This document shows, in pieces, positions 1 to 64,000 of a DNA stretch of 64,000 nt. Positions within the stretch are counted from its first letter, which is position 1, and every line of letters begins with the position of its first letter. The notes under the pieces are model-generated. The model did no database searches. It was not told where the DNA came from and saw nothing but the letters and a program-made list of their open reading frames with translations. The stretch is taken from the NCBI RefSeq assembly GCF_013409785.1, contig NZ_JACCBV010000001.1, positions 2,976,001 through 3,040,000 of the forward strand. The letters are read 5' to 3'. The translations under genes and the position numbers were made by a program. This stretch comes from Microbacterium immunditiarum. GTDB taxonomy: Bacteria > Actinomycetota > Actinomycetes > Actinomycetales > Microbacteriaceae.

Positions 1-266
1 TGCACACCCGCGAGGCCGAGGCCCTGGATGAAGCGGTTGTACGTGATGCCGTTCTGACGCGCGGCGGCGTTGATGCGCTGGATCCACAGACGACGGAAGT
101 CGCCCTTGCGCTTGCGGCGGTCGCGGTACGCGTAGACGAGCGAGTGTGTGACCTGCTCCTTCGCCTTGCGGTACAGGCGCGAACGCTGACCCCGGTAACC
201 CGAGGCGCGCTCGAGGATGACGCGACGCTTCTTGTGGGCGTTGACAGCCCGCTTGACTCTAGCCAT
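1..266 (-). CDS. rplT: 50S ribosomal protein L20, 5' part (cut by window edge)
   Basis: L20 binds 23S rRNA early in assembly of the large ribosomal subunit. The visible part is the N-terminal 88 residues, starting [15 protein letters not shown] and reaching the conserved [12 protein letters not shown] segment. The stretch is very rich in Arg and Lys, as expected for this family. L20 usually has about 120-130 residues, so the missing C-terminus lies to the left of the window. It follows rpmI by 31 bases on the same strand, the standard infC-rpmI-rplT operon. Identification is secure from sequence and context. Confidence 0.97.
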
Positions 267-297
267 TTCGTTTCGTTCCTATTCGTGCGTCGGCGCG

Positions 298-492
298 TCA
301 GCGGCCGAGAAGCTTCTTCGCGACCTTCGCGTCGCCCTTGGCGAGGACCTGGTCCTGCGAGAGGCGGCGGGTGCGGCGGGTGGGCTTGCCCTCGAAGTTG
401 TGGCGAAGGTTCGCCTGCTGCTTCATGAGTTTTCCGCTGCCGGTGACCTTGAAGCGCTTCTTGGCGCCGGAGTGGGTCTTCTGCTTCGGCAT
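298..492 (-). CDS. rpmI: 50S ribosomal protein L35
   Basis: Small basic protein of the large ribosomal subunit, complete at 64 residues, the normal size. It begins [20 protein letters not shown], the family signature, and continues with a second basic block ([11 protein letters not shown]). It lies between infC (98 bases upstream) and rplT (31 bases downstream) and is almost certainly cotranscribed with both. No unusual feature is seen. Confidence 0.98.
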
Positions 493-590
493 CTTCGTTC
501 CTTATCGATTTCGCCCCGAGGGGCTTCGTGTGGCATCCCGCATCGCGGGAGTCAAATCCCGCGTGTGTGCGGGAGATCGTGGGGAGGCTG

Positions 591-1217
591 CTAGCTCTCG
601 CCGGCCGCCTCGGTCTCGGCGGGCGCATCGCCGGCGCCGGTGCGGGCCGAACGGGCCGCCTCGCGGTTCGCCGCGCGCTGCGCGTTCTGCTCCGCCTTCG
701 CCTCGGACTTGTTCTTGTGCGGGGCGATCACCATCACCATGTTGCGGCCGTCGATGGTCGGGTTGGACTCGACCGTGCCGAACTCGGCCACGTCTTCGGC
801 GAACTTGCGCAGCAGGCGCACACCCTGCTCGGGACGCGACTGCTCGCGACCGCGGAACAGGATCATCGCCTTGACCTTGTCGCCGGCCTTCAGGAAGCCC
901 TCGGCGCGCTTGAGCTTCGTGATGTAGTCGTGCGCTTCGATCTTCAGACGGAAGCGGACCTCCTTGAGGACCGTGTTCGCCTGGTTGCGACGCGCTTCCT
1001 TTGCCTTCTGCGCGGCCTCGTACTTGTACTTGCCGTAGTCCATGATCTTGACCACGGGAGGCCTCGAGTTCGGGGCGACCTCGACCAGGTCGAGATCCGC
1101 CTCCTGAGCCAGACGCTGCGCAACCTCGATGCGGACGATGCCGACCTGCTCGCCGTTGGGTCCGACGAGTCGGACCTCGGGCACACGGATGCGCTCGTTG
1201 GTGCGGGGATCGCTGAT
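591..1217 (-). CDS. infC: Translation initiation factor IF-3, with ATC start codon
   Basis: IF-3 binds the 30S subunit, prevents premature 50S joining and proofreads the initiator tRNA-start codon pair. With the start chosen here the protein has 208 residues: the IF3 N-terminal domain begins [20 protein letters not shown], followed by a linker and the C-terminal domain, then a low-complexity Ala/Glu-rich tail. The nearest in-frame GTG, at 1184, would delete the conserved PRTNERIR start of the domain. The codon at 1215-1217 is ATC, and AGAGGAG lies six bases upstream of it. Non-standard start codons on infC are known elsewhere (ATT in E. coli) and let IF-3 repress its own translation. The codon and ribosome site are seen; the autoregulation is inferred. 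Confidence 0.93.
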
Positions 1218-1226
1218 GCGGAACTC

Positions 1227-1278
1227 CTCTTCGTGCGGATGGATGGCACCGCGACACGGGTGTGTCGCGGGCGAAGAG
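1227..1278 (-). promoter_or_regulatory. Structured infC leader that may mask the ribosome site
   Basis: On the minus strand a perfect 9-bp hairpin (arms 1249-1257 and 1262-1270, CCGCGACAC/GTGTCGCGG, 4-base loop) is enclosed by a 7-bp pairing of 1272-1278 with 1227-1233. The second of these contains the GAAGAG part of the infC Shine-Dalgarno sequence. The fold would partly sequester the ribosome site in front of the ATC start. The pairings are visible in the sequence; the regulatory role is inference. Confidence 0.5.
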
Positions 1279-1477
1279 TCTCACTCCACCCGGCGAGGCG
1301 CCGAAGCACCTGCTTGCTGCACCCTGATCCCAGATCGGGACTACCCCGTACGCCGTGCGGACGGGGCGGAGCGCGTGACCCGGTAGCCTGGAGCGGCAAG
1401 CGCGGGTGGGATGTGATCCTCTTTCGTTCCGGAGCAGATCACTCCGGAGCCCGCCAAAGTCTACCAGAGAGTGGCAC

Positions 1478-1897
1478 GTGAGCACGATTCCGGATACCGG
1501 CGACAGCGCCCGACCGACCGAACAGAGCACCGACGCCGAGCGGCTCTCGCGCTGGGAGGAGCAGGAGCGGGTCGCGGCATCCGCCACCCGCGACATCGCG
1601 GACGTGCCGGCCGTCGAGGTCATCACGACGACAGCCGTGCACCTCATGAGCGCGGCCGCCGTGAAGGTCGGCCTCGCCGACGACCCCGCGTCGCAGCTCG
1701 ACCTCGACGAGGCCCGCAAGCTCATCAACGCCCTCGCGGGCCTCATCACCGCCGGCGCGCCCGAGATCAGCGACATGCACGCGCGTTCGCTGCGCGACGG
1801 GCTCCGGTCGCTCCAGCTCGCGTTCCGCGAGGCATCCGTCATCCCCGACCCGATCGGCAAGGGCCCCGGCGAGAAGTGGACCGGCCCCGTCACCTAG
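1478..1897 (+). CDS. DUF1844 family protein
   Basis: Soluble 139-residue protein of unknown function. The DUF1844 core covers roughly residues 45-110 and includes [18 protein letters not shown] and [15 protein letters not shown]. The first 40 residues are polar and probably disordered. I chose the GTG at 1478, preceded by AGAGAG, because an upstream ATG at 1406 would add 24 residues that match nothing in the family. It is divergent from infC, a common neighbour in actinobacteria. Its stop overlaps the stop of the convergent PLP-decarboxylase gene by 8 bases. Confidence 0.88.
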
Positions 1898-3281
1898 CCG
1901 TGACGGCCGCGAGGCCCCGCCCGACGGCGTCGACCGTGCGCCGCACGGCCTCCGCGTCGGTGGCGAAGTTGCTCACGGCGAACCGCACGACCGTGCGTCC
2001 GCGCCACGTCGACGACGACGCCCAGATCGTCCCCTCCGCGCGCAGCCACTCCCCCAGTGCGGCGGTCGTCTCGTCGTCGCGTGCGGCGAGGCACACTTGC
2101 GTGAAGACGACGTCGTTGAGGACCTCGAGGCCCGGGATCGCCCGGAATCCGTCCGCGAGGGCGGATGCCGCATCCGCCAGCCCTTCGACGAGCCGGCGCA
2201 CGCCGCTGCGCCCGAGCGACCGCAGTGCCGCCCACACCGTGACGCCGCGCGCGCGGCGGGAGAGCTCAGGGGTGCGGTCGTAGGGGTCGGAGATGCTCGC
2301 CACCGCCGGGAGGTACGCGGCGTGCGCGCCGAGCGCCGCCGTCATCGCGGCCTCGTCGCGCACGATCGCGACACCGCAGTCGTACGGCACGTTGAGCGTC
2401 TTGTGCGCGTCCGTCGCCCACGAGTCCGCCCCCGCGAGTCCGCGCACGAGGTGGGCGAAGCGCGGGCTGGCCGCGGCCCACAGCCCGAACGCGCCGTCGA
2501 CGTGCACCCACGCCCCGGCGGCGTGCGCGACCTCGATCGCACGGACGAAGTCGTCGAACGCGCCGGAGTGCACGTCGCCCGCCTGCAGCGCGACGATGGT
2601 CGCGGCATCCGGATCCTCCGCGAGCGCCCGCTCGAGCCCGTCGAGGTCGATGCGCCCCTGGTCGTCGGCGCCCACGGTCTGAGGCGGACCGAGGCCCGCG
2701 AGGCGCCCGGCGAGCACCATCGAGGTGTGCACCTGGTCGCCCGCGAGGAACCGCACGCGCGGCGCCGCCTGCAGTCCGCCCGTCGCGATGTCGAAGCCCT
2801 TCGCGCGCAGCACCGCGTCGCGCGCCGCGATGACGCACGAGAAGTTCGCCATCGTGCCGCCCGTGACGAAGCCGACACCACTCTCGGCGGGTAGCCCGAG
2901 CAGCTCGAGGAGCCACGACGCGGCGACCTCCTCGACGGCCGCGACGGCAGGTGTCGTCTGGCGCGAGCCGTTGTTCTGGTCCCACGCCGACACCAGCCAG
3001 TCCGCCCCGAGTGCCGCGGGATACGCGCCGCCGATCACGAAGCCGAAGAACCGCGGCGAGCCCATCGCCATGAGTCCGTCGCCGGCCGCGGCCGCGAGCT
3101 CGTCGACGACTTCCCGCGCGGGAAGACCTTCGGCGGGCAGGTCCCGCCCGAGCCTCTCCTGCACGCCGTCGACGTCGATCTCGGGGCGCACCGGCCGCTC
3201 CGCCACCGATCCGAGCCACTCCAGCGCGTGACGGTGCGCGGCCTCGAGCGCGTCGCGGCGCTCGTCGTGGATGTCCCCCAT
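1890..3281 (-). CDS. PLP-dependent decarboxylase (group II amino-acid decarboxylase family)
   Basis: Cytosolic pyridoxal-phosphate enzyme related to aromatic-L-amino-acid and glutamate decarboxylases, 463 residues, a normal length. Landmarks: the stacking His in DQVHTSM (about 185), the cofactor Asp in HVDGAFG (262), and the Schiff-base Lys in TDAHKTLNVPYDCG (294). The substrate cannot be read from sequence; many actinobacterial members of this branch are annotated only as aspartate aminotransferase family proteins. ATG at 3281 is preceded by GGAGGG. The gene stands alone between DUF1844 and the his cluster, and its 3' end overlaps DUF1844 by 8 bases. Confidence 0.88.
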   Translation of the reverse strand: MGDIHDERRDALEAAHRHALEWLGSVAERPVRPEIDVDGVQERLGRDLPAEGLPAREVVDELAAAAGDGLMAMGSPRFFGFVIGGAYPAALGADWLVSAWDQNNGSRQTTPAVAAVEEVAASWLLELLGLPAESGVGFVTGGTMANFSCVIAARDAVLRAKGFDIATGGLQAAPRVRFLAGDQVHTSMVLAGRLAGLGPPQTVGADDQGRIDLDGLERALAEDPDAATIVALQAGDVHSGAFDDFVRAIEVAHAAGAWVHVDGAFGLWAAASPRFAHLVRGLAGADSWATDAHKTLNVPYDCGVAIVRDEAAMTAALGAHAAYLPAVASISDPYDRTPELSRRARGVTVWAALRSLGRSGVRRLVEGLADAASALADGFRAIPGLEVLNDVVFTQVCLAARDDETTAALGEWLRAEGTIWASSSTWRGRTVVRFAVSNFATDAEAVRRTVDAVGRGLAAVTAR

Positions 3282-3350
3282 GCTGCCCTCCGGTCCCCGA
3301 TCCTTCGCCCCGCCCGGGCCGACCGCAAGAGGCCGCTTCGGGACGAGTGG

Positions 3351-4241
3351 TCAGGAGGAGCGGACGAGCTTGACCGTGAGCGAGTCGACGAGCACCGCGA
3401 TGCGGTCGTCAGCGGCCCAGCGCTTCGCGAGGCGCTGCAGGACGGCGTCGAGCTCTTCCTGCGTGAGCCCGGCCATGAGGTGCAGGCGCACGATGAGCTC
3501 CTGTCCGCGCAGGCGTCCGGTCGGGTCGCCGGGCTGCACCGACAGATCGATCACCGCGAGCTCGCCCGCGATGCTCGCCTGGAGCGCTGTGTACACCTCG
3601 GGCGAGGTGAACGCCGGCTCCCACGGCTGTCCCTGCGCGATCGCCCACACCGCGGGGCGGCGGATGACGAACTCGGTCTCGGAGCCGGGATCGATCACGA
3701 CGAGGTCGGTGTCGTCGGCGGATGCCGCGAGGGCGACACGCACGCCGTCGGCGGGCACGGGGCGCGCCGACGCGTCCCACCGCGACATCGTCCCGACCGA
3801 CGTGAACACGGGGAGCACACGGCGCCCGTCAGGGGCTGCGACCGTCACGATCGACAGCTCCTGCGTCTTGTCGACGGTCAGCCCGGTGGGCCCGACGCCC
3901 TCGTCGCCCTTCTCGGCGATGAGCGGGATCAGCAGCCGCGCGCTGCGGAACGCGTCGACGATCGCGACCTGGTCGCCCGACCCTTCGCGAAAGGCCACGA
4001 GCGCCGCGAGCAGCGCGGGATCGGCGGAGCCGTCGTCCCCTGAGTGCGGGTTGGGCTGGAAGCTGCGACCCTGCCAGGGAACCCCGGCCGAGTCGGCGGC
4101 GCTGCCGTGCGGGTCCTGGCCTCCGTGGGCGTGGTCGCCCGCGTGGCGGTGGTCGCCGCCGTGGCGGTGGTCGCCGCCGTGGCGGTGGTCGCCGCCGCGG
4201 GGGTCGTCGCCGTCGTGGGCGTGATCAGCCGCCGGCGACAT
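3351..4241 (-). CDS. SseB-family protein with histidine-rich N-terminal repeats
   Basis: 296 residues. Residues from about 75 on match the SseB N-terminal-domain family found downstream of hisA in many actinobacteria, function unknown; recognisable parts are [21 protein letters not shown] and [15 protein letters not shown]. Before this lies a strikingly His/Gly/Asp-rich segment with three exact GGDHRH units plus degenerate ones, which could bind divalent metal. ATG at 4241 is the natural start because the histidine-rich region follows at once; the reading frame is open further upstream inside hisA, but that is antisense noise. The gene starts 17 bases inside the end of hisA, so translation is probably coupled. 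Confidence 0.85.
4125..4214 (-). repeat. 18-bp tandem repeat encoding GGDHRH units
   Basis: Three perfect 18-bp copies (4143-4160, 4161-4178, 4179-4196) are flanked on both sides by degenerate copies. Each perfect copy encodes Gly-Gly-Asp-His-Arg-His in the sseB-like gene. Exact DNA identity between units suggests recent slippage, so copy number may vary between strains. Confidence 0.9.
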
Positions 4242-4971
4242 CCAGCGCCTCGGTGAGGGTGAAGGCGCCCGTGTACAGGGCCTTCCCGACGATAGCGCCC
4301 TCGACGCCGAGCGGCACGAGCTCGCGCAGGGCCGCGATGTCGTCGAGGCTCGAGACCCCGCCCGACGCGACGATGGGCTTGGGGGTGCGCGAGGTGATCT
4401 CGCGCAGGAGGTCGAGGTTCGGTCCGCGCAGCGTGCCGTCCTTCGTGACATCCGTCACGACATAGCGGCTGCAGCCGGCCTCCTCGAGACGCTTGAGCAC
4501 GGTCCACAGATCGCCGCCCTCGCGCGTCCAGCCGCGCGCTGCGAGCGTCGTGCCCCGCACGTCGAGGCCGACCGCGACGACGTCGCCGTAGCGGCTGATG
4601 ACGTCGGCCGCCCACTCGGGGTTCTCCAGGGCGGCGGTTCCGAGGTTGATGCGCGCGGCGCCGATCTCGAGCGCGGTCTCGAGCGAGCGGTCGTCACGGA
4701 TGCCGCCCGAGAGCTCGACCTGCACGCCCTTGACCTGGCGGATGACTTTGCGCAGGACGCTCGAGTTGCTGCCGCGGCCGAACGCCGCGTCGAGGTCGAC
4801 GAGGTGGATCCACTTCGCACCCTGGCGAGCCCACTGCTCGGCGGCGTCGACGGGGTCGCCGAAGCTCGACTCGGTGCCGGCCTCCCCTTGCGTCAGTCGC
4901 ACCGCCTTGCCGTCGGCGACGTCGACGGCGGGAAGCAGGATCAGTTCGGGCGTTGACGCGAAATCGTTCAT
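4225..4971 (-). CDS. hisA: Phosphoribosyl isomerase A (bifunctional HisA/TrpF type)
   Basis: (beta/alpha)8-barrel enzyme converting ProFAR to PRFAR in histidine synthesis. In actinobacteria this protein, PriA, usually also does the TrpF step of tryptophan synthesis. 248 residues. Catalytic and phosphate-binding segments are visible: [42 protein letters not shown] and [10 protein letters not shown]. The spacing of these motifs matches PriA of mycobacteria; dual activity is inferred. ATG at 4971 has GAGGAG only two bases upstream, an unusually tight spacing. It follows hisH closely and its end overlaps the SseB-like gene. Confidence 0.95.
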
Positions 4972-5035
4972 GGCTCCTCGTGCGGGCGACGGGTGCGGGG
5001 CGAGCGCGAAAGGGCTGCCCCCGGTGGGCACGAGG

Positions 5036-5689
5036 TCAAAGGCTACGCCCGCCCAGCCCGCCGATCCAATTGGAGAGGAGACGGATGCCTGCTGCCCCCG
5101 ACTTCTCGGGGTGGAACTGCGTCGCCGACAGCGGCCCGTTCTCGACCGCGGCGAGGAACGGCTGCCGCCCGTACGAGCACCACGTGAGGATGGGCTGCGG
5201 GAAGGGCGCCTGCGGCTCCATCGACCAGTGCTGTGCGCCGAAGGAGTGGACGAAGTAGAACCGCTCGTTCTCGATGCCGCGGAACAGCCGCGTGCCCTCG
5301 CCGGCCTCGACCGTGTCCCAGCCCATGTGCGGAAGCACCGGTGCGTCGAGCTCGGTCACGGCGCCCGGCCACTCGCCCATGCCCTCGGTGTCGGCGCCGC
5401 GCTCGACGCCGTGCTCGAACAGCACTTGCATGCCGACGCAGATGCCGAGCACGGGACGCCCGCCCGCGAGGCGACGGCCGATGAGCTCATCGCCGCGCTG
5501 CGCGCGGAGCGCGTCCATCACCGCGCGGAACGCACCGACGCCGGGCACGACGAGCCCGTCGGCGTCGAGGATGACGCCGCGGTCGGACGTCAGCCGGGCA
5601 TCCGCCCCCGCCGCCTGCAATGCCTTCACGGCGGAGTGGACATTGCCCGAGCCGTAATCGAGGACCGCGACCAGGGGTCGGTCGGTCAC
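5036..5689 (-). CDS. hisH: Imidazole glycerol phosphate synthase, glutamine amidotransferase subunit
   Basis: Class I glutaminase subunit that feeds ammonia to HisF in histidine synthesis. 217 residues. The nucleophile Cys84 is in GICVGMQ, and the His/Glu pair is in QFHPEKS near residue 193; VVPGVGAF forms the oxyanion strand. The start is GTG at 5687-5689, overlapping the TGA of hisB (GTGA), so the two are translationally coupled. hisF is not in this window; hisA follows 64 bases downstream. Confidence 0.96.
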
Positions 5690-6297
5690 AGCGCGCCCTT
5701 CGTGCTCGGAATACCCTCCACGCTCGGGTCGAGCGCCTTGGCCTGGCGGAATGCCCGCGCGAACGCCTTGAACTCGGCTTCGGCGATGTGGTGCGGGTCG
5801 CGCCCGCCGAGCACCGTCACATGGACGGTGAGTGCCGCGTTGAACGCGATCGCCTCGAACGCGTGACGCACGAGCGAGCCCGTGAAGTGGCCGCCGATGA
5901 GGTGGAGCTCGAAGCCCGCCGGCTCGCCGGCGTGGACGAGGTACGGGCGGCCGCTGATGTCGACCACGGCCTGCGCGAGAGCCTCGTCGAGCGGCACGAG
6001 AGCGTCGCCGTACCGGGCGATCCCGGACTTGTCGCCGAGCGCCTGCCGGATCGCCTGGCCGAGCACGATCGATACGTCCTCGACGGTGTGGTGCACGTCG
6101 ATCTCGGTGTCGCCCGAGGCGCGCACGGTGAGGTCGGTGAGCGAGTGCTTGGCGAACGCCGTCAGCATGTGGTCGAAGAACGGGACGGTCGTGTCGATGC
6201 GGCTGCGGCCGGTGCCGTCGAGGTCGAGCTCGAGCTCGACGGTCGATTCGCTCGTCGCGCGACGCAGCGAGGCGGTGCGGTTTGCTGCGCCGGTCAT
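5686..6297 (-). CDS. hisB: Imidazoleglycerol-phosphate dehydratase
   Basis: Mn-dependent dehydratase of histidine synthesis, 203 residues, monofunctional (no histidinol-phosphatase domain as in E. coli HisB). Metal-binding histidine motifs are visible: [17 protein letters not shown], and the second-half repeat [15 protein letters not shown] with [13 protein letters not shown]. The ATG at 6297 overlaps the hisC stop (ATGA). A longer open frame exists upstream but is antisense noise inside hisC. Confidence 0.97.
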
Positions 6298-7379
6298 GAG
6301 GCCGATCCTACCGAGGCCAGGGCATCGAGGAACGCGGTCGTCTCGTCTTCGGTGCCCGCCGTCACGCGCAGGTGGTGCGGGATTCCGACGTCGCGCACGA
6401 GGATGCCGCGCTCGTACAGCGCGTGCCATGTCGCTGCGCTGTCTTCGACCCCGTTGAAGAGGACGAAGTTGGTCCACGACTCGTACGGGCGATAGCCGAG
6501 CGCCTCGACGGTCGCCGAGATGCGGTCGCGCTGCGCGACGATCTCGTCGACCATGCGGAGCATCGTCGGGGCGTGGTGGAGCGCCGCCGTCGCGGCCGCC
6601 TGGGTGAGGGCGCTCAGGTGATACGGAAGGCGTACGAGGCGGAGCGCGTCGATGAACGCGGGATCGGCGGCGAGATAGCCGACGCGGGCGCCCGCGAACG
6701 CGAACGCCTTGCTCATCGTGCGCGAGACGACGAGCCGCTCTCGACCCGGCAGCAGAGTGAGCGCGGACCGCTCGTCGTGCGGCGCGAATTCCTGGTACGC
6801 CTCGTCGACGATGACGATGCCGTCTGTCGCGTCGTAGACCGCCTCGACCACGTCGAGCGGAAGGGGCGTGCCCGTGGGGTTGTTCGGGGCGCACAGGAAG
6901 ACGACATCGGGCGCCGCGGCCTCGACCTGTGACGCGGCGTCGGCGGGGTCGAGGGTGAAGTCGTGGCCACGCGTGCCCGCCGTCCAGGTGGCGCCGGTGC
7001 CGCGCGTGATGATCGGGTACATCGAGTACGTCGGGGCGAAGCTGAAGGCCGTGCGCCCCGGACCGCCGAACGCCTGCAGGATGTGCTGCAGCACCTCGTT
7101 CGAGCCGTTGGCGGCCCAGATCTGATCGCGTGTGAGGCCGTGCCCGAGGTAGTCGGCGAACGCCTCGCGAAGCGGCGTGAACTCGCGGTCGGGGTACCGG
7201 TTGACATCGCGCAGCGCACGGGCGACCGAGTCGAGGATGTCGTCGGCGACCTCTTGCGGGACGGGGTGCGTGTTCTCGTTGACGTTCAGCGCCACCGGAA
7301 GCGGCGCCTGCGGCGCGCCGTACGGCTTCTGGCCGCGGAGGTCGTCACGTAGAGGGAGGTCATCGAGGCTGGCGCTCAC
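6294..7379 (-). CDS. hisC: Histidinol-phosphate aminotransferase
   Basis: PLP aminotransferase of histidine synthesis, 361 residues with the GTG start at 7377-7379. Key segments: [10 protein letters not shown], the cofactor Asp in [10 protein letters not shown], and the Schiff-base Lys in [21 protein letters not shown] at 7388, three codons earlier, is possible, but it overlaps a -10-like TACGAT (7387-7392) that ends seven bases before the GTG, which fits a leaderless GTG start. It is the first his gene visible, followed by overlapping hisB and hisH. hisD, often adjacent, is absent here. Confidence 0.94.
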
Positions 7380-7386
7380 CCGTCCC

Positions 7387-7392
7387 ATCGTA
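7387..7392 (-). promoter_or_regulatory. -10 element for a leaderless hisC transcript
   Basis: TACGAT on the minus strand ends seven bases before the GTG start at 7379. No convincing -35 is present. If used, the mRNA would begin at or next to the start codon. Confidence 0.4.
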
Positions 7393-7403
7393 GAGCGCGC
7401 GCG

Positions 7404-7763
7404 TCAAGGCGCCGTCGCGTACTGAGCCGGGATGGCCAGTTCCTGCCCCGCGGAGATGACCACGCCGTCGAGCGCGTTCAGCCGCACGATCGCGTCGACG
7501 ACGTCGCGCGGGTCGGCGCTGGGCGCGATCTCCAGGGCGATCGCCCACAGCGTGTCGCCCGGCTCGACCGTGACTGTCGCGAACCCGCCGGCAGGCACCC
7601 CTTCGTCGCGCGACGCGAGCGCGGAGCCCCCGCCGATGATCGCGAATGCGAGGGCGATGACCGCGGGCAGCGCGGCGAGCGTCGCGAGGACCCGGCGACC
7701 GCGCACTGTGAGGCGCAGGCGCGTGACAGGAGCTGCGGGTGCGGGAACGGTGATCGCGCTCAT
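7404..7763 (-). CDS. LysM membrane protein, probable SOS cell-division inhibitor (YneA/DivS/ChiZ type)
   Basis: 119 residues: a short basic N-terminus, one transmembrane segment (about 29-50) and an extracellular LysM domain (about 65-115; VTVEPGDTLWAIALEIAP and ISAGQELAIP) that should bind peptidoglycan. Small LysM membrane proteins divergent from lexA in other Gram-positives (YneA in Bacillus, DivS in Corynebacterium, Rv2719c in mycobacteria) delay division during DNA damage. The position next to lexA and a LexA operator over its promoter support the same role, which remains inferred. The ATG at 7763 has AGGAGG just upstream. Its leader contains a perfect 15-bp inverted repeat. Confidence 0.85.
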   Translation of the reverse strand: MSAITVPAPAAPVTRLRLTVRGRRVLATLAALPAVIALAFAIIGGGSALASRDEGVPAGGFATVTVEPGDTLWAIALEIAPSADPRDVVDAIVRLNALDGVVISAGQELAIPAQYATAP

Positions 7764-7784
7764 GGGTCCTCCTGTGCGGTGGGA

Positions 7785-7832
7785 AGAGATTCGCATCCGA
7801 CACTCGGCCGGGAGGGCCGGATGCGAATCTCT
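7785..7832 (-). repeat. Perfect 15-bp inverted repeat in the LysM gene leader
   Basis: Arms 7785-7799 and 7818-7832 (AGAGATTCGCATCCG and its exact complement) flank an 18-base spacer. It lies between the LysM promoter and its ribosome site, so the mRNA would carry a very stable hairpin about 20 bases before the start codon. No U-tract follows. It could be a regulatory stem or a binding site for a dimeric protein; function unknown. Confidence 0.85.
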
Positions 7833-7836
7833 GTAC

Positions 7837-7851
7837 CGAACGTATCTTCGA
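7837..7851. promoter_or_regulatory. LexA operator (SOS box)
   Basis: CGAACGTATCTTCGA matches the actinobacterial LexA site CGAAC-N4-GTTCG with one mismatch. It overlaps the -10 region of the LysM promoter and is about 190 bases from the lexA start. The recA operator at 26647-26661 differs from it at a single position. Confidence 0.85.
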
Positions 7852-7867
7852 TGCTGTAGTGTGTCAA
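7839..7867 (-). promoter_or_regulatory. Promoter of the LysM gene
   Basis: On the minus strand a perfect -35 TTGACA (7862-7867) is followed after 17 bases by -10 TACGTT (7839-7844). The LexA box covers the -10, so LexA binding should block RNA polymerase directly. Confidence 0.8.
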
Positions 7868-8037
7868 GTGCGGTGTCGAGGCCGGATCGTTCGAAAGACG
7901 ACACGCCCGCCACGTGTCCGGCGAACACGTCGCAACCGGATACGGTTTCGACAAGAGCACCCCACCACAGGGCTCCGACATTCGAATACCGCTGCACCCC
8001 GCGATGCAGGCCGAGCGCGTGAGACAGGAGCACGAAG

Positions 8038-8721
8038 ATGACCGACGCGACCACCGGGCGCGAGAAGCCCCAGACGCGCCGCCGCAAGAGCCTGAGCGAG
8101 AAGCAGCTCGCGATCCTCGAGGTGATCCAGCGATCGATCGCCCGCCACGGCTACCCGCCGAGCATGCGCGAGATCGGCGACGCCGTGGGGCTGAAGTCGC
8201 TTTCGAGCGTGACCCACCAGCTCAACCAGCTCGAGCTGAGCGGCTACCTGCGGCGCGACGCCGGCAAGACCCGCGCGCTCGAAGTGCTCATCGATCTGCC
8301 CGGCACCGCCGCCGAGAACCCGGCGGACACAGCTCCCCCGGTCGGCGACGCGGCGCTCGTGCCTCTCGTCGGCCGCATCGCCGCGGGCGTGCCCATCACC
8401 GCCGATCAGCAGATCGAAGAGATCTTCCCCCTCCCCCGCCAGCTCGTCGGCAAGGGCGATCTGTTCATGCTCAAGGTCAGCGGCGACTCGATGCTCGACG
8501 CCGCGATCTGCGACGGCGACTGGGTGGTCGTCCGCTCGCAGAACACCGCTGAGAACGGAGACATCGTCGCCGCCATGCTCGACGGCGAGGCCACCGTCAA
8601 GACCTTCCGCCGCCGCGACGGCCACACGTGGCTGCTCCCCCGGAACTCCGCGTTCGAACCCATCCTCGGCGACGAGGCCGTCGTGCTCGGCAAGGTCGTC
8701 GCGGTGCTGCGAGCCGTCTGA
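8038..8721 (+). CDS. lexA: LexA repressor
   Basis: SOS repressor that self-cleaves when RecA is activated on single-stranded DNA. 227 residues: winged-helix DNA-binding domain (about 18-85, with [20 protein letters not shown]), then a peptidase S24 domain. The cleavage bond Ala116-Gly117 is in RIAAGVPI, the catalytic Ser151 in [10 protein letters not shown] and Lys188 in EATVKTF. AGGAG lies eight bases before the ATG. It is divergent from the LysM gene; the only strong LexA box in the shared region is nearer the LysM gene, so autoregulation may act at a distance or through a weaker site. Confidence 0.97.
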
Positions 8722-8884
8722 CCTACGGAGGCGATCCCCTCACCCTCTCGGGGTGTCACGCGTGCGGCACCGCGCGGCGGCCGCTAGTGTGAGCCTCGTC
8801 GGCCGCGCCCACGCACAGGCGCGGTCCGCCGGGCGGGGTTCTCGCGTCCGACACGGCGCGGGCAGCCGAGAGGTGGGTGGGACC

Positions 8885-10327
8885 GTGGCATCCGACGTCG
8901 ACGACCTGCGCGCGCAGCTCGAAGAGCTTCGCCGTGAGAACGAGCGGCTGCGCGAGCAGCGCACCGAGCCCGTCGAACCGCTGGCCGCGGCATCCGACAC
9001 CGCCCCGCCGCGTCGTCGCAACGGCTGGCGCGCGATCGTCTCGGCGCTGTGCATCGTCATCGCCGGGATCCTCGTGCCCGTCACGATCGTGTCGACGTGG
9101 ACGCGCGCCCAGCTCGTCGACGAGGCGACCTTCGTGCAGACCTTCGCGCCTCTCGCCGACGACCCCGGCGTTCAGGAGCTCGTCATCGAGCAGTCGACCT
9201 CGGCGATCAACGAGTCGCTCGACGTCGAGTCGTTCACCGACGACCTGTTCGACGGCTTGGCGCGGCTGGATCTGCCGCCCGCGGCGCTGCGCGCACTCGA
9301 GCTCCTGCGCACACCGGCCGCGTCCGGCCTGCAGGGACTCATCGAGAGCACGGTCACGCGCGTCGTCGAGTCAGATGCCTTCGCCGAGGTGTGGCAGCGC
9401 GCCCTGATCGCGAGCCACCGCGCGCTCGTCGCGGCCGCGACCGGCGACGGCTCGGGCGTCGTGACGATCGACGAGGCGGGTGTCCTCGGGATCCAGCTCG
9501 GCCCCATCGTCGAGGAGCTCAAGCAGCGGCTCGTCGACCGCGGAATCGGTCTCGCCGAGGCGATCCCCGCCGTCGACCGCACGATCGTGATCGCGCAGTC
9601 CGACGCACTTCCGCTCGTCATCGCGATCTACAACATCGCCGTCACGGTCGGCTGGTGGCTGCCGCTCATCGCGCTCGCGCTGTTCGTCGTCGGGATCCTC
9701 GTGGCGCGCCGCCGCTCCACGGCGCTGCTCGGAACGGGCGTCGCGCTCGCGCTCGGAGGCGCGGCGCTCGTGATCGCGCTCGGCGCCGCCCGCGCGATCC
9801 TCTCTCTCAACGCGCCCGCGCTCGGCGTCGCGCCCGCGACGACCGACTCGATCTTCTTCGTCGTGGCGGGTGCGATGCGCGACACCGCGATCGTCGCGAC
9901 GTTCCTCGGCGTCGTCATCGCGATCGCCGCGTGGCTCGGCGGCCGGTGGGAGCCCGCGGTCCGTGTCCGGACCCTCGCGGGTTCGCTCACCGGCAATGCG
10001 CGGGCAGGGCTGCGCCGCTGGGGCTTCGACTCAGGTGCGTTCGGCGACTGGATGCACCGCCAGCGCCTGCTCGTGCGCATCGTGATCCTGGTGCTCGCGA
10101 TCGTGCTGCTCTTCGCGCTCCGGCCGCTGTCGGTCGGCGACATCGTCCTCGCGGTCGTGCTCGCGCTCATCGTGTGGCTCATCGCGGAGCTCCTCCAGCG
10201 CGAGCCCGTCGCGAGCACGACAGCCGCGGAGGACGAATCAGCGGATGCCGCGACCGCAGCCGCGGCATCCGCCGTCGTCGAACACGACGAGCCCGTCGAG
10301 CCCGTCGAACCGCCCTCTACCCGCTGA
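8885..10327 (+). CDS. Large membrane protein of unknown function
   Basis: 480 residues. The N-terminal 35 residues contain a heptad-like Leu/Glu/Arg stretch (DDLRAQLEELRRENERLREQ), probably a short coiled coil. Then come one transmembrane segment (about 55-75), a roughly 200-residue probably extracellular domain rich in Asp/Glu/Leu, and four or five further membrane segments. The acidic tail has VVEHDEPVEPVEPP. I do not recognise the family. GTG at 8885 was preferred over an ATG 132 bases upstream because the upstream residues are Arg/Ala-rich noise; TAGTGT at 8785-8790 is a possible -10. It overlaps convergent metE by 11 bases. Confidence 0.8.
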   Translation: MASDVDDLRAQLEELRRENERLREQRTEPVEPLAAASDTAPPRRRNGWRAIVSALCIVIAGILVPVTIVSTWTRAQLVDEATFVQTFAPLADDPGVQELVIEQSTSAINESLDVESFTDDLFDGLARLDLPPAALRALELLRTPAASGLQGLIESTVTRVVESDAFAEVWQRALIASHRALVAAATGDGSGVVTIDEAGVLGIQLGPIVEELKQRLVDRGIGLAEAIPAVDRTIVIAQSDALPLVIAIYNIAVTVGWWLPLIALALFVVGILVARRRSTALLGTGVALALGGAALVIALGAARAILSLNAPALGVAPATTDSIFFVVAGAMRDTAIVATFLGVVIAIAAWLGGRWEPAVRVRTLAGSLTGNARAGLRRWGFDSGAFGDWMHRQRLLVRIVILVLAIVLLFALRPLSVGDIVLAVVLALIVWLIAELLQREPVASTTAAEDESADAATAAAASAVVEHDEPVEPVEPPSTR

Positions 10328-12680
10328 CCCGCACGGGACCCGCGATCCCCGCCCGCTCGCGCACGAGCCGCGTCGCCTCGACGAGGTTCTGCAGCGACAG
10401 CACCGTCTCGCGGTAGGCGCGCGTCTTGAGCCCGCAGTCGGGGTTGACCCACACCTGCGACAGCGGCACGTGCTCGAGCGTGCGCTCGATGAGCGCCACG
10501 AGCTCCGCCACCGGGGGCACGCGCGGCGAGTGGATGTCGTACACGCCCGGCCCGATCCCGAGCTCGAAGCCGGACTCGCCGAGGTCGCCGAGCAGCTCGC
10601 CGCGGCTGCGCGCCGCCTCGATCGACGTGACGTCGGCGTCGAGCGCCGCGATCGCGTCGATGACGTCCGCGAACTCGGAGTAGCAGAGGTGCGTGTGCAC
10701 CTGCGTGGCATCCGCCGCTCCTCCGGTCGCGAGCCGGAACGCGCGCACCGACCAGTCGAGGTAGTCGGACTGCGCCCCCCGCGACAGGGGCAGCAGCTCG
10801 CGCAACGCGGGCTCGTCGACCTGGACGATCCGGATGCCCGCGGCCTCGAGATCGCGGATCTCGTCGCGCAGCGCGAGCGCGACCTGGGTCGCGGTGTCGC
10901 GCAGCGGCTGGTCGTCGCGGACGAAAGACCACGCGAGGATCGTGACAGGACCCGTCAGCATGCCCTTGACCGGCTTCTCGGTGAGCGACTGCGCGAAGCG
11001 CGACCAGTCCACCGTGATGGGCGCGGGCCGGGTCACGTCGCCCCACAGGATCGACGGACGGGTCACCCGCGAGCCGTACGACTGCACCCAGCCGTGCCGG
11101 GTCACCGCGAAGCCGTCGAGATGCTCCGCGAAGTACTGCACCATGTCGTTGCGCTCCGGCTCGCCGTGCACGAGCACGTCGAGGCCGAGCTCCTCCTGCA
11201 GCCCCACGACCGTCGTGATCTCGAGCCGGAGGAGCTCTTCGTACTCCGCCTGGCTCAGCTCGCCGCGGTCGCGCCGCCCGCGGAGCCGCCGGATCTCGGC
11301 GGTCTGCGGGAACGACCCGATCGTGGTGGTCGGCAGCAGCGGCAGGTCGAGCTCATCCTCCTGCAGGGCACGGCGCCGCGCGGCATCCGTGCGACCGAAC
11401 GCGTCCTCTGCGAGCCCGGCGACGCGCGAGCGAACCGCCTCGTCGCGCACACCTGGCGCGGCACGGCGGTCGGCGAGGGCGGCGGATGCCTCGGCCAGCG
11501 TCGGCTCGATCGCCGTCCGCCCTTCGGCGAGGCCCCGCGCGAGCGTCGCCACCTGCGCGACCTTCTGGTCGGCGAACGCGAGCCACGACACGAGCCGCGG
11601 GTCGAGGCCCGTCTCGTCGGCGATGTCGTGCGGCACGTGCTGCAGCGACGTGGAGGTGCCGACGGCGGTGTGCGCCCCGACGCCCCGCAGCGACTCGAGC
11701 GACGACCATGCCGCGTCGAGGTCGCCGCGCCACACGTTGCGTCCGTCCACGACGCCGCCCACGAGGGTCTTCCCCTCGAGACCGGACGTCGGCAGCGGCA
11801 CGACCCCGCGCACGAGGTCGAGCGCGATCGCCTCGACGGGCGCGGCGGCGAGCGCCCGCCACGCGTCCTGGCCGAGCTGTCCGTACGGGGCCGCGACGAG
11901 GATCGACGGGCGTCGCGGCGCACTTCCGAGCGCGCGATAGGCAACGGATGCCGCAGCCGCGAGCTCGACCGCGGACACGGGCAGGCTCTCACTCACGAGC
12001 GCCGGCTCGTCCAGCTGGACCCAGTCGACGCCCGCCTCGCGCAGGTCGGCGAGCAGGCTGACGTAGGCGCCGACGACGGACTCGAGCCGGTCGATCGGGC
12101 GGAAGACGGGAACGTCCGCCCCGCCGGGGCGGAGGGCCGCGGCATCCGTCGCCTTCGACAGCGCGAGGAGCGTCACCGGGCCGACGAGGACCGGCCTGGT
12201 GATGAACCCGTCGGCTCGCGCCTCGGCGAACTGGCGCACGAGGCGAGCCGACGACGGCGCGAACACCGTATCGGGCCCGATCTCGGGTACGAGGTAGTGG
12301 TAGTTCGTGTCGAACCACTTCGTGAGCTCGAGCGGCGGCTGGTCGCCCGAGCCGCGCGCGGCGGCGAAGGTCGCGGCCAGGCCCACCGAGCCGTCGGGCT
12401 CGCGCAGTTCGTCGAAGCGGGCCGGCAGCGCGCCGACCGCGAGCGCCGCGTCGAGCACCTGGTCGTACAGCGAGAACGACTCCGGGATCGACGAGTCGTC
12501 GCGGCCGAGGCCGAGTCCGACCAGCCGCTCGCGCGTCGCGCGGCGCAGCTCGGCGGTGCGGGCCTCGAGCTCCGCGTCGTCGATCTCACCGGCCCAGTGG
12601 GCCTCGAGCGCGCGCTTGAGCTCGCGGCGGCGTCCGATGCGGGGATAGCCGAGGATCGTCCCGGCGGGGAATGCGCTCAT
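10317..12680 (-). CDS. metE: Cobalamin-independent methionine synthase
   Basis: Transfers a methyl group from methyltetrahydropteroyl-triglutamate to homocysteine, using zinc and no B12. 787 residues, the usual two-barrel length. The N-terminus MSAFPAGTILGYPRIGRRRELK is typical (here read from ATG at 12680). In the C-terminal barrel the zinc ligands are in THLCYSEF and NPDCGLKTR, and VDEPALREL is the conserved Glu loop. Its start overlaps the metF stop (ATGA), so metF and metE are coupled: metF supplies the methyl donor used here. The 3' end overlaps the convergent membrane-protein gene by 11 bases. Confidence 0.97.
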   Translation of the reverse strand: MSAFPAGTILGYPRIGRRRELKRALEAHWAGEIDDAELEARTAELRRATRERLVGLGLGRDDSSIPESFSLYDQVLDAALAVGALPARFDELREPDGSVGLAATFAAARGSGDQPPLELTKWFDTNYHYLVPEIGPDTVFAPSSARLVRQFAEARADGFITRPVLVGPVTLLALSKATDAAALRPGGADVPVFRPIDRLESVVGAYVSLLADLREAGVDWVQLDEPALVSESLPVSAVELAAAASVAYRALGSAPRRPSILVAAPYGQLGQDAWRALAAAPVEAIALDLVRGVVPLPTSGLEGKTLVGGVVDGRNVWRGDLDAAWSSLESLRGVGAHTAVGTSTSLQHVPHDIADETGLDPRLVSWLAFADQKVAQVATLARGLAEGRTAIEPTLAEASAALADRRAAPGVRDEAVRSRVAGLAEDAFGRTDAARRRALQEDELDLPLLPTTTIGSFPQTAEIRRLRGRRDRGELSQAEYEELLRLEITTVVGLQEELGLDVLVHGEPERNDMVQYFAEHLDGFAVTRHGWVQSYGSRVTRPSILWGDVTRPAPITVDWSRFAQSLTEKPVKGMLTGPVTILAWSFVRDDQPLRDTATQVALALRDEIRDLEAAGIRIVQVDEPALRELLPLSRGAQSDYLDWSVRAFRLATGGAADATQVHTHLCYSEFADVIDAIAALDADVTSIEAARSRGELLGDLGESGFELGIGPGVYDIHSPRVPPVAELVALIERTLEHVPLSQVWVNPDCGLKTRAYRETVLSLQNLVEATRLVRERAGIAGPVRVSG

Positions 12681-13603
12681 CGTGCGGTCTCCTTCTCGTG
12701 GGTGGGGATGCCGGCCTCGCGGATGACCGCGAGCACCGTGTCGTGGACGTTGAAGGCGTAGAGGTGGATTCCGGGTGCGCCGCCCGCGACGAGCTCGCGC
12801 GCGAGGCGCGCGGCGTGGGCGATGCCCGCCTCGCGGCGGCTCTCGTCGTCGGGGGCGAGCGCGAGCTCGAGGGCGAGGTCGGCGGGCTCGGCCTCCCCCG
12901 TGAGCTCGAGCACGCGGCGCAGCCGCGCGGGAGACGTGACGGGCATGATGCCCGGGAGGATCGGGATGCGCACGCCCGCCTCGCGTGCGCGGTCGGCGAA
13001 CGAAAGGTGGTCGTCCGCGCGGAACACCACTTGGGTGATCGCGAACGTCGCACCCGCCGCCTGCTTCTCGAGCAGGGTGTCGATGTCGTGACGCGGATGC
13101 CGCGACCGCGGATGCCCGTTGGGAAACGCCGCGACGGCGAGTGCGGGCGCACCCGGTCCGTCGTGGATGCCGCGCTCCGCGCGCACCCGGCGGATGAGCC
13201 GCACGAGGTCGGCCGCGCGCGTGAGCTCGCCGAGGAACGCGTCGTCTTCGCCGAGGCCGGCCGGTGGGTCGCCGCGCAGCGCGAGGAAGCGGTCGATGCC
13301 GGCGTCGAGGAACTGGCGCACGAGCGCCTCGGCCCGCGCGGTCGTGCTGCCGACGCACGTGAGGTGGGCGAGCGGCTCGACGTCCGTCGTCTCGCGGATG
13401 TACCGCAGCAGCTCAAGCGAACGGCCGCCGGTCGAGCCGCCCGCGCCGAAGGTCACCGAGATGAAGCGGGGGCCGGCATCGGCGAGGCGGCGGACCGACT
13501 CGTGCAGTGCGGCCGCGGCATCCGGTGTGCGCGGCGGATAGACCTCGAACGAGAACGGCACAGCACCGGGTCGGTCGGTGAAGAGGCTCGAGCTGACGGT
13601 CAT
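12677..13603 (-). CDS. metF: Methylenetetrahydrofolate reductase
   Basis: Flavoprotein reducing 5,10-methylene- to 5-methyl-tetrahydrofolate, the methyl donor for MetE. 308 residues. Visible MTHFR features are FSFEVYPPRT (catalytic Glu near the N-terminus), FISVTFGAGGST, LAHLTCVG, and DRFLALRGDPP. The ATG at 13603 was preferred over 13660, since the extra 19 residues are not family-like. It is cotranscribed with metE through a 4-base overlap. I looked for a B12, SAM or SAH riboswitch upstream and found none that holds together. Confidence 0.95.
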   Translation of the reverse strand: MTVSSSLFTDRPGAVPFSFEVYPPRTPDAAAALHESVRRLADAGPRFISVTFGAGGSTGGRSLELLRYIRETTDVEPLAHLTCVGSTTARAEALVRQFLDAGIDRFLALRGDPPAGLGEDDAFLGELTRAADLVRLIRRVRAERGIHDGPGAPALAVAAFPNGHPRSRHPRHDIDTLLEKQAAGATFAITQVVFRADDHLSFADRAREAGVRIPILPGIMPVTSPARLRRVLELTGEAEPADLALELALAPDDESRREAGIAHAARLARELVAGGAPGIHLYAFNVHDTVLAVIREAGIPTHEKETAR

Positions 13604-13925
13604 GACGGACTCTCGGACAGGGACGGTTTCAGTGGCCTGGTGGCCGCAGGTCTCGCGCATGCCTCTGGGGCATGTCGATCTCGGCGGGCGGGTGCCGGGC
13701 TCGGCTGTCGCTCCCTGCCCGGTCAGCGCCGGGCATGTGCGAGCACGATATCCGCCCCGCGCACCGCTCCGCCGGGATGTGTCGGCGTATTGCCGCGTGT
13801 TTCGTCATGTTCCTCGAGTGCGCCCGTCGGCACCCCGGCTGCGGAACCGGGACCGCAGACCCGCGGCGCCCTCGATCTGTTGCGCTGGTCCCTCTTTCGC
13901 ATACAGTCGCGGCGGGGGCGATGAC
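13604..13925. other. Divergent intergenic region between metF and a GNAT gene
   Basis: 322 bases without a gene. It holds the GNAT promoter at its right end. On the metF side there are words resembling fragments of a cobalamin riboswitch (AGACCTGC, GCCACTG), but in the wrong order, and no clear -10. I see no terminator or repeat that I can support. Confidence 0.5.
13880..13907 (+). promoter_or_regulatory. Promoter of the GNAT gene at 13926
   Basis: -35-like TTGCGC (13880-13885), a 16-base spacer and -10-like TACAGT (13902-13907). The start codon is 18 bases beyond the -10, leaving room for a short leader. Confidence 0.5.
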
Positions 13926-14582
13926 GTGCCGGTGAACGATCTGCCGCGCGCGCGTCTCGACGACGCACGCGCACTGCTCGCGCGCGCGTTCGCCTCCGAC
14001 CCTGTCTTCACGACATCCTTCGGCGGTGGAGCCGACGAGGCGAGCCGCTCGGGAGTGCGCCTCGCCTCGTTCGTGCTCGCGATGACCCGGATCCTGAGTG
14101 GGCGTCGGCGCATGGTGACCGAGGACGGACGGCTTGTCGGGGTGGCCCTGACCCAGGTACCGCTGGGGCGCCTCGCCCGCCTGCTGCGACTGCCGGTCGT
14201 GGGCGCGCGATTCGTGCCCGTCGCCGTGGCTGTGCGCCCCAGAGTCCTGCGGCGGCTGCGCGACTACGACCGCCGCTGTCGCGCACTCGCGCCGCGCACC
14301 CCGCACCACACGCTCACGATGGTGGGCGTGCGAGACGAGGCGCGGGGCGCAGGCCACGGCAGGCGCCTGATCGAGGACGCGATCGCGATGGCGGAGGCCG
14401 ACCCCGGCTCGAGCGGCATCGGGCTCGACACCGAGAACCCTGCGAACGTCGCACTCTACGAGCACCTCGGATTCCACCTGCTCGGCGTGGTCGACATGGG
14501 AGCCTTTCGTGCGCACGTCATGTTCCACCCGACCTCCGGCGCGGAGGGGCGCGAACATGCGCCCCGCCGCGCAGCGGGCTAG
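13926..14582 (+). CDS. GNAT-family N-acetyltransferase
   Basis: 218-residue acyl-CoA-dependent acetyltransferase, substrate unknown. The acetyl-CoA motif is in VRDEARGAGHGRRLIEDAI (R-G-x-G-x-G/A form), followed by LDTENPANVALYEHLGF, typical of motif B. The N-terminal half is Arg/Leu-rich. GTG at 13926 has GCGGGGGCG seven bases upstream; GTG at 13932 is an alternative. The stop at 14580-14582 overlaps the probable -10 of the next gene. Confidence 0.85.
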   Translation: MPVNDLPRARLDDARALLARAFASDPVFTTSFGGGADEASRSGVRLASFVLAMTRILSGRRRMVTEDGRLVGVALTQVPLGRLARLLRLPVVGARFVPVAVAVRPRVLRRLRDYDRRCRALAPRTPHHTLTMVGVRDEARGAGHGRRLIEDAIAMAEADPGSSGIGLDTENPANVALYEHLGFHLLGVVDMGAFRAHVMFHPTSGAEGREHAPRRAAG

Positions 14583-14585
14583 CGT
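14580..14585 (+). promoter_or_regulatory. -10 element for leaderless S9 peptidase gene
   Basis: TAGCGT ends exactly six bases before the GTG at 14592 and there is no Shine-Dalgarno sequence. This arrangement recurs at many genes in the window. Confidence 0.5.
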
Positions 14586-14591
14586 GGGTCT

Positions 14592-16508
14592 GTGACCCCC
14601 GAGCTGCCGTACGGGACCTGGCCCTCGCCCATCACCGCCGAATCGGTCGCCGCCGCGTCGCCGCGCATCGAAGGCGCACGGTTCGTCGACGGCGAGGTGT
14701 GGTGGGGCGAGACCGTCCCGGCCGAGGGCGGCCGCACGACCGTGCGCCGACGCCTCGCGTCCGGAGCGGTCGAGGAGGTGCTGCCGGCGCCGTGGAACGC
14801 GCGCTCGGGCGTGCACGAGTACGGCGGCGGCGCGTGGACCGCGCTCGACGGCGGTCGCCTCGCGTTCGTCGAGAAGCAGGATCAGCGCGTGTGGCTGCTG
14901 GCTCCGGGCGAGCCTCCGCGTCCGCTCACACCCGCCGCGGGCGACGTCCGCTACGGGGGGCTCACGTGGCAGGAGGGCCGGCTGCTCGCGGTCCGCGAAG
15001 ACCACGACGGGCGCCGCCGCCCGCGGCGAGACCTCGTGGCGATCTCGACGGACGACGACCCCGAGGTCACCGACCTCGTGGCCGACAGCGACTTCCTCGC
15101 GCAGCCCGCGCTGTCGCCCGGCGGCCATCACCTCGCGTGGATCGCGTGGAACCACCCTGCGATGCCGTGGGACCGAACCGAGCTGCGGGTCGGCCGCATC
15201 GAAGACGGCACGGTCGCCGAGTGGGCGACGGTGTCGCCGGATGCCGCGACCGCCCCACTGCAGCCGGTGTGGCTCGACGAGGACGACCTGCTCTACGTCG
15301 ACGATCCGACCGGCCGCTGGAACCTGTGGCGGATGCGCCTGTCCGCCGACCTCGACCACCGCCCCGTGTCGCCCGCCGACGCCGACACCGGCGGCCCGCT
15401 GTGGACGCTCGGACCGCGGTGGTACGCGCGGATCGACGGCGGCCGCGTCGTCGCGGCGCGCACGAACGGGGCGGACGAGCTCGCCGTCATCGACCTCGAG
15501 TCCGGTGAGGCGACCCCGCTCCCCTGTCCGGCGATCGCGGGGGTGAGCGTCGAGGACGCATCGGGGTCGCGGGTGCTCGTCTCGGGCGCAGGAACGGATG
15601 CCCCGGCGGGGCTGTGGCTGGTCGACGCCGACCGACCGGGCGAGATCGTGACGGTGAGCGGCGGCTCCACCCCGTGGGACGCCGAGTGGAACCCGCGTGC
15701 GGTCCCGGTCACCTACGACGGCCCCCACGGGCCCGTGCACGCCTTCGCGTATCCCCCGACGAACCCCGATCACACCGCGCCCGCGGGCGAGAAGCCTCCG
15801 TACATCGTGTTCGTGCACGGCGGTCCGACGTCGCACGTCGGGGGCGCGGCATCCGCCAAGATCGGGTACTGGACCAGTCGCGGAATCGGCGTGATCGACG
15901 TCAACTACGGCGGGTCGTCCGGCTACGGCCGCGCGTACCGCGAGCGCCTCCTCGGCCAGTGGGGCGTCGTCGACGTCGACGACGTCGTGGCGGCCGTGCG
16001 CGGCCTCGCCGATGCGGGACTGGCCGACCCCGACCGCCTCGCGATAGCGGGTGGCTCGGCGGGCGGCTGGACCGTGCTGTGCGCTCTCTACCGAAGCGAC
16101 GTGTTCGGCGCGGGAATCAGCCGCTACGGCGTCGCGGATCTGCGCGCGCTCGCGCGCGACACGCACGACTTCGAGTCGCGCTACCTCGACGGCATGGTGG
16201 GCCCGCTGCCCGAGGCCGAGGAGCTGTACCTCGAGCGCTCCCCGCTCTCGCACCTCGACCGGCTCACGACGCCACTGCTCATCGAGCAGGGCCTCGAGGA
16301 CCGCGTCGTCCCCCCGTCGCAATCCGAGGCGCTGCGGAACGCCCTCGCCGAGAAGGGCGTGCCGCACGCGTACCTCCCGTTCGAGGACGAGGGCCACGGG
16401 TTCCGGCGCGCCGAGACGATCGTGCGCACGCTCGAAGCCGAGCTCAGCTTCCTCGGGCAGGTCTTCGGGTTCGACCCGCCCGGCGTCGAGCGGCTCGAGC
16501 TCGACTGA
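14592..16508 (+). CDS. S9-family prolyl oligopeptidase-like peptidase
   Basis: 638 residues. The N-terminal about 380 residues form a beta-propeller-like region of repeated short strands; the C-terminal about 250 form an alpha/beta hydrolase. The catalytic triad is visible: Ser489 in AGGSAGGW, Asp near 570 in QGLEDRVVP, and His602 in EGHGFRR. The oxyanion segment is VFVHGGPTSH. No signal peptide, so it is probably cytosolic and cleaves short peptides or acylated peptides; the substrate is not readable. The GTG start lacks a ribosome site and follows a -10 hexamer by six bases, so it is probably leaderless. Confidence 0.92.
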   Translation: MTPELPYGTWPSPITAESVAAASPRIEGARFVDGEVWWGETVPAEGGRTTVRRRLASGAVEEVLPAPWNARSGVHEYGGGAWTALDGGRLAFVEKQDQRVWLLAPGEPPRPLTPAAGDVRYGGLTWQEGRLLAVREDHDGRRRPRRDLVAISTDDDPEVTDLVADSDFLAQPALSPGGHHLAWIAWNHPAMPWDRTELRVGRIEDGTVAEWATVSPDAATAPLQPVWLDEDDLLYVDDPTGRWNLWRMRLSADLDHRPVSPADADTGGPLWTLGPRWYARIDGGRVVAARTNGADELAVIDLESGEATPLPCPAIAGVSVEDASGSRVLVSGAGTDAPAGLWLVDADRPGEIVTVSGGSTPWDAEWNPRAVPVTYDGPHGPVHAFAYPPTNPDHTAPAGEKPPYIVFVHGGPTSHVGGAASAKIGYWTSRGIGVIDVNYGGSSGYGRAYRERLLGQWGVVDVDDVVAAVRGLADAGLADPDRLAIAGGSAGGWTVLCALYRSDVFGAGISRYGVADLRALARDTHDFESRYLDGMVGPLPEAEELYLERSPLSHLDRLTTPLLIEQGLEDRVVPPSQSEALRNALAEKGVPHAYLPFEDEGHGFRRAETIVRTLEAELSFLGQVFGFDPPGVERLELD

Positions 16509-16544
16509 GGCGACGGAACGCGCTCGGCTTCGACCGCCCAGCCC

Positions 16545-18065
16545 TCAGGCTCGGGCATACGGTGCGAGCCTCGACGCGAGGAGGGCGCCCACGCGTGCGT
16601 GCAGCAGCGTGCCCTCCTCCTCGTGATCCTGCGACAGGATGATGCCCTGCTCGTGGACGGCCGACACGAGGTCGCCGCGGTCGTACGGCACGAGCGCGCG
16701 CACCTCGACCTCGGGGAGCGGGAGCGCCTCCTCGATCGCGGCGCGCAGTTCGGCGATGCCCTCACCGGTGCGCGACGACACGAAGAGCGACTTCGGCTCG
16801 AGGCCGCGCAGGAGCATCCGCGTGTCGTCGTCGACGAGGTCGGCCTTGTTGAACACGACGATCTCGGGGATGTCGCGCGCGCCGACATCGCCGATCACGT
16901 CTCGCACGGTCGCGAGCTGCGCCGCGGGGTCGGGGTGCGAGCCGTCGACGACGTGGAGGATCACATCGGCGTGGCCGACCTCCTCGAGCGTGGAGCGGAA
17001 TGCCTCGACGAGCTGGTGCGGCAGGTTCCGCACGAAGCCCACGGTGTCGGTCAGCGTGTACACGCGGCCATCGGAGGTCTCGGACCGCCGCACGGTCGCG
17101 TCGAGCGTCGCGAACAGGGCGTTCTCGACGAGCACTCCCGCGCTCGTGAGCCGGTTCAGCAGCGACGACTTGCCGGCGTTCGTGTAGCCGGCGATCGCGA
17201 CCGACGGCACGGTGTTCCGCTTGCGCTCGGCGCGCTTCGCCTCACGGGCGGGCGCGAAGTCGCGGATCTGGCGGCGCAGCTGCGCCATGCGAGTCCGGAT
17301 GCGGCGGCGATCGAGCTCGATCTTCGTCTCACCGGGTCCGCGTGAGCCCATGCCCGCGCCGCCCGCACCCACCTGGCCACCGGCCTGACGGCTCATCGAC
17401 TCACCCCAGCCGCGCAGTCGCGGGAGGAGGTACTCGAGCTGGGCGAGCTCGACCTGCGCCTTGCCCTCGCGGCTCTTCGCGTGCTGGCTGAAGATGTCGA
17501 GGATCACCGTCGTGCGGTCGATGACCTTGACCTTCACGACGTCTTCGAGCGCACGGCGCTGGCTGGGCGCGAGCTCGGTGTCGGCGATGACCGTGTCCGC
17601 CCCGACCGCGGCGACGATGTCGTGCAGCTCGTGTGCCTTGCCGCGGCCGACGTAGGTGGCCGGATCCGGATGCGGCCGGCGCTGCAGCACACCGTCGAGC
17701 ACGACCGCACCCGCGGTCTCGGCAAGGGCGGCGAGCTCGCGCAGCGAGTTCTCGGCATCCTCCTGCGCGCCCTGCGGGTGCACGCCCACGAGCACGACGT
17801 TCTCGAGGCGCAGCTGCCGGTACTCGACCTCGGTGACGTCTTCGAGCTCCGTCGACAGACCCGGGACGCGGCGCAGCGCGGCGCGCTCCTCGCGGTCCCA
17901 TTGGTCGCCGTCGGTGTCGATCTGCGCGACCGTGGCCTCGTCCTGCAGCGCCTGCGCGGCGCCGAAGACACGAACCCCGGACCGCGCTTCGGCGCGCGAG
18001 AGCACCCTGTCGACGGGGTCGACGAGGGTCTCTTCGGTGCTTCGGGGTGTCGTGGTGTCGGTCAT
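16545..18065 (-). CDS. hflX: GTPase HflX
   Basis: Ribosome-binding GTPase that splits stalled 70S ribosomes under stress. 506 residues: HflX N-terminal domain (GVHPQG, DPATYVGRGKAHEL), a glycine-rich linker (GGQVGAGGAGMGSRGPGE), then the G domain with G1 AGYTNAGKS, G3 DTVGFV and G4 FNKADL. ATG at 18065 is preceded by AGAGGAA; the frame stays open far upstream through the antisense of other genes, but only this start fits. It has an N-terminal extension of about 80 residues before the conserved core, common in actinobacterial HflX. It is divergent from the RsmC-like methyltransferase. Confidence 0.95.
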   Translation of the reverse strand: MTDTTTPRSTEETLVDPVDRVLSRAEARSGVRVFGAAQALQDEATVAQIDTDGDQWDREERAALRRVPGLSTELEDVTEVEYRQLRLENVVLVGVHPQGAQEDAENSLRELAALAETAGAVVLDGVLQRRPHPDPATYVGRGKAHELHDIVAAVGADTVIADTELAPSQRRALEDVVKVKVIDRTTVILDIFSQHAKSREGKAQVELAQLEYLLPRLRGWGESMSRQAGGQVGAGGAGMGSRGPGETKIELDRRRIRTRMAQLRRQIRDFAPAREAKRAERKRNTVPSVAIAGYTNAGKSSLLNRLTSAGVLVENALFATLDATVRRSETSDGRVYTLTDTVGFVRNLPHQLVEAFRSTLEEVGHADVILHVVDGSHPDPAAQLATVRDVIGDVGARDIPEIVVFNKADLVDDDTRMLLRGLEPKSLFVSSRTGEGIAELRAAIEEALPLPEVEVRALVPYDRGDLVSAVHEQGIILSQDHEEEGTLLHARVGALLASRLAPYARA

Positions 18066-18137
18066 TCGTTCCTCTCGTGGAGCCTGTGCCGAGGCATCCG
18101 TAAACTCTACGCTTTCGGGGTGGACGGGGTCACCCGG

Positions 18138-18143
18138 TACGCT
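18138..18143 (+). promoter_or_regulatory. -10 element for leaderless methyltransferase gene
   Basis: TACGCT ends six bases before the ATG at 18150, with no ribosome site between. Confidence 0.45.
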
Positions 18144-18149
18144 CGCTCC

Positions 18150-18791
18150 ATGTCGAGCGATCACTACTTCAGTGCGTCGCCGGCGAGCGCCGAGAATCTG
18201 CGACGCATCCGGGTCACACTTGCCGGTCGCGACGTCGAGGTCACGACCGCCGCGGGTGTGTTCAGCCCCGATCACATCGACTCCGGGACGAGCGTGCTTC
18301 TCGCGAACACGCCGCCACCGCCGCCCGGCGGCGACTTTCTGGACTTGGGATGCGGATGGGGCCCGATCGCGTTGAGCCTCGCACTGCAGTCGCCTCACGC
18401 CACCGTGTGGGCCGTCGACGTGAACGAGCGGGCTCTCGACCTCGTGCGGCGCAATGCGGAGTCGCTGGGACTCGAGAACGTCAACGCGGCGCTGCCCGAC
18501 GATGTTCCCGAGGACGTCGCGTTCCGCACGATCCGGTCGAATCCGCCCATCCGCGTCGGCAAGAACCAGCTGCACGGGCTGTTGGAGCGCTGGATCCCGC
18601 GGCTCGCGGAGCGCAGCGATGCGTGGCTCGTCGTGCAGCGCAACCTCGGGTCGGACTCGCTGCAGCGCTGGCTCGCCGCGACCTTCGACCAGGGCTACAG
18701 CGTGCACCGCGCGGCGACGGCCCGCGGATTCCGCGTGATCCGCGTCCGGCGGCACGGGACGCCGCCGACCGAGCCGATCGACCTGACCTGA
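18150..18791 (+). CDS. RsmC-like class I methyltransferase (MTS domain)
   Basis: 213 residues. It has the SAM-binding motif I FLDLGCGWGPIAL, an acidic motif II (VWAVDVNERAL) and the NPPI motif IV typical of N-methylation of RNA bases or amino groups; this small-domain family includes RsmC/RlmG-type 16S/23S rRNA guanine N2 methyltransferases. The target cannot be decided here. It lacks the RsmC N-terminal half, as is usual in actinobacteria. Probably leaderless. Confidence 0.88.
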   Translation: MSSDHYFSASPASAENLRRIRVTLAGRDVEVTTAAGVFSPDHIDSGTSVLLANTPPPPPGGDFLDLGCGWGPIALSLALQSPHATVWAVDVNERALDLVRRNAESLGLENVNAALPDDVPEDVAFRTIRSNPPIRVGKNQLHGLLERWIPRLAERSDAWLVVQRNLGSDSLQRWLAATFDQGYSVHRAATARGFRVIRVRRHGTPPTEPIDLT

Positions 18792-18831
18792 GCGGCACGC
18801 CGTTCTCAGGCCTCGAGCCCTCCCGGATGCC

Positions 18832-19695
18832 TCAGGCCAGCGACACCTCGCCCGAGAACACGAGCGTGGCCGGCCCCGACAGCAGCACGTGCTCGCCGTC
18901 GGCGTCGCGACGCACGCGCACCCCGAGCGTCCCGCCTGGAACGTCGACCGACCAGCGGTCGGGCGCCGCCTCACCGGCCCAGTGGTGCACGGCGAGCGCG
19001 GCCGCGGCGACGCCGGTCCCGCAGCTGAGAGTCTCGCCCACGCCGCGCTCGAAGACGCGCATGCGGATCGATCCGACGCCGTCGCGCACGAGCGGGTCGC
19101 TCGGGACGACGAACTCGATGTTCGCGCCGTGCGGTGGCGGCGGGTCGAGCACCGGCTGCACGGTGAGGTCGAGTCCGTCGAGCTCGCGCGACGAGCCGAG
19201 CGCGACGACGATGTGCGGGTTGCCCACGTCGATGCCCTGCCCGGGTCGCGCGACATCGAGCCCGCGAGCGCGCACGAGCGCGTCGGCATCCGTCCGCCAC
19301 ACGCCGAGGTCGACCTCGAAGCCGTTGGCAGCCGTCGTCACCGTCTTGACGCCCGCCCGCGTGCCGATGGGCAGCGTTCCGCCGTCCGGCAGCGACGCGA
19401 AGCCCGCCTGCAGCAGGTAGCGCGCGAACACGCGCATGCCGTTGCCGCACATCTCGGCCTTCGACCCGTCGGCGTTGCGGTAGTCCATGAACCACTCGGC
19501 CTCGGGCGTCGAGGCGCCCTCCTCGGTCGCGGACGAGCGCACGACCCGCAGGATGCCGTCCGCGCCGATGCCGAAGCGTCGATCGCACAGTGCGGCGACC
19601 TGGTCGTCGCTGAGGTCGAGGTCGCCATCGGGGTCGGCGACGATGACGAAGTCGTTGCCGGTGCCGTGGCCCTTCGTGAACGGGATGAGCGGCAT
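18832..19695 (-). CDS. dapF: Diaminopimelate epimerase
   Basis: Converts LL- to meso-diaminopimelate for lysine and peptidoglycan synthesis. 287 residues. The two catalytic cysteines are visible, Cys83 in EMCGNGMR and a second near 226 in [11 protein letters not shown], with the N-terminal [11 protein letters not shown]. The ATG at 19695 lies six bases from a -10-like TAGGAT, so it is probably leaderless. It is followed by convergent methyltransferase. dapA and dapB are elsewhere in the window. Confidence 0.97.
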
Positions 19696-19701
19696 CCCTC
19701 A

Positions 19702-19707
19702 ATCCTA
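19702..19707 (-). promoter_or_regulatory. -10 element for leaderless dapF
   Basis: TAGGAT on the minus strand ends exactly six bases before the dapF ATG at 19695. Confidence 0.5.
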
Positions 19708-19718
19708 GGGTCGCGCCG

Positions 19719-20144
19719 TCAGGCGTCGGCGATGAGGCGCTTGCCGGTCGACCAGATCTCGAAGGGTTCGTACCCGAGGGCGTCGTAGAAGCCTCGAGCC
19801 CCCTCGTTGTCGGGTCGCACCATGAGCTGCACCTTCGGGCAGCCCATCGCCTCCAGCCGTCGCTCCGCCTCGCCGACCAGCGCGCGTCCGATGCCCGCTC
19901 CGCGGTGTGCGGGGTCGCTCGCGAGGTAGTAGAGCCACCCGCGGTGGCCGTCGTATCCCGCCATGACGGAGCCGACGACGGCATCTGCGTCGACCGCGAC
20001 GAGGAACAGCTCGGGCTGCACCTGAAGCTTGCGCTCGATGTCCTTGCGCGGGTCGTTCCACGGACGGGTGAGGCCTGCGGCGTGCCACAGGGAGACGACG
20101 GATTCGGTGTCGCGGCGCTCGAACGGGCGGATGCGGATGCTCAC
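19719..20144 (-). CDS. ypeA: YpeA-like GNAT acetyltransferase
   Basis: 141-residue acetyltransferase closely resembling E. coli YpeA: LRPWNDP-type motif ([16 protein letters not shown]), [14 protein letters not shown], and the acetyl-CoA loop [11 protein letters not shown], then [13 protein letters not shown]. The physiological substrate is not known. The start is GTG at 20142-20144, overlapping the miaA stop (GTGA), so it is cotranscribed and coupled with miaA. The upstream open frame is miaA antisense noise. Confidence 0.9.
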
Positions 20145-21067
20145 TCCGTCCACTCTGCCAGGGTCGCGGCATCCGTCCCGGCGTCTGCCCACAGCACCCC
20201 CGCGTACCGGCGGAACCACGACACCTGCCGGCGCGCGTAGCGCCGCGTGAGGGCCTGGGTCTCGGCGATGGCCTCGGCCTCGGTGGCCTCGCCCTTCAGC
20301 TGCGCGAGCGCCTGCGCGTAGCCGATCGCGCGGCGCGCCGTGACCCCGCGTTCGAGGCCCCGCTCGCGCAGGCGCTCGACCTCGTCGACGAGCCCGGCCC
20401 GCCACATGCCCTCGACGCGAGCGTCGAGACGGACCACGAGCTCGTCGCGGGGCACCTGCACGCCGATGATGCGGGTCGACGGATGCCACAGCACCGGCTC
20501 ATCCGGAAGCGCGGCGCCGTGCGTCGCCTCGCCCTGCGCGAGCACCTCGAGCGCACGGACGATGCGCCGGCCGTTGCGCGGGTCCATGCGCTCGGCCGTG
20601 CGCGGGTCGAGATCCCGCAGTCGCGCGTAGAGGAGTCCCGGCCCGTGCTCGGCGAGCTCGGCCTCGAGTCTCGCCCGGAGCTCGTCGTCGTGCGGCGGGA
20701 AGCGGAAGTCGAACACGACGCTCGACACGTAGAGCCCCGACCCGCCGACGAGGATCGCGTCGGCGCCGCGATCGTGGATGTCGCGGATCGCCGCGCGGGC
20801 GGCCTCCTGGTACCACGCGACGGCGGCTTCGTCGGTGACATCGAGGACGTCGAGCAGGTGATGACGGATGCCCCGCCGCTCCCCCTCGGGAAGCTTCGCC
20901 GTGCCGATGTCCATGCCGCGGTACAGCTGCATCGCATCGGCGTTGACGATCTCAGCCGGGCGTCCGCGCGCGGCGAGCGTCTCGGCGAGGTCGAGCGACA
21001 GCGCCGTCTTGCCGGTGCCGGTCGCGCCGACGACCACCCACAGGGTCGGTTCGCTGCTCGTGGACAT
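20141..21067 (-). CDS. miaA: tRNA dimethylallyltransferase
   Basis: Adds the dimethylallyl group to A37 of tRNAs reading codons that begin with U. 308 residues. P-loop [12 protein letters not shown] near the N-terminus, [17 protein letters not shown], and the [14 protein letters not shown]-terminal basic motif are all present. miaB, which acts on the product, lies about 100 bases upstream on the same strand, so the two steps of ms2i6A formation are encoded together. Confidence 0.97.
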
Positions 21068-21167
21068 CTCGCGCTGTCGATTCCCTCACTCGTGCCCGTG
21101 ATGCGCGGGCGCGCTCGCACGAAACGGTAGCGCGAACGCGCGCCGCTCTCGCTGTGCCCGGGCCGAG

Positions 21168-22718
21168 TTAGACGCCGATGCGGAGCGTCGGCAGGCCGAG
21201 CGAGACGGCTCGCGGCGCGCCGGCTTCGCCCGCGGGCGCCGGGATGCCGCAGGACTCCGCCTGCGAGCGATCCCACGCGTCGCCCGCGCGGGTGCGCCGG
21301 ATGCGCAGCGGCGCGCCGTCGGGCGCGTCGGCGAGAAGGTGGAACGGGGCCGCGTGCGTGACGGTGACGCTCACGACGTCGCCCGGTCGCGGCGTGGGCG
21401 AGCCCGCGGGGATCTCGAAGTGGACGAGCCGGTTGTCTTCGGCGCGGCCCGTGAGGCGGTGGGTCTCAGCGTCCTTCTTGCCCTCGCCGGTCGAGACGAG
21501 CACCTCGAGCGTGCGCCCGAGCTGCTTCTGGTTCTCTTCGAGCGAGATGCGCTCCTGCAGCGCGATGAGCCGGTCGTAGCGCTCCTGCACGACGGACTTC
21601 GGCACCTGGTCGGGCATCGTGGCGGCGGGTGTGCCCTCGCGGATCGAGTACTGGAACGTGAACGCGCTCGCGAACCGCGCCTGCTCGACGACGCGCATCG
21701 TCTCTTCGAAGTCCTCGTCGGTCTCGCCGGGGAACCCGACGATGATGTCGGTCGAGATCGCGGCATCCGGCATCTTCGCCCGCACCCGATCGAGGATGCC
21801 GAGGAAGCGGTCGCTGCGGTACGAGCGGCGCATGGCGCGCAGGATGCGGTCGCTGCCCGACTGCAGCGGCATGTGCAGCTGCGGCATGACGGCGGGCGTC
21901 TCGGCCATCGCGTCGATGACGTCGTCGGTGAAGGCGGCGGGGTGCGGACTCGTGAAGCGGATGCGCTCGAGCCCTTCGATCTCGCCCGCCGCGCGCAGCA
22001 GCTTGCCGAACGCCTGGCGGTCGCCGAACTCGACGCCGTACGAGTTGACGTTCTGGCCGAGCAGGGTGACCTCGATCGCGCCATCCTCGACGAGCAGGCG
22101 GATCTCGTTGAGGATGTCGCCGGGCCGGCGGTCCTTCTCCTTGCCGCGCAGGCTCGGGACGATGCAGAAGGTGCACGTGTTGTTGCAGCCGACCGAGATC
22201 GACACCCAACCGCTGTAGATGCTGTCGCGTTTCGTCGGGAGCGTGGAGGGGAAGACCTCGAGCGATTCGAGGATCTCGAGCTCGGCCTCGCCGTTGTGTC
22301 GGGCGCGCTCGAGCAGGGTCGGCAGCGACCCCATGTTGTGCGTGCCGAACACGACGTCGACCCACGGGGCCTTCTCGAGCACGGCCTGCTTGTCCATCTG
22401 CGCGAGGCAGCCGCCAACGGCGATCTGCATGCCCTCGTGGCGGTCCTTGCGGGACTTGAGGTGCCCGAGCGTGCCGTACAGCTTGCCGGCGGCGTTGTCG
22501 CGCACCGCGCACGTGTTGATCACGACGATGTCGGCCTCTGCGCCGGCATCCGCGCGGACGTAACCCGCGCTCTCGAGAGAACCCGAGAGGCGCTCGGAGT
22601 CGTGCACGTTCATCTGGCAGCCGAAGGTGCGGACTTCGTACGTGCGCACGCGACCATCCGTGCCCACGGCCGCGGGCGACGGCACGATGAGCGTCGGCGT
22701 GGAGGAAGGGAAGGTCAT
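21168..22718 (-). CDS. miaB: tRNA-2-methylthio-N6-dimethylallyladenosine synthase
   Basis: Radical-SAM methylthiotransferase that adds the methylthio group to i6A37. 516 residues: UPF0004 domain with [12 protein letters not shown] and cysteines in NTCAVRD and GGCLAQ, radical SAM CxxxCxxC in GCNNTCTFC, and a C-terminal TRAM domain ([13 protein letters not shown] onward). The C-terminal extension of about 40 residues after TRAM is Arg/Pro-rich. It is the first gene of a miaB-miaA-ypeA unit. Confidence 0.96.
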
Positions 22719-22784
22719 GATGGCGTCATTCTACGAGCCGGGGCTGGGAGGTCGGCCCGTCGGGCGGCCCGGTCGGCAGACTGA

Positions 22785-23663
22785 TCAGCGGATGCGGGCG
22801 CGGATGCGCAGTGCAGAGAGAGCAGCGAAGGCCACGATCATCGCCACGAGGATCCCGATGATGAGGGCGGTGGGGACAGTCCAGTCCTCGACGATCGCGT
22901 CGATGCCGAAGTAGTGGCGGAGGAACTCATCGGCCTCCGGGTGGCCGCCCGTCACCGCGGGCAGGGTCTCGGCGGTGAACTGACGACGCAGAAGCACACC
23001 CGCCTGGGCGATCGGAAGCGAATTGAGGAGGTTGCCCACGACGGCCGGAAGAAGCCCGATCGGCAGGTACGCGGCGGCGATGAACCCGAGCAGCGTGCCC
23101 ATGATCGTCGAGAGCGCCGCGAACGCCCCCGCCGTGCCGACGAACGACACGATGAACGAGTTGAGCGCGGTGAAGGCGAGGCAGCAGAGCACCACCACGC
23201 CGACCGAGCCCAGTATCGCCGCGGGATCGAGCCACACGCCGCGGAGGATGCCGAGGTAGAGCACGCTCACGACGAGCACGGCGAGCGACATGATCAGCGA
23301 CACCGTCGCAGCCGAGACGAGGTAGCCGAGCACGAGCTGGCCACGGCGGATCGGAGCGACGAGAAAGTCCCGGAAGCGGCCGCTCTCACCGTCGTCCACG
23401 AGCGCCGCCATCGACCCCAGCCCGGTCGTGATCGTCGTGATCAGCACGATCCCCGCGAACATCCAGCTGTCGACGAATGCCTGGACGTCCTCGGTCGCCA
23501 CGCCGGGGAGCGACTGCGCGACGCCCTGTGTCTGCACGTTGCCGAGGAACAGCACGTACAGCCCGAAGAGGATGAGCGCACCGAGGAGCGAGAAGAAGAC
23601 GTTCGCGCGGTCGCGGAAGAAGATCCGGAGGTTGCGCCCGACAAGCGAGAGCACGGTGTTCAC
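22785..23663 (-). CDS. ABC-2 type exporter permease
   Basis: 292-residue membrane protein with about six transmembrane segments, an ABC-2 (drug/polyketide exporter type) permease. The long loop after the first membrane segment (about 40-65) and SGRFRDFLVAPIRRGQLVLGY are typical of the family. Its GTG start overlaps the upstream ATPase stop by four bases, so the pair makes one exporter. The substrate is unknown; many such pairs confer drug tolerance. Confidence 0.88.
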   Translation of the reverse strand: MNTVLSLVGRNLRIFFRDRANVFFSLLGALILFGLYVLFLGNVQTQGVAQSLPGVATEDVQAFVDSWMFAGIVLITTITTGLGSMAALVDDGESGRFRDFLVAPIRRGQLVLGYLVSAATVSLIMSLAVLVVSVLYLGILRGVWLDPAAILGSVGVVVLCCLAFTALNSFIVSFVGTAGAFAALSTIMGTLLGFIAAAYLPIGLLPAVVGNLLNSLPIAQAGVLLRRQFTAETLPAVTGGHPEADEFLRHYFGIDAIVEDWTVPTALIIGILVAMIVAFAALSALRIRARIR

Positions 23664-24595
23664 GAGGCCTCCTCCGCCGGGGCGTGGGCGCTGTCGCTCT
23701 CATGTCCGGTCACGGCCAGGAACACGTCATCCATGCTTCCGTGCCGGAACTCGAAATCGAGCACGGCGTCGCCGAGAGCTGCCAGGATCTCGCGTGCTGC
23801 GCCGGCGTCGTCGATGGCCAGTCGCGTCACCTCGCCGTCCACCTCGGGGTCGATGCCCCGCTGCTCGGCGATCGCGCGGAGCGCGGCCGGGTCGTCGGTC
23901 GTGATCGACAGGATGCTGCGGCTGTGCCGTTCGCGCAGTTGCGCAGGGGTGCCCTGCGCGACGACCCGCCCTCGATCGATGATGCAGACGTCGTCGGCCT
24001 CTTCGGTCTCTTCGAGGTAGTGCGTCGTGAGGAACACGGTGAGGCCGACCTGCCGGCGCAGTTCTCCGATCGTCGCCCACACGGCGTTGCGGCTCGCCGG
24101 GTCCAAACCTGCGGTCGGCTCGTCGAGGAAGACGATCTCGGGGCGATGCAGCAGTGCGCGCGCGATGTCGACACGACGCCGTTCACCTCCGGAGAGCGTC
24201 CTGTAACGGCGGTCGAGGAACTCGCCGATCTCGATCAGCGTCGCGAGCTCGGCGATGCGGGCGTCGGCCGTGCGCCGGTCGAGATGCGAGAGACTCGCCC
24301 TCAGGCGCAGGTTCTCGCGCGATGTGAGAGTCGGGTCGAGCACGGAATCCTGGAAGACCACGCCGATGCGAGTGCGAACGGCCGCCGCTTCTCGCACCAC
24401 GTCGAGGCCCGCGACGCGCGCGCTCCCGCCGTCCGGCACAAGCAGCGTCGTCAGGCAGTTGATCGTCGTGGATTTGCCTGCGCCGTTCGTCCCGACGAAC
24501 GCGAAGACGCTGCCGTCCGGCACGGCGATGGTGAGGTCGTCCACGGCCATGACCGCACCGAATCGCTTGGTCAGACCGTCGACCTCGATCGCCAT
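23660..24595 (-). CDS. ABC exporter ATP-binding protein (DrrA-like)
   Basis: 311 residues. Walker A GTNGAGKSTTI, Q-loop in GVVFQDSVLDPTL, signature LSGGERRRVDIARAL, Walker B IVFLDEPTAGLDP, and H-loop FLTTHYLEE are all present, so it should be an active ATPase. A C-terminal about 80-residue domain follows, as in DrrA/DUF4162-type exporters. It is paired with the permease directly downstream. Confidence 0.93.
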   Translation of the reverse strand: MAIEVDGLTKRFGAVMAVDDLTIAVPDGSVFAFVGTNGAGKSTTINCLTTLLVPDGGSARVAGLDVVREAAAVRTRIGVVFQDSVLDPTLTSRENLRLRASLSHLDRRTADARIAELATLIEIGEFLDRRYRTLSGGERRRVDIARALLHRPEIVFLDEPTAGLDPASRNAVWATIGELRRQVGLTVFLTTHYLEETEEADDVCIIDRGRVVAQGTPAQLRERHSRSILSITTDDPAALRAIAEQRGIDPEVDGEVTRLAIDDAGAAREILAALGDAVLDFEFRHGSMDDVFLAVTGHESDSAHAPAEEAS

Positions 24596-24672
24596 CGCTC
24601 TCCCGTCCGGATGGTCTGCATTCTTGGAGCCTCGGGCTTGTTGTGTGTGGGGAGAATCCGGCTGAGAGCGCC

Positions 24673-25394
24673 TCAGCGGAATCGGACGCCGTTCGGAGCG
24701 GAGGGCGACTCGTCGAGAGCCATCCGCGCGGCGGTCAGAGAGACCGAGCCGTACCCCCGGCGCGCCAGCTGCCCGGCGAGCCGGCGCAGGGCGGTGTCGC
24801 GGTCGACCCCCTCGAGCGAGCGCGCTTTCGTCCGCGCGAACTCGAGCGCACGTTCGAGGTCGTCGTCGGGCAGCGCTGCCAGCGCCGCGTCTGCGATCTC
24901 GCGCGGGATGCCGCGCTTGGCGAGCGTCTGCGCGATGACACGTCTCCCCTGCCCCTTGCGATCTACCCCGGCATGGATCAGCTGCTCGGCGAGCGCTGCG
25001 TCGTCGAGGTACCCGTACTCGCGCATCGAAGCGAGCACGTCCTCGGCCGCGGCGTCATCGAGTCCGTGCCCCACGAGGACGCCTCGCGCTTCGGACTCGG
25101 ACAGCGACCGTGTGCGCAGCTTCTTGAGCAAGGCCTTCTCGGCGAGACCGGCGTCGGCCGCACGATCGTCGTCGGGATCGCGGTCGTCGGCTGGGGTGGA
25201 CTCCTCCTCCGCGCGACTGGTCACCCAGGTCGGGTGCCACGCGGCATCCGCCTCGACGTCGCCGCGCGCGGCTTCGGGCTCAGGTTGCGGCGCGGGAGCT
25301 GCGGTGCGCCCACCGAACAGGGGGATGACGGGGGCGAGCCCGCCGTCGGCCTCAGCCGAGCGCCGCTCGCCCCCGTCGTCAGCGAACCGGACCA

Positions 25395-25395
<1 letters not shown>
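24673..25395 (-). CDS. recX: Regulatory protein RecX, with acidic N-terminal extension
   Basis: RecX binds RecA filaments and limits their activity. 240 residues, longer than the usual 150-180: residues 1-85 are a low-complexity, Pro/Ala/Asp-rich extension, and the RecX helical repeats begin near KALLKKLRTRSLSESEAR, with LDDAALAEQLIHAGVDRKGQGRR cut here into two motifs (LDDAALAEQ; KGQGRRVIAQ). ATG at 25395 shares one base with the recA stop (TGATG), so recX is coupled to recA. Confidence 0.93.
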
Positions 25396-26447
<1,052 letters not shown>

Positions 26448-26631
26448 CGCATGCTCCTTCTGGTCGCGGTCCGTCGCCTGTAGGCTGTCGCGCTCTGCCC
26501 GGGGCGGGCTCGATGCTGCGACAAGGCGTGTGGTGTCGTGGACGGGTTCCACGCTAGGGAGGGCTTCCGACATGCGGCTCACGCCCCTCTCGATCCGTGG
26601 ACAGACGCCCGATCGACACCAGCTGTGCAGG

Positions 26632-26661
26632 AGCCTACGCTCACATCGAACGGATCTTCGA
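26632..26661 (-). promoter_or_regulatory. recA control region: LexA operator and -10-like hexamer
   Basis: CGAACGGATCTTCGA at 26647-26661 is a near-consensus actinobacterial SOS box, with perfect outer arms ATCGAA/TTCGAT, differing from the LysM-gene box at one base. TAGGCT at 26632-26637 (minus strand), ten bases downstream, is a plausible -10. The distance from box to the recA ATG is about 200 bases, so the mRNA has a long leader. Confidence 0.75.
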
Positions 26662-26690
26662 TCCGACACGCCGCGCCGTGACCAGCAATG

Positions 26691-26725
26691 CGAAACGCTC
26701 ACCGGCAGATGCTGGTGGGCGTTCG
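26691..26725 (-). terminator. Hairpin after DUF3046 gene
   Basis: Imperfect inverted repeat: GAACGCCCACC pairs with GGTGAGCGTTTC across a 10-base loop on the minus strand, about 15 bases past the DUF3046 stop. No clear U-run follows. It may separate clgR-side transcripts from the recA promoter. Confidence 0.4.
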
Positions 26726-26739
26726 ACGAAGATTCGAGA

Positions 26740-26964
26740 TCAGCGACGTCGAGGCTCGAGCCGTCCGACGCCGTAGCGGCGCTCGGGCGGCACGTCCATC
26801 TCCTCGCACACGGCGAGCCATACGTCGCGCGCCGGAACGCCGGCCTCGAGCGCCTCGTTCGCCGTGCGGTCGCCGACGCCGGTCAGCACGAGGTCCGTGA
26901 GGATCGCTCCCGCCCGGGGACCGAACTCGTGCGCGACGGCGCGCTCGAACTCGCTCAAGCGCAT
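26740..26964 (-). CDS. DUF3046 family protein
   Basis: 74-residue protein of the actinobacteria-specific DUF3046 family, function unknown, classically located just upstream of recA. Starts [15 protein letters not shown] and keeps [19 protein letters not shown] near the C-terminus. GGGGAG precedes the ATG. It lies between clgR and recA on the same strand. Confidence 0.92.
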
Positions 26965-27004
26965 GACACTCCCCGGCTGATCGTGGGCCTGCTCGATGAA
27001 GCTC

Positions 27005-27313
27005 TCAGCGCAGCGACAGCTCGGGTCCGACCTCGGCCATCAGGTCGTCGGGCACCACGTCGGGGAAGGTCTGCAGGCCCTCGAGGACCGAGATGCGATC
27101 GCCGACTTCGCGCATGATCGTCGAGATGGGAACGTCGAGTGCGTCGGCGACCGACGCAAGGATCTCGCTCGACGCCTCCTTCTGACCCCGCTCGACCTCG
27201 CTGAGGTATCCGAGCGCGACGCTTGCGCGGCTCGCGACCTGACGGAGGGTACGGCCCTTCTGCTGGCGGAAATCACGCAGGACTTCGCCGATCTCGTGAC
27301 GTACAAGGATCAT
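27005..27313 (-). CDS. clgR: XRE-type regulator ClgR
   Basis: 102-residue helix-turn-helix protein. The HTH spans about 8-62, with LRQVASRASVALGYLSEVERG and GQKEASSEILASVADAL, matching ClgR, the actinobacterial activator of clp protease genes and related proteostasis and repair genes. The location between cinA and recA is the standard clgR position. ATG at 27313 chosen; the frame extends 18 codons further but without family similarity. ClgR is usually degraded by the Clp protease it induces; the C-terminus here ends ELSLR. Confidence 0.9.
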   Translation of the reverse strand: MILVRHEIGEVLRDFRQQKGRTLRQVASRASVALGYLSEVERGQKEASSEILASVADALDVPISTIMREVGDRISVLEGLQTFPDVVPDDLMAEVGPELSLR

Positions 27314-27464
27314 GTCCGGCCCCTCCTCACTTCGGATCCCACCGTGTCCGGGTGGACAACAGTACAACAGCGACTGTGCTCAATCTAATCCCGCGCGCTG
27401 TGGAATGGGTGGGAATCGCCGAATGTAACCGACACGCAACACGAGTTATTCCCGCATTGTGCAA

Positions 27465-28010
27465 TCACTCGGATGCGCCTGCCGCAGCATCCGAACCGTC
27501 CACGCATTCGCGCGCGAGGCGCAGCGCGCCACCCGCCGTCGCCGCCCGGATCTCGGCGCGGCCACCCTCCAGGAAGAGCGCCTCGACACGCGTCTCGACG
27601 GGTGTCGCGACCGCGATGAACGCCGTTCCGACGGCCTGCCCGTCCTGCGGATCCGGGCCCGCGACGCCCGTCGTGGCGATGCCCACATCGGCGGGGATGC
27701 CGTCTCGTCCGGCCGCCACGCGCACCCCCTCCGCCATCTGCCGCGCCACCTCGGGATGCACCGCTCCACTGCTCGCGAGGAGGTCGGCGTCGACCCCGAG
27801 GAGAGAGTGCTTGAGGTCGGTGGCATACGCGACCACTCCCCCGCGCAGCACGGCGGAGGCGCCCGGCACGGAGACGAGCGTCGCCAGGACGAGCCCACCC
27901 GTGAGCGACTCGGCGACGGCGAGCGACCATCCCCGTGCGGCGACCGCGGTCAGCAGCGCCCGGGCCGCCTCGTCCGGCGTGGACGAGTCCCCGCCGGCGC
28001 GACCGCTCAC
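27465..28010 (-). CDS. CinA C-terminal domain protein (NMN amidohydrolase type)
   Basis: 181 residues corresponding to the C-terminal CinA domain only, the PncC type that deamidates nicotinamide mononucleotide. Signature segments: AVAESLTGGLVLATLVSVPGAS (split: AVAESLTGG and LVSVPGAS), GGVVAYATDLKHSLLGV, and TTGVAGPDPQDGQAVGTAFIA. GTG at 28008-28010 overlaps the pgsA stop. It is in the pgsA-cinA-clgR-recA series seen in most actinobacteria. Confidence 0.92.
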   Translation of the reverse strand: MSGRAGGDSSTPDEAARALLTAVAARGWSLAVAESLTGGLVLATLVSVPGASAVLRGGVVAYATDLKHSLLGVDADLLASSGAVHPEVARQMAEGVRVAAGRDGIPADVGIATTGVAGPDPQDGQAVGTAFIAVATPVETRVEALFLEGGRAEIRAATAGGALRLARECVDGSDAAAGASE

Positions 28011-28579
28011 GAAGACGCCCTCTTCCTGCGGGCGCCACGCACCTCGCTCACGACGTAGTCGATGCCGCTCGCGATCGTGAGGATGACCGCGATCCACATC
28101 GTGACGATGTTGACCCAGAAGATCCACTCCCCGACGACCGTCCACAGCGGCAGCAGCGCGAGCGAGAGGGCGACGGCCTGCGCGACCGTCTTGAGCTTGC
28201 CCATCCACGCGGCGGCCAGCACATGGTCGCTGACGACGATGAAGCGGTAGATCGTGATGCCGACTTCGCGCACGAGGATGACGATCGTGACCCACCACGG
28301 GAGCTCGCCGAGGATCGAGAGGCCGATGAACGCAAAGCCCGTGAGCACCTTGTCGGCGATCGGGTCGAGCAGCTTGCCGAGGTCGGTGACGATGTTGTGA
28401 CGGCGGGCGAGGTATCCGTCGACGCCGTCGGTCGCGATCGCGACGATGAACAGCGCCGCCGCCCACCAGCGCAGCGCGCCGTCGGCACCGCCGTCGACCA
28501 GGAGCATCCAGAGGGAGACCGGCGCCAGCAGGATCCGCACGATCGTGATCGTGTTGGGAAGCTGTCGGGGGATCGCCAT
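28007..28579 (-). CDS. pgsA: CDP-diacylglycerol-glycerol-3-phosphate 3-phosphatidyltransferase
   Basis: Membrane enzyme making phosphatidylglycerol phosphate. 190 residues, about five or six transmembrane helices. The CDP-alcohol phosphotransferase motif is complete: DGVDGYLARR and GKLLDPIADK. The start overlaps nothing upstream; the stop overlaps cinA (GTGA). Paralogues in actinobacteria make other phospholipids; context next to ftsK and cinA is that of pgsA. Confidence 0.93.
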   Translation of the reverse strand: MAIPRQLPNTITIVRILLAPVSLWMLLVDGGADGALRWWAAALFIVAIATDGVDGYLARRHNIVTDLGKLLDPIADKVLTGFAFIGLSILGELPWWVTIVILVREVGITIYRFIVVSDHVLAAAWMGKLKTVAQAVALSLALLPLWTVVGEWIFWVNIVTMWIAVILTIASGIDYVVSEVRGARRKRASS

Positions 28580-28653
28580 GGCCCGAGCCTATCGGGGATG
28601 CCGGAAGCGCCCCGCGGCATCACCCCGCGGTGTGCGTCGCTCCCCGACCGGGC

Positions 28654-31368
28654 TCAGTCGCGCCCTGTGAGCCCCCATGCGTCCTCGTCACCGCCGGCCT
28701 CCGCGGTGGGGTGCCCGTCGTACTGACGGTCGACCGCGTCGCCGGCGTATCGAGCGTCGGCTTCGGGATCCGTTCCGCCGCCGGCGGCCGGTTCGTCGGG
28801 GACATCCTCGCCGCGGAGCCGCGCGAGCACCGTGGGCAGCTGCTCGACGGTCACGAGGACGTCCCGCGCCTTCGAACCCTCGGACGGGCCGACGATCTCG
28901 CGCGACTCGAGCAGGTCCATGAGGCGCCCGGCCTTCGCGAAGCCGACCCGCAGTTTGCGCTGCAGCATCGAGGTCGAGCCGAACTGCGACGACACGACGA
29001 GCTCCGCCGCGGCGAGCAGCAGGTCGAGGTCGTCTCCGATGTCGGCATCGACCTCCTTCTTCGCCGCTGCCGCCTGCACATCCGGCCGGTACTCGGGGAG
29101 CGCCTGGCCCTTCACGTGCGCGACGACCTTCTCGATCTCGGCCTCGCTCACCCAGGCGCCCTGGACGCGGAGCGCTTTCGACGAGCCCATCGGAAGGAAC
29201 AGGCCGTCGCCCTGGCCGATCAGACGGTCGGCGCCCGGCTGGTCGAGGATGACGCGCGAGTCGGTGACGCTCGTGACCGCGAAAGCGAGACGCGACGGCA
29301 CGTTCGCCTTGATGAGGCCGGTCACCACATCGACGCTCGGGCGCTGCGTCGCGAGCACGAGGTGGATGCCGCTCGCGCGGGCGAGCTGCGTGATGCGGAC
29401 GATCGACTCCTCGACGTCGCGCGGGGCGACCATCATGAGGTCGGCGAGCTCGTCGACGACGACGAGCAGATACGGGTAGGGCTTGAGCACCCGCTCGCTG
29501 CCCGTGGGAACCTGCACCTCGCCCGCGCGCACCGCGCGGTTGAAGTCGTCGATGTGGCGGAAGCCGAACGACGCGAGGTCGTCGTACCGCATGTCCATCT
29601 CCTTCACGACCCACTGCAGAGCCTCGGCGGCCTTCTTGGGGTTGGTGATGATGGGCGTGATGAGGTGCGGAACGCCCGCGTAGTGCGTGAGCTCGACCCG
29701 CTTGGGGTCGATGAGCACCATGCGCACCTCGGACGGCTTGGCGCGCATGAGCAGGCTCGTGATCATCGAGTTCACGAAGCTCGACTTGCCCGAGCCGGTG
29801 GAGCCCGCGACGAGCAGGTGGGGCATCTTCGCGAGGTTCGCGACGACGTAGCCGCCGCCGACGTCCTTGCCGACGCCGATGGTCATCGGATGCGTCGACC
29901 GCTGCGCCGCGTCGGATCGCAGCACATCGCCCAGCGTCACGATCTCGCGGTCGGTGTTCGGGATCTCGACGCCGATCGCGCTCTTGCCCGGGATCGGCGC
30001 GAGGATGCGCACCTCGTTCGAGGCGACGGCGTACGCGATGTTGTTCGTCAGCGCCGTGATGCGCTCGACCTTGACGCCCGGGCCGAGCTCGATCTCGTAC
30101 TGGGTGACGGTCGGCCCGCGCGAGAACCCGGTCACGCGCGCGTCGACCTGGAACTGGTCGAGCACGCCCGTGATCGCCCGCACGGTGTCGTCGTTGGCTT
30201 GTGAGCGCGCCTTGTGCGGCGTCCCCGCCGCGAGCGACGTCACGGAGGGCAGGCGGTACGGAGCAGACGGCGGCCTGCGCGGACCGTCGCCCCCGAGCCC
30301 CGAGAGCCCGGGCAGCGTTCCGTCGTCGTGCTGCGCGAAGGAGTCGTCGACGAGCGCGGTTCCGCCCTTGCCGGGCGCCGGGACGTGCGGCGCCGACGGC
30401 ACGATGACCTCGGTCACGGCATCCGGCATCACCGGAGGTGCGATCGCCTGCTCGAACCCGCCCTCGGATGCGCCCGGCGGCAGGAGCTCGGTCAGGTTGC
30501 GCGAGCTCGACCCGACGTCGGGGTCCTTCTCTCTGCCGGTCCTGTTGCGACGCCACCACGGCAGCGACGGGTCGTCGGACTCGGCCGGGAAGTCGGATGC
30601 CGCGTCGCCGGCTGTGCCCGGCTCGGCGTCGAACATCCACGTGTACAGCTCGCCCAGGCGGCGGCCGATGCGGTTCGGCGGCGTCTTCGTGATGATGAGC
30701 ACGCTCAGCGCAGCCAGCAGCGACAGCACGATGTACGCGCCGATGTCGGTGAGCCCCAGCGCGATCGGCTCGCCGATCATCCAGCCGAAGAGCCCCCCGG
30801 CCTCGCTCAGCGCGGGCAGCCCCTCCGGCGGCTGCGGGCGGCCGCCCGCGATGTGGCAGAAGCCCGCGATCGTCCACAGCAGCAGGCCGAAGCCGATGCC
30901 GATGCGCCCGTTGTCGTGCACAGAAGACGGATGCCGGAACATCCAGCCGGCGAGCAGCAGGAGCAGCACGGGCAGCACGAACGCCTCGCGACCGACGAGC
31001 GCCCCCGCCGTGTAGTCGCTGATCGTGCCCGCGACCTCGTTGCCGATGAAGAACCACTCGACGATCGCGCCCGCGACTGCGAGCAGCACGAGCAGGAGGG
31101 GGAAGCCGTCGCGACGCTGCTCCTTCTCGAGAGTCTCGGGTCCGAACGCGCGGAACAGCGCCCCGGTCGCGTGGGCCAGGCCGAGCCACAGGCGCACGAT
31201 GACCGGAGGCCGCTCGGGATCGCCGACGTACCGACGCGGAGCGGGCGCCGGGCGGGCGGCCTTCGCCCGCGCGTCGGGCTTCGACCCCGCGGAGGACTTC
31301 GACGCGCGCGAAGGCGAGCCCTTCGCGGGCGCGCGACCGTTCGTGGTCGGGCTGGAGCTCCTGGCCAT
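28654..31368 (-). CDS. ftsK: DNA translocase FtsK/SpoIIIE
   Basis: Septal DNA pump that clears chromosomes from the closing septum. 904 residues: a basic Ala/Ser/Pro-rich start, four transmembrane segments (about 75-235), a low-complexity linker, then the motor with Walker [17 protein letters not shown] and Walker B-like [13 protein letters not shown], and a C-terminal winged-helix gamma domain ([20 protein letters not shown]) that reads polar DNA motifs. ATG at 31368 chosen over 31398 because GGTGGA precedes it. It follows rnj and precedes pgsA. The gamma domain makes it relevant to the dispersed octamer reported below. Confidence 0.95.
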
Positions 31369-31455
31369 AGATTCCACCGTATGCGCGCCGGACGACATCG
31401 CCCGGTAGGCACGCGGCGCACCGCGCGGGCTTCGCGCACCGCGGATCCGGCGGTG

Positions 31456-33132
31456 CTACGCCTCGATGACGAGCGGCACGATCATGGGGCGCCGACGCAG
31501 CGATTGGTTCACCCAGCGGCCGATCGTGCGCCGCACGACCTGCGACAGCGCGTGCGTGTCGCGCACGCCCGACTGCGCCGCCTCGGTCAGCGCCGCGGCG
31601 ATCTTCGGCTTGACGGAGTCGAACACCGCATCGTCCTCGGCGAACCCGCGCGCGTGGATCTCGGGCCCCGAGATGATCTTCCCCGTCGCGGCGTCGACCA
31701 CGACGATGACCGAGATGAAGCCCTCCTCGCCGAGGATCCGGCGGTCCTTGAGGTCGGCCTCGGTGATCTCGCCCACGGTCGAGCCGTCGACGTAGACGAA
31801 GCCGAGGTCGAGCTGGCCCACGACGGATGCCTCGCCGTCGCGCAGGTCCACGACGGTGCCGTTCTCGCCGATGATCGTGCGTTCCGGCTCGATCCCGGTG
31901 TCCTGTGCGAGGGCGGCGTTCGCGCGCAGGTGGCGGAACTCCCCGTGCACCGGCAGCACGTTGCGCGGCTGGAGGATGTTGTAGCAGTACAGCAGCTCCC
32001 CCGCGGCCGCGTGACCCGACACATGCACCTTCGCGTTGCCCTTGTGCACGACGCTCGCGCCGAGCTTCGTGAGGCCGTCGATGACGCGGTACACGGCGTT
32101 CTCGTTGCCGGGGATGAGACTCGACGCGAGGATCACGGTGTCGCCCGGGCCGGGCTCGATCTCGTGGTCGAGGTTCGCCATGCGCGACAGCACCGCCATC
32201 GGCTCGCCCTGCGACCCCGTTGACATGTAGACGATGCGGTCGTCGGGCAGCTCGCGCGCCTGCTTGTAGTCGATGAGCACGCCCTCGGGGACGTTCAGGT
32301 ACCCGAGCTCCTCGGCGATCGTCATGTTCCGCACCATGCTGCGCCCGAGGAACGCGACCCGGCGGCCGTGCGCGTGCGCGGCGTCGATCACCTGCTGCAC
32401 GCGGTGCACGTGGCTCGCGAAGCTGGCCACGATGACGCGCCGCGGCGCCTTCGCGATCACCTGGTCGAGCACGGGGCCGATCGACCGCTCGAGCGGCGTG
32501 AAGCCCGGGACATCCGCGTTCGTCGAGTCGGGCAGGAAGAGGTCGACCCCCTCCTCCCCCAGCCGCGCGAACGCGCGAAGGTCTGTGAGCCGCCCGTCGA
32601 GGGGCAGCTGGTCCATCTTGAAGTCGCCGGTCGCGAGCACGGTGCCCGCGGGCGTGCGGATCGCGACCGCGAGCGCGTCAGGGATCGAGTGGTTCACCGC
32701 GATGAACTCGAGGTCGAACGGCCCGATGTTCTCGCGCTGCCCCTCGGTGACCGTGAGGCTGTACGGCTTGATCCGGTGCTCCTTGAGCTTCGCCTCGGTC
32801 AGCGCGAGCGTGAGGCTCGAGCCGAGGATCGGGATGTCGCTCTTCAGCTTGAGCAGGTACGGCACCGCGCCGATGTGGTCCTCGTGACCGTGCGTGAGCA
32901 CGAGGCCCACGATGTCGTCGAGGCGCTCCTTGATCGGCTCGAAGTCGGGCAGGATCAGGTCGACGCCGGGCTGGTGCTCCTCGGGGAACAGCACGCCGCA
33001 GTCGAGCACGAGGAGCTTGCCGGCGTACTCGAAGACCGTCATGTTGCGGCCGACCTCGCCGAGCCCGCCGAGCGGCGTGACGCGCAGCGTGCCTTGGGCA
33101 AGAGCCGGCGGGTCGTACACGGTGTTGGGCAT
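31456..33132 (-). CDS. rnj: Ribonuclease J
   Basis: Metallo-beta-lactamase/beta-CASP RNase with 5' exo- and endonuclease activity, for mRNA decay and rRNA maturation. 558 residues. Metal motif LTHGHEDHIG, further His/Asp in ATGDFKMDQ and SGHAAAGE, and the phosphate-binding SQGEPMAVLSR. ATG at 33132 has GGAAGG eight bases upstream; an ATG 21 bases further upstream is less well supported. The dapA-rnj-ftsK order is typical of actinobacteria. Confidence 0.95.
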   Translation of the reverse strand: MPNTVYDPPALAQGTLRVTPLGGLGEVGRNMTVFEYAGKLLVLDCGVLFPEEHQPGVDLILPDFEPIKERLDDIVGLVLTHGHEDHIGAVPYLLKLKSDIPILGSSLTLALTEAKLKEHRIKPYSLTVTEGQRENIGPFDLEFIAVNHSIPDALAVAIRTPAGTVLATGDFKMDQLPLDGRLTDLRAFARLGEEGVDLFLPDSTNADVPGFTPLERSIGPVLDQVIAKAPRRVIVASFASHVHRVQQVIDAAHAHGRRVAFLGRSMVRNMTIAEELGYLNVPEGVLIDYKQARELPDDRIVYMSTGSQGEPMAVLSRMANLDHEIEPGPGDTVILASSLIPGNENAVYRVIDGLTKLGASVVHKGNAKVHVSGHAAAGELLYCYNILQPRNVLPVHGEFRHLRANAALAQDTGIEPERTIIGENGTVVDLRDGEASVVGQLDLGFVYVDGSTVGEITEADLKDRRILGEEGFISVIVVVDAATGKIISGPEIHARGFAEDDAVFDSVKPKIAAALTEAAQSGVRDTHALSQVVRRTIGRWVNQSLRRRPMIVPLVIEA

Positions 33133-33159
33133 TGATCGCCTTCCGATCGCCATTCTTCA

Positions 33160-33179
33160 GCGGATGCGACGGCATCCGC
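33160..33179. repeat. Intergenic hairpin built from the dispersed octamer
   Basis: Perfect 8-bp inverted repeat GCGGATGC/GCATCCGC with a 4-base loop, between dapA and rnj. One arm contains the overrepresented octamer. It could act as a weak terminator or processing site; no U-tract. Confidence 0.6.
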
Positions 33180-33219
33180 CTCTCGCGTCACGTGGCGCTG
33201 CGCGCCCGACGGACCGCCT

Positions 33220-34197
33220 TCATCTCGTCGTGCCGGAGACCTTCGGCAGAGCGCCGCCCGCGGCGGCGTTGCGGTCGGGGCGGAAGTTCGAGAAGTCGAC
33301 TCCGGGGACGTCGTGCACGAGGGCGAGCTCGTCCTCGATCATCGCGGCCTCCCACTCCTCCGGCCCCACGAGCGGCAGCCGCACGCGCGGACTGCCGATG
33401 CGGCCCAGGCCGTGCAGGATGTACTTCGCCGACACGGTGCCGGGCACGTGCGTCATGACCGCCCGCACGAGCGGCTCGAGCTTCTTGTGCGCGGCCGTCG
33501 CGCGGTGCAGATCGCCCGCGTTCACGGCGTCGACGATCTCGCGGTAGGGCTGCGCGGCGACGTTCGCGGTGACGCCGATGAGTCCCGTCGCGCCGATCGC
33601 GAGGTGCGGGAGCACGTTCGCGTCGTCGCCCGAGAAGTACATGAGGTCGGTCTGGTTGAGCACACGGCTCACCTCGCTGAAGTCGCCCTTGGCGTCCTTG
33701 ATCGCGAGGATGTTCGGATGCTTCGCGAGACGCAGGATCGTCTCGTACTTGATCGGCACGCCCGTGCGCCCCGGGATGTCGTACAGGATCACGGGGAGGT
33801 CGGTCGCGTCGGCGACGAGCCGGAAGTGCGTCAGGATGCCGGCCTGCGTGGGCTTGTTGTAGTACGGCGTCACGATCATGATGCCGTCGGCGCCGGCGCG
33901 CTCGCTCGCCTTGTAGAGCTCGATCGCGTGCGCGGTCTCGTTGGAGCCGCCGCCGGTGATGATCTTGGCGCGGCCGGATGCCACGTCCTTGCCGACCTCG
34001 ACCAGCCGGACCTTCTCGGCGTCGGTGAGCGTCGACGTCTCGCCTGTGGTGCCGGTCACGACGACGCCGTCGGCTCCCGCCGTGATGACGTCGTCGATGT
34101 GCTTGTCGACGGCGGGCCAGTCGACCTCGCCGTCGGCCGTCATGGGGGTGACGAGCGCGACGAGCACCTGTCCGAAGGGGTTGCCCGTATGCGTCAT
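33220..34197 (-). CDS. dapA: 4-hydroxy-tetrahydrodipicolinate synthase
   Basis: Condenses pyruvate and aspartate semialdehyde in the lysine/diaminopimelate pathway. 325 residues in a TIM barrel. Schiff-base Lys167 in LAIKDAKGD, Tyr139 in ILYDIPGRT, and the substrate loop VTGTTGETSTL are present. The length is slightly above the usual 290-300 because of a C-terminal tail after DVPGVDFSNFRPDR. A -10-like TAACCT ends seven bases before the ATG at 34197, suggesting a leaderless mRNA. Confidence 0.96.
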   Translation of the reverse strand: MTHTGNPFGQVLVALVTPMTADGEVDWPAVDKHIDDVITAGADGVVVTGTTGETSTLTDAEKVRLVEVGKDVASGRAKIITGGGSNETAHAIELYKASERAGADGIMIVTPYYNKPTQAGILTHFRLVADATDLPVILYDIPGRTGVPIKYETILRLAKHPNILAIKDAKGDFSEVSRVLNQTDLMYFSGDDANVLPHLAIGATGLIGVTANVAAQPYREIVDAVNAGDLHRATAAHKKLEPLVRAVMTHVPGTVSAKYILHGLGRIGSPRVRLPLVGPEEWEAAMIEDELALVHDVPGVDFSNFRPDRNAAAGGALPKVSGTTR

Positions 34198-34204
34198 GGT
34201 CTTC

Positions 34205-34210
34205 AGGTTA
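34205..34210 (-). promoter_or_regulatory. -10 element for dapA
   Basis: TAACCT on the minus strand ends seven bases before the dapA ATG, with no Shine-Dalgarno between. Confidence 0.45.
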
Positions 34211-34261
34211 TCGGTTCGCGAGGGGGCGGCCGTTCCGTGTTCCGGCCTGTGTCGAACCCGC

Positions 34262-35023
34262 TCACCGGCCCCGGCTGGCGGCCGACGCGACGATGCCCGC
34301 GGGCAGGACTCGCGTCACGGCGACGATCGCCTTGTAGCGCAGTGAAGGGATGGACACGGCCTTGCCGCGCGACGAGTCGCGCAGCGCCTGGCCGACGACC
34401 GCGGGAGCCTCGAGCCACATCAGGTGCGGCACGCCTTCCTGGCCGGGCGGGAGCCCGGCGCGCTCGTGGAAGTTCGTGTGCGTGTAGCCGGGGCACACCG
34501 CGGTGACCGTGACCCCGCGCGGACGGTAGGCGGTGTTCGCCCACCGGCTGAAGCTCACGACCCACGCCTTGACCGCGCCGTAGGTCGAGCGCGGGGTGAA
34601 GGCGGCGACCGACGCGACGTTGATGATGCGCCCGTGGCCGTGCGCGAGCATCGACTGCAGCGCCGCGTGCATGAGCCGCATGGGCGCCTCCACGTGCACG
34701 GCCAGATGACGCGCCTCGTCCTCGACGTCGTTGCGCTCGAACGCGAGCGGCAGCCCGAACCCCGCGTTGTTCACGAGCACTTCGATCGGGCGCTCCTCGT
34801 CGACGATGCGCTCGACGACCTTCGCCCGCTGCCGCGGCTTCGCGAGATCCGCGACGAGCACCTCGCACTGCACGCGATAACGCGACGTGAGGCGCCCGGC
34901 GAGCGCCTCGAGTGCGTCGCGGTCGCGCGCGACGAGCACGAGGTCGGCGCCCCGCGCGGCGAGCTGCCGCGCGAACTCGGCCCCGAGGCCGGAGCTGGCT
35001 CCCGTGATGAGGGCTGTCGTCAC
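34262..35023 (-). CDS. Short-chain dehydrogenase/reductase (DltE-like)
   Basis: 253-residue Rossmann-fold oxidoreductase. Cofactor motif TGASSGLG, structural NNAG (VLVNNAGFG), catalytic Ser in NVASVAAF, and YGAVK (Tyr-x-x-x-Lys). Arg after the first acidic position (VARDRDAL) suggests NADP. The substrate is unknown. The GTG start has AGGAGGAGAT just upstream. It stands between dapA and thyX without an obvious functional link. Confidence 0.88.
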   Translation of the reverse strand: MTTALITGASSGLGAEFARQLAARGADLVLVARDRDALEALAGRLTSRYRVQCEVLVADLAKPRQRAKVVERIVDEERPIEVLVNNAGFGLPLAFERNDVEDEARHLAVHVEAPMRLMHAALQSMLAHGHGRIINVASVAAFTPRSTYGAVKAWVVSFSRWANTAYRPRGVTVTAVCPGYTHTNFHERAGLPPGQEGVPHLMWLEAPAVVGQALRDSSRGKAVSIPSLRYKAIVAVTRVLPAGIVASAASRGR

Positions 35024-35052
35024 ATCTCCTCCTGTGGCATCCGTCCTCGCGC

Positions 35053-35799
35053 TTACGGCGCGACTCGGCCGTTGGCGTTGAACGCGGCGTGCGTGAGCGG
35101 CATGAGGTCACGCCAGATGGCCTCCATCTTCTCGGCGCACATCTCGATCTCGCGCTGCGGGAACGACGGGAAGTGCGTGCCTTCCACCTTCGTGCGCAGC
35201 GAGAGGAAGTTCATGAGCGAGCGCGCGTTCATCGTCACGTACATCGACGAGTAGATGTTCAGCGGGAGCACGATCCGCGCCACCTCGCGCGCGACGCCGG
35301 CGTCGAGCATCCGCTGATACGCGCGGAACGCGTGCACGGCTGCCTCGCGGGTCGCCTCATCGACGATCGCCGCCTGCTCGGGCGTGCCTTCGAGGAATTC
35401 GTACGCGCCGGGCTTGCCGACCTGGACGAGCCGACGGTCGGGAGCGGGGACGTAGAACACCGGCCGCAGCTCGCGGTAGCGACCGGACTCCTCGTTGTAC
35501 GACGCGATGCGGTGCCGCATGAACTCGCGGAACACGAAGATCGGCGCCTGCACGTAGAAGGTCATCGAGTTGTGCTCGAACGGCGAGCCGTGGCGGTCGC
35601 GCATGAGGTAGTTGATGAGGCCGCGATCGCGGGCGGATGCCTCGGTGCCCGCCGCCGCGGACTCGAGCGTCTGCTCGCCCATCGTCGACACTCGCGCGGC
35701 GAAGAGCACGTCGGAGTCGGACGCGCTCGCGCGCACGATCTCGACAGTGACGTCGCTGCGGAACTCGATCTCGGTCTCGGTGATGGCTTGGTCGGTCAC
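35053..35799 (-). CDS. thyX: Flavin-dependent thymidylate synthase
   Basis: Makes dTMP from dUMP using FAD, NADPH and methylene-tetrahydrofolate. 248 residues. The ThyX motif RHR-x7-S is at about 95-105 (MRHRIASYNEESGRY), and the second arginine-rich segment is MNARSLMNFLSLR. GTG at 35799 chosen; the ATG at 35829 would add ten residues and lacks a ribosome site. Neighbour of dapA in many actinobacteria, often with dapB. Confidence 0.95.
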   Translation of the reverse strand: MTDQAITETEIEFRSDVTVEIVRASASDSDVLFAARVSTMGEQTLESAAAGTEASARDRGLINYLMRDRHGSPFEHNSMTFYVQAPIFVFREFMRHRIASYNEESGRYRELRPVFYVPAPDRRLVQVGKPGAYEFLEGTPEQAAIVDEATREAAVHAFRAYQRMLDAGVAREVARIVLPLNIYSSMYVTMNARSLMNFLSLRTKVEGTHFPSFPQREIEMCAEKMEAIWRDLMPLTHAAFNANGRVAP

Positions 35800-35912
35800 G
35801 CCTGCCACCCTAGCCGCGCCCGCCCCCATCGCCGAGGATCGACGGCGGGCGTCGTGTTACGCGGCTTTCGTCATACTGCGCCGCATCCGGCCTCCATTCA
35901 GGTGGTTGCAGT

Positions 35913-35918
35913 TAGCCT
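35913..35918 (+). promoter_or_regulatory. -10 element for thioredoxin-like gene
   Basis: TAGCCT ends eight bases before the GTG at 35927. No ribosome site is at the right distance, so the mRNA is probably leaderless or nearly so. Confidence 0.4.
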
Positions 35919-35926
35919 GTGTGGTT

Positions 35927-36367
35927 GTGGATCTTGTGAGCGCGTTCGTCGGCCTCGCCGTGCTGCTCACGGCGACGGTCGCCCTCGGCGTCTTCCTCCG
36001 CTGGCGTCAGAACCGGCCGCGCCGCCACATCGCGCACGAGATCGTGCAGCCCGAGCGCCTCGGGGCCGACGGCCTGGGCGAGAACGCGACGCTGCTGCAG
36101 TTCTCCACCGAGCTGTGCGCGCGCTGTCCTGGAGTCCACCGCACGCTCGCCGCGGTGGCCGCGGCCCACGACGGCGTGCGCCACCTCGACATCGATCTCA
36201 CGCACCGGCCCGACATCGCGCGCCACTTCCACGTGCTGCAGACCCCGACGACCCTCATCCTCGACAGCAACGGCGCAGTCCAGACCCGATTCGGCGGCGC
36301 CCCGAACCGCGACGTGCTCGAGCTCGAGCTCGCGCGGCTGACCTCGGAGACCACCAGCCATGTCTGA
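35927..36367 (+). CDS. Membrane-anchored thioredoxin-like protein
   Basis: 146 residues: an N-terminal transmembrane helix (about 4-25), a short basic stretch, and a thioredoxin fold with the redox pair Cys64-Ala-Arg-Cys67 in STELCARCPG; the cis-Pro is in LQTPTTLIL. Because a basic RWRQNRPRR follows the helix, the domain probably faces the cytoplasm. GTG at 35927 chosen on promoter spacing; GTG at 35921 and 35936 are alternatives. It overlaps the DUF4395 gene by eight bases, and the two are commonly paired. Confidence 0.82.
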   Translation: MDLVSAFVGLAVLLTATVALGVFLRWRQNRPRRHIAHEIVQPERLGADGLGENATLLQFSTELCARCPGVHRTLAAVAAAHDGVRHLDIDLTHRPDIARHFHVLQTPTTLILDSNGAVQTRFGGAPNRDVLELELARLTSETTSHV

Positions 36368-36941
36368 CTCCCCCGCATACGGCATCGACCCCCGAGGACC
36401 CCGTTTCGCGGCGGGCATCACGAGCCTCCTGCTGGCCATCGACGTGCTCCTGGGGCTCACCGGCCTGTCGACCGCGCGCGCGGGCGCCGAGTGGTTCGCG
36501 TACGCGCCCCTCGCCGATGCGACTTTCGTGCCGGGCGCGGAGTGGGCGATCAGCTACGCGTCCGTCGGTCAGCGCATCCTCGACCCCGCGTTCCTCCTGC
36601 TCGTGGTGATCGCGCTCCTGTTCCTGTGGGGCGTGCTCTCGCCGCGCACCGCGCCGTGGGGCGTGCTCTACCGCAAGGCGGTGCAGCCGCGACTCACCCC
36701 GCCCACCGAGCTCGAGGACCCGCGCCCGCCGCGCTTCGCGCAGGGCGTCGGCCTGTTCGTCACCGCGATCGGCCTCGCGCTCCACCTCGCCGGAGTGCCG
36801 TGGGCACTGCCGATCGCGGCTGCCATGGCCTTCGTCGCGGCGTTCCTCAACGCCGTGTTCGGGCTGTGCCTCGGGTGCCAGCTCTACCTCCTCCTGCAGC
36901 GCGTCGGCCTGGTCGGCCGCGAGCGCGCGTCGGCCGCCTGA
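36360..36941 (+). CDS. DUF4395 membrane protein
   Basis: 193 residues, four or five transmembrane segments, matching DUF4395; the conserved cysteine pair is in GLCLGCQLYLL near residue 165-170. The pair may exchange electrons with the thioredoxin-like protein encoded just upstream, with which it overlaps by eight bases. Function unknown; the redox link is inferred from the cysteines and the pairing. Confidence 0.85.
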   Translation: MSDSPAYGIDPRGPRFAAGITSLLLAIDVLLGLTGLSTARAGAEWFAYAPLADATFVPGAEWAISYASVGQRILDPAFLLLVVIALLFLWGVLSPRTAPWGVLYRKAVQPRLTPPTELEDPRPPRFAQGVGLFVTAIGLALHLAGVPWALPIAAAMAFVAAFLNAVFGLCLGCQLYLLLQRVGLVGRERASAA

Positions 36942-37035
36942 CGCGGTCCTGTCAATCCGTCCCGTTGCACGAGCAGCCTCGTTAAGCTGACGGGGCGGCG
37001 TCCGATCGGCGGATGCCGGCGACAAGGAGGTTCCG

Positions 37036-37461
37036 ATGACCGTCACGAGCGAAGCCAGCACCGCTTGGAAGGGCAGCCTTGCCGACGGCCAGGGCACCGT
37101 CACCCTGGTGTCTTCGGGCACCGGCACGTTCGATGTGAACTGGAAGGCCCGCAGCGAGGGGTCGAGCTCCACGACGACTCCGGAGGAGCTCATCGCCGCG
37201 GCGCACTCATCGTGCTTCAGCATGGCGCTGTCGCACGAGCTCACTCAGAACGGCACTCCGCCCGAGTCGATCGACACGACGGCATCCGTCACGTTCACGC
37301 CGGGCACCGGCATCACCGGCAGCCACCTCAACGTCAACGCGGTCGTGCCGGGCATCGAGCCCGAGGACTTCGAGCGCATCGCGCAGGCGGCGAAGGTCGG
37401 GTGCCCGGTCTCGCAGGCGCTCGCCGGCGTCGAGATCACCCTCGAGGCGACACTTGCCTGA
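37036..37461 (+). CDS. OsmC-family peroxidase
   Basis: 141-residue thiol peroxidase for organic hydroperoxides. The redox cysteines are Cys60 in AAHSSCFSMALS and Cys123 in KVGCPVSQAL, with GTPEELIAAAH-type lead-in (TTPEELIAAAH). A strong ribosome site AAGGAGGT lies four bases before the ATG. TAAGCT at 36983-36988 is a possible -10. Overlaps the next gene by eight bases; with the thioredoxin pair upstream it forms a thiol-redox group. Confidence 0.92.
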   Translation: MTVTSEASTAWKGSLADGQGTVTLVSSGTGTFDVNWKARSEGSSSTTTPEELIAAAHSSCFSMALSHELTQNGTPPESIDTTASVTFTPGTGITGSHLNVNAVVPGIEPEDFERIAQAAKVGCPVSQALAGVEITLEATLA

Positions 37462-38371
37462 ACCCGGTCGTGGCCGGCGCGTCGTCATCGGCGGCGCGTC
37501 CGGCCTGATCGGGCGCGCGCTTGCCGACAGTCTTCGTGCGGACGGCGTGGCGGTGACCCGGCTCGTCCGGCGGCCCGCCGAGGATCCGGACGAGGTCGAG
37601 TGGCTCAGCCGCCCCGAGCCGCTGGACCCGGCCGTGCTCGATGGCGCGGACGCCGTCGTCGGGCTCAACGGCGCGAGCATCGGCCGCTTCCCGTGGACGG
37701 GGAAGTACAAGAACACGCTCCTGTGGTCGCGCATCACGCCGACGCAGGCGATCGCGCGCGCCGTGCGAGAAGTGGGGCCGGATGCCCCGCCCTTCGTTTC
37801 CGCGTCGGCGGTCGGCTACTACGGCTCCGCTCCCGGCCGGCGGCTGACCGAGGACTCCCCGCGTGGCGAGTCGTTCCTCGCGGATCTGTGCGGCGAATGG
37901 GAGACGGCCGCCTTCGCGGCGGGCACGCGGGCGCGCGTCGCGGTGCTGCGGACGGCGCCGATCGTGCACGCGGACGGCATCCTGAAGCCGCTCATGCTCC
38001 TCACCCGCGTCGGTGCGAGCGGCCCTGTCGGACGGGGCACACAGGCGTGGCCGTGGATCTCGCTCGAGGACGCGGTGCGCGGCATCCGTCACGTCATCGA
38101 CTCAGGTCTCGAGGGACCCGTCAACCTCACGGGACCCACGCGCGCCACGGCCAACGACCTCGGGTTCGCGCTCGCGCGGCGCATGAACCGGCCGTACCTC
38201 GTACGCGCGCCCGAGTGGGGCATGCGGCTCGTGCTCGGCCGCGACGCGACCGACGCGCTGCTCACGTCCGACATGCACGTCGTGCCCGAGAAGCTCGAGG
38301 CGTCCGGCTTCACGTTCCGGCACCCCCGTGTCGAGGACGCGGTCGCCGCGGCGGTGCCGGCTGCCGACTGA
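37454..38371 (+). CDS. TIGR01777-type NAD-dependent epimerase/dehydratase
   Basis: 305-residue extended-SDR protein of the group often called SulA-like or YfcH. Cofactor motif IGGASGLIGRALA, the signature LNGASIGRFPWTGKYK (with K-x-x-L-L-W-S-R-I after it), YYG in SAVGYYGS, and the C-terminal DUF1731 segment PEWGMRLVLGRDATDALL. The role is unknown despite wide distribution. The start is TTG at 37454, with GAGG upstream; no ATG or GTG exists in the right place. It starts inside the end of the OsmC gene and is translationally coupled. Confidence 0.88.
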   Translation: MPEPGRGRRVVIGGASGLIGRALADSLRADGVAVTRLVRRPAEDPDEVEWLSRPEPLDPAVLDGADAVVGLNGASIGRFPWTGKYKNTLLWSRITPTQAIARAVREVGPDAPPFVSASAVGYYGSAPGRRLTEDSPRGESFLADLCGEWETAAFAAGTRARVAVLRTAPIVHADGILKPLMLLTRVGASGPVGRGTQAWPWISLEDAVRGIRHVIDSGLEGPVNLTGPTRATANDLGFALARRMNRPYLVRAPEWGMRLVLGRDATDALLTSDMHVVPEKLEASGFTFRHPRVEDAVAAAVPAAD

Positions 38372-38375
38372 CGCC

Positions 38376-38395
38376 GGCCCGGCTCGGGACGGGCC
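38376..38395. terminator. Hairpin between convergent genes
   Basis: GGCCCG and CGGGCC arms (6 bp) around an 8-base loop, in the 34-base gap between convergent genes. Short and without a T-run, but placed where a bidirectional terminator is expected. Confidence 0.35.
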
Positions 38396-38405
38396 CGCCG
38401 GGGCC

Positions 38406-38867
38406 TCAGCTCCCGGCCGCGGCCTTCCGCTCGCCCGACTCGAGGCGGATCGCCCGCCGCACGGCCTCGCGCGCACGGCGCCGGTCGCCGGCCGCATCGT
38501 ACGCGAGCGCGAGGCGGTACCAGGCGCGCCAGTCCGCTGGGTTCTCCTCGACGTCACTGCGGTACTTCGGGAAGACGGCGTCGCCGTCCTCGCGCATCAC
38601 GCGGCCGCTCGGGCGCACCGCCACCTCTTCACTCGGCAGGGCCCCTTCTGCCTCGAGGCGGCGCGCGAGCTGCTCGGCCCGGAACCCGAACCACAGCTCG
38701 CGCCCGAGACCCCACGCCGCGATGAGCGGAAGCACGACGAGGGCGACGCCCATCAGGACGCCGACCGCGTCACCGCTCATGAGCAGCAGGACCGCCCGTT
38801 GCCCGACGAGCAGGATGTACAGCGCGAGCGCGGCCGCCATGACGACGACCCCGATGCGCGCGCTCAT
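38406..38867 (-). CDS. Small membrane protein with TPR-like C-terminus
   Basis: 153 residues: two transmembrane helices (about 5-30 and 37-55), a connecting region, then a TPR-like helical pair (WRAWYRLALAYDAAGDRRRAREAVRRAI; quoted parts WYRLALAYDAAG and ARRAIRLE-like end). Function unknown. Its ATG overlaps the dapB stop (ATGA), so it is cotranscribed with dapB. Confidence 0.82.
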   Translation of the reverse strand: MSARIGVVVMAAALALYILLVGQRAVLLLMSGDAVGVLMGVALVVLPLIAAWGLGRELWFGFRAEQLARRLEAEGALPSEEVAVRPSGRVMREDGDAVFPKYRSDVEENPADWRAWYRLALAYDAAGDRRRAREAVRRAIRLESGERKAAAGS

Positions 38868-39676
38868 GCGGGGGTCACGCCGGCGACCTGGCCCGAGACG
38901 TCTCCGTCGCTCACGGGCGGCTCCTCGACCACGCCGGGCACGCGTACGCCGAGGTCGATGAAGCTGTCGAGGCCGACGGTGACGCCCCGGGCGTCGCGCG
39001 CCGCGCGGAGGGCGATGCGGATGCCGGGCGCATACGCGAGCGCGGGATCCAGCGTGTCGTGCGTGATCGTCACCGACTCCCCCGGCCCGGACAGGATCAC
39101 GTCCTGCTTGGCGACGACCCCCGGGCGGCGCAGCGAGTGCACAGGCACGCTCGCGACCTGCTGACCGCGGGCGCGCTGATCGACGTGCGGCGACTCGACG
39201 GGGCCGACCGCACCGCGCGCCGCCGCGATGAGCTCCGCGGTGCGCACGGCGGTGCCGCTCGGCGAGTCGATCTTCGTCTCGCGGTGCGCCTCGACGATCT
39301 CGATCGACCGGAAGAAGGGTGCCGCCGCGGCGGCGAGCGCCGTGCTGAGCACCGACCCCAGAGAGAAATTCGGGATGAAGACCGCGCCGGTGCCCGCGGC
39401 GGTCACGAGCGGGCGCACGAGCGCGATGCGTTCGGCCGACCATCCCGATGTCCCGACGAGCACGTTGATGCCGCGATCGATGGCCCCGCGCACGACGTCG
39501 ATCGAGACGGCCGGCGACGACGCGTCGACCACGAGGTCGGCGCCGTCGAGCTCGTCGAGCGTGGATCGCGATGACAACACGGAGTGCACTTCGAAGCCGT
39601 CCTCGGCCTTGACGACGGAGCGGATGATCCCGCCGAGCTTGCCTGTCCCGCCCACGATGGCCACGCGCGTCGTCAT
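38864..39676 (-). CDS. dapB: 4-hydroxy-tetrahydrodipicolinate reductase
   Basis: NAD(P)H-dependent reductase of the diaminopimelate pathway. 270 residues. Rossmann motif IVGGTGKLGG and the catalytic segment EAHRETKIDSPSGTA: the first catalytic His and the Lys are kept, while the second His of the usual E-x-H-H is Arg and DAPSGT reads DSPSGT. This is a divergent but recognisable catalytic region. Leaderless start is likely: TAGGCT ends six bases before the ATG. Confidence 0.94.
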   Translation of the reverse strand: MTTRVAIVGGTGKLGGIIRSVVKAEDGFEVHSVLSSRSTLDELDGADLVVDASSPAVSIDVVRGAIDRGINVLVGTSGWSAERIALVRPLVTAAGTGAVFIPNFSLGSVLSTALAAAAAPFFRSIEIVEAHRETKIDSPSGTAVRTAELIAAARGAVGPVESPHVDQRARGQQVASVPVHSLRRPGVVAKQDVILSGPGESVTITHDTLDPALAYAPGIRIALRAARDARGVTVGLDSFIDLGVRVPGVVEEPPVSDGDVSGQVAGVTPA

Positions 39677-39682
39677 GCGTCC

Positions 39683-39688
39683 AGCCTA
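39683..39688 (-). promoter_or_regulatory. -10 element for leaderless dapB
   Basis: TAGGCT on the minus strand ends exactly six bases before the ATG at 39676. It shares a 56-base intergenic space with the divergent promoter at 39721. Confidence 0.5.
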
Positions 39689-39720
39689 ATCGCGCACGAG
39701 GAGACGCCGACCGGCCGACC

Positions 39721-39726
39721 TAGGAT
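39721..39726 (+). promoter_or_regulatory. -10 element for leaderless GNAT gene
   Basis: TAGGAT ends exactly six bases before the ATG at 39733. Back-to-back with the dapB promoter. Confidence 0.5.
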
Positions 39727-39732
39727 CGAAGG

Positions 39733-40203
39733 ATGGCCGAAATCGTCGAGGCATCCGTCGACTCACCCGAAGCGCATGCCCTCCTCGCCGACTACTTCGC
39801 GCTGCGCGCCGAGATCTTCCCCGGCGGCGGCTACCGCACGGTGTTCCCCGATCCCGCGGCCTTCGAGCCGCCGGCCGGAGTGTTCGTGATGGTGAGCGAC
39901 GACGACGGCACGCCCGTCGGCTGCGGCGGCATCCGCCGCGTCCCGGACGGCCCTGCGGGCATCCGCTACGAGGTCAAGCACCTGTACCTCGCCCCCGCGA
40001 CGCGCGGGCGAGGATGGGGCCGGATGCTCCTCGCCGACCTCGAGCGCCGGGCGCGCGAATGGGGCGCCGCCGAGCTCGTGCTCGACACCCACCACACCCT
40101 CGAGGCCGCGGGCGGTCTCTACGCGGCGAGCGGGTTCACGCAGATCGAGCCGTACAACGACAACCCGAACGCGACCCGCTGGTACGCCAAATCGCTCGCC
40201 TGA
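39733..40203 (+). CDS. GNAT-family N-acetyltransferase
   Basis: 156-residue acetyltransferase, substrate unknown. The acetyl-CoA loop is in VKHLYLAPATRGRGWGRMLLADL, quoted here as ATRGRGWGRML; THHTLEAAGGLYAASGF gives motif B, and the tail PYNDNPNATRWYAKSL resembles PaiA/putative GCN5 members that end with YNDNPYAHHWFEK. Divergent from dapB; probably leaderless. Confidence 0.87.
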   Translation: MAEIVEASVDSPEAHALLADYFALRAEIFPGGGYRTVFPDPAAFEPPAGVFVMVSDDDGTPVGCGGIRRVPDGPAGIRYEVKHLYLAPATRGRGWGRMLLADLERRAREWGAAELVLDTHHTLEAAGGLYAASGFTQIEPYNDNPNATRWYAKSLA

Positions 40204-40209
40204 ACAACG

Positions 40210-40812
40210 TCAGACGGGGTAGGCCTCGGGCAGGCCGGTGCGCAGCTCGACGGGCAGGTGCGCCATGTCGTTGTGCGACACGAGCGTCCACGGGCGGCCC
40301 TGCTTCTGCGCGATGACGGTGAGGCCGCAGTGCGCCTGGTTGAGCGTCATCCACCGCCACTCGGGCGCCTGCAGGACCTCGCGCACGAACCATGCGATGA
40401 CGAAGTTGTGCGTGATGAGCAGCTCGTGCACCTCGCCCGGGCGGCGCACGAGGAACTCGCTCACGGCGTCGCCCATCTGCGCGCGCCCCGCTTCGATCTC
40501 GGCGTCGGTGACGCCGCCGAAGAAGGGCTCGAACGCCGCCGGCGTCTCGGGGGTCATGCCGGTCGGGACGCAGTCGAACAGGAGCGCCGAGGGCTCGGGG
40601 TTCACCGACGGCATGCGGTCGGCCACCGCGTGCGCGGTCTGGCTCGCGCGCTCGAGGGGCGAGTGCCACACGGCGTCGAACGGCACGCCGGACATGCGAT
40701 CGGCCAGGAGCGCGGCCTGTCGGCGGCCGCGCGGCGAGAGGGGTCCGTCGGCGAGACCGTGCTCGGCGTCCTGATGCTCGCCGTGCCGCACGAGGTAGAT
40801 GTAGTGCGTCAC
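40210..40812 (-). CDS. Histidine phosphatase family protein
   Basis: 200-residue cytosolic phosphatase of the phosphoglycerate-mutase-like superfamily. Catalytic RHG in YLVRHGEHQDA, conserved Arg in SPLERASQTA, and the second His in LITHNFVIAWF. Substrate cannot be assigned. The start is GTG at 40812. Convergent with the GNAT gene, leaving six bases between. Confidence 0.88.
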   Translation of the reverse strand: MTHYIYLVRHGEHQDAEHGLADGPLSPRGRRQAALLADRMSGVPFDAVWHSPLERASQTAHAVADRMPSVNPEPSALLFDCVPTGMTPETPAAFEPFFGGVTDAEIEAGRAQMGDAVSEFLVRRPGEVHELLITHNFVIAWFVREVLQAPEWRWMTLNQAHCGLTVIAQKQGRPWTLVSHNDMAHLPVELRTGLPEAYPV

Positions 40813-40920
40813 ACCAGCTCACTTCGTCGGGGGGATTGCGCGCTCGGAGGCACCCCTCCACCCTACGACAACGTCACGCACGAGCCCGCCCGTCCGCACG
40901 GACTGTGGACAGCCCGAGGA

Positions 40921-41985
40921 CTATTCAGACGCGCGACCGATGTCGGCGAGCTGCGCGCGGTTGAGGCGGACGCCCACACCCTGCACGAGCTCCTCGACGT
41001 GCTGCGGAGCGAACGCGTTGATGATCGGCGCCGTCACGAGCCGCTGCGCGAGCAGCCAAGCCACCGCGACCGCGGCGTCGGGCACCCCGAGCTCGGAGCC
41101 GACCGCGTCCAGCGCGCGCAGCGTGCGGCTGCCGCGCCGATTGAGGTTCGCCGCGAGCTGAGCGCCGCGCACCGAGAGCGCACCGCGTACGCGCGTGCGG
41201 TGCCGGCCCGCGAGGAAGCCGTGCTCGAGCGCGTGCGACGGAGTCACGGCCATGCCCTGCGCACCGGCGACGAGCCGCAGGTCGTCGTCGAACTCGTGGC
41301 GGCGCAGGACGTTGTAGGGGACGTCGAGCACCGTGATGCGCGGGAAGCCCGCCGATGCGAAGATGCGCGCCTCGACGAGCTGCGCGGCCGAGTAGCCGAT
41401 CGCCGCGAGGGACCCGATCTTGCCGGACTCGACGAGCCACTCCGCCGTCGCGAGCGTGTCTTCGAGCGCGGTGGACGTGTCGGCCGTCGCGTCGAGGTAC
41501 AGCACGTCGATGCGATCGGTGCGCAGGCGCGTGAGCGACGACTCGACCGCACGCACGAGGTTGACGGGGCCGAGGCCGGGGTGGTCGGGGTTGCCGCCGA
41601 CGCGCACCATGAGCACGATGTCGTCGCGGATGCCGCGCGAGTGCAGCCACTGCCCGACGATGTGCTCGCTGCGGCCTCCCGAGAAGCTGTCGGCGGTGTG
41701 CAGCGCATTGCCGCCCAGCTCGATGAACGCGTCGATGATCGCGTGGCTGGACTCCAGGTCGACGTTCCAGCCGAACTCGGCGCCGCCGAGGATGAGCGGG
41801 AAGACGTCGAGCCCGGTCTCGCCGAGTCGGACGCGGACGCTCTCGCCGACGGAGGGACCCTGCACCGGGATGGGCGCGGACGGGTGCGGAGCAGGGGGCG
41901 CCGCGGCATCCGTCGCCTGTGCGGCCACTGCCACGCCGGCCAGATGCGTCGTCGTTCGCTTCGAATCGACGTCGAAGTAAGCCAT
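40921..41985 (-). CDS. Aldo/keto reductase-like protein lacking the catalytic tetrad
   Basis: 354 residues, AKR barrel after an about 50-residue low-complexity start. By motif alignment all four catalytic residues are replaced: the Asp of FDTA is His96 (LHTAD), the Tyr is Phe101 (ADSFSGG), the Lys of TKVG is Arg128 (VRVG), and the His of LYQLH is Asp165 (VLYLDATAD). The cofactor loop usually PxPG(A/T)R-S reads APIINAFAPQ. The fold is otherwise intact, so it looks like a conserved pseudoenzyme with a binding or sensing role rather than a decayed gene. ATG at 41985 has GAGGGGG about nine bases upstream. Confidence 0.85.
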   Translation of the reverse strand: MAYFDVDSKRTTTHLAGVAVAAQATDAAAPPAPHPSAPIPVQGPSVGESVRVRLGETGLDVFPLILGGAEFGWNVDLESSHAIIDAFIELGGNALHTADSFSGGRSEHIVGQWLHSRGIRDDIVLMVRVGGNPDHPGLGPVNLVRAVESSLTRLRTDRIDVLYLDATADTSTALEDTLATAEWLVESGKIGSLAAIGYSAAQLVEARIFASAGFPRITVLDVPYNVLRRHEFDDDLRLVAGAQGMAVTPSHALEHGFLAGRHRTRVRGALSVRGAQLAANLNRRGSRTLRALDAVGSELGVPDAAVAVAWLLAQRLVTAPIINAFAPQHVEELVQGVGVRLNRAQLADIGRASE

Positions 41986-41998
41986 GTGCCACACCCCC

Positions 41999-42026
41999 TC
42001 ACGATGTCCTAGAGGACGAATCGTGA
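41999..42026 (-). repeat. Two-part inverted repeat in front of the AKR-like gene
   Basis: Outer arms TCACGAT/ATCGTGA (41999-42005, 42020-42026) enclose inner arms GTCCT/AGGAC (42006-42010, 42013-42017) around AG, with an unpaired GA. It sits directly before the ribosome site, so it could be an operator or an RNA stem. Confidence 0.6.
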
Positions 42027-42207
42027 CCTTTTGATGCCTTTGTGCCCCCCGGCACGTAACTACAGGCTAGGACAGGCCACAGACAACACCGGACGTTGAG
42101 GGGAACCTACGGTAAACATTGCGTAACGCTTGCATCACGATGAGTCACGGATGCCGCGGGCCGTCCCCCATTCGGAGGACAGGAGCCGGTGTGGACCGAA
42201 GACGGGA

Positions 42208-42243
42208 ATGCCCGCCCCTGCCCAAAACGGGAGGGGCGGGCAT
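42208..42243 (-). terminator. Hairpin after pnp
   Basis: Perfect 12-bp stem ATGCCCGCCCCT/AGGGGCGGGCAT (42208-42219 and 42232-42243), 18 bases past the pnp stop. The stem is strong but there is no U-tract. It may terminate, or block 3' exonucleases. Confidence 0.65.
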
Positions 42244-42261
42244 CCGGGATCCGAACTGCGA

Positions 42262-44538
42262 TCAGCCTTCGGCAGGAGCCTCGGGGCCGACGCTCGCAAC
42301 CGCACGGCTCTCCTGGTCGGCCTCCTCGAGCACCGGCTCCAGCGACAGCTTGCCGCGGTCGTCGATCTTCGTGATGCGCACGAGCAGCTTCTGCCCGACG
42401 CCCAGCACGTCCTCGACGTTCTCGACGCGCTTGCCGCCGGCGAGCTTGCGGACCTCGCTGACGTGCAGCAGGCCGTCCTTGCCGGGCAGGAGCGAGATGA
42501 ACGCGCCGAAGGTCGCGATCTTCACGACCGTGCCCAGGAACTGCTCGCCGACTTCGGGGTTGGTCGGGTTGGCGATCGCGTTCACCTGGGCGCGCGCGGC
42601 CTCGGCCGACGGGCCGTCGGTCGCGCCGATGTAGACGGTGCCGTCCTCCTCGATGGAGATCTCGGCGCCGGTCTCGTCCTGGATCGCGTTGATCGTCTTG
42701 CCCTTGGGGCCGATGAGCTCGCCGATCTTGTCGACCGGGATCTGCACGCTGATCACGCGCGGGGCCGTCGGGGCCATCTCGTCGGGACCGTCGATCGCCG
42801 CGTTGATGACATCGAGGATGCGCATGCGCGCGTCCTTGGCCTGCTGAAGCGCCGCCGACAGCACCGACGACGGGATGCCGTCGAGCTTCGTGTCGAGCTG
42901 GATCGCCGTGACGAACTCGCTCGTGCCGGCGACCTTGAAGTCCATGTCGCCCAGCGCGTCCTCGGCGCCGAGGATGTCGGTCAGCGCGGCGTAGCGCGTC
43001 TGGCCGTCCACCTCGTCGGACACGAGCCCCATCGCGATGCCCGCGACCGGAGCGCGCAGCGGCACACCGGCGTTGAGCAGCGACAGGGTCGACGCGCACA
43101 CCGAGCCCATCGACGTCGAGCCGTTCGAGCCCAGCGCCTCGGACACCTGGCGGATCGCGTAGGGGAACTCCTCACGCGACGGCAGCACCGGGACGAGCGC
43201 GCGCTCGGCGAGGAATCCGTGGCCGATCTCGCGGCGCTTGGGGCTGCCCACACGACCCGTCTCACCCGTCGAGTAGGGCGGGAAGTTGTAGTGGTGCATG
43301 TAGCGCTTGTGCGTGACGGGCGACAGCGAGTCGATCTGCTGCTCCATTTTGAGCATGTTCAGCGTGGTGACGCCCAGGATCTGGGTCTCGCCGCGCTGGA
43401 AGATCGCCGAGCCGTGGACGCGCGGGATGACCTGCACCTCGGCGTCGAGCGGACGTATGTCGGCGAGGCCACGACCGTCGATGCGGACGCTCTCGGTGAG
43501 GATGCGACCGCGCACGATCTTCTTGGTCACGGACTTGTAGGCGGCCGAGAACTCGATCGTCGCGACGGCAGGAAGCTCGTTCGCCTCGACCGCGGCGATG
43601 AGCTCGCCCTTGACCCGCTCGCGGATCGCGTCGTCGGCGTTCTGACGCTCCTGCTTGTCGGCGATCTGGTACACCGGCACGAGCTCGTCGTACGCGCGGG
43701 CGGCGACGAAGTCGTAGGTCTCCTGGCTGTAGGGCAGGAACACGGGATACGGCTGGATCTCCTTCGCCGCCGCGTTCGCCACGACGTTCTGCGCGGCCAC
43801 GAGCTCGCGGATGAAGGGCTTCGCCGCCTCGAGGCCCTGAGCGACGATCTCCTCGCTGGGCTTGGTGGCGCCGGCCTTGATGAGGTTCCAGCTGTGCTCG
43901 GTCGCCTCGGCCTCGACCATCATGATCGCGACGTCGCCGTCCTCGAGCACGCGGCCCGCGACGACGAGGTCGAACACGGCGTCCTCGAGGACCTTCGTGT
44001 TCGGGAACGCGACCCACTGGTCGGAGTGCTCGCCGTGGCCTGGAACGAGCGCGAGGCGCACGCCCGCGATCGGACCCGAGAACGGCAGGCCCGAGATCTG
44101 GGTCGACAGCGATGCCGCGTTGATCGCGAGCGCGTCGTAGAACTCACCCGGCGCGATCGAGAGCACCGTCACGACGATCTGGACCTCGTTGCGCAGGCCG
44201 TCGACGAACGACGGACGCAGCGGGCGGTCGATCAGGCGGCACACGAGGATCGCGTCGGTGGAGGGACGGCCCTCGCGACGGAAGAACGAGCCGGGGATCT
44301 TGCCGGCCGCGTACGAGCGCTCCTCGACATCGACCGTCAGCGGGAAGAAGTCGAAGCCCTCACGGGGCTGCTTGCTGGCGCTGGTGGCCGACAGGAGCAT
44401 CGTCTCCTCGTCGAGGTACGCCGCCACGGCGCCCTGGGCCTGCTGGGCCAGTCGTCCGGTCTCGAACCGGACCGTGCGGGTGCCGAAGCGTCCGTTGTCG
44501 AGGACGGCTTCGGCGAACGTGATTTCAGGACCTTCCAA
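42262..44538 (-). CDS. pnp: Polyribonucleotide nucleotidyltransferase (PNPase), with TTG start
   Basis: 3'-5' phosphorolytic exoribonuclease of the RNA degradosome. 758 residues: two RNase PH cores ([22 protein letters not shown] early; [14 protein letters not shown] in the second), then KH ([19 protein letters not shown] region) and S1 ([13 protein letters not shown]). The start is TTG at 44536-44538: no ATG fits, [16 protein letters not shown] is the family N-terminus, and AAGGAGAG lies five bases upstream. A hairpin is in the leader. Together these suggest limited, feedback-controlled translation, as known for pnp elsewhere. Confidence 0.95.
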
Positions 44539-44562
44539 GAGGTCTCTCCTTCTTTGTTTAGC

Positions 44563-44587
44563 CTCGCCCGGCCGTCTGCCGGACGAG
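44563..44587 (-). promoter_or_regulatory. Stem-loop in the pnp leader
   Basis: On the minus-strand RNA CUCGUCCGGC pairs with GCCGGGCGAG (10 bp, one U-G pair) around a 5-base loop, 25 bases before the TTG. Leader stems cut by RNase III underlie pnp autoregulation in E. coli; a similar role here is inferred. Confidence 0.55.
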
Positions 44588-44656
44588 GGTCTATCGAAGG
44601 AGCAGGAACAGGCAGATCTCGACGCGCGGCATCGCCGCGGGACTCGCCAGCGCTGG

Positions 44657-44743
44657 TCACCAGTCGAAGATCACCCGCCGCATCGCGTCGGGGAACCCAC
44701 CACAGGGGACCAGCTTCCTGCCGGCCTGCTCCGTGAGGCTCAT
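44657..44743 (-). CDS. Possible 28-residue leader peptide upstream of pnp
   Basis: An ATG at 44743 opens 28 codons (starts [10 protein letters not shown], ends MRRVIFDW) lying inside the probable pnp leader. Position-specific GC is gene-like (third position nearly all G/C, second near half). There is no ribosome site. I do not recognise the peptide. It may be a uORF influencing pnp, or chance. Confidence 0.3.
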
Positions 44744-44853
44744 TTTGAGTTGAGCGGATGCCGCGAAGGCAGCCTTGTCGATCCTAGCAGTGCGGCTTCT
44801 GGCCACCCACCTGGGGGTATTCCGCGCAGGTGGCGACCCGTGGGCGGCACCCC

Positions 44854-44859
44854 TAGGGT
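44854..44859 (+). promoter_or_regulatory. -10 element for leaderless DUF5302 gene
   Basis: TAGGGT ends exactly six bases before the ATG at 44866. Confidence 0.5.
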
Positions 44860-44865
44860 GGGGGC

Positions 44866-45048
44866 ATGAGCACCGACGACAAGCCGGCGGGCGCGGCATC
44901 CGATGAGATGAAGCGCAAGTTCAAAGAAGCACTCGACAAGAAGAACGCGCAGCACCGCGAGGGCGAAGCGCACCTGGACGGCGACTCGTCCGTCCACGGC
45001 ACGCACGGCGCGATCACGAAGCGAGAGTTCCGCCGCAAGAGCGGATGA
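44866..45048 (+). CDS. DUF5302 family protein
   Basis: 60-residue, highly charged soluble protein of the actinobacterial DUF5302 family, function unknown. KRKFKEALDKKNAQHREGEAH is quoted in part as KRKFKEALDKKNAQH; the tail HGAITKREFRRKSG is the family end. Probably leaderless. The first of three very small genes in a row (44866, 45066, 45202). Confidence 0.85.
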   Translation: MSTDDKPAGAASDEMKRKFKEALDKKNAQHREGEAHLDGDSSVHGTHGAITKREFRRKSG

Positions 45049-45065
45049 CGCGAAGGAGCACGGCG

Positions 45066-45200
45066 ATGGTCTTCGATCCGACGTTCCACGAGATCTCCGG
45101 CGACGCCGGCGAACTGCCCGACCTCGACGGCTCCGACCCCGGCGCCGCTCCGTTGGAGGACGTCGACGCCGCGGATCTGCCGCCGGAAGGCGAGGAGTGA
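45066..45200 (+). CDS. 44-residue acidic protein
   Basis: Short acidic protein beginning MVFDPTFHEISGDAG and ending LPPEGEE; about a third of residues are Asp or Glu and there is no Lys or Arg. GAAGGAG lies nine bases before the ATG. It sits 17 bases after the DUF5302 stop and one base before the next ATG, so it is in the same transcript. The family is not recognised. Confidence 0.7.
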   Translation: MVFDPTFHEISGDAGELPDLDGSDPGAAPLEDVDAADLPPEGEE

Positions 45201-45201
45201 C

Positions 45202-45387
45202 ATGAGCGACTTCCGCGAACGGATCCCCGACGACGAGCGCGAGGTGCCGATCGACGACGAGGACGAGCTGGAGCTTCCGCCGCCGACGATCGACCCGCTC
45301 GAGTCGGTCGAAGAGGAGTTCGACGACCAGGAGCTCGAGGGCCGCGAGGCGGCCATCGAGGCCGGGGAGATCGACCCTGACGACTGA
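45202..45387 (+). CDS. 61-residue acidic protein
   Basis: Very acidic small protein (MSDFRERIPDDEREVPIDDE start, EIDPDD end), more than 40% Asp/Glu. GAGGAG is four bases before the ATG. The family is not recognised; similar short acidic proteins next to DUF5302 genes are common in this group. The stop lies inside the probable start region of the MFS gene. Confidence 0.75.
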   Translation: MSDFRERIPDDEREVPIDDEDELELPPPTIDPLESVEEEFDDQELEGREAAIEAGEIDPDD

Positions 45388-46777
45388 CCCCTCGGCCCGG
45401 GAGTCGCCGGCGCGGGCCGGTGCCGCCTGGATCGTCGCCGCGCTGTGCACGGGCACGGCGCTGAGTGCGCTGAATTCGGGCATGATCGCGGTCGCCCTGA
45501 CCACGCTTCGCCGCGAGTTCTCGGTCGACGTGGCGACCGTCACGTGGGTCATCACCGTCTTCTACCTCACGTCAGCCGTGCTGCAGCCGCTCATGGGGCG
45601 GCTCGCCGACCGGTACGGCGCCCATCGCGTCTTCACGTTCGGCATGATCGTCGTCGCGATCGCGGGCGCCACGGGTCCGTTCGCACCGTCTCTCGAGTGG
45701 GTGTGCGTCGCGCGGGTCGTTCTCGCGGTCGGCACGGCCGCCGCGTTCCCGTCCGCCGCCGCGCTCCTGCGCTCGCTCGCACCACGGGGCGGCTTCGACG
45801 CGGCCCGGATCATCGGACGGATCCAGCTCATCGACACGAGCGCGGCTGCCATCGGGCCCGTGGTCGGCGGTGCGCTCATCCTTGCGGCGGGCTGGGAGGC
45901 GGTCTTCTGGATCAACGTGCCGCTCGCGGCGCTTGCGATCGTCAGCACGCGCGTCCTCATCCCGCGCGACGAGCCCCGCGACCGCGTTCCGCTCCGGCGG
46001 ACGCTGAGCGAGTCCGACATCCCGGGCCTGGTCGCGTTCGCGGCGACGGTCGCCGCGACGCTCATGTTCCTGCTCGCCCTCCCCGACGGGCCGGAATGGC
46101 CGCTGCTGGCCGTCGCGGTCGTCGCCTGCGCGCTCTTCGCATGGCGCGAGCCGCGAGCGCGCGTTCCTTTCATCGATCTTCGGCTCCTCGCCGCGAACCT
46201 GCCGCTCGTGCGCGTCTACGTCCTCTTCGTCATCGCGAACGTCGTGCTGTACGGCACGCTCTTCGGCATCCCGCAGTACCTCGAGGAGGACGCGTCGTAC
46301 TCGACCGCGATCGTGGGAGTCATGCTCGTGCCGCTCGCGGCGTTCAACGCGGTGCTCGCCCGCCCGATCGAGCGCCTCATCGACCGGTGGGGCGTCCGCC
46401 GCACGATGCTCGCGGGCGGCGCAGGGCTCGTCGTGGCGACCGCGGCGCTCCCGCTGCTCGCCCTGTCGCCGCAATGGTGGATCGTCCTGCTCGTCATGGC
46501 GGCCGTCGGCATCCCGTACGCGTTCGTGCTCATCTCGCTCACGCAGTCGCTCTACCGCACGGCGCCGCCCGCGATCGTCGGCCAGGCGGCCGGGCTCTTC
46601 CAGACGGCGCGGTCGATCGGCTGCATCTCGGCGGCGGCGGTCGTCGGCCTGTCGTTCTCGGGATCGGTGGGAGCGGACGACTGGATCGTGCTCTCGCTCG
46701 TGGTCGCGGCCGCGGCACTCGTGCTCGCCGTGACGATGGCGGCGACGGGCCGCCCGGCCGGCGCGCGTGCCGCGTGA
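45377..46777 (+). CDS. MFS drug exporter (EmrB/QacA type), probable CTG start
   Basis: Proton-driven multidrug exporter, 466 residues, 12-14 transmembrane segments. The first ATG in frame (45482) would start inside helix 1, since the frame before it reads AAWIVAALCTGTALSALNSG, a clear membrane segment. No ATG, GTG or TTG is available upstream. CTG at 45377 gives MTTDPSARESPARAG before helix 1 and has GGGGAG exactly seven bases upstream. The motif A loop is RLADRYGAHR and motif C-like GPVVGGALI is present. The start overlaps the small acidic gene by 11 bases. Confidence 0.85.
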   Translation: MTTDPSARESPARAGAAWIVAALCTGTALSALNSGMIAVALTTLRREFSVDVATVTWVITVFYLTSAVLQPLMGRLADRYGAHRVFTFGMIVVAIAGATGPFAPSLEWVCVARVVLAVGTAAAFPSAAALLRSLAPRGGFDAARIIGRIQLIDTSAAAIGPVVGGALILAAGWEAVFWINVPLAALAIVSTRVLIPRDEPRDRVPLRRTLSESDIPGLVAFAATVAATLMFLLALPDGPEWPLLAVAVVACALFAWREPRARVPFIDLRLLAANLPLVRVYVLFVIANVVLYGTLFGIPQYLEEDASYSTAIVGVMLVPLAAFNAVLARPIERLIDRWGVRRTMLAGGAGLVVATAALPLLALSPQWWIVLLVMAAVGIPYAFVLISLTQSLYRTAPPAIVGQAAGLFQTARSIGCISAAAVVGLSFSGSVGADDWIVLSLVVAAAALVLAVTMAATGRPAGARAA

Positions 46778-46814
46778 ATTCGCCCGCACTCGCGTGTTAC
46801 CTTGTAGTTCTATG

Positions 46815-46833
46815 TACCTAGCAGTTCTAGGTA
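46815..46833. promoter_or_regulatory. Operator of the PadR regulator
   Basis: Perfect 7-bp inverted repeat TACCTAG-N5-CTAGGTA, immediately before the GGAGGTGA ribosome site of the PadR gene. Position and symmetry fit autoregulation. Confidence 0.65.
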
Positions 46834-46848
46834 TACGGAGGTGACACG

Positions 46849-47211
46849 GTGCGCATCGGGAAGGACCTCGTGGCGGCGGTCGCGACGCCCCTCGTGCTCG
46901 GAATCCTGGCCGAGGGCGAGTCGTACGGGTACGCGATCCTCCAGCGCGTGAGCGAGCTCTCAGACGGTGAGCTCGAGTGGAGCGACGGCATGCTCTATCC
47001 GCTGCTCCACCGCCTTGAGCGGCTCGGCTACGTCGAGGCGTCGTGGGGCATGTCCCCCACGGGCCGCCGGCGGCGTCACTACCGGCTGAGCGCGAGCGGC
47101 CACGCCGCCATCGCGGACCAGCGCCGGCAATGGGAGGTCGCCAGCGCCGCGCTCAAGCGCGTGTGGGACGACCGCGGGAGCGCGCGAGTGGCTCTCGCGT
47201 GGGCGGCATGA
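46849..47211 (+). CDS. PadR-family transcriptional regulator
   Basis: 120-residue winged-helix repressor. LVLGILAEGESYGYAI, SDGMLYPLLHRLERLGYVEAS (quoted in part) and GRRRRHYRLSASG are the PadR signature; the DNA-binding wing is the last. GTG at 46849 with a strong ribosome site. It is followed by an overlapping membrane-protein gene, the usual PadR partner arrangement. Confidence 0.93.
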   Translation: MRIGKDLVAAVATPLVLGILAEGESYGYAILQRVSELSDGELEWSDGMLYPLLHRLERLGYVEASWGMSPTGRRRRHYRLSASGHAAIADQRRQWEVASAALKRVWDDRGSARVALAWAA

Positions 47212-47231
47212 GCACGTCAGGAGGGGTTGGG

Positions 47232-48596
47232 ATGGCCGGAGGCGAGCAGCTCGAGGAACGCATCGCGCAATGGCGGGAGTTCGTCTCGCGGCGCGACGCG
47301 ATCGCGCGCGACGTCGACGAGCTCGAGAGCCATCTGCGCGACCAGATCGACGGGCTCCAGGCGTCCGGCCTCGCCCCCGACGAGGCGTTCCTCATCGCGG
47401 TCAAGCGCATGGGTCGGCTCGACGAGCTGTCCCAGGAGTTCGCTCGCGAGCATTCCGAACGGCTGTGGAAGCACCTGGTGATGCCGGATGCCGCGCCCGA
47501 GGCATCCGACCCGCGCACTCTCTGGCTGGCACTCGGTCTCGCCGTCGGTGCCGCACTGGCCGTCCGCCTCGCGTCCGTGCTCCTGCCGGGCGGACCCACG
47601 GCCGCCCTCGTGAACACGAGCGTGCTCGTGCTGCCGTTCCTCGCGATCCACTTCCTCGTGCGCCGCCGCGCGAGCGTCGTGACGACCGTCGCGGTGCTCG
47701 TGCCGTTCGCGGTCACGGCCGTCGTTCTGAACGCGTACCCGTTCGAGCCCGACGGCATGACGCAGGCGCTGTCGGCGATGCACGCGATCGTGGCGATGTG
47801 GCTCGTCGTCGGCATCGCCTACGCCGGCGGGGCATGGCGCTCGAGCCGCGCGCGTATGGACTTCATCCGGTTCTCGGGCGAATGGCTCGTGTATTACGCG
47901 CTCATCGCCCTCGGCGGCGCGGTGATCATCGCGATCACGCTGGGGGTGTTCGGGTCGATCGGCATCGACGCGCAGCCGTTCGTCGGAGAGTGGCTGCTGC
48001 CGTGCGGCGCCGCCGGCGCGGTGCTCGTGGCGGCGTGGCTCGTCGAGGCGAAGCAGAGCGTGGTCGAGAACATCGCCCCCGTGCTGACGAAGGTCTTCTC
48101 TCCCCTCTTCACGCTCCTGCTGCTGGCGCTGATCGGCGCGTGGATCGTGCAGGGGGTGCTCGCCAGCAGCGAGGGCACGATCGTCGTGTTCGGCGAGCGC
48201 GACCTGCTGATCATCTTCGACGTCGTCGTGATCTTCGCGCTGGCGCTTCTGCTCTACTCGCTCTCGGCGCGCGATCCGCTGCGGCCTCCGGGCTGGTTCG
48301 ACCGCCTCCAGATCGTGCTGCTGGCGAGCGTGCTCGTCGTCGATGTGCTCGTGCTCGTGTCGATGGTCGGCCGCATCGCGGAATACGGTTCGAGTCCGAA
48401 CAAACTCGCGTCGCTCGGGCTCAACCTGATCCTGCTCGTGAACCTCGTCGGGGCGACGTGGCTGCAGACGCGGTTCGTGTTCGGGCGCGAGCGCTTCGCC
48501 ACGCTCGAGTCGTGGCAGACCGCCTACCTGCCGGTGTACCTCGCGTGGGCGGCGGTCGTCGTGGCGATCTTCCCCGTGGTCTTCGGGTACGTGTAG
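47232..48596 (+). CDS. Membrane protein with permease-prefix-like N-terminus
   Basis: 454 residues. Residues 1-75 form a helical soluble domain (ARDVDELESHLRDQIDGL; AFLIAVKRMGRLDELSQEF) like permease-prefix domain 1 found beside PadR genes; about nine or ten transmembrane segments follow. ATG at 47232 preceded by AGGAGGGG was preferred over 47208, which lacks a ribosome site. The function is unknown; the PadR partner suggests stress-responsive membrane function. Confidence 0.82.
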   Translation: MAGGEQLEERIAQWREFVSRRDAIARDVDELESHLRDQIDGLQASGLAPDEAFLIAVKRMGRLDELSQEFAREHSERLWKHLVMPDAAPEASDPRTLWLALGLAVGAALAVRLASVLLPGGPTAALVNTSVLVLPFLAIHFLVRRRASVVTTVAVLVPFAVTAVVLNAYPFEPDGMTQALSAMHAIVAMWLVVGIAYAGGAWRSSRARMDFIRFSGEWLVYYALIALGGAVIIAITLGVFGSIGIDAQPFVGEWLLPCGAAGAVLVAAWLVEAKQSVVENIAPVLTKVFSPLFTLLLLALIGAWIVQGVLASSEGTIVVFGERDLLIIFDVVVIFALALLLYSLSARDPLRPPGWFDRLQIVLLASVLVVDVLVLVSMVGRIAEYGSSPNKLASLGLNLILLVNLVGATWLQTRFVFGRERFATLESWQTAYLPVYLAWAAVVVAIFPVVFGYV

Positions 48597-48601
48597 GGCC
48601 C

Positions 48602-49399
48602 GTGTACGACGAGGAGTTCCTCGGCATCCGCGTGCCACTCCCCCGTGCCACCGTTCCGGGCGAGCTGCGCGAGCTCGCCTACCCGCGGTTCACCGTGCTC
48701 CTCGACACGCGGCGGCGCCTCGCGCGCGTCACGGGCGTGAACGTCGATGGCGCGACGCTGCTCGACCTTCCGCGCGAGGGCGAGTGGCGGCTCGACGAGC
48801 GCGTTCCCGCGGCGGCGCAGACCGGCCCCGAGCTCTACGCACGCAACGACCTCGACCGCGGCCACCTCGTGCGCCGGCGGGACCCCGGCTGGGGCACTCC
48901 CGCCGAAGCGCGCACTGCGATGGCCGCGACCTTCTTCTACCCGAACGCGGCTCCGCAGGCGAGCGCGTTCAATCAGTCGAAGGACCTGTGGCTGGGTCTC
49001 GAGGACCACGTGCTCGAATACGCGGATGCCACCGACCAGCGCATCTCGGCCTTCACGGCACCCGTGCTGGCCGACGACGACCCCGTGTACCGCGCCGTCG
49101 GGATCCCACGCCGGTTCTGGAAGATCGTCGCGTGGGCGGATGCGTCGCCCGGTGGGCGCCTGAGAGCGGCGGGGTTCGTGCTCGATCAGTCGGAGCTGCT
49201 CGACGTGAGTGAGGGCGCGCTGACGGTCGCGCCGCTCGGCGGGTTCCGCACGTTCCAGGCCCCGATCGCACATGTCGAGCGACTCGCCGGGATCGACGCG
49301 GGGCCGCTCGTCGATGCCGATGTCCTGCCGCGGACGACGGTGCGCGGAGAGGCCGCGTGGCGGCCCCTCCGCACAGTCGACGACATCGTGCTGCGGTGA
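48602..49399 (+). CDS. DNA/RNA non-specific endonuclease (NucA, beta-beta-alpha metal type), no signal peptide
   Basis: 265-residue nuclease. The catalytic motif is D85-R-G-H88 in NDLDRGHLVRR, with the metal Asn in FFYPNAAPQA and FNQ at 123-125; both strands and helix of the His-Me finger are present. Unlike secreted NucA enzymes it has no signal peptide, so it appears cytosolic or is exported otherwise. GTG at 48602 lies five bases after the membrane gene's stop, so they are probably cotranscribed. No immunity protein is evident. Confidence 0.85.
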   Translation: MYDEEFLGIRVPLPRATVPGELRELAYPRFTVLLDTRRRLARVTGVNVDGATLLDLPREGEWRLDERVPAAAQTGPELYARNDLDRGHLVRRRDPGWGTPAEARTAMAATFFYPNAAPQASAFNQSKDLWLGLEDHVLEYADATDQRISAFTAPVLADDDPVYRAVGIPRRFWKIVAWADASPGGRLRAAGFVLDQSELLDVSEGALTVAPLGGFRTFQAPIAHVERLAGIDAGPLVDADVLPRTTVRGEAAWRPLRTVDDIVLR

Positions 49400-49424
49400 C
49401 CTCGACCGGCGTCCGCCGGGCGCC

Positions 49425-50087
49425 CTACTCTCCCGCGAGGCCACCCAGCAGGTGACCGAACGAGCGGCCCTCGCCGAGGTAGCTCTCCGGGTCGAACGGG
49501 TCGGACGCGGTCGCCGGGTCCTTGCGCGCGATCGCGTCGGCGAACTCGCGCGCGGCCTTGTCGATGCGCTCCGACAGCGACGCGACCTGGTCGCCCGAGC
49601 CGCCCCAGTCGCTCGAGGCGGCGAACACGCCCGTCGAGATGGGCTCGGCGTGCAGGTAGGCGAACAGAGGACGGATCGCGTAATCGATGGCGAGCGAGTG
49701 CCGCGCCGTCCCGGCGTTCGCGCCGATGAGCACGGGCTTGCCGGTGAGCGCGTCGGGGTCGAGCACGTCGATGAACGACTTGAACAGTCCCGAGTAGCTC
49801 GTCGAGAAGATCGGCGTGACGGCGATGAGAGCGTCGGCGGAGACGACCGCGTTGATCATCGACTCGAGGGCCGGAGGCGCGAATCCCGTGAGGAGGTTGT
49901 TCGTGATGTCGTGCGCGTAGTCGCGCAGCTCGAACACGTCGACCTCGATCTCGATGCCCTCCCCATCCGGCCCCTGAGCCCGGCGAAGGGCTGCAGCGGA
50001 CGCGGCCGTCAGGCGGTCGGCGAGCATGCGCGTCGACGACGGGTTCGACAGCCCCGCCGAGATGACGGCGATGCGACGGGCGGTCAT
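49425..50087 (-). CDS. NADPH-dependent FMN reductase (CE1759-like)
   Basis: 220-residue flavodoxin-fold reductase. ISAGLSNPSSTRMLADRL is the FMN phosphate loop and FSTSYSGLFKSFIDVLDP the second; PVLIGANAGTARHSL is typical of the CE1759-type partner of LLM monooxygenases. It should supply reduced FMN to the enzyme encoded just upstream. The ATG overlaps the stop of that gene (ATGA). Confidence 0.9.
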   Translation of the reverse strand: MTARRIAVISAGLSNPSSTRMLADRLTAASAAALRRAQGPDGEGIEIEVDVFELRDYAHDITNNLLTGFAPPALESMINAVVSADALIAVTPIFSTSYSGLFKSFIDVLDPDALTGKPVLIGANAGTARHSLAIDYAIRPLFAYLHAEPISTGVFAASSDWGGSGDQVASLSERIDKAAREFADAIARKDPATASDPFDPESYLGEGRSFGHLLGGLAGE

Positions 50088-51364
50088 CGGCTCGTCTCGG
50101 TTCGCTGGCTCGCCGCCCGGTTGGCGGCGGTGGCTGCGACCCCGAACGCGGCGCCCGCGGCGGCGACGGGCATCGTCGCGTGGGCGTCCTGGTACGGAGA
50201 CCCGGCGGTGAGGTTGTCACCGCGGTTCTCGCCCGGCACGGCCTGGCGCGGCTCGCCGTCGCCGTAGGTCGCCTTCACTCGCGCGGCGTGGGTCGGGGCA
50301 TCCGGAATGTCGGCAGCGCGGTTCTTCTGCAGCTCCTTGCGCAGCACCGGCACCACCTCGCCGCCCAGGATGTCGAGCTGCTCGAGCACGGTCTTAAGCG
50401 GCAGCCCCGCGTGGTCCATGAGGAAGAGCTGGCGCTGGTAGTCGCCGAACGAGTCGCGCATCGCCGCGTAACGGTCGATGACCTGCTGCGGCGAGCCGAC
50501 GGTGAGCGGCGTCATCTCGGTGAAGTCCTCGAGGCTCGGGCCGTGCCCGTAGACCGGCGCGTTGTCGAAGTACGGGCGGAACTCGCGCACGGCGTCCTGC
50601 GAGTTGGACCGCATGAACACCTGGCCGCCGAGGCCGACGATCGCCTGCTCGGGAGTGCCGTGGCCGTAGTGGGCGTAGCGCTGGCGGTACAGGGCGATCA
50701 GCCGCTGGTAGTGCTCCTTCGGCCAGAAGATGTTGTTCGCGAAGAAGCCGTCGCCGTAGTACGCGGCCTGCTCGGCGATCTCGGGGGTGCGGATCGACCC
50801 GTGCCACACGAACGGCGGAATGCCGTCGAGAGGGCGGGGCGTGGCTGTGAAGCCCTGCAGCGGCGTGCGGAACTGGCCCTCCCAGTCCACGACGTCCTCG
50901 CGCCACAGGCGGTGCAGGAGGTTGTAGCTCTCGAGCGTGATCGGCAGGCCCTGGCGGATGTCCTTGCCGAACCACGGGTACACCGGGCCGGTGTTGCCGC
51001 GGCCCAGCATGAGGTCCATGCGCCCCTGCGAGACGTGCTGCAGCATCGAGTAGTCCTCGGCGATCTTCACCGGGTCGTTCGTGGTGATGAGCGTCGTCGC
51101 GGTGGAGAGGATGAGCCGCTCGGTCTGGCCAGCGATGTAGGCGAGCGTCGTCGGAGGCGACGACGACCAGAACGGCGGGTTGTGGTGCTCGCCGAGCGCG
51201 AAGACGTCGAGACCGACCTCTTCGGCGTGCTTGGCGATGGTGACGGTCGCCTGAATGCGCTCGGCCTCGCTCGGCGTGCGGCCCGTGGTGGGGTCGGGCG
51301 TGATGTCGCTCACGGTGAAGATGCCGAACTGCATCCCCGGCCACGTGCTGCTGGTGTCGTTCAC
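50084..51364 (-). CDS. LLM-class FMN-dependent monooxygenase (CE1758-like)
   Basis: 426 residues, a luciferase-like TIM barrel: MQFGIFTVSDI, ALGEHHNPPFWSSSP, ATTLITTNDPVKIAEDYSML (quoted in part) and GRMDLMLGRGNTGPVYPW. A C-terminal extension of about 70 residues, Ala/Thr-rich, goes beyond the family core. GTG at 51364 chosen with GGAAGAG upstream. It pairs with the flavin reductase downstream; the substrate is unknown. Confidence 0.9.
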   Translation of the reverse strand: MNDTSSTWPGMQFGIFTVSDITPDPTTGRTPSEAERIQATVTIAKHAEEVGLDVFALGEHHNPPFWSSSPPTTLAYIAGQTERLILSTATTLITTNDPVKIAEDYSMLQHVSQGRMDLMLGRGNTGPVYPWFGKDIRQGLPITLESYNLLHRLWREDVVDWEGQFRTPLQGFTATPRPLDGIPPFVWHGSIRTPEIAEQAAYYGDGFFANNIFWPKEHYQRLIALYRQRYAHYGHGTPEQAIVGLGGQVFMRSNSQDAVREFRPYFDNAPVYGHGPSLEDFTEMTPLTVGSPQQVIDRYAAMRDSFGDYQRQLFLMDHAGLPLKTVLEQLDILGGEVVPVLRKELQKNRAADIPDAPTHAARVKATYGDGEPRQAVPGENRGDNLTAGSPYQDAHATMPVAAAGAAFGVAATAANRAASQRTETSR

Positions 51365-51379
51365 GATCTCTTCCGCTCT

Positions 51380-51397
51380 CGGATGCCGGAGCATCCG
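51380..51397. repeat. Octamer-pair hairpin in the LLM gene leader
   Basis: Perfect 7-bp inverted repeat CGGATGC/GCATCCG with a 4-base loop, 16 bases before the LLM start. One arm is in the dispersed octamer. Confidence 0.6.
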
Positions 51398-51427
51398 TAT
51401 CTATGCAAATGAATGTAACTCGTGCAA
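51398..51427 (-). promoter_or_regulatory. Promoter of the LLM-flavin reductase pair
   Basis: Minus strand: -35-like TTGCAC (51422-51427), 18-base spacer, -10-like TAGATA (51398-51403). The leader would include the octamer hairpin. Confidence 0.55.
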
Positions 51428-51481
51428 CGCCTACGCGCCAAGGTTATTCCCGAAGCCCCCGAACGGCTCAGGACGCTCTGC

Positions 51482-52363
51482 TCACGCCTCGGCGAACAGT
51501 GCGAGCATGTCGCGCACGACCTGGTGCGGCGTCGCCTCGCACGGCGCGTGGCCCGTCGGGTACACCGCGATGCGCGCACCGATGAGCGCCGCGTACTCGA
51601 CGTGCTGCGCCGTGGGCCACAGATCGTTGTCGCCGACGACGATGAGCTTCGGGATGTCGATGGCGGCGATCTCGTCGAGGACGTCGGGAGTGTCCATCAT
51701 GAGGCGCACCACATCGTCGATCGCCTCGCGCCGCGTGACGTCCATGCGGTCGCGCACGAACGAGATGCGCTGCGAGGGCGACCGATTGAGGTTGTAGCGG
51801 ATGCCCCACAGGATCAGCCCCGCCGCCTTGTGCGGGTCCATATCGGACAGCGGCCCGATGTGCCGGACGCCGCGGAACACCTGGCCGACTGCGGGCGCCG
51901 ACGACATGAGCGTGAGGCTCGAGAAGAGGTCGGGCCGCTCGACGAGGGCGAGCTCCGAGACGATGCCGCCGAAGCTGTAGCCGAGCACGTGCGCGGGGGC
52001 CGGGCCGTCCTCGAGCACCGCGACCAGATCGTCGACGAACAGCCGGTAGTCGAAGCGGTCGCGCGGCGGGACGAGGTTGTGCGGCCCCGCCTCGACCGAC
52101 TCCCAGTGCCCCGCGAGGTCGTAGGACTCGACGCGATAGCCCGCCGCGGCCAAGAGCGGGAACATCAGGAGGAAGTCCTCCTTCGAGCCGGCGAAGCCCG
52201 ACACGAGCACGACGCGCGGCGCACTCGGGTCGCCGAGGGCCACCCGGGCGAGCGGACCGCTCGGAGCCGGCACGGCTTCGCGCACCGAGCCGGGAGGGAA
52301 CGTGCGCCAGTCGATGTCGGGAATCACCTGGTCGCGCGCAAGCGCGTCGTCGATCGTGGTCAT
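51482..52363 (-). CDS. Alpha/beta hydrolase
   Basis: 293-residue hydrolase. Nucleophile elbow GYSFGG, acid in VVGDNDLWP and catalytic His in YPTGHAPCEA give a complete triad; oxyanion region VSGFAGSKED. Substrate unknown. ATG at 52363 chosen; upstream open frame is noise. The DWRTFPPGSVREAVPAPSG-type N-terminus is common in actinobacterial members. Confidence 0.88.
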   Translation of the reverse strand: MTTIDDALARDQVIPDIDWRTFPPGSVREAVPAPSGPLARVALGDPSAPRVVLVSGFAGSKEDFLLMFPLLAAAGYRVESYDLAGHWESVEAGPHNLVPPRDRFDYRLFVDDLVAVLEDGPAPAHVLGYSFGGIVSELALVERPDLFSSLTLMSSAPAVGQVFRGVRHIGPLSDMDPHKAAGLILWGIRYNLNRSPSQRISFVRDRMDVTRREAIDDVVRLMMDTPDVLDEIAAIDIPKLIVVGDNDLWPTAQHVEYAALIGARIAVYPTGHAPCEATPHQVVRDMLALFAEA

Positions 52364-52490
52364 CGCGCCGATGAGACTACAGCCTCGCGGCCCCGGACAG
52401 CGGGCGGCGCGTCGCACGGCACGCCGCGGACGGCACGCGGTCAAGCCCCTCTCGCCCGCGCGGAAGCGGGGATAGTGTGGCTTCGCCGCC

Positions 52491-53693
52491 ATGACCGATT
52501 CACAGAACGCGGCCGCGGCCGCGGCATCCGGATCCCCCGCCTCGCCGGCGACGGGGGGCGTCGGCACGCCGCGGGCGAAGCGCCGAGTGCCGTTCTGGGA
52601 CAACGCGCGATTCGCCTGCATCACGCTCGTCGTGCTCGGACACGCGCTCCAGCGGCTCACGTACGACTCCGACATCGCGCTCGGGCTGTACTTCGTGATC
52701 TACGCGTTCCACATGCCCGCGTTCGCGCTCATCTCGGGCTACTTCTCGCGCTCCGATTCGCCGAACCGGCGGCAGATGGCACGCGTGATCACCGACATCC
52801 TCGTGCCCTACGTGATCTTCGAGGCATTGTGGACCCTCACGAAGTGGCTGGTCGAGGGGCAGGCGAACCCGAACCTGACGCAGCCCTCGTGGACGCTGTG
52901 GTTCCTCCTCGCGCTCGGCATCTTCCGGCTCGTGCTGCCGTACCTCGCGCTCTTGCGCTGGCCGCTCGCGTGGACGATCGTCATCTCGATCGGCGCCGGC
53001 TACCTGCCGAACATCGACTCGACGCTGTCGCTCTCGCGCACGATGGGGCTGCTGCCCTTCTTCACGCTCGGCTGGTGGCTGCGCGAGCACGACGTCGTCG
53101 ACCGCCTGCGGCTGCTCGACCGGCGGCCGTGGTGGGTGTTCGCGGGTGCCGTCGGCGCGTTCGCGGTCGCCGGGTGGGTCGCGTGGTTCTTCATCGACGA
53201 CTGGCGCGAGATGAACCTCGGCGGGTGGCTGTTCTACGACGAGAACTACTCCTCGATCGGCGGCACGCAGTGGTGGGCCGGCGGCGTGCGGCTCGCGCTC
53301 ATCGCGATCGCCCTCGTGCTCGTGACGGCGTTCCTCGCACTCGTGCCGCGCGGCACGCACTGGTGGACGCACTTCGGCCAGTACACGATGTACGTCTACC
53401 TGCTGCACTCCTTCGTGCTGTACCCCTTCCGCGAGTCGGGCGTGCTGCGTGACCTCGAGCCGACGTGGCTGTGGCTGCCGATCGTGATCGTGGCGTCCGT
53501 GCTCATCGCGCTCGGCCTCGCGACCCGCCCCGTGCGGTGGGTGTTCCGCCCGTTCGTCGAGCCGCGGCCGGCGTGGCTGTTCGCCGATCCCCACCTGGCG
53601 GGGCGCGAGGGGCGGCGGAGCGATCCGACGGGCTCACGCCGCCCGCGCGAGGCGCGGCGGCCCGCGCGGCAGCCCGACGAGCGCCGCCGCTGA
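52491..53693 (+). CDS. Acyltransferase-3-like membrane protein
   Basis: 400 residues, about ten transmembrane helices, resembling acyltransferase family 3 (OafA/fucose 4-O-acetylase group): PFWDNARFACITLVVLGHAL and FHMPAFALISGYFSRSD carry the conserved His and FxMPxF/ISGY motifs. Tail is a low-complexity Arg/Pro-rich cytoplasmic extension. Possibly O-acylates a surface polymer; the substrate is not known. TAGTGT (52473-52478) is a possible -10. Confidence 0.85.
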   Translation: MTDSQNAAAAAASGSPASPATGGVGTPRAKRRVPFWDNARFACITLVVLGHALQRLTYDSDIALGLYFVIYAFHMPAFALISGYFSRSDSPNRRQMARVITDILVPYVIFEALWTLTKWLVEGQANPNLTQPSWTLWFLLALGIFRLVLPYLALLRWPLAWTIVISIGAGYLPNIDSTLSLSRTMGLLPFFTLGWWLREHDVVDRLRLLDRRPWWVFAGAVGAFAVAGWVAWFFIDDWREMNLGGWLFYDENYSSIGGTQWWAGGVRLALIAIALVLVTAFLALVPRGTHWWTHFGQYTMYVYLLHSFVLYPFRESGVLRDLEPTWLWLPIVIVASVLIALGLATRPVRWVFRPFVEPRPAWLFADPHLAGREGRRSDPTGSRRPREARRPARQPDERRR

Positions 53694-53708
53694 TCCGCCG
53701 CGCCGGCG

Positions 53709-54599
53709 CTACGCACTCGCCTTCGGCTCCGGCTTCGGCTTCGGCTTCGGCCTCGGCTTCGGAGAGGGGAACTGCATGCGCAGCACCCGCTCGAACGCAC
53801 GCTCCGACAGCATGCGGCGCAGCCCCAGCATGAGGGTCGCCGACGGCGCGACACGATAGCGGGCACGCGGATGCTTCGCCTCGACCGCCCGCGCGACGCG
53901 CTCGGCCACATCGGCCGGAGTGCACGCGAGGCGTGCCTGCGGGCCGTGGTCCCACGCGAGCGTCAGCTCGGCGACCCGCTCGTTGAAGTCGTCCCACTCC
54001 GGATCGACGTGCTCGGTGTCACGTCGCTCGGCGGCGGCGTGCCCGAACCGAGTCGTCACCATGCCGGGCGCGATGAGCGAGACCTCGATGCCGAACGGGC
54101 GGGCCTCGTACCGCAGCGCATCCGTGAACGCCTCGAGCGCGTGCTTGGTCGCCGCGTACGCCCCGATGCCGGGCATGATCCAGCGCCCGTTCATCGAGCC
54201 GATCGTGACGATGCGCCCCCACCGCTGCGCCCGCATTCCGGGCAGCACGAGCTGCGTGAGGCGCAGCGCCCCGAACACGTTCGTCTCGAACATGCGGCGC
54301 ACCTGGTCGACGGGGAGCGTCTCGGTCGCCCCGAGCTCGTTGACGCCCGCGTTGTTGACGAGCACGCCGACGGCGCCCTCGGCCGCGACGACCGCGTCGA
54401 CCGCCGCGCGGGAGGACTCCTCGTCCGTCACGTCGAGCGCGAGCGTGCGGCATCCGGCCTTCTCGAGGTCCGCGATCGACTCGAGCCTTCGCGCTGTCGC
54501 GTAGACCTTCCAGCCGCGTGACGCGAGCATCGTTGCGATCTCACGGCCGATGCCGGTGGAGCAGCCGGTGACGAGGACGGCACGCGAGATCGCGGTCAT
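53709..54599 (-). CDS. Short-chain dehydrogenase with Pro-Lys tail
   Basis: 296-residue SDR. Cofactor motif TGCSTGIG, NNAG (LVNNAGVNE), catalytic Ser in IGSMNGR and YAATK. A 20-residue Pro-Lys/Arg tail (PKPRPKPKPKPEPK) follows the fold, encoded by a hexamer repeat. The substrate is unknown. It stands between convergent acyltransferase and efeB. Confidence 0.88.
   Translation of the reverse strand: MTAISRAVLVTGCSTGIGREIATMLASRGWKVYATARRLESIADLEKAGCRTLALDVTDEESSRAAVDAVVAAEGAVGVLVNNAGVNELGATETLPVDQVRRMFETNVFGALRLTQLVLPGMRAQRWGRIVTIGSMNGRWIMPGIGAYAATKHALEAFTDALRYEARPFGIEVSLIAPGMVTTRFGHAAAERRDTEHVDPEWDDFNERVAELTLAWDHGPQARLACTPADVAERVARAVEAKHPRARYRVAPSATLMLGLRRMLSERAFERVLRMQFPSPKPRPKPKPKPEPKASA
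53721..53762 (-). repeat. Hexamer tandem repeat encoding the Pro-Lys tail
   Basis: Seven units of CTTCGG-type hexamers (five exact, two with one change) on the plus strand; on the coding strand each gives Lys-Pro or a variant. Likely slippage-prone. Confidence 0.85.
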
Positions 54600-54679
54600 G
54601 AGACAGACATAGCGGTCTGCGCGCGCGAGCGCAACGGCGGGCGACGGATGCTACGGAGCCGGTGCCCCCGTGCGGTCGC

Positions 54680-55951
54680 TCACGCGAACAGGCCGGCGCC
54701 CACGAACGAGCCGTCGCGCGCGCCCGGCGGAATCGCCCACACCCCGGAGCCGACGTGACGGATGTACTCGGCCATGAGGTCGGTCGACAGCGACCGCTGC
54801 AACCTGATGAAGCTCTCCGGCGTCCGCTGGAACGACAGGAAGAACAGCCCGGCGGCGAGCCGTCCGAGCTCATTGTTGCCGTCGACGTAGTTGTATCCGC
54901 GGCGGAGAATGCGGATGCCGCCATTGTGCTCGGGGTGCGCGAGCCGGACGTGGCTGTTCGGGTCGATCGCCGGCGCGCCGTTCGCGTCGGTCGTGGCGAA
55001 GTCGGGTTCGGTGTACTCGGTGCCGCCCGACAGCGGAGCACCCTCCCCCTTCGAGCGGCCGATGATCGCGTCCTGCTCGCTCAGCCGCACGCGGTCCCAC
55101 GTCTCGATGAGCATCGCGACCTTGCGCGCGACGAGGTACGTGCCGCCCGCGAGCCACGCCGGCTCATCGGATGCCGCGACCCACACGTGCTCGTCGAGTG
55201 AGGCCGCGTCGTTCGCGAGGATGTTCGCGGTGCCGTCCTTGTATCCGAAGAGGTTCCGCGGGGTCGACTGCGCCGCCGTCGTGCGCGACGTGCGGCCGAA
55301 TCCGAGTTGCGACCAGCGGATGCGCGCACGGCCGAACGCGATGCGGCTGAGGTTGCGGATCGCGTGCACTGCCACCTGCGGGTCGTCGGCGCACACCTGG
55401 ATGCACAGGTCGCCCCCGGATGCCGCGGGGTCGAGGTCGTCGCCGAGGAACGCGGGCAGGCGCTCCAGCGCTCGCGGGCGCAGCGCCGCGATGGCGTACC
55501 GGTCTTCGCCCTCGACCGTCTCGAAGAGAGTCGGCCCGAAGCCGAACGTGATCGTGAGGCCGCTCGCCGGGAGTCCGAGCGCCTCGCCCGTGTCGTCGGG
55601 CGGCGCCTCGGGCGAGCCGTCGACGGCGCCGGTCGCGCTCACCTCGAGTCCCTGCGTCATGCGCGACGCGGCATACGACCAGTCCTGGAGCAGCGAGACG
55701 AGGTCGTCCCGCGTCGTGCGGGCCATCATGTCGAACGCGGCGAAGTGCAGGTGGTCCTGCACCGGGGTCGTGATGCCGGCCTGGTGCGCGCCGAAGAACG
55801 CGTAGGCGGACTCCGCGTCCTCCCGCTCGCGCGCACGGCCCACCGCGACGCCCGCGGCCGTGCCGGCGCCGGCGCCGACCGCGAGACCGGCCGCACCGGC
55901 GCCGATCGCGAGCCCGAGGAGTCCGCGACGGCTGAGGCCTGCTTCGTCCAC
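54680..55951 (-). CDS. efeB: Iron-uptake peroxidase EfeB (Dyp-type, deferrochelatase)
   Basis: 423 residues. Twin-arginine signal SRRGLLGLAIGAGAAG sends folded, heme-loaded protein across the membrane. The Dyp motif GxxDG is at 236-240 (FGYKDG), with conserved NNELGRLAAGLFF near the end. The enzyme oxidises Fe(II) or extracts iron from heme for EfeO/EfeU. The start is GTG at 55951, two bases after the efeO stop; operon order efeU-efeO-efeB. Confidence 0.95.
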   Translation of the reverse strand: MDEAGLSRRGLLGLAIGAGAAGLAVGAGAGTAAGVAVGRAREREDAESAYAFFGAHQAGITTPVQDHLHFAAFDMMARTTRDDLVSLLQDWSYAASRMTQGLEVSATGAVDGSPEAPPDDTGEALGLPASGLTITFGFGPTLFETVEGEDRYAIAALRPRALERLPAFLGDDLDPAASGGDLCIQVCADDPQVAVHAIRNLSRIAFGRARIRWSQLGFGRTSRTTAAQSTPRNLFGYKDGTANILANDAASLDEHVWVAASDEPAWLAGGTYLVARKVAMLIETWDRVRLSEQDAIIGRSKGEGAPLSGGTEYTEPDFATTDANGAPAIDPNSHVRLAHPEHNGGIRILRRGYNYVDGNNELGRLAAGLFFLSFQRTPESFIRLQRSLSTDLMAEYIRHVGSGVWAIPPGARDGSFVGAGLFA

Positions 55952-55953
55952 GA

Positions 55954-57183
55954 CTACTCCAGAATCGTCGAGGTCAGCTGCGAGAGCGGCTCGGCGAGGG
56001 CGTTGATGAGGTCGGCGAGCTCGCGTTTGTCTGCACCGGTCAGCTCTCGGTAGTTCACGAAGCCCGCCTCGAGGGAGCCGTGCTGGGCGAGCGCGGCCTC
56101 GAGGTCGGCGTAGCCGGCGACGATCTCGGCGACGAGCGCCTCGCCCTCATCGCCGTGCGACGCGGCGAAGTCGCGCACGATCTCGAACGCGTTCTTCGAG
56201 CCCTCCACGTTGGCCTGGAAATCCCACAGGTCGGTGCCCGACCACCAGTCCTCTTCGCCGGTGATCTTTCCGGTCGCGACCTCGTCGAGGAGCGCGATCG
56301 CGCCGTTCGACACTCCCGCGATGCCCTGCGCCTCGAGCGCCGCGGTGAAATCTCCGGAGTGCACGTAGTCGTTGAGCTGCTGCACATCCGCGATGAGCTG
56401 ATCGCCGTACGCGGCGCGCTCGTCGGGCGTCGAGGGCGTCCAGTCCTGCCACGCCGGCGTCTCGCCGTCGGCGTTGAGCGCGTCCTCCGCGGGCACCCAC
56501 AGGTCCTTCTCGATGCGGTGGAAGCCCGTCCAGTCCAGGCCCTCGGCGACCGCGTCGACCTCGCGGTAGTCGATGCGCGGATCGAGGTCGCCGAGCGACT
56601 CGGCGACGGGCTCGATGCGCTCGTAGTACGCGCGCACCTGCGGGAAGAGCTCGCGCGCCCTCTCGTCGTCGCCGGATTCGTAGGCCGCCACGAACTCGTC
56701 GACCGCGGGTGCGAGCTGCTCGACCTGGTCCTTCACGAAGGCGGCGTACAGGTCGACCGCCTGCTGCTTGAGCTCGGCGTCCTCGCCCTCGATCGCGACG
56801 GCCTCGCCCGTCACGGTGAAGGCGGCTCGTCCGACGCCCTCGCCCACCATGCCGGGCTTGCACAGCGTGAAGTACTCGCCCGGCTGCGCGACGACCGTGA
56901 GGCTGCGCGATGTCCCCGGAGCGATGTTCTCGACCTCGCCCACGATCCGCAGGCCGTCCTCGGCGAGCAGGTAGAACTCCGTCACCTGATCGCCCTCGTT
57001 CGTGACGTCGAACGCGAGGGTGCCGCTCGTGGCGGTCGCCGCCGACACGTCGCACGCGGCGCCGGTCGAGGTGACGCTGAGCGTGCCGGTCGCAGCCGCA
57101 TCGCTCTTCGCGACGCATCCGGCGAGGGCGAGGGCGATCACGGATGCCGCGGCGAGCGTGCCGATCGTGCGGTGGGCGTTCAC
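55954..57183 (-). CDS. efeO: Iron-uptake lipoprotein EfeO (M75 peptidase-like)
   Basis: 409 residues. Lipoprotein signal with Cys in ALAGCVAKSD; an N-terminal cupredoxin-like domain (about 35-135), then the M75 imelysin domain with the HxxE metal motif in FHRIEKDLW. EfeO captures iron outside the membrane for EfeU. The GTG at 57181-57183 overlaps the efeU stop (GTGA), so translation is coupled. Confidence 0.94.
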   Translation of the reverse strand: MNAHRTIGTLAAASVIALALAGCVAKSDAAATGTLSVTSTGAACDVSAATATSGTLAFDVTNEGDQVTEFYLLAEDGLRIVGEVENIAPGTSRSLTVVAQPGEYFTLCKPGMVGEGVGRAAFTVTGEAVAIEGEDAELKQQAVDLYAAFVKDQVEQLAPAVDEFVAAYESGDDERARELFPQVRAYYERIEPVAESLGDLDPRIDYREVDAVAEGLDWTGFHRIEKDLWVPAEDALNADGETPAWQDWTPSTPDERAAYGDQLIADVQQLNDYVHSGDFTAALEAQGIAGVSNGAIALLDEVATGKITGEEDWWSGTDLWDFQANVEGSKNAFEIVRDFAASHGDEGEALVAEIVAGYADLEAALAQHGSLEAGFVNYRELTGADKRELADLINALAEPLSQLTSTILE

Positions 57184-58190
57184 TGTGCTCCTTCGTTCTG
57201 GACGGTGTCGGCGTGAGCGGGCACTCGTGCCGGCGCACGCCCGCGAGTCCCATCGGCTCCCGCTGCACGCGGCGCCGAGGCGCGCCCGGCGCGCGCAAGG
57301 CCGCGGAGGAAGAACGCGCCCACCACGACGATGTAGCCGAGCCACGCGATGACCTGCAGCCACGTCATGACGGGCATGAAGCCCACCGTCGCCTGGAGCA
57401 CGGCGGCGAGCGGGCCGCCCGGCGGAACCGCCTGCGACACGTCGAACGCCCAGCCGAACGGGAACGCCGCCCATCCGACGGCTACCGCTCCGGTGGCCGG
57501 GTCGATCGGCGCTGCGCCAGTGAACGGCCCGGGGAGCGCGCCGGCCTCCTGCAGGTCGTGGATCGCGTAGGCGAGCACGCCTGCGGCGACGATCACGAGG
57601 AAGGCGCCCGTCCACGCGAAGAAGCGGCGCAGGTCCAGGCGCACCATGCCCTTCGCCAGGAGCCAGCCGACGACGATGGCCGCGAGGATCCCGAGCAGCG
57701 CCCCGATGAGCGCGGACGGGGCGTCGCCGAACGATTGCACCATCGACCACAGCAGCAGGGTGGTCTCGATGCCCTCGCGCGCGACCGACACGAAGCCGAT
57801 GACGACGACGCCCCACAGTCCCCCGGTCGCGAGCGCGCGATCGACGCCCTGCTCGAGCGACGCCTTCATCGTGCGCGCGGTGCGCTGCATCCAGAAGATC
57901 ATCCACGTCACCATCGCGACCGCGAGCAGCGACAGGAGGCCGCCGATGAGCTCCTGCGCCTCGAACGTCAGCGTGTAGGCGCCGAAGGTCAGGACCGCGC
58001 CGATCGCGAGCGCCAGCGCGGCCGCGAGCCCGACGCCCATCCACAGGCGCGGGAGCACGTCGCGCCGGCCGATGCGGCTGACGTAGGCGACCAGGATGCC
58101 GACGACGAGCGCGGCTTCGAGGCCCTCGCGGAGACCGATCAGGAAGGTGGCGAGCACGGGTGCGGCAATCCAGGTTGGGGCGGGGGGCAT
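57180..58190 (-). CDS. efeU: Iron permease EfeU (FTR1 type)
   Basis: 336 residues, seven transmembrane helices. The two REGLE-type iron motifs are present as GLREGLEAAL and AREGIETTL, so it should transport ferric iron. The C-terminal tail is Ala/Arg-rich. ATG at 58190 lies within five bases of the DtxR box, which overlaps the promoter. First gene of efeUOB. Confidence 0.95.
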   Translation of the reverse strand: MPPAPTWIAAPVLATFLIGLREGLEAALVVGILVAYVSRIGRRDVLPRLWMGVGLAAALALAIGAVLTFGAYTLTFEAQELIGGLLSLLAVAMVTWMIFWMQRTARTMKASLEQGVDRALATGGLWGVVVIGFVSVAREGIETTLLLWSMVQSFGDAPSALIGALLGILAAIVVGWLLAKGMVRLDLRRFFAWTGAFLVIVAAGVLAYAIHDLQEAGALPGPFTGAAPIDPATGAVAVGWAAFPFGWAFDVSQAVPPGGPLAAVLQATVGFMPVMTWLQVIAWLGYIVVVGAFFLRGLARAGRASAPRAAGADGTRGRAPARVPAHADTVQNEGAQ

Positions 58191-58195
58191 CCGCC

Positions 58196-58214
58196 TTAGG
58201 TAAGGCGAACCTCA
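58196..58214. promoter_or_regulatory. DtxR/IdeR iron box before efeU
   Basis: TTAGGTAAGGCGAACCTCA matches the consensus iron box TTAGGTTAGGCTAACCTAA at 16 of 19 positions. It is five bases from the efeU ATG, so iron-loaded DtxR/IdeR should shut the operon off when iron is plentiful. Confidence 0.88.
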
Positions 58215-58243
58215 CAAACCGTATCTCCCGCTCCCACCTCGGA

Positions 58244-58687
58244 TCAACTCGGGAGGGGCAGCTTTCTCGCCTCGCGGGACACCCACACCACCAGGAGCGC
58301 CAGGAGGATGACGTCCGCGGCGATGTAGCCGTAATGCAGGAACGAGGGGCCGGGGTCGCCGCCCTCGATGATGATGTCGCTGCGCGCGCTGAGGAGCGGC
58401 CGGATCAGGAGCGTCTGCACCGCGAGCACGACCCACATCGCGCCGATCATCGCCCACGCCGCGCGGTCGACGCGCGGGCGCGGCACCGCGAGCGCGGTGA
58501 TCGCCACGAGCAGCACCCACCCCGCGATCGCCAGCGCGGTGAAGACGAGGCGCCCGATGCCGAGCCCGAGCGGGAGCGTGATACCCGGCGCCTCGAACTT
58601 TAGCGGAGTCTCGATGAAGGACAGCCCCAGCACAAGTCCGAACCACACCGCGGGCACGACGAGACGGAGTACGACGACAGAGCGCAT
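58244..58687 (-). CDS. Small integral membrane protein
   Basis: 147 residues, four transmembrane segments. The conserved-looking stretch is GLSFIETPLKFEAPGI with LGLGIGRLVFTAL, seen in DUF4149-like or similar families of unknown function. The ATG at 58687 lies exactly six bases from TACCGT, so the gene is probably leaderless. Divergent from the oxygenase gene. Confidence 0.78.
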   Translation of the reverse strand: MRSVVVLRLVVPAVWFGLVLGLSFIETPLKFEAPGITLPLGLGIGRLVFTALAIAGWVLLVAITALAVPRPRVDRAAWAMIGAMWVVLAVQTLLIRPLLSARSDIIIEGGDPGPSFLHYGYIAADVILLALLVVWVSREARKLPLPS

Positions 58688-58693
58688 GGCCCC

Positions 58694-58699
58694 ACGGTA
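58694..58699 (-). promoter_or_regulatory. -10 element for leaderless membrane gene
   Basis: TACCGT on the minus strand ends exactly six bases before the ATG at 58687. Confidence 0.45.
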
Positions 58700-58739
58700 A
58701 CGCCGGGCAACATTCGAGCGCTCGGGCATCGACCGTGCC

Positions 58740-58745
58740 TATTCT
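58740..58745 (+). promoter_or_regulatory. -10 element for leaderless oxygenase gene
   Basis: TATTCT ends exactly six bases before the ATG at 58752. Confidence 0.5.
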
Positions 58746-58751
58746 CGGCGC

Positions 58752-59786
58752 ATGAGCGACCTGAGCCTGCCGATCCTCGATCTCTCCCTGCTCGACCGAG
58801 GCCCTGAGGGGGCCGCGCGGTTCCGCGACGAGCTGCGGGCCGCGACCCACGACGTCGGCTTCTTCTACCTCTCGGGTACGGGTGTGACACGCGGGCTCGA
58901 GGCACGCCTGCACCGCGCCGCGCGCGACTTCTTCGCGCTGCCCGAGCCCGACAAGCTCGCGATCGAGAACGTCAACAGCCCGCACTTCCGCGGGTACACG
59001 CGCATCGGCGGCGAGCGCACGCAGGGCAGGGTCGACTGGCGCGAGCAGATCGACATCGGGCCCGAGCGCGAGGCGATCGATGATCCGGATGCCCCCGACT
59101 TCGCGCGCCTCATCGGCCCGAACCTGTGGCCCGAGGCCCAGCCCGAGCTGCGCGAGGTCGTCTCGGAGTGGCACGACCACCTCTCCGGCGTCGCGCGCAG
59201 GCTGCTGCGCGCGTGGGCGCTGTCGCTCGGCGCGCCCGAGACGTACTTCGACGAGCACTTCGGCGAGCCCTCCACGCTCATCAAGATCGTCCGCTACCCC
59301 GGCAAGGAGGACCCGACACCCCAGCAAGGCGTCGGCGCCCACAAGGACTCGGGCGTGCTCACGCTCCTGTGGATCGAGCCCGGCAAGGGCGGCCTGCAGG
59401 TCGAGCGGGATGGCGAGTGGGTCGACGCTCCCCCGGTGCCCGGCGCCTTCGTCGTCAACATCGGCGAGATGCTCGAGTACGCGACACAGGGGTATCTCAT
59501 CGCCACCAAGCACCGGGTGACCTCGCCGCGCTCCCCCGACGACCGCATCTCGGTGCCGTTCTTCTTCAACCCCGCGCTCGACAAGCGGCTCCCCCTCATC
59601 GAGCTGCCGCCCGAGCTCGCCGCGCGGGCGCGCGGGGTCACGCACGACCCGTCGAACCCGATCCACTCGCTGTACGGCGAGAACGCCCTCAAGTCCCGCC
59701 TGCGCGCGCACCCGGACGTCGCCGAGCGCTGGCACTCCGACCTGCTCGCGGCGCGGGCCGCGGCATCCGGTTCCGCCACCGCCTGA
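58752..59786 (+). CDS. Isopenicillin-N-synthase-like 2-oxoglutarate/Fe(II) oxygenase
   Basis: 344 residues, double-stranded beta-helix. Iron ligands His197 and Asp199 (GAHKDSG) and His254 (TKHRV), with Arg265 (DDRISVPFFF) to bind the co-substrate carboxylate. IPNS proper lacks 2-oxoglutarate; this protein keeps Arg-x-Ser, so a 2-oxoglutarate enzyme is more likely. Substrate unknown. Probably leaderless and divergent from the membrane gene. Confidence 0.9.
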   Translation: MSDLSLPILDLSLLDRGPEGAARFRDELRAATHDVGFFYLSGTGVTRGLEARLHRAARDFFALPEPDKLAIENVNSPHFRGYTRIGGERTQGRVDWREQIDIGPEREAIDDPDAPDFARLIGPNLWPEAQPELREVVSEWHDHLSGVARRLLRAWALSLGAPETYFDEHFGEPSTLIKIVRYPGKEDPTPQQGVGAHKDSGVLTLLWIEPGKGGLQVERDGEWVDAPPVPGAFVVNIGEMLEYATQGYLIATKHRVTSPRSPDDRISVPFFFNPALDKRLPLIELPPELAARARGVTHDPSNPIHSLYGENALKSRLRAHPDVAERWHSDLLAARAAASGSATA

Positions 59787-59838
59787 GGCCGTCCCGAACG
59801 AAGCGCGCGCGGCGCGTCGATCCGCTGCCGAGCGGGCG

Positions 59839-60297
59839 TCAGTGCGGGTGCGTCCCCGACAGCGCGTGACGCATGCGCGTGAGCGTCGCCGCGAACGCCG
59901 TCACCTGGTCGCGCGTCATACCGGCGAGCATCTCCGCCTCGATCACGGCGACGGGACCCGCGAGGGCCTCGAGCACGGTGCGGCCCTCCTCAGTGATCGA
60001 GATGAGGTTCTGCCGACGGGAGGCAGGGTCGCGGCGGCGTTCGACGAGCCCTCGCGCCTCGAGCGCTCCGACGAGCTGCGCCATCGACTGCAGGCGGACG
60101 AAGGAGTTCCGCGCGAGACGCGCCGCCGTCAGGCCGGGGTTGCGTGCGAGGACCGCGAGGGCGGTGTACTGCACGCTCGTGATCCCGTGCGCCTGGACCA
60201 CCTCGTCCAACCGCGACTTCGCCGCCAGCTCGAGCTGCTTGATGAGGTACAGCAGAGGCGGCTCGGCGGGCGGCAGCGCTTCGGGACTCGGCGTCAC
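59839..60297 (-). CDS. MarR-family transcriptional regulator
   Basis: 152 residues, winged helix: GITSVQYTALAVLARNPGLT, ARLARNSFVRLQSMAQLV and the wing RRRDPASRRQNLISITEEG (quoted in part) are MarR-like. GTG at 60297 with GGGAAGGGGGAT upstream. Divergent from the aldehyde dehydrogenase gene, whose start region contains a perfect palindrome. Confidence 0.9.
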   Translation of the reverse strand: MTPSPEALPPAEPPLLYLIKQLELAAKSRLDEVVQAHGITSVQYTALAVLARNPGLTAARLARNSFVRLQSMAQLVGALEARGLVERRRDPASRRQNLISITEEGRTVLEALAGPVAVIEAEMLAGMTRDQVTAFAATLTRMRHALSGTHPH

Positions 60298-60343
60298 CGA
60301 TCCCCCTTCCCTGGTGCGGCGTCGACCGTCGTGGCAGACGTGC

Positions 60344-60371
60344 GATAATGGCGAAACTCAGGTTACCTGAG
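60344..60371 (+). promoter_or_regulatory. Aldehyde dehydrogenase promoter with MarR operator
   Basis: -10-like GATAAT (60344-60349) is followed from 60357 by the perfect palindrome CTCAGGT-T-ACCTGAG (60357-60371), which covers the start of transcription. It is probably the MarR operator and would control both divergent genes. Confidence 0.65.
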
Positions 60372-60430
60372 GATTTCCGAACGCGCGGCGTTCGGCGCCA
60401 ACGTTACGTGCATCTCGATGAGGAGAAGAC

Positions 60431-61912
60431 ATGACCGACACGATGCTCGCGATCGCCACCGGAAGACTGTTCATCGGCGGCGAGTGGCGCGAATCCTCCA
60501 GCGGCGAGCGCCACGACGTCGTCACCCCCGCCACGGGCGAGAAGATCGCGGATGTCGCGTGGGCCACCGTCGACGACGTCGACGCGGCGGCCACGGCCGC
60601 ACGAGCCTCGTTCGAGAGCGGTGTGTGGTCGGGCCTCTCGGGCCGGGAGCGCGCCCGCGTGCTCCTCCGCGTCGCCGCCCTCATCCGCGAGCGCGCCGAG
60701 GAGCTCGCGCAGGCCGAGAGCGCCGACGTGGGCAAGCCCATCCTGTTCGCGCGCGTCGTCGACGTGCCGACGGTGGCCGAGACGTTCGAGTACTACGCGG
60801 CACTCGCCCAGACCGGCGAGGGCGCGCTGCGCGACACGACGCTCGCGGCGTTCCAGTACACGGTGCGCGAGCCGATCGGCGTGGTCGGCGCGCTCACGCC
60901 GTTCAACTTCCCGCTCATCCTCGCGGCGTCGAAGATCGCGCCGGCGCTCGCGGCGGGCAACTCGATCGTGCACAAGCCCGCCGAGGACACTCCTCTGTCC
61001 GCCGTGATCCTCGCGCAGATCTTCGCGGATGCCGGTCTGCCCGACGGCGTCTACAACCTCATCACCGGCGTCGGCCCCGCGCTCGGCGAGCGCATCGTCG
61101 AGCACCCCGAAATCGACATGGTCGCGTTCACCGGCTCGACGGCGGTCGGATCGAAGGTCGCCGCGAAGGCGGGCGAGCTGCTCAAGCCCGTCATGGTCGA
61201 GCTCGGCGGAAACGGTGCGAACATCGTGTTCGCCGACGCCGACATCGACTCCGCCGTCAACGCGACGATCAACGCCTTCGTGTTCAACTCCGGCCAGTTC
61301 TGCATGGCAGGGGTGCGCCTGCTCGTCCAGCGCGAGCTCCACGACACGTTCCTGCAGATCCTGTCGCAGGCCGTCCCCCACGTGCCGATCGGGCGCATCG
61401 ACGACATGGGCACGATCATCGGCCCGCTCGTGTCGCAGCGGCACCTCGACCGCGTGAGCGGGTTCGTCGAGCGCGCGAAGGCCGAGGGCGGGACGGTCGT
61501 CGTCGGCGGGGAGCGCATCGACCTCGACGGCGGCTACTACTACTCGCCCACGATCATCGCGGGGCTGCCGAACGACGCCGAGGCCGTGCAGGAGGAGGTG
61601 TTCGGCCCGGTCCTCACGGTGCAGACGTTCGACACCGAGGAGGAGGCGATCGCGCTCGCGAACTCGACGCGCTACGGACTCGCGATGGGCATCCAGACGT
61701 CCGACATCGTCAAGGCGATGCGCGTCTCGAAGAAGCTCGAGGCGGGCCTCATCTGGGTCAACGAGTGGGGCAAGCTCGACCCCACGCTGACCTTCGGCGG
61801 CGTCAAGAACTCCGGCTTCGGCCGCGAGAACGGCCCCGAGGCCCTCCACCACTACACGCGCACGAAGTCCGTCGTCATCGCGACTCCCGCCCCCGCACCC
61901 GAGGCCCCCTGA
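60431..61912 (+). CDS. NAD(P)-dependent aldehyde dehydrogenase
   Basis: 493 residues. Catalytic Cys291 (NSGQFCMAG), general base Glu257 (VMVELGGNGAN), Asn158 (TPFNFPL) and Lys182 (VHKPAED) are all present. Substrate is not readable. AGGAG is seven or so bases before the ATG. A 66-base palindrome and the rpsO terminator follow. Expression is probably relieved from MarR by an aldehyde or related ligand. Confidence 0.93.
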   Translation: MTDTMLAIATGRLFIGGEWRESSSGERHDVVTPATGEKIADVAWATVDDVDAAATAARASFESGVWSGLSGRERARVLLRVAALIRERAEELAQAESADVGKPILFARVVDVPTVAETFEYYAALAQTGEGALRDTTLAAFQYTVREPIGVVGALTPFNFPLILAASKIAPALAAGNSIVHKPAEDTPLSAVILAQIFADAGLPDGVYNLITGVGPALGERIVEHPEIDMVAFTGSTAVGSKVAAKAGELLKPVMVELGGNGANIVFADADIDSAVNATINAFVFNSGQFCMAGVRLLVQRELHDTFLQILSQAVPHVPIGRIDDMGTIIGPLVSQRHLDRVSGFVERAKAEGGTVVVGGERIDLDGGYYYSPTIIAGLPNDAEAVQEEVFGPVLTVQTFDTEEEAIALANSTRYGLAMGIQTSDIVKAMRVSKKLEAGLIWVNEWGKLDPTLTFGGVKNSGFGRENGPEALHHYTRTKSVVIATPAPAPEAP

Positions 61913-61940
61913 GCCGAGGCGGTCCGGCGACGTGCCCGCG

Positions 61941-62006
61941 GTAGGAGATGGTGCGGGCGCAGGACGCCGGATGCGGCATCCGTCCTGCCCTCGCGTCATC
62001 TCCTAC
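61941..62006. repeat. 66-base imperfect palindrome
   Basis: Outer arms GTAGGAGATG (61941-61950) and CATCTCCTAC (61997-62006) match exactly; inner arms GCAGGACG and CGTCCTGC match, and the centre holds GGATGC/GCATCC around a G. It is much longer than a simple terminator and includes the dispersed octamer. It may be a REP-like element or a two-stage terminator. Confidence 0.75.
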
Positions 62007-62040
62007 ACCGGACCCGCGCCGGGCGCTCCACGCAACGGTG

Positions 62041-62070
62041 AAGGCCGCCCCCACACCTGGGGGCGGCCTT
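62041..62070. terminator. Bidirectional terminator between aldehyde dehydrogenase and rpsO
   Basis: Perfect 13-bp stem (arms 62041-62053 and 62058-62070; AAGGCCGCCCCCA and complement) with a 4-base loop CACC. Strong GC stem with TT at one end, placed between convergent aldehyde dehydrogenase and rpsO. Confidence 0.85.
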
Positions 62071-62105
62071 CCAAGAATGTTTTGCGCGATTGAACGCTGG
62101 TCGCG

Positions 62106-62375
62106 TTATCGGCGGAGTCCGAGACGCTCGATCAGCTTGCGGTAACGCTCGATGTCGATGTCCTGGAGGTAGCCGAGCAGACGACGGCGCTGACCGACGA
62201 GCAGGAACAGCCCACGACGCGAGTGGTGGTCGTGCTTGTGCTCCTTGAGGTGCTCGGTCAGGTCCTTGATGCGCTGCGTCAGCATCGCGACCTGCACCTC
62301 GGGGGATCCGGTGTCACCGGGGTGCGTCGCGTACTCTTCGATGATCGCCTTCTTGACCTCTGCATCCAGTGCCAT
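62106..62375 (-). CDS. rpsO: 30S ribosomal protein S15
   Basis: 89 residues, complete. It binds the 16S rRNA three-way junction and is conserved: [45 protein letters not shown] (quoted in parts) and [12 protein letters not shown]. Here it is alone, about 17 kb from pnp; in many bacteria rpsO and pnp are adjacent. Transcribed from the promoter at 62431-62458. Confidence 0.98.
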
Positions 62376-62430
62376 AAAGTGATCCCCTTCCTCGTCGTTG
62401 CGCGGCGCCCGACGCCCTCTGCGTGAGCTC

Positions 62431-62458
62431 TCTTTATCCGCGGCCGATCTAACGGCAA
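62431..62458 (-). promoter_or_regulatory. Promoter of rpsO
   Basis: Minus strand: -35-like TTGCCG (62453-62458), 16-base spacer, -10-like TAAAGA (62431-62436). The leader would be about 50 bases. Confidence 0.5.
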
Positions 62459-62559
62459 CCTGAAGAGTCTACCAGCGTCGGAGACGGACTCGGAATCGAG
62501 CGGATCCGGCGTCCCGATGGGCGAGGATGGGGCCGGGTACCTGCGCCGCTGCGCGCAGG

Positions 62560-62565
62560 TAGCCT
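62560..62565 (+). promoter_or_regulatory. -10 element for DUF167 gene
   Basis: TAGCCT ends seven bases before the GTG at 62573, again with no ribosome site. Confidence 0.45.
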
Positions 62566-62572
62566 CGATCGA

Positions 62573-62794
62573 GTGAAGTACACGGTGCGCGTCAAGCCGG
62601 GCAGCCGCAAGGGCCCGCTGGTGGAGGCATCCGCCGACGGCCTCACCGTGTACGTGCGCGAGCGCGCCGTCGACGGGGCCGCCAACGCGGCCGTCGTCCG
62701 GGTGCTCGCCGACCACTTCGGCGTCGCGCCGCGCCGCGTCGAGATCGTGGGCGGCCACTCGTCGCGCATCAAGCGCGTCGAGGTCGACGAGTGA
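62573..62794 (+). CDS. DUF167 (YggU-like) protein
   Basis: 73-residue protein of the DUF167/YggU family, function unknown. VRVKPGSRKGPLVE, DGAANAAVVRVLADHFGV and GHSSRIKRVEV are the conserved segments. The GTG start is probably leaderless. The TGA overlaps the MFS start (GTGA), so the MFS gene is coupled. Confidence 0.9.
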   Translation: MKYTVRVKPGSRKGPLVEASADGLTVYVRERAVDGAANAAVVRVLADHFGVAPRRVEIVGGHSSRIKRVEVDE

Positions 62795-64000
62795 GCGGCA
62801 CCGGACAGAGGCGGATGCCCCGACTCCGCCGCGACCACCTGATCGACCTGCGCCCGCTCACGACGAGCCCCGCGTTCGCACGCCTGTGGATCGGCTCGAC
62901 GCTCGCGGGGCTGGGCGGGCAGCTCACGATCGTCGCGGTGATGCTCCACGTTTACGAGCTGACGCAGGACACGTTCGCCGTGTCGATGGTCGCCGTCTTC
63001 GGGCTCGTTCCGATGATCTTCGCGGGCCTCTACGGCGGCATGCTCGCGGATGCCTTCGACCGGCGTCTCGTGGCGCTGCTGGCCGCCGTGGTCACGTTCG
63101 CGTCGACGGTGCTGCTCGCGGTGCTCGCGTGGACGCAGCAGGAGACCGTCGCGTGGCTCTACGCGCTCAGCGCGGTGAACTCGGCCGCGAACTCGATCGT
63201 CATGACGACGCGCGCCGCGATCGTGCCGCGCCTCATCCCGCGTGACCTGCTGCCGGCCGCGGCCGCGCTCCAGGGCATCACGATCGGCATCATGATCATG
63301 GCCGGTCCCGCCCTCGCAGGCGTGCTCGTCGCGTTCGCGGGCTACGCGTGGACGTACTCGATCGACGTCGTTCTGATGCTGTCGCTCTTCCTCGGCCTGT
63401 GGGCTCTGCCCAGCATCCGCCCCGAGGGCGAGATCGTGCGACCGGGCCTCGAGTCGCTCAAGGACGGCTGGCGCTTCCTCAAGCGGGCGCCGAACATCCG
63501 CATGCAGTACATCCTCGACATCGTCGCGATGACATTCGGGAACCCCCTCGCGCTGTTCCCCGCGGCCGGCGCGGTGCTGCTGGGCGGTGGCTCGATCACG
63601 ACCGGTGCGCTGACCGCGGCGGTCGCGGCGGGTGCGTTCCTGTCGAGCCTCTTCTCCGGCCCGATCGGCCGCGTGCGGCACCATGGCATCGGCATCCAGC
63701 GTGCGATCCAGGTGTACGGGGCCGCCACGGTGCTGTTCGGCCTCGTCCTGGGCGCGGGCGCGCTGGGCTGGTTCGCTCCCCCGACGGTAGACGCGACGCA
63801 TCCGAACATCGCCCTCATCGTCCTGGCGTGCGCGGCCCTCGCGATAACGGGCGCCGCCGACAACGTGAGCTCGATCTACCGGTCGACGATGATGCAGGCC
63901 GCCGTCCACGATGCGGTGCGCGGGCGCCTGCAGGGCATCTTCACGGTCGTGGTCGCGGGCGGTCCGCGTGTCGGCGCGCTCTACGCGGGCACGCTCGCGA
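62791..64000 (+). CDS. MFS transporter, 5' part (cut by window edge)
   Basis: At least 403 residues with about ten transmembrane segments in view. LRPLTTSPAFARLWIGSTLA and GGMLADAFDRRLVALLAA (motif A type) indicate an MFS of the enterobactin-exporter/ENTS-like branch. The GTG at 62791 overlaps the DUF167 stop. The frame is open to the right edge, so the 3' end is not seen. Confidence 0.9.
   Translation, partial: MSGTGQRRMPRLRRDHLIDLRPLTTSPAFARLWIGSTLAGLGGQLTIVAVMLHVYELTQDTFAVSMVAVFGLVPMIFAGLYGGMLADAFDRRLVALLAAVVTFASTVLLAVLAWTQQETVAWLYALSAVNSAANSIVMTTRAAIVPRLIPRDLLPAAAALQGITIGIMIMAGPALAGVLVAFAGYAWTYSIDVVLMLSLFLGLWALPSIRPEGEIVRPGLESLKDGWRFLKRAPNIRMQYILDIVAMTFGNPLALFPAAGAVLLGGGSITTGALTAAVAAGAFLSSLFSGPIGRVRHHGIGIQRAIQVYGAATVLFGLVLGAGALGWFAPPTVDATHPNIALIVLACAALAITGAADNVSSIYRSTMMQAAVHDAVRGRLQGIFTVVVAGGPRVGALYAGTLA

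Follow-up and report, generated by a model that had tools for sequence, protein, structure and literature searches.

An octamer, CGGATGCC (reverse complement GGCATCCG), is over-represented in the chromosome of Microbacterium immunditiarum, at a density of about one copy per kb. It resembles a self-recognition tag, perhaps one for DNA uptake; a DNA uptake sequence is the most likely reading, which we favour tentatively.

Copy number and distribution

The window, i.e., the whole 64-kb stretch of DNA that was analysed, contains 76 copies, 38 in each orientation, whereas 5.4 are expected from order-0 composition. This recount agrees with the original prediction of about 75 copies against roughly five, near equal in the two orientations. 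The span given there (1577-63060) was roughly right and differs slightly from the exact first and last starts (1576 and 63047).

1576..63054, both strands: stretch with all 76 octamer copies, exact positions; 63 of the 76 in called genes
2162..63054, + strand: 38 copies of CGGATGCC, exact match; starts 2162, 3719, 4697, 5082, 10242, 10831, 11483, 11945, 13094, 13109, 15238, 15595, 18824, 20480, 20865, 30594, 30928, 31824, 33975, 35634, 37010, 37779, 39018, 41627, 42148, 44755, 47485, 49023, 51380, 51798, 54912, 55168, 55417, 57141, 59086, 61026, 62812, 63047
1576..62633, - strand: 38 copies (= GGCATCCG on +), exact match; starts of GGCATCCG 1576, 1831, 2604, 5597, 8887, 8989, 10264, 10707, 11382, 12141, 13517, 15848, 18093, 19285, 20168, 21762, 22545, 25243, 30418, 33171, 35036, 37281, 38081, 39750, 39928, 39958, 41905, 42239, 44895, 47501, 48623, 50297, 52523, 54449, 58186, 59762, 61975, 62626

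The enrichment extends beyond the window. The whole genome (3,906,867 bp) carries 3,914 copies, split 1982/1932 between the strands, versus 97 of the reversed word.

The over-representation is confirmed under several null models. In the window plus 20 stretches (464 kb), 443 copies were seen versus 60 expected under an order-3 Markov model, for which CGGATGCC is the top 8-mer, and 132 under an order-4 model. Genes were called with a simple in-house finder (422 genes, 85% coding). They hold 352 copies, whereas two synonymous-codon shuffles gave 54.8 (sd 7.7) and 56.2 (sd 4.9), and the octamer is the most over-represented 8-mer in called genes under both. The window genes alone hold 63 copies versus 11.2 expected from synonymous shuffling. 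A maximum-order Markov model of the window expects 73.7 copies, which is uninformative because the model is fitted on 7-mers within the octamer itself. An artefact of composition, low-order Markov structure or codon use is thus ruled out by the order-3 and order-4 models and the codon shuffles. The original prediction had named two outcomes that would refute it: a higher-order Markov or codon-pair model that accounts for the count, which did not come true with these models and shuffles, and a lack of enrichment beyond the window, which the genome-wide count contradicts.

Core, tail and codon registers

The core is sharp. Under the codon nulls, most single-base neighbours occur near expectation, whilst CGGACGCC, a synonymous neighbour, falls short of it with 65 copies versus 114-138 expected. 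CGGATGCC is followed by a weaker, degenerate 3' tail with a preference for GCG.CC, in which C at +9 and C at +12 stand out most. The two main codon registers show a similar tail, as do copies outside genes, which, together with the codon-preserving nulls, bears out the claim that the DNA word and not a peptide is kept. In the explanation we favour, the octamer forms the strict core within a longer genomic self-recognition word, CGGATGCC plus the preferred GCG.CC, whose density stays near one copy per kb outside low-GC stretches.

Several reading frames are used, as had been claimed. The 443 copies fall into the registers xCG-GAT-GCC (138), xxG-GCA-TCC-G (131), GGC-ATC-CG (44), CGG-ATG-CC (9) and others (30), and 91 lie outside called genes. 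The GGC-ATC-CG copies, however, look like background, since the tail is absent and 44 of the 51 permitted places are occupied. GCA is indeed rare (8.9 per 1000 codons versus 71.5 for GCG), and TCC only moderately so (11.4 versus 26.8 for TCG).

Dialects among relatives

Among the sampled genomes of the order, strong enrichment of the octamer is confined to Microbacteriaceae; 239 genomes of other families show at most 4.0-fold enrichment. Relatives carry sister words around GGAT, namely GGATGGCC, GGATGCTG, CGGATGCG, GGATCCG and CAGGATCC, and perhaps GGAGGCG as a further one. A word with a GGAT or GGAGGC core reaches a codon-null z of at least 5 in 16 of the 31 sampled genomes, the GGAGGC words retaining only GGA of the core. 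Whole-genome counts were made for two dialects. The CGGATGGCC dialect, made by an inserted base, occurs in 2 of 119 Microbacterium, and the Agromyces word has a similar tail. Species of one genus can carry different words, i.e., words switch within genera. CGGATCCG is another dialect word of relatives. A literature search covering titles, abstract openings and few subscription papers returned no description of such a word in Actinobacteria.

Low-GC stretches, phages and site turnover

After codon correction, three stretches with a GC content of 66% show an excess of 1.9-2.6-fold; in 17 other pieces it is 3.3-12.4, and one further piece reaches 30. These low-GC, octamer-poor stretches are apparently acquired DNA. 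Four partial Microbacterium phage genomes (95 kb) carry 9 copies versus about 9.5 expected.

Conservation of individual sites is weak. With codon matching, GAT is kept at 0.37-0.52 inside the word and at 0.32-0.42 in the closest control, where it has the same peptide context but is not part of the word. Without codon matching, retention in four identity bins is 0.278, 0.305, 0.346 and 0.667 for the word, 0.280, 0.337, 0.442 and 0.580 for one-mismatch neighbours, and 0.198, 0.245, 0.313 and 0.423 for other 8-mers with two A/T. The word is thus not retained above its neighbours in three of the four bins and shows some excess in the last. In the codon-matched comparison, retention of the whole word in the bin of greatest divergence (0.133) does not exceed its gain at word-lacking sites (0.130); in the xDA register, a position that lacks the word in one genome often has it in another (0.13-0.17). 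It seems to be the density of the word that matters, and its individual positions little.

A DNA uptake sequence as the most likely reading

The original prediction noted a resemblance to uptake sequences, HIP1, Chi or a methylation site. Uptake fits best (unproven), HIP1 fits poorly and Chi fails on polarity. Like the Neisseriaceae DUS, the octamer has thousands of copies and a strict core, and related words surround an invariant core; there too, one dialect (wadDUS) arose by base insertion and some members have none (excerpts of PMC3630211). It is abundant on both strands (352 copies versus 55-56 in genes), and its genome-wide count falls inside the range of 943-5918 copies given for Neisseriaceae dialects in the same excerpts. 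Its host differs, being an actinobacterium and not Gram-negative; the core is a GC-rich 8-mer, and uptake function and receptor are putative here.

Genes for uptake and translocation are present, yet such genes also occur in word-free genomes. Homologues of comEA and comEC score over domain cut-offs, including a PF03772 match over its cut-off, and below the NCBIfam full-length cut-offs (comEA, ComEC/Rec2). The genome has two tad loci, one with a small Flp-like pilin. This set resembles that of Micrococcus luteus, where transformation needs ComEC as well as genes from two tad clusters (PMC4322843, whose main text does not use the term 'uptake sequence'); competence in this Microbacterium is putative. 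PilM, a marker of the type IVa pilus, was not found in this genome (97 of 199 family genomes have it), and a type IVa pilus was therefore rejected as the reader.

None of the tested genes covaries with the word in the family genomes, and uptake is therefore the best reading and not a result. ComEC occurs in 195 of the 199 family genomes, word-free ones among them. An impression from 43 genomes that Tad/T2SSF covaries with the word was not upheld in 199: T2SSF counts fail to split word-rich from word-poor genomes, with 0 matches in the word-rich G060 and one weak match each in the word-rich G064, G100 and G171. Among the genomes with at most two T2SSF matches, 24 (about half) were examined, and all had a strong T2SSE match, as did two Microbacterium added as controls. 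Some pilus machinery therefore exists with and without the word, and the label 'pilus-lacking' for low-T2SSF genomes is contradicted.

We infer both that an uptake machine reads the word and which protein might do so. The transformation machinery (Tad/Flp pilus, ComEA, ComEC) would have a component, at the surface or in the membrane, that prefers word-bearing DNA, and kin DNA would then be preferentially taken up and recombined. Because of this preference, word-bearing alleles would spread by uptake drive. Sister words with the GGAT core in relatives would limit exchange between species. That Actinobacteria possess uptake-sequence dialects, switching within genera and read by a Tad/Flp-ComEA/ComEC machine, is a plausible extension, put forward with somewhat greater reserve.

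To our knowledge, only two families, both Gram-negative, have established uptake sequences. If the uptake machinery reads the word, this would be the first such system beyond them; sequence-specific uptake would have arisen in a Gram-positive phylum and would hinder recombination between species of Microbacteriaceae. Sequence alone would then suffice to predict, across the family, natural competence and which groups exchange genes.

Orientation and alternative readings

The octamer shows no replication polarity, as 417 of 834 copies (864 kb) are co-oriented. It shares abundance and short length with FtsK-orienting polar sequences (KOPS) and differs in not being polar; skew towards dif on both arms was not seen, and KOPS was rejected. 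The earlier argument against an FtsK motif, made from strand balance in the window, thus holds over 864 kb. GGGGGAG is the polar word in this genome. The ftsK gene lies within the window at 28654-31398, and FtsK relatives place the genome in Microbacterium.

The main rival, which we consider unlikely, is a Chi-like signal, at which an end-loaded AdnAB helicase-nuclease would change mode and start RecA-dependent repair; the native genome would favour copies, which foreign DNA would lack. Of 43 genomes, 42 have two or more PF12705 matches and G062 has one, in line with AdnA plus AdnB, but such matches are equally common in word-free genomes. The octamer is, like Chi, an asymmetric 8-mer (PMC8022716, in excerpt); its excess is genome-wide and smaller in low-GC, apparently acquired stretches, a pattern that may correspond to over-representation in a core genome. 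The extra base preference mainly on one side also suits such a signal. Polarisation is one criterion for Chi candidates in that excerpt; it is missing here, adjacent copies lying on opposite strands in 446 cases versus 347 on the same strand, and classical Chi was rejected. Furthermore, the octamer is denser than E. coli Chi (1 per 5 kb), and its words switch within genera whereas Chi is well conserved in Enterobacteriaceae (same excerpt). Should AdnAB read the word, that enzyme family would have a Chi-like word with unusually rapid drift. In both cases, species whose words differ can be compared, and the dialects thereby allow a direct test of what reads the word.

It is also rather unlikely that the octamer is a dense site for a DNA-binding protein of the nucleoid, of chromosome organisation or of regulation, or else a HIP1-like word without an assigned use. 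A position-free site would suit the near-exponential spacing, the balance between strands and the spread over the whole genome, and core plus tail resemble one protein footprint; switching between species of one genus would be unexpected for a global architectural protein, and no candidate emerged among the families examined here. HIP1 of cyanobacteria is a palindrome that is very abundant in coding DNA on both strands. The octamer is likewise an abundant short word of coding DNA on both strands, but it has dialects and a tail on one side only, and a HIP1-like identity fits poorly because the octamer is asymmetric and not palindromic.

It is improbable that a DNA methyltransferase or modification system recognises the word and that its sites became enriched. 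The word contains GGATG, which known modification enzymes read, but modification sites are not usually over-represented as an 8-mer with a tail, and GGATG is not kept in the dialects GGATCCG, CAGGATCC and GGAGGCG. A by-product of mutation or repair bias without selection, suggested by the high turnover and the depletion of CGGACGCC, is very improbable, as CGGACGCC has lost far fewer copies (49-73) than the word has gained (about 296), most other single-base neighbours are near expectation and low-GC stretches of the same cell show little excess.

Close pairs

Pairs within 45 bp favour the order CGGATGCC..GGCATCCG (26 pairs; the remaining orders number 6, 4 and 2). The bias towards this order was not seen in 11 other genomes (8 versus 9, same-strand 16), and inverted-pair hairpins were rejected as a general trait. 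DUS inverted pairs serve as terminators. Half of the 26 inverted pairs lie in gaps at most 86 bp from a gene 3' end (13), 13 lie inside genes and 0 in divergent gaps. The window holds the following close pairs.

10242..10271, both strands: inverted pair CGGATGCC-N14-GGCATCCG, in the + gene 8873-10327, near its 3' end
47485..47508, both strands: inverted pair CGGATGCC-N8-GGCATCCG, within a called gene
13094..13116, + strand: direct pair, starts 15 bp apart

Abundance and excess over composition and codon usage

The window holds 38 copies of CGGATGCC and 38 of its reverse complement GGCATCCG. This exact count over 64 kb, 76 copies against 5.4 expected from composition, bears out the original count of about 75 copies, near-equal in orientation, against roughly five expected. 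The enrichment extends to the whole genome (3,906,867 bp, single contig), in which the window spans 2,976,001-3,040,000, with 1,982 + 1,932 copies of the word against 58 + 39 of the reversed word. The closest named relatives of its FtsK are from Microbacterium, which makes Microbacteriaceae the probable identity of the family sampled below. The window is typical of the chromosome: 31 of 40 sampled 20-kb stretches carry 15-31 copies, four carry 11-13, and the remaining five (GC 66-67%) carry 1-10. The first ~160 kb of the record resembles a large acquired or atypical region; G000:C1:1-164000 (L001, L190, L191) is octamer-poor, with 6, 1 and 2 copies in three sampled 20-kb stretches at GC 66-67%.

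The excess also holds under Markov and codon-preserving nulls. Across the window and 20 stretches (464 kb), an order-3 model expects 60 copies against 443 observed, making the word the top-scoring 8-mer of all, and an order-4 model expects 132. The 422 genes (392,865 bases) called by our own simple gene finder contain 352 copies, against 54.8 (sd 7.7) expected from within-gene synonymous shuffling and 56.2 (sd 4.9) when codon-border bases are also preserved. The word ranks first among 8-mers under both codon nulls, and the majority of its single-base neighbours lie close to expectation. Last-base variants are 2.1-2.7-fold above it, and CGGACGCC (65 observed, 114-138 expected) and CGGAGGCC (41 observed, 56-95 expected) are depleted.

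Registers, tail and close pairs

Genic copies fall mostly in two registers, xCG-GAT-GCC (n = 138) and xxG-GCA-TCC-G (n = 131), in which the word is present at 31-33% of protein-permitted positions. The third, GGC-ATC-CG (n = 44), looks like background. The two main registers and 90 non-genic copies share a tail preference for G at +8, C at +9, G at +10, C at +12 and C at +13; compared with CGGACGCC in matching classes, where the control has 10-19 copies per class, the contrast is clear at C +9 and C +12 and partial elsewhere. Gaps between copies are near-exponential, with a mean of 911 bp. Among close pairs (at most 45 bp), the order CGGATGCC..GGCATCCG occurs 26 times and the other orders 6, 4 and 2 times. 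Thirteen of these 26 pairs lie within called genes and the other 13 in convergent or tandem gaps, at most 86 bp from a gene 3' end; none occupies a divergent gap.

Strand polarity

GGGGGAG is nearly unidirectional from ~0.8 to 2.54 Mb and runs mostly in the opposite direction farther on, as expected of an FtsK-orienting word. Its switch, between 2,541,892 and 2,547,892 of G000:C1 (this genome), likely marks the dif region. When the chromosome arms are set by this switch, with an origin taken to lie opposite at about 0.6 Mb, 150 of 169 GGGGGAG sites are co-oriented, partly by construction since the arms were set from its own switch. The octamer is without polarity on these arms (417 of 834 co-oriented). 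An origin-free test agrees, with 347 adjacent copies on the same strand and 446 on opposite strands, and the original argument that balanced strands speak against an FtsK polarity motif thus stands.

GGGGGAG, a candidate FtsK-orienting word for Microbacterium, occurs 0 times forward and 17 times reverse within the window, and lies under codon expectation here (67 in genes against 116). Either CGGGGGAG or GGGGGAG ranks high among codon-null words in G153, G221, G032, G074, G060 and G102.

Sister words in Microbacteriaceae

Across 199 family genomes (85 genera), the ratio of the word to its reversed control spans 40-fold, in this genome, to below 1. Counts were confined to one order: 239 genomes from 19 other families have a median ratio of 1.6 and a maximum of 4.0, whereas 19 family members of the same draw range from 2.6 to 40, with 16 above 7.

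Family members poor in the word often carry a sister word. Among 31 genomes sampled at 40-200 kb each under a codon null (threshold z ≥ 5), 16 have a word with a GGAT or GGAGGC core: CGGATGCC, GGATGGCC, GGATGCTG, GGATGCGG/CGGATGCG, CGGATGCT/GGATGCGC, GGATGCCT, GGATCCGC, CAGGATCC, CCGGATCA or GGAGGCGG. Five give a weak signal (G105, G120, G060, G206, G074), and G108 and G177, weak singly, reach 5.5 for GCGGATCG when pooled. No word with either core stood out in the samples of G067, G070, G087, G081, G071, G221, G102 and G076. Core-less words also reach z 5 in a few samples (G067, G081, G091, G153, G032 and the G108 + G177 pool), and isolated weak dialect cases are therefore unreliable. A 40-kb sample is small: G120, weak there, has 3,032 copies of CGGATGCC genome-wide against 106 of the control.

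Two of the dialects are confirmed by counting whole genomes. Of 119 Microbacterium genomes, 2 are strongly enriched in CGGATGGCC (536/516 copies, with 21/13 for the control, and 376/405, with 15/17). GGAGGCGG is 2.1-2.8-fold above its reversed control in two g57 genomes and one g77 genome, and at 0.9-1.2 in the genus mates G092, G181 and G234. In 22-kb loci, GGATCCG is found in named Microbacterium, among them M. gubbeenense, M. excoecariae and M. nanhaiense. In the 22-kb loci of M. oxydans and neighbours (L069, L075, L076, L087, L088, L061, L082, L083), 0 of 12 panel words pass z 2.5; this group has either lost the word or uses a different one.

Scarcity and turnover

Codon-corrected excess is 2.6-, 1.9- and 2.0-fold in the stretches L001, L009 and L012 (GC 66%), 3.3- to 12.4-fold in 17 other pieces, the window included, and 30-fold in one piece with almost zero expectation. 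In 95 kb from four partial Microbacterium phage genomes there are 9 copies against ~9.5 expected, though the counted word may not be their hosts' dialect.

Conservation was compared with codon matching among word-rich relatives, in the three better-filled divergence bins. GCA is retained at 0.28-0.47 inside the word and 0.09-0.14 elsewhere, and GAT at 0.37-0.52 inside, 0.22-0.27 elsewhere and 0.32-0.42 in the same peptide context outside the word. For the xDA register, retention of the complete word is 0.13-0.35; codon triples that have GAT outside the word give 0.06-0.09, and those that have the common GAC give 0.16-0.34. Without codon matching, retention over one-mismatch neighbours is not raised in three of four identity bins. 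Gain at word-free places is 0.13-0.17 (xDA) and 0.02-0.09 (AS). Because retention is weak and the word is gained at word-free places, sites are turning over, and density is maintained more than position.

Possible function and candidate readers

The word may be a DNA uptake sequence, a tentative reading in which both the function and the reader are putative. Uptake sequences, as described in PMC3630211, fit better than any other known kind. The resemblance lies in the strict core and degenerate tail, strand balance, non-polarity and density, in the low frequency of the word in DNA that looks acquired, in the hairpin pairs of this genome and, most of all, in the existence of dialects built on one core. 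A Chi-like role, with AdnAB as reader, is unlikely, since co-orientation at 417 of 834 sites departs from the polarity set out for such words in PMC8022716. Dense protein binding or a role like that of HIP1 seems improbable to a similar degree, and a methylation site or mutation bias is less probable still.

None of the genes tested covaries with the word. PilM, present in 97 of 199 family genomes, is missing here, and T2SSF counts fail to distinguish word-rich from word-poor genomes. ComEC occurs in 195 of the 199 genomes of the family. For PF12705, of which AdnAB should give two matches, 42 of 43 genomes have at least two and the remaining genome has one. T2SSE has a strong match in all 26 rechecked genomes, 24 of which have at most two T2SSF matches.

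Homologues of comEA and comEC are adjacent in this genome, under full-length NCBIfam cut-offs and over domain cut-offs; the comEC frame as called continues into a holA-like part. There are two tad loci. The first, next to a gene with topA-like opening residues, encodes a 74-aa Flp-like pilin along with two TadE-type proteins and a TadA that scores above the cut-off of TIGR03819; the second encodes a TadA-like ATPase under that cut-off. The small pilin genes are:

L245:7583-7807, Flp-like pilin gene of a tad locus
L246:9772-9963, Flp-like pilin gene of a tad locus

Similarity between the two pilins is not significant (E 0.36). Judged by eye, the 74-aa pilin resembles M. luteus Flp, whose sequence is given in PMC6370729. 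Transformation of M. luteus depends on ComEC together with genes in two tad clusters (PMC4322843).

In G032, a Microbacterium with the CGGATGGCC dialect, the PF12705 findings concern two regions:

G032:C1:375555-379942, PF12705
G032:C1:1847084-1847740, PF12705

The PF12705 match is split in one long frame, the adjoining frame has an internal TGA, and the best match is elsewhere, an arrangement that offers a lead for coevolution of AdnAB and dialect.
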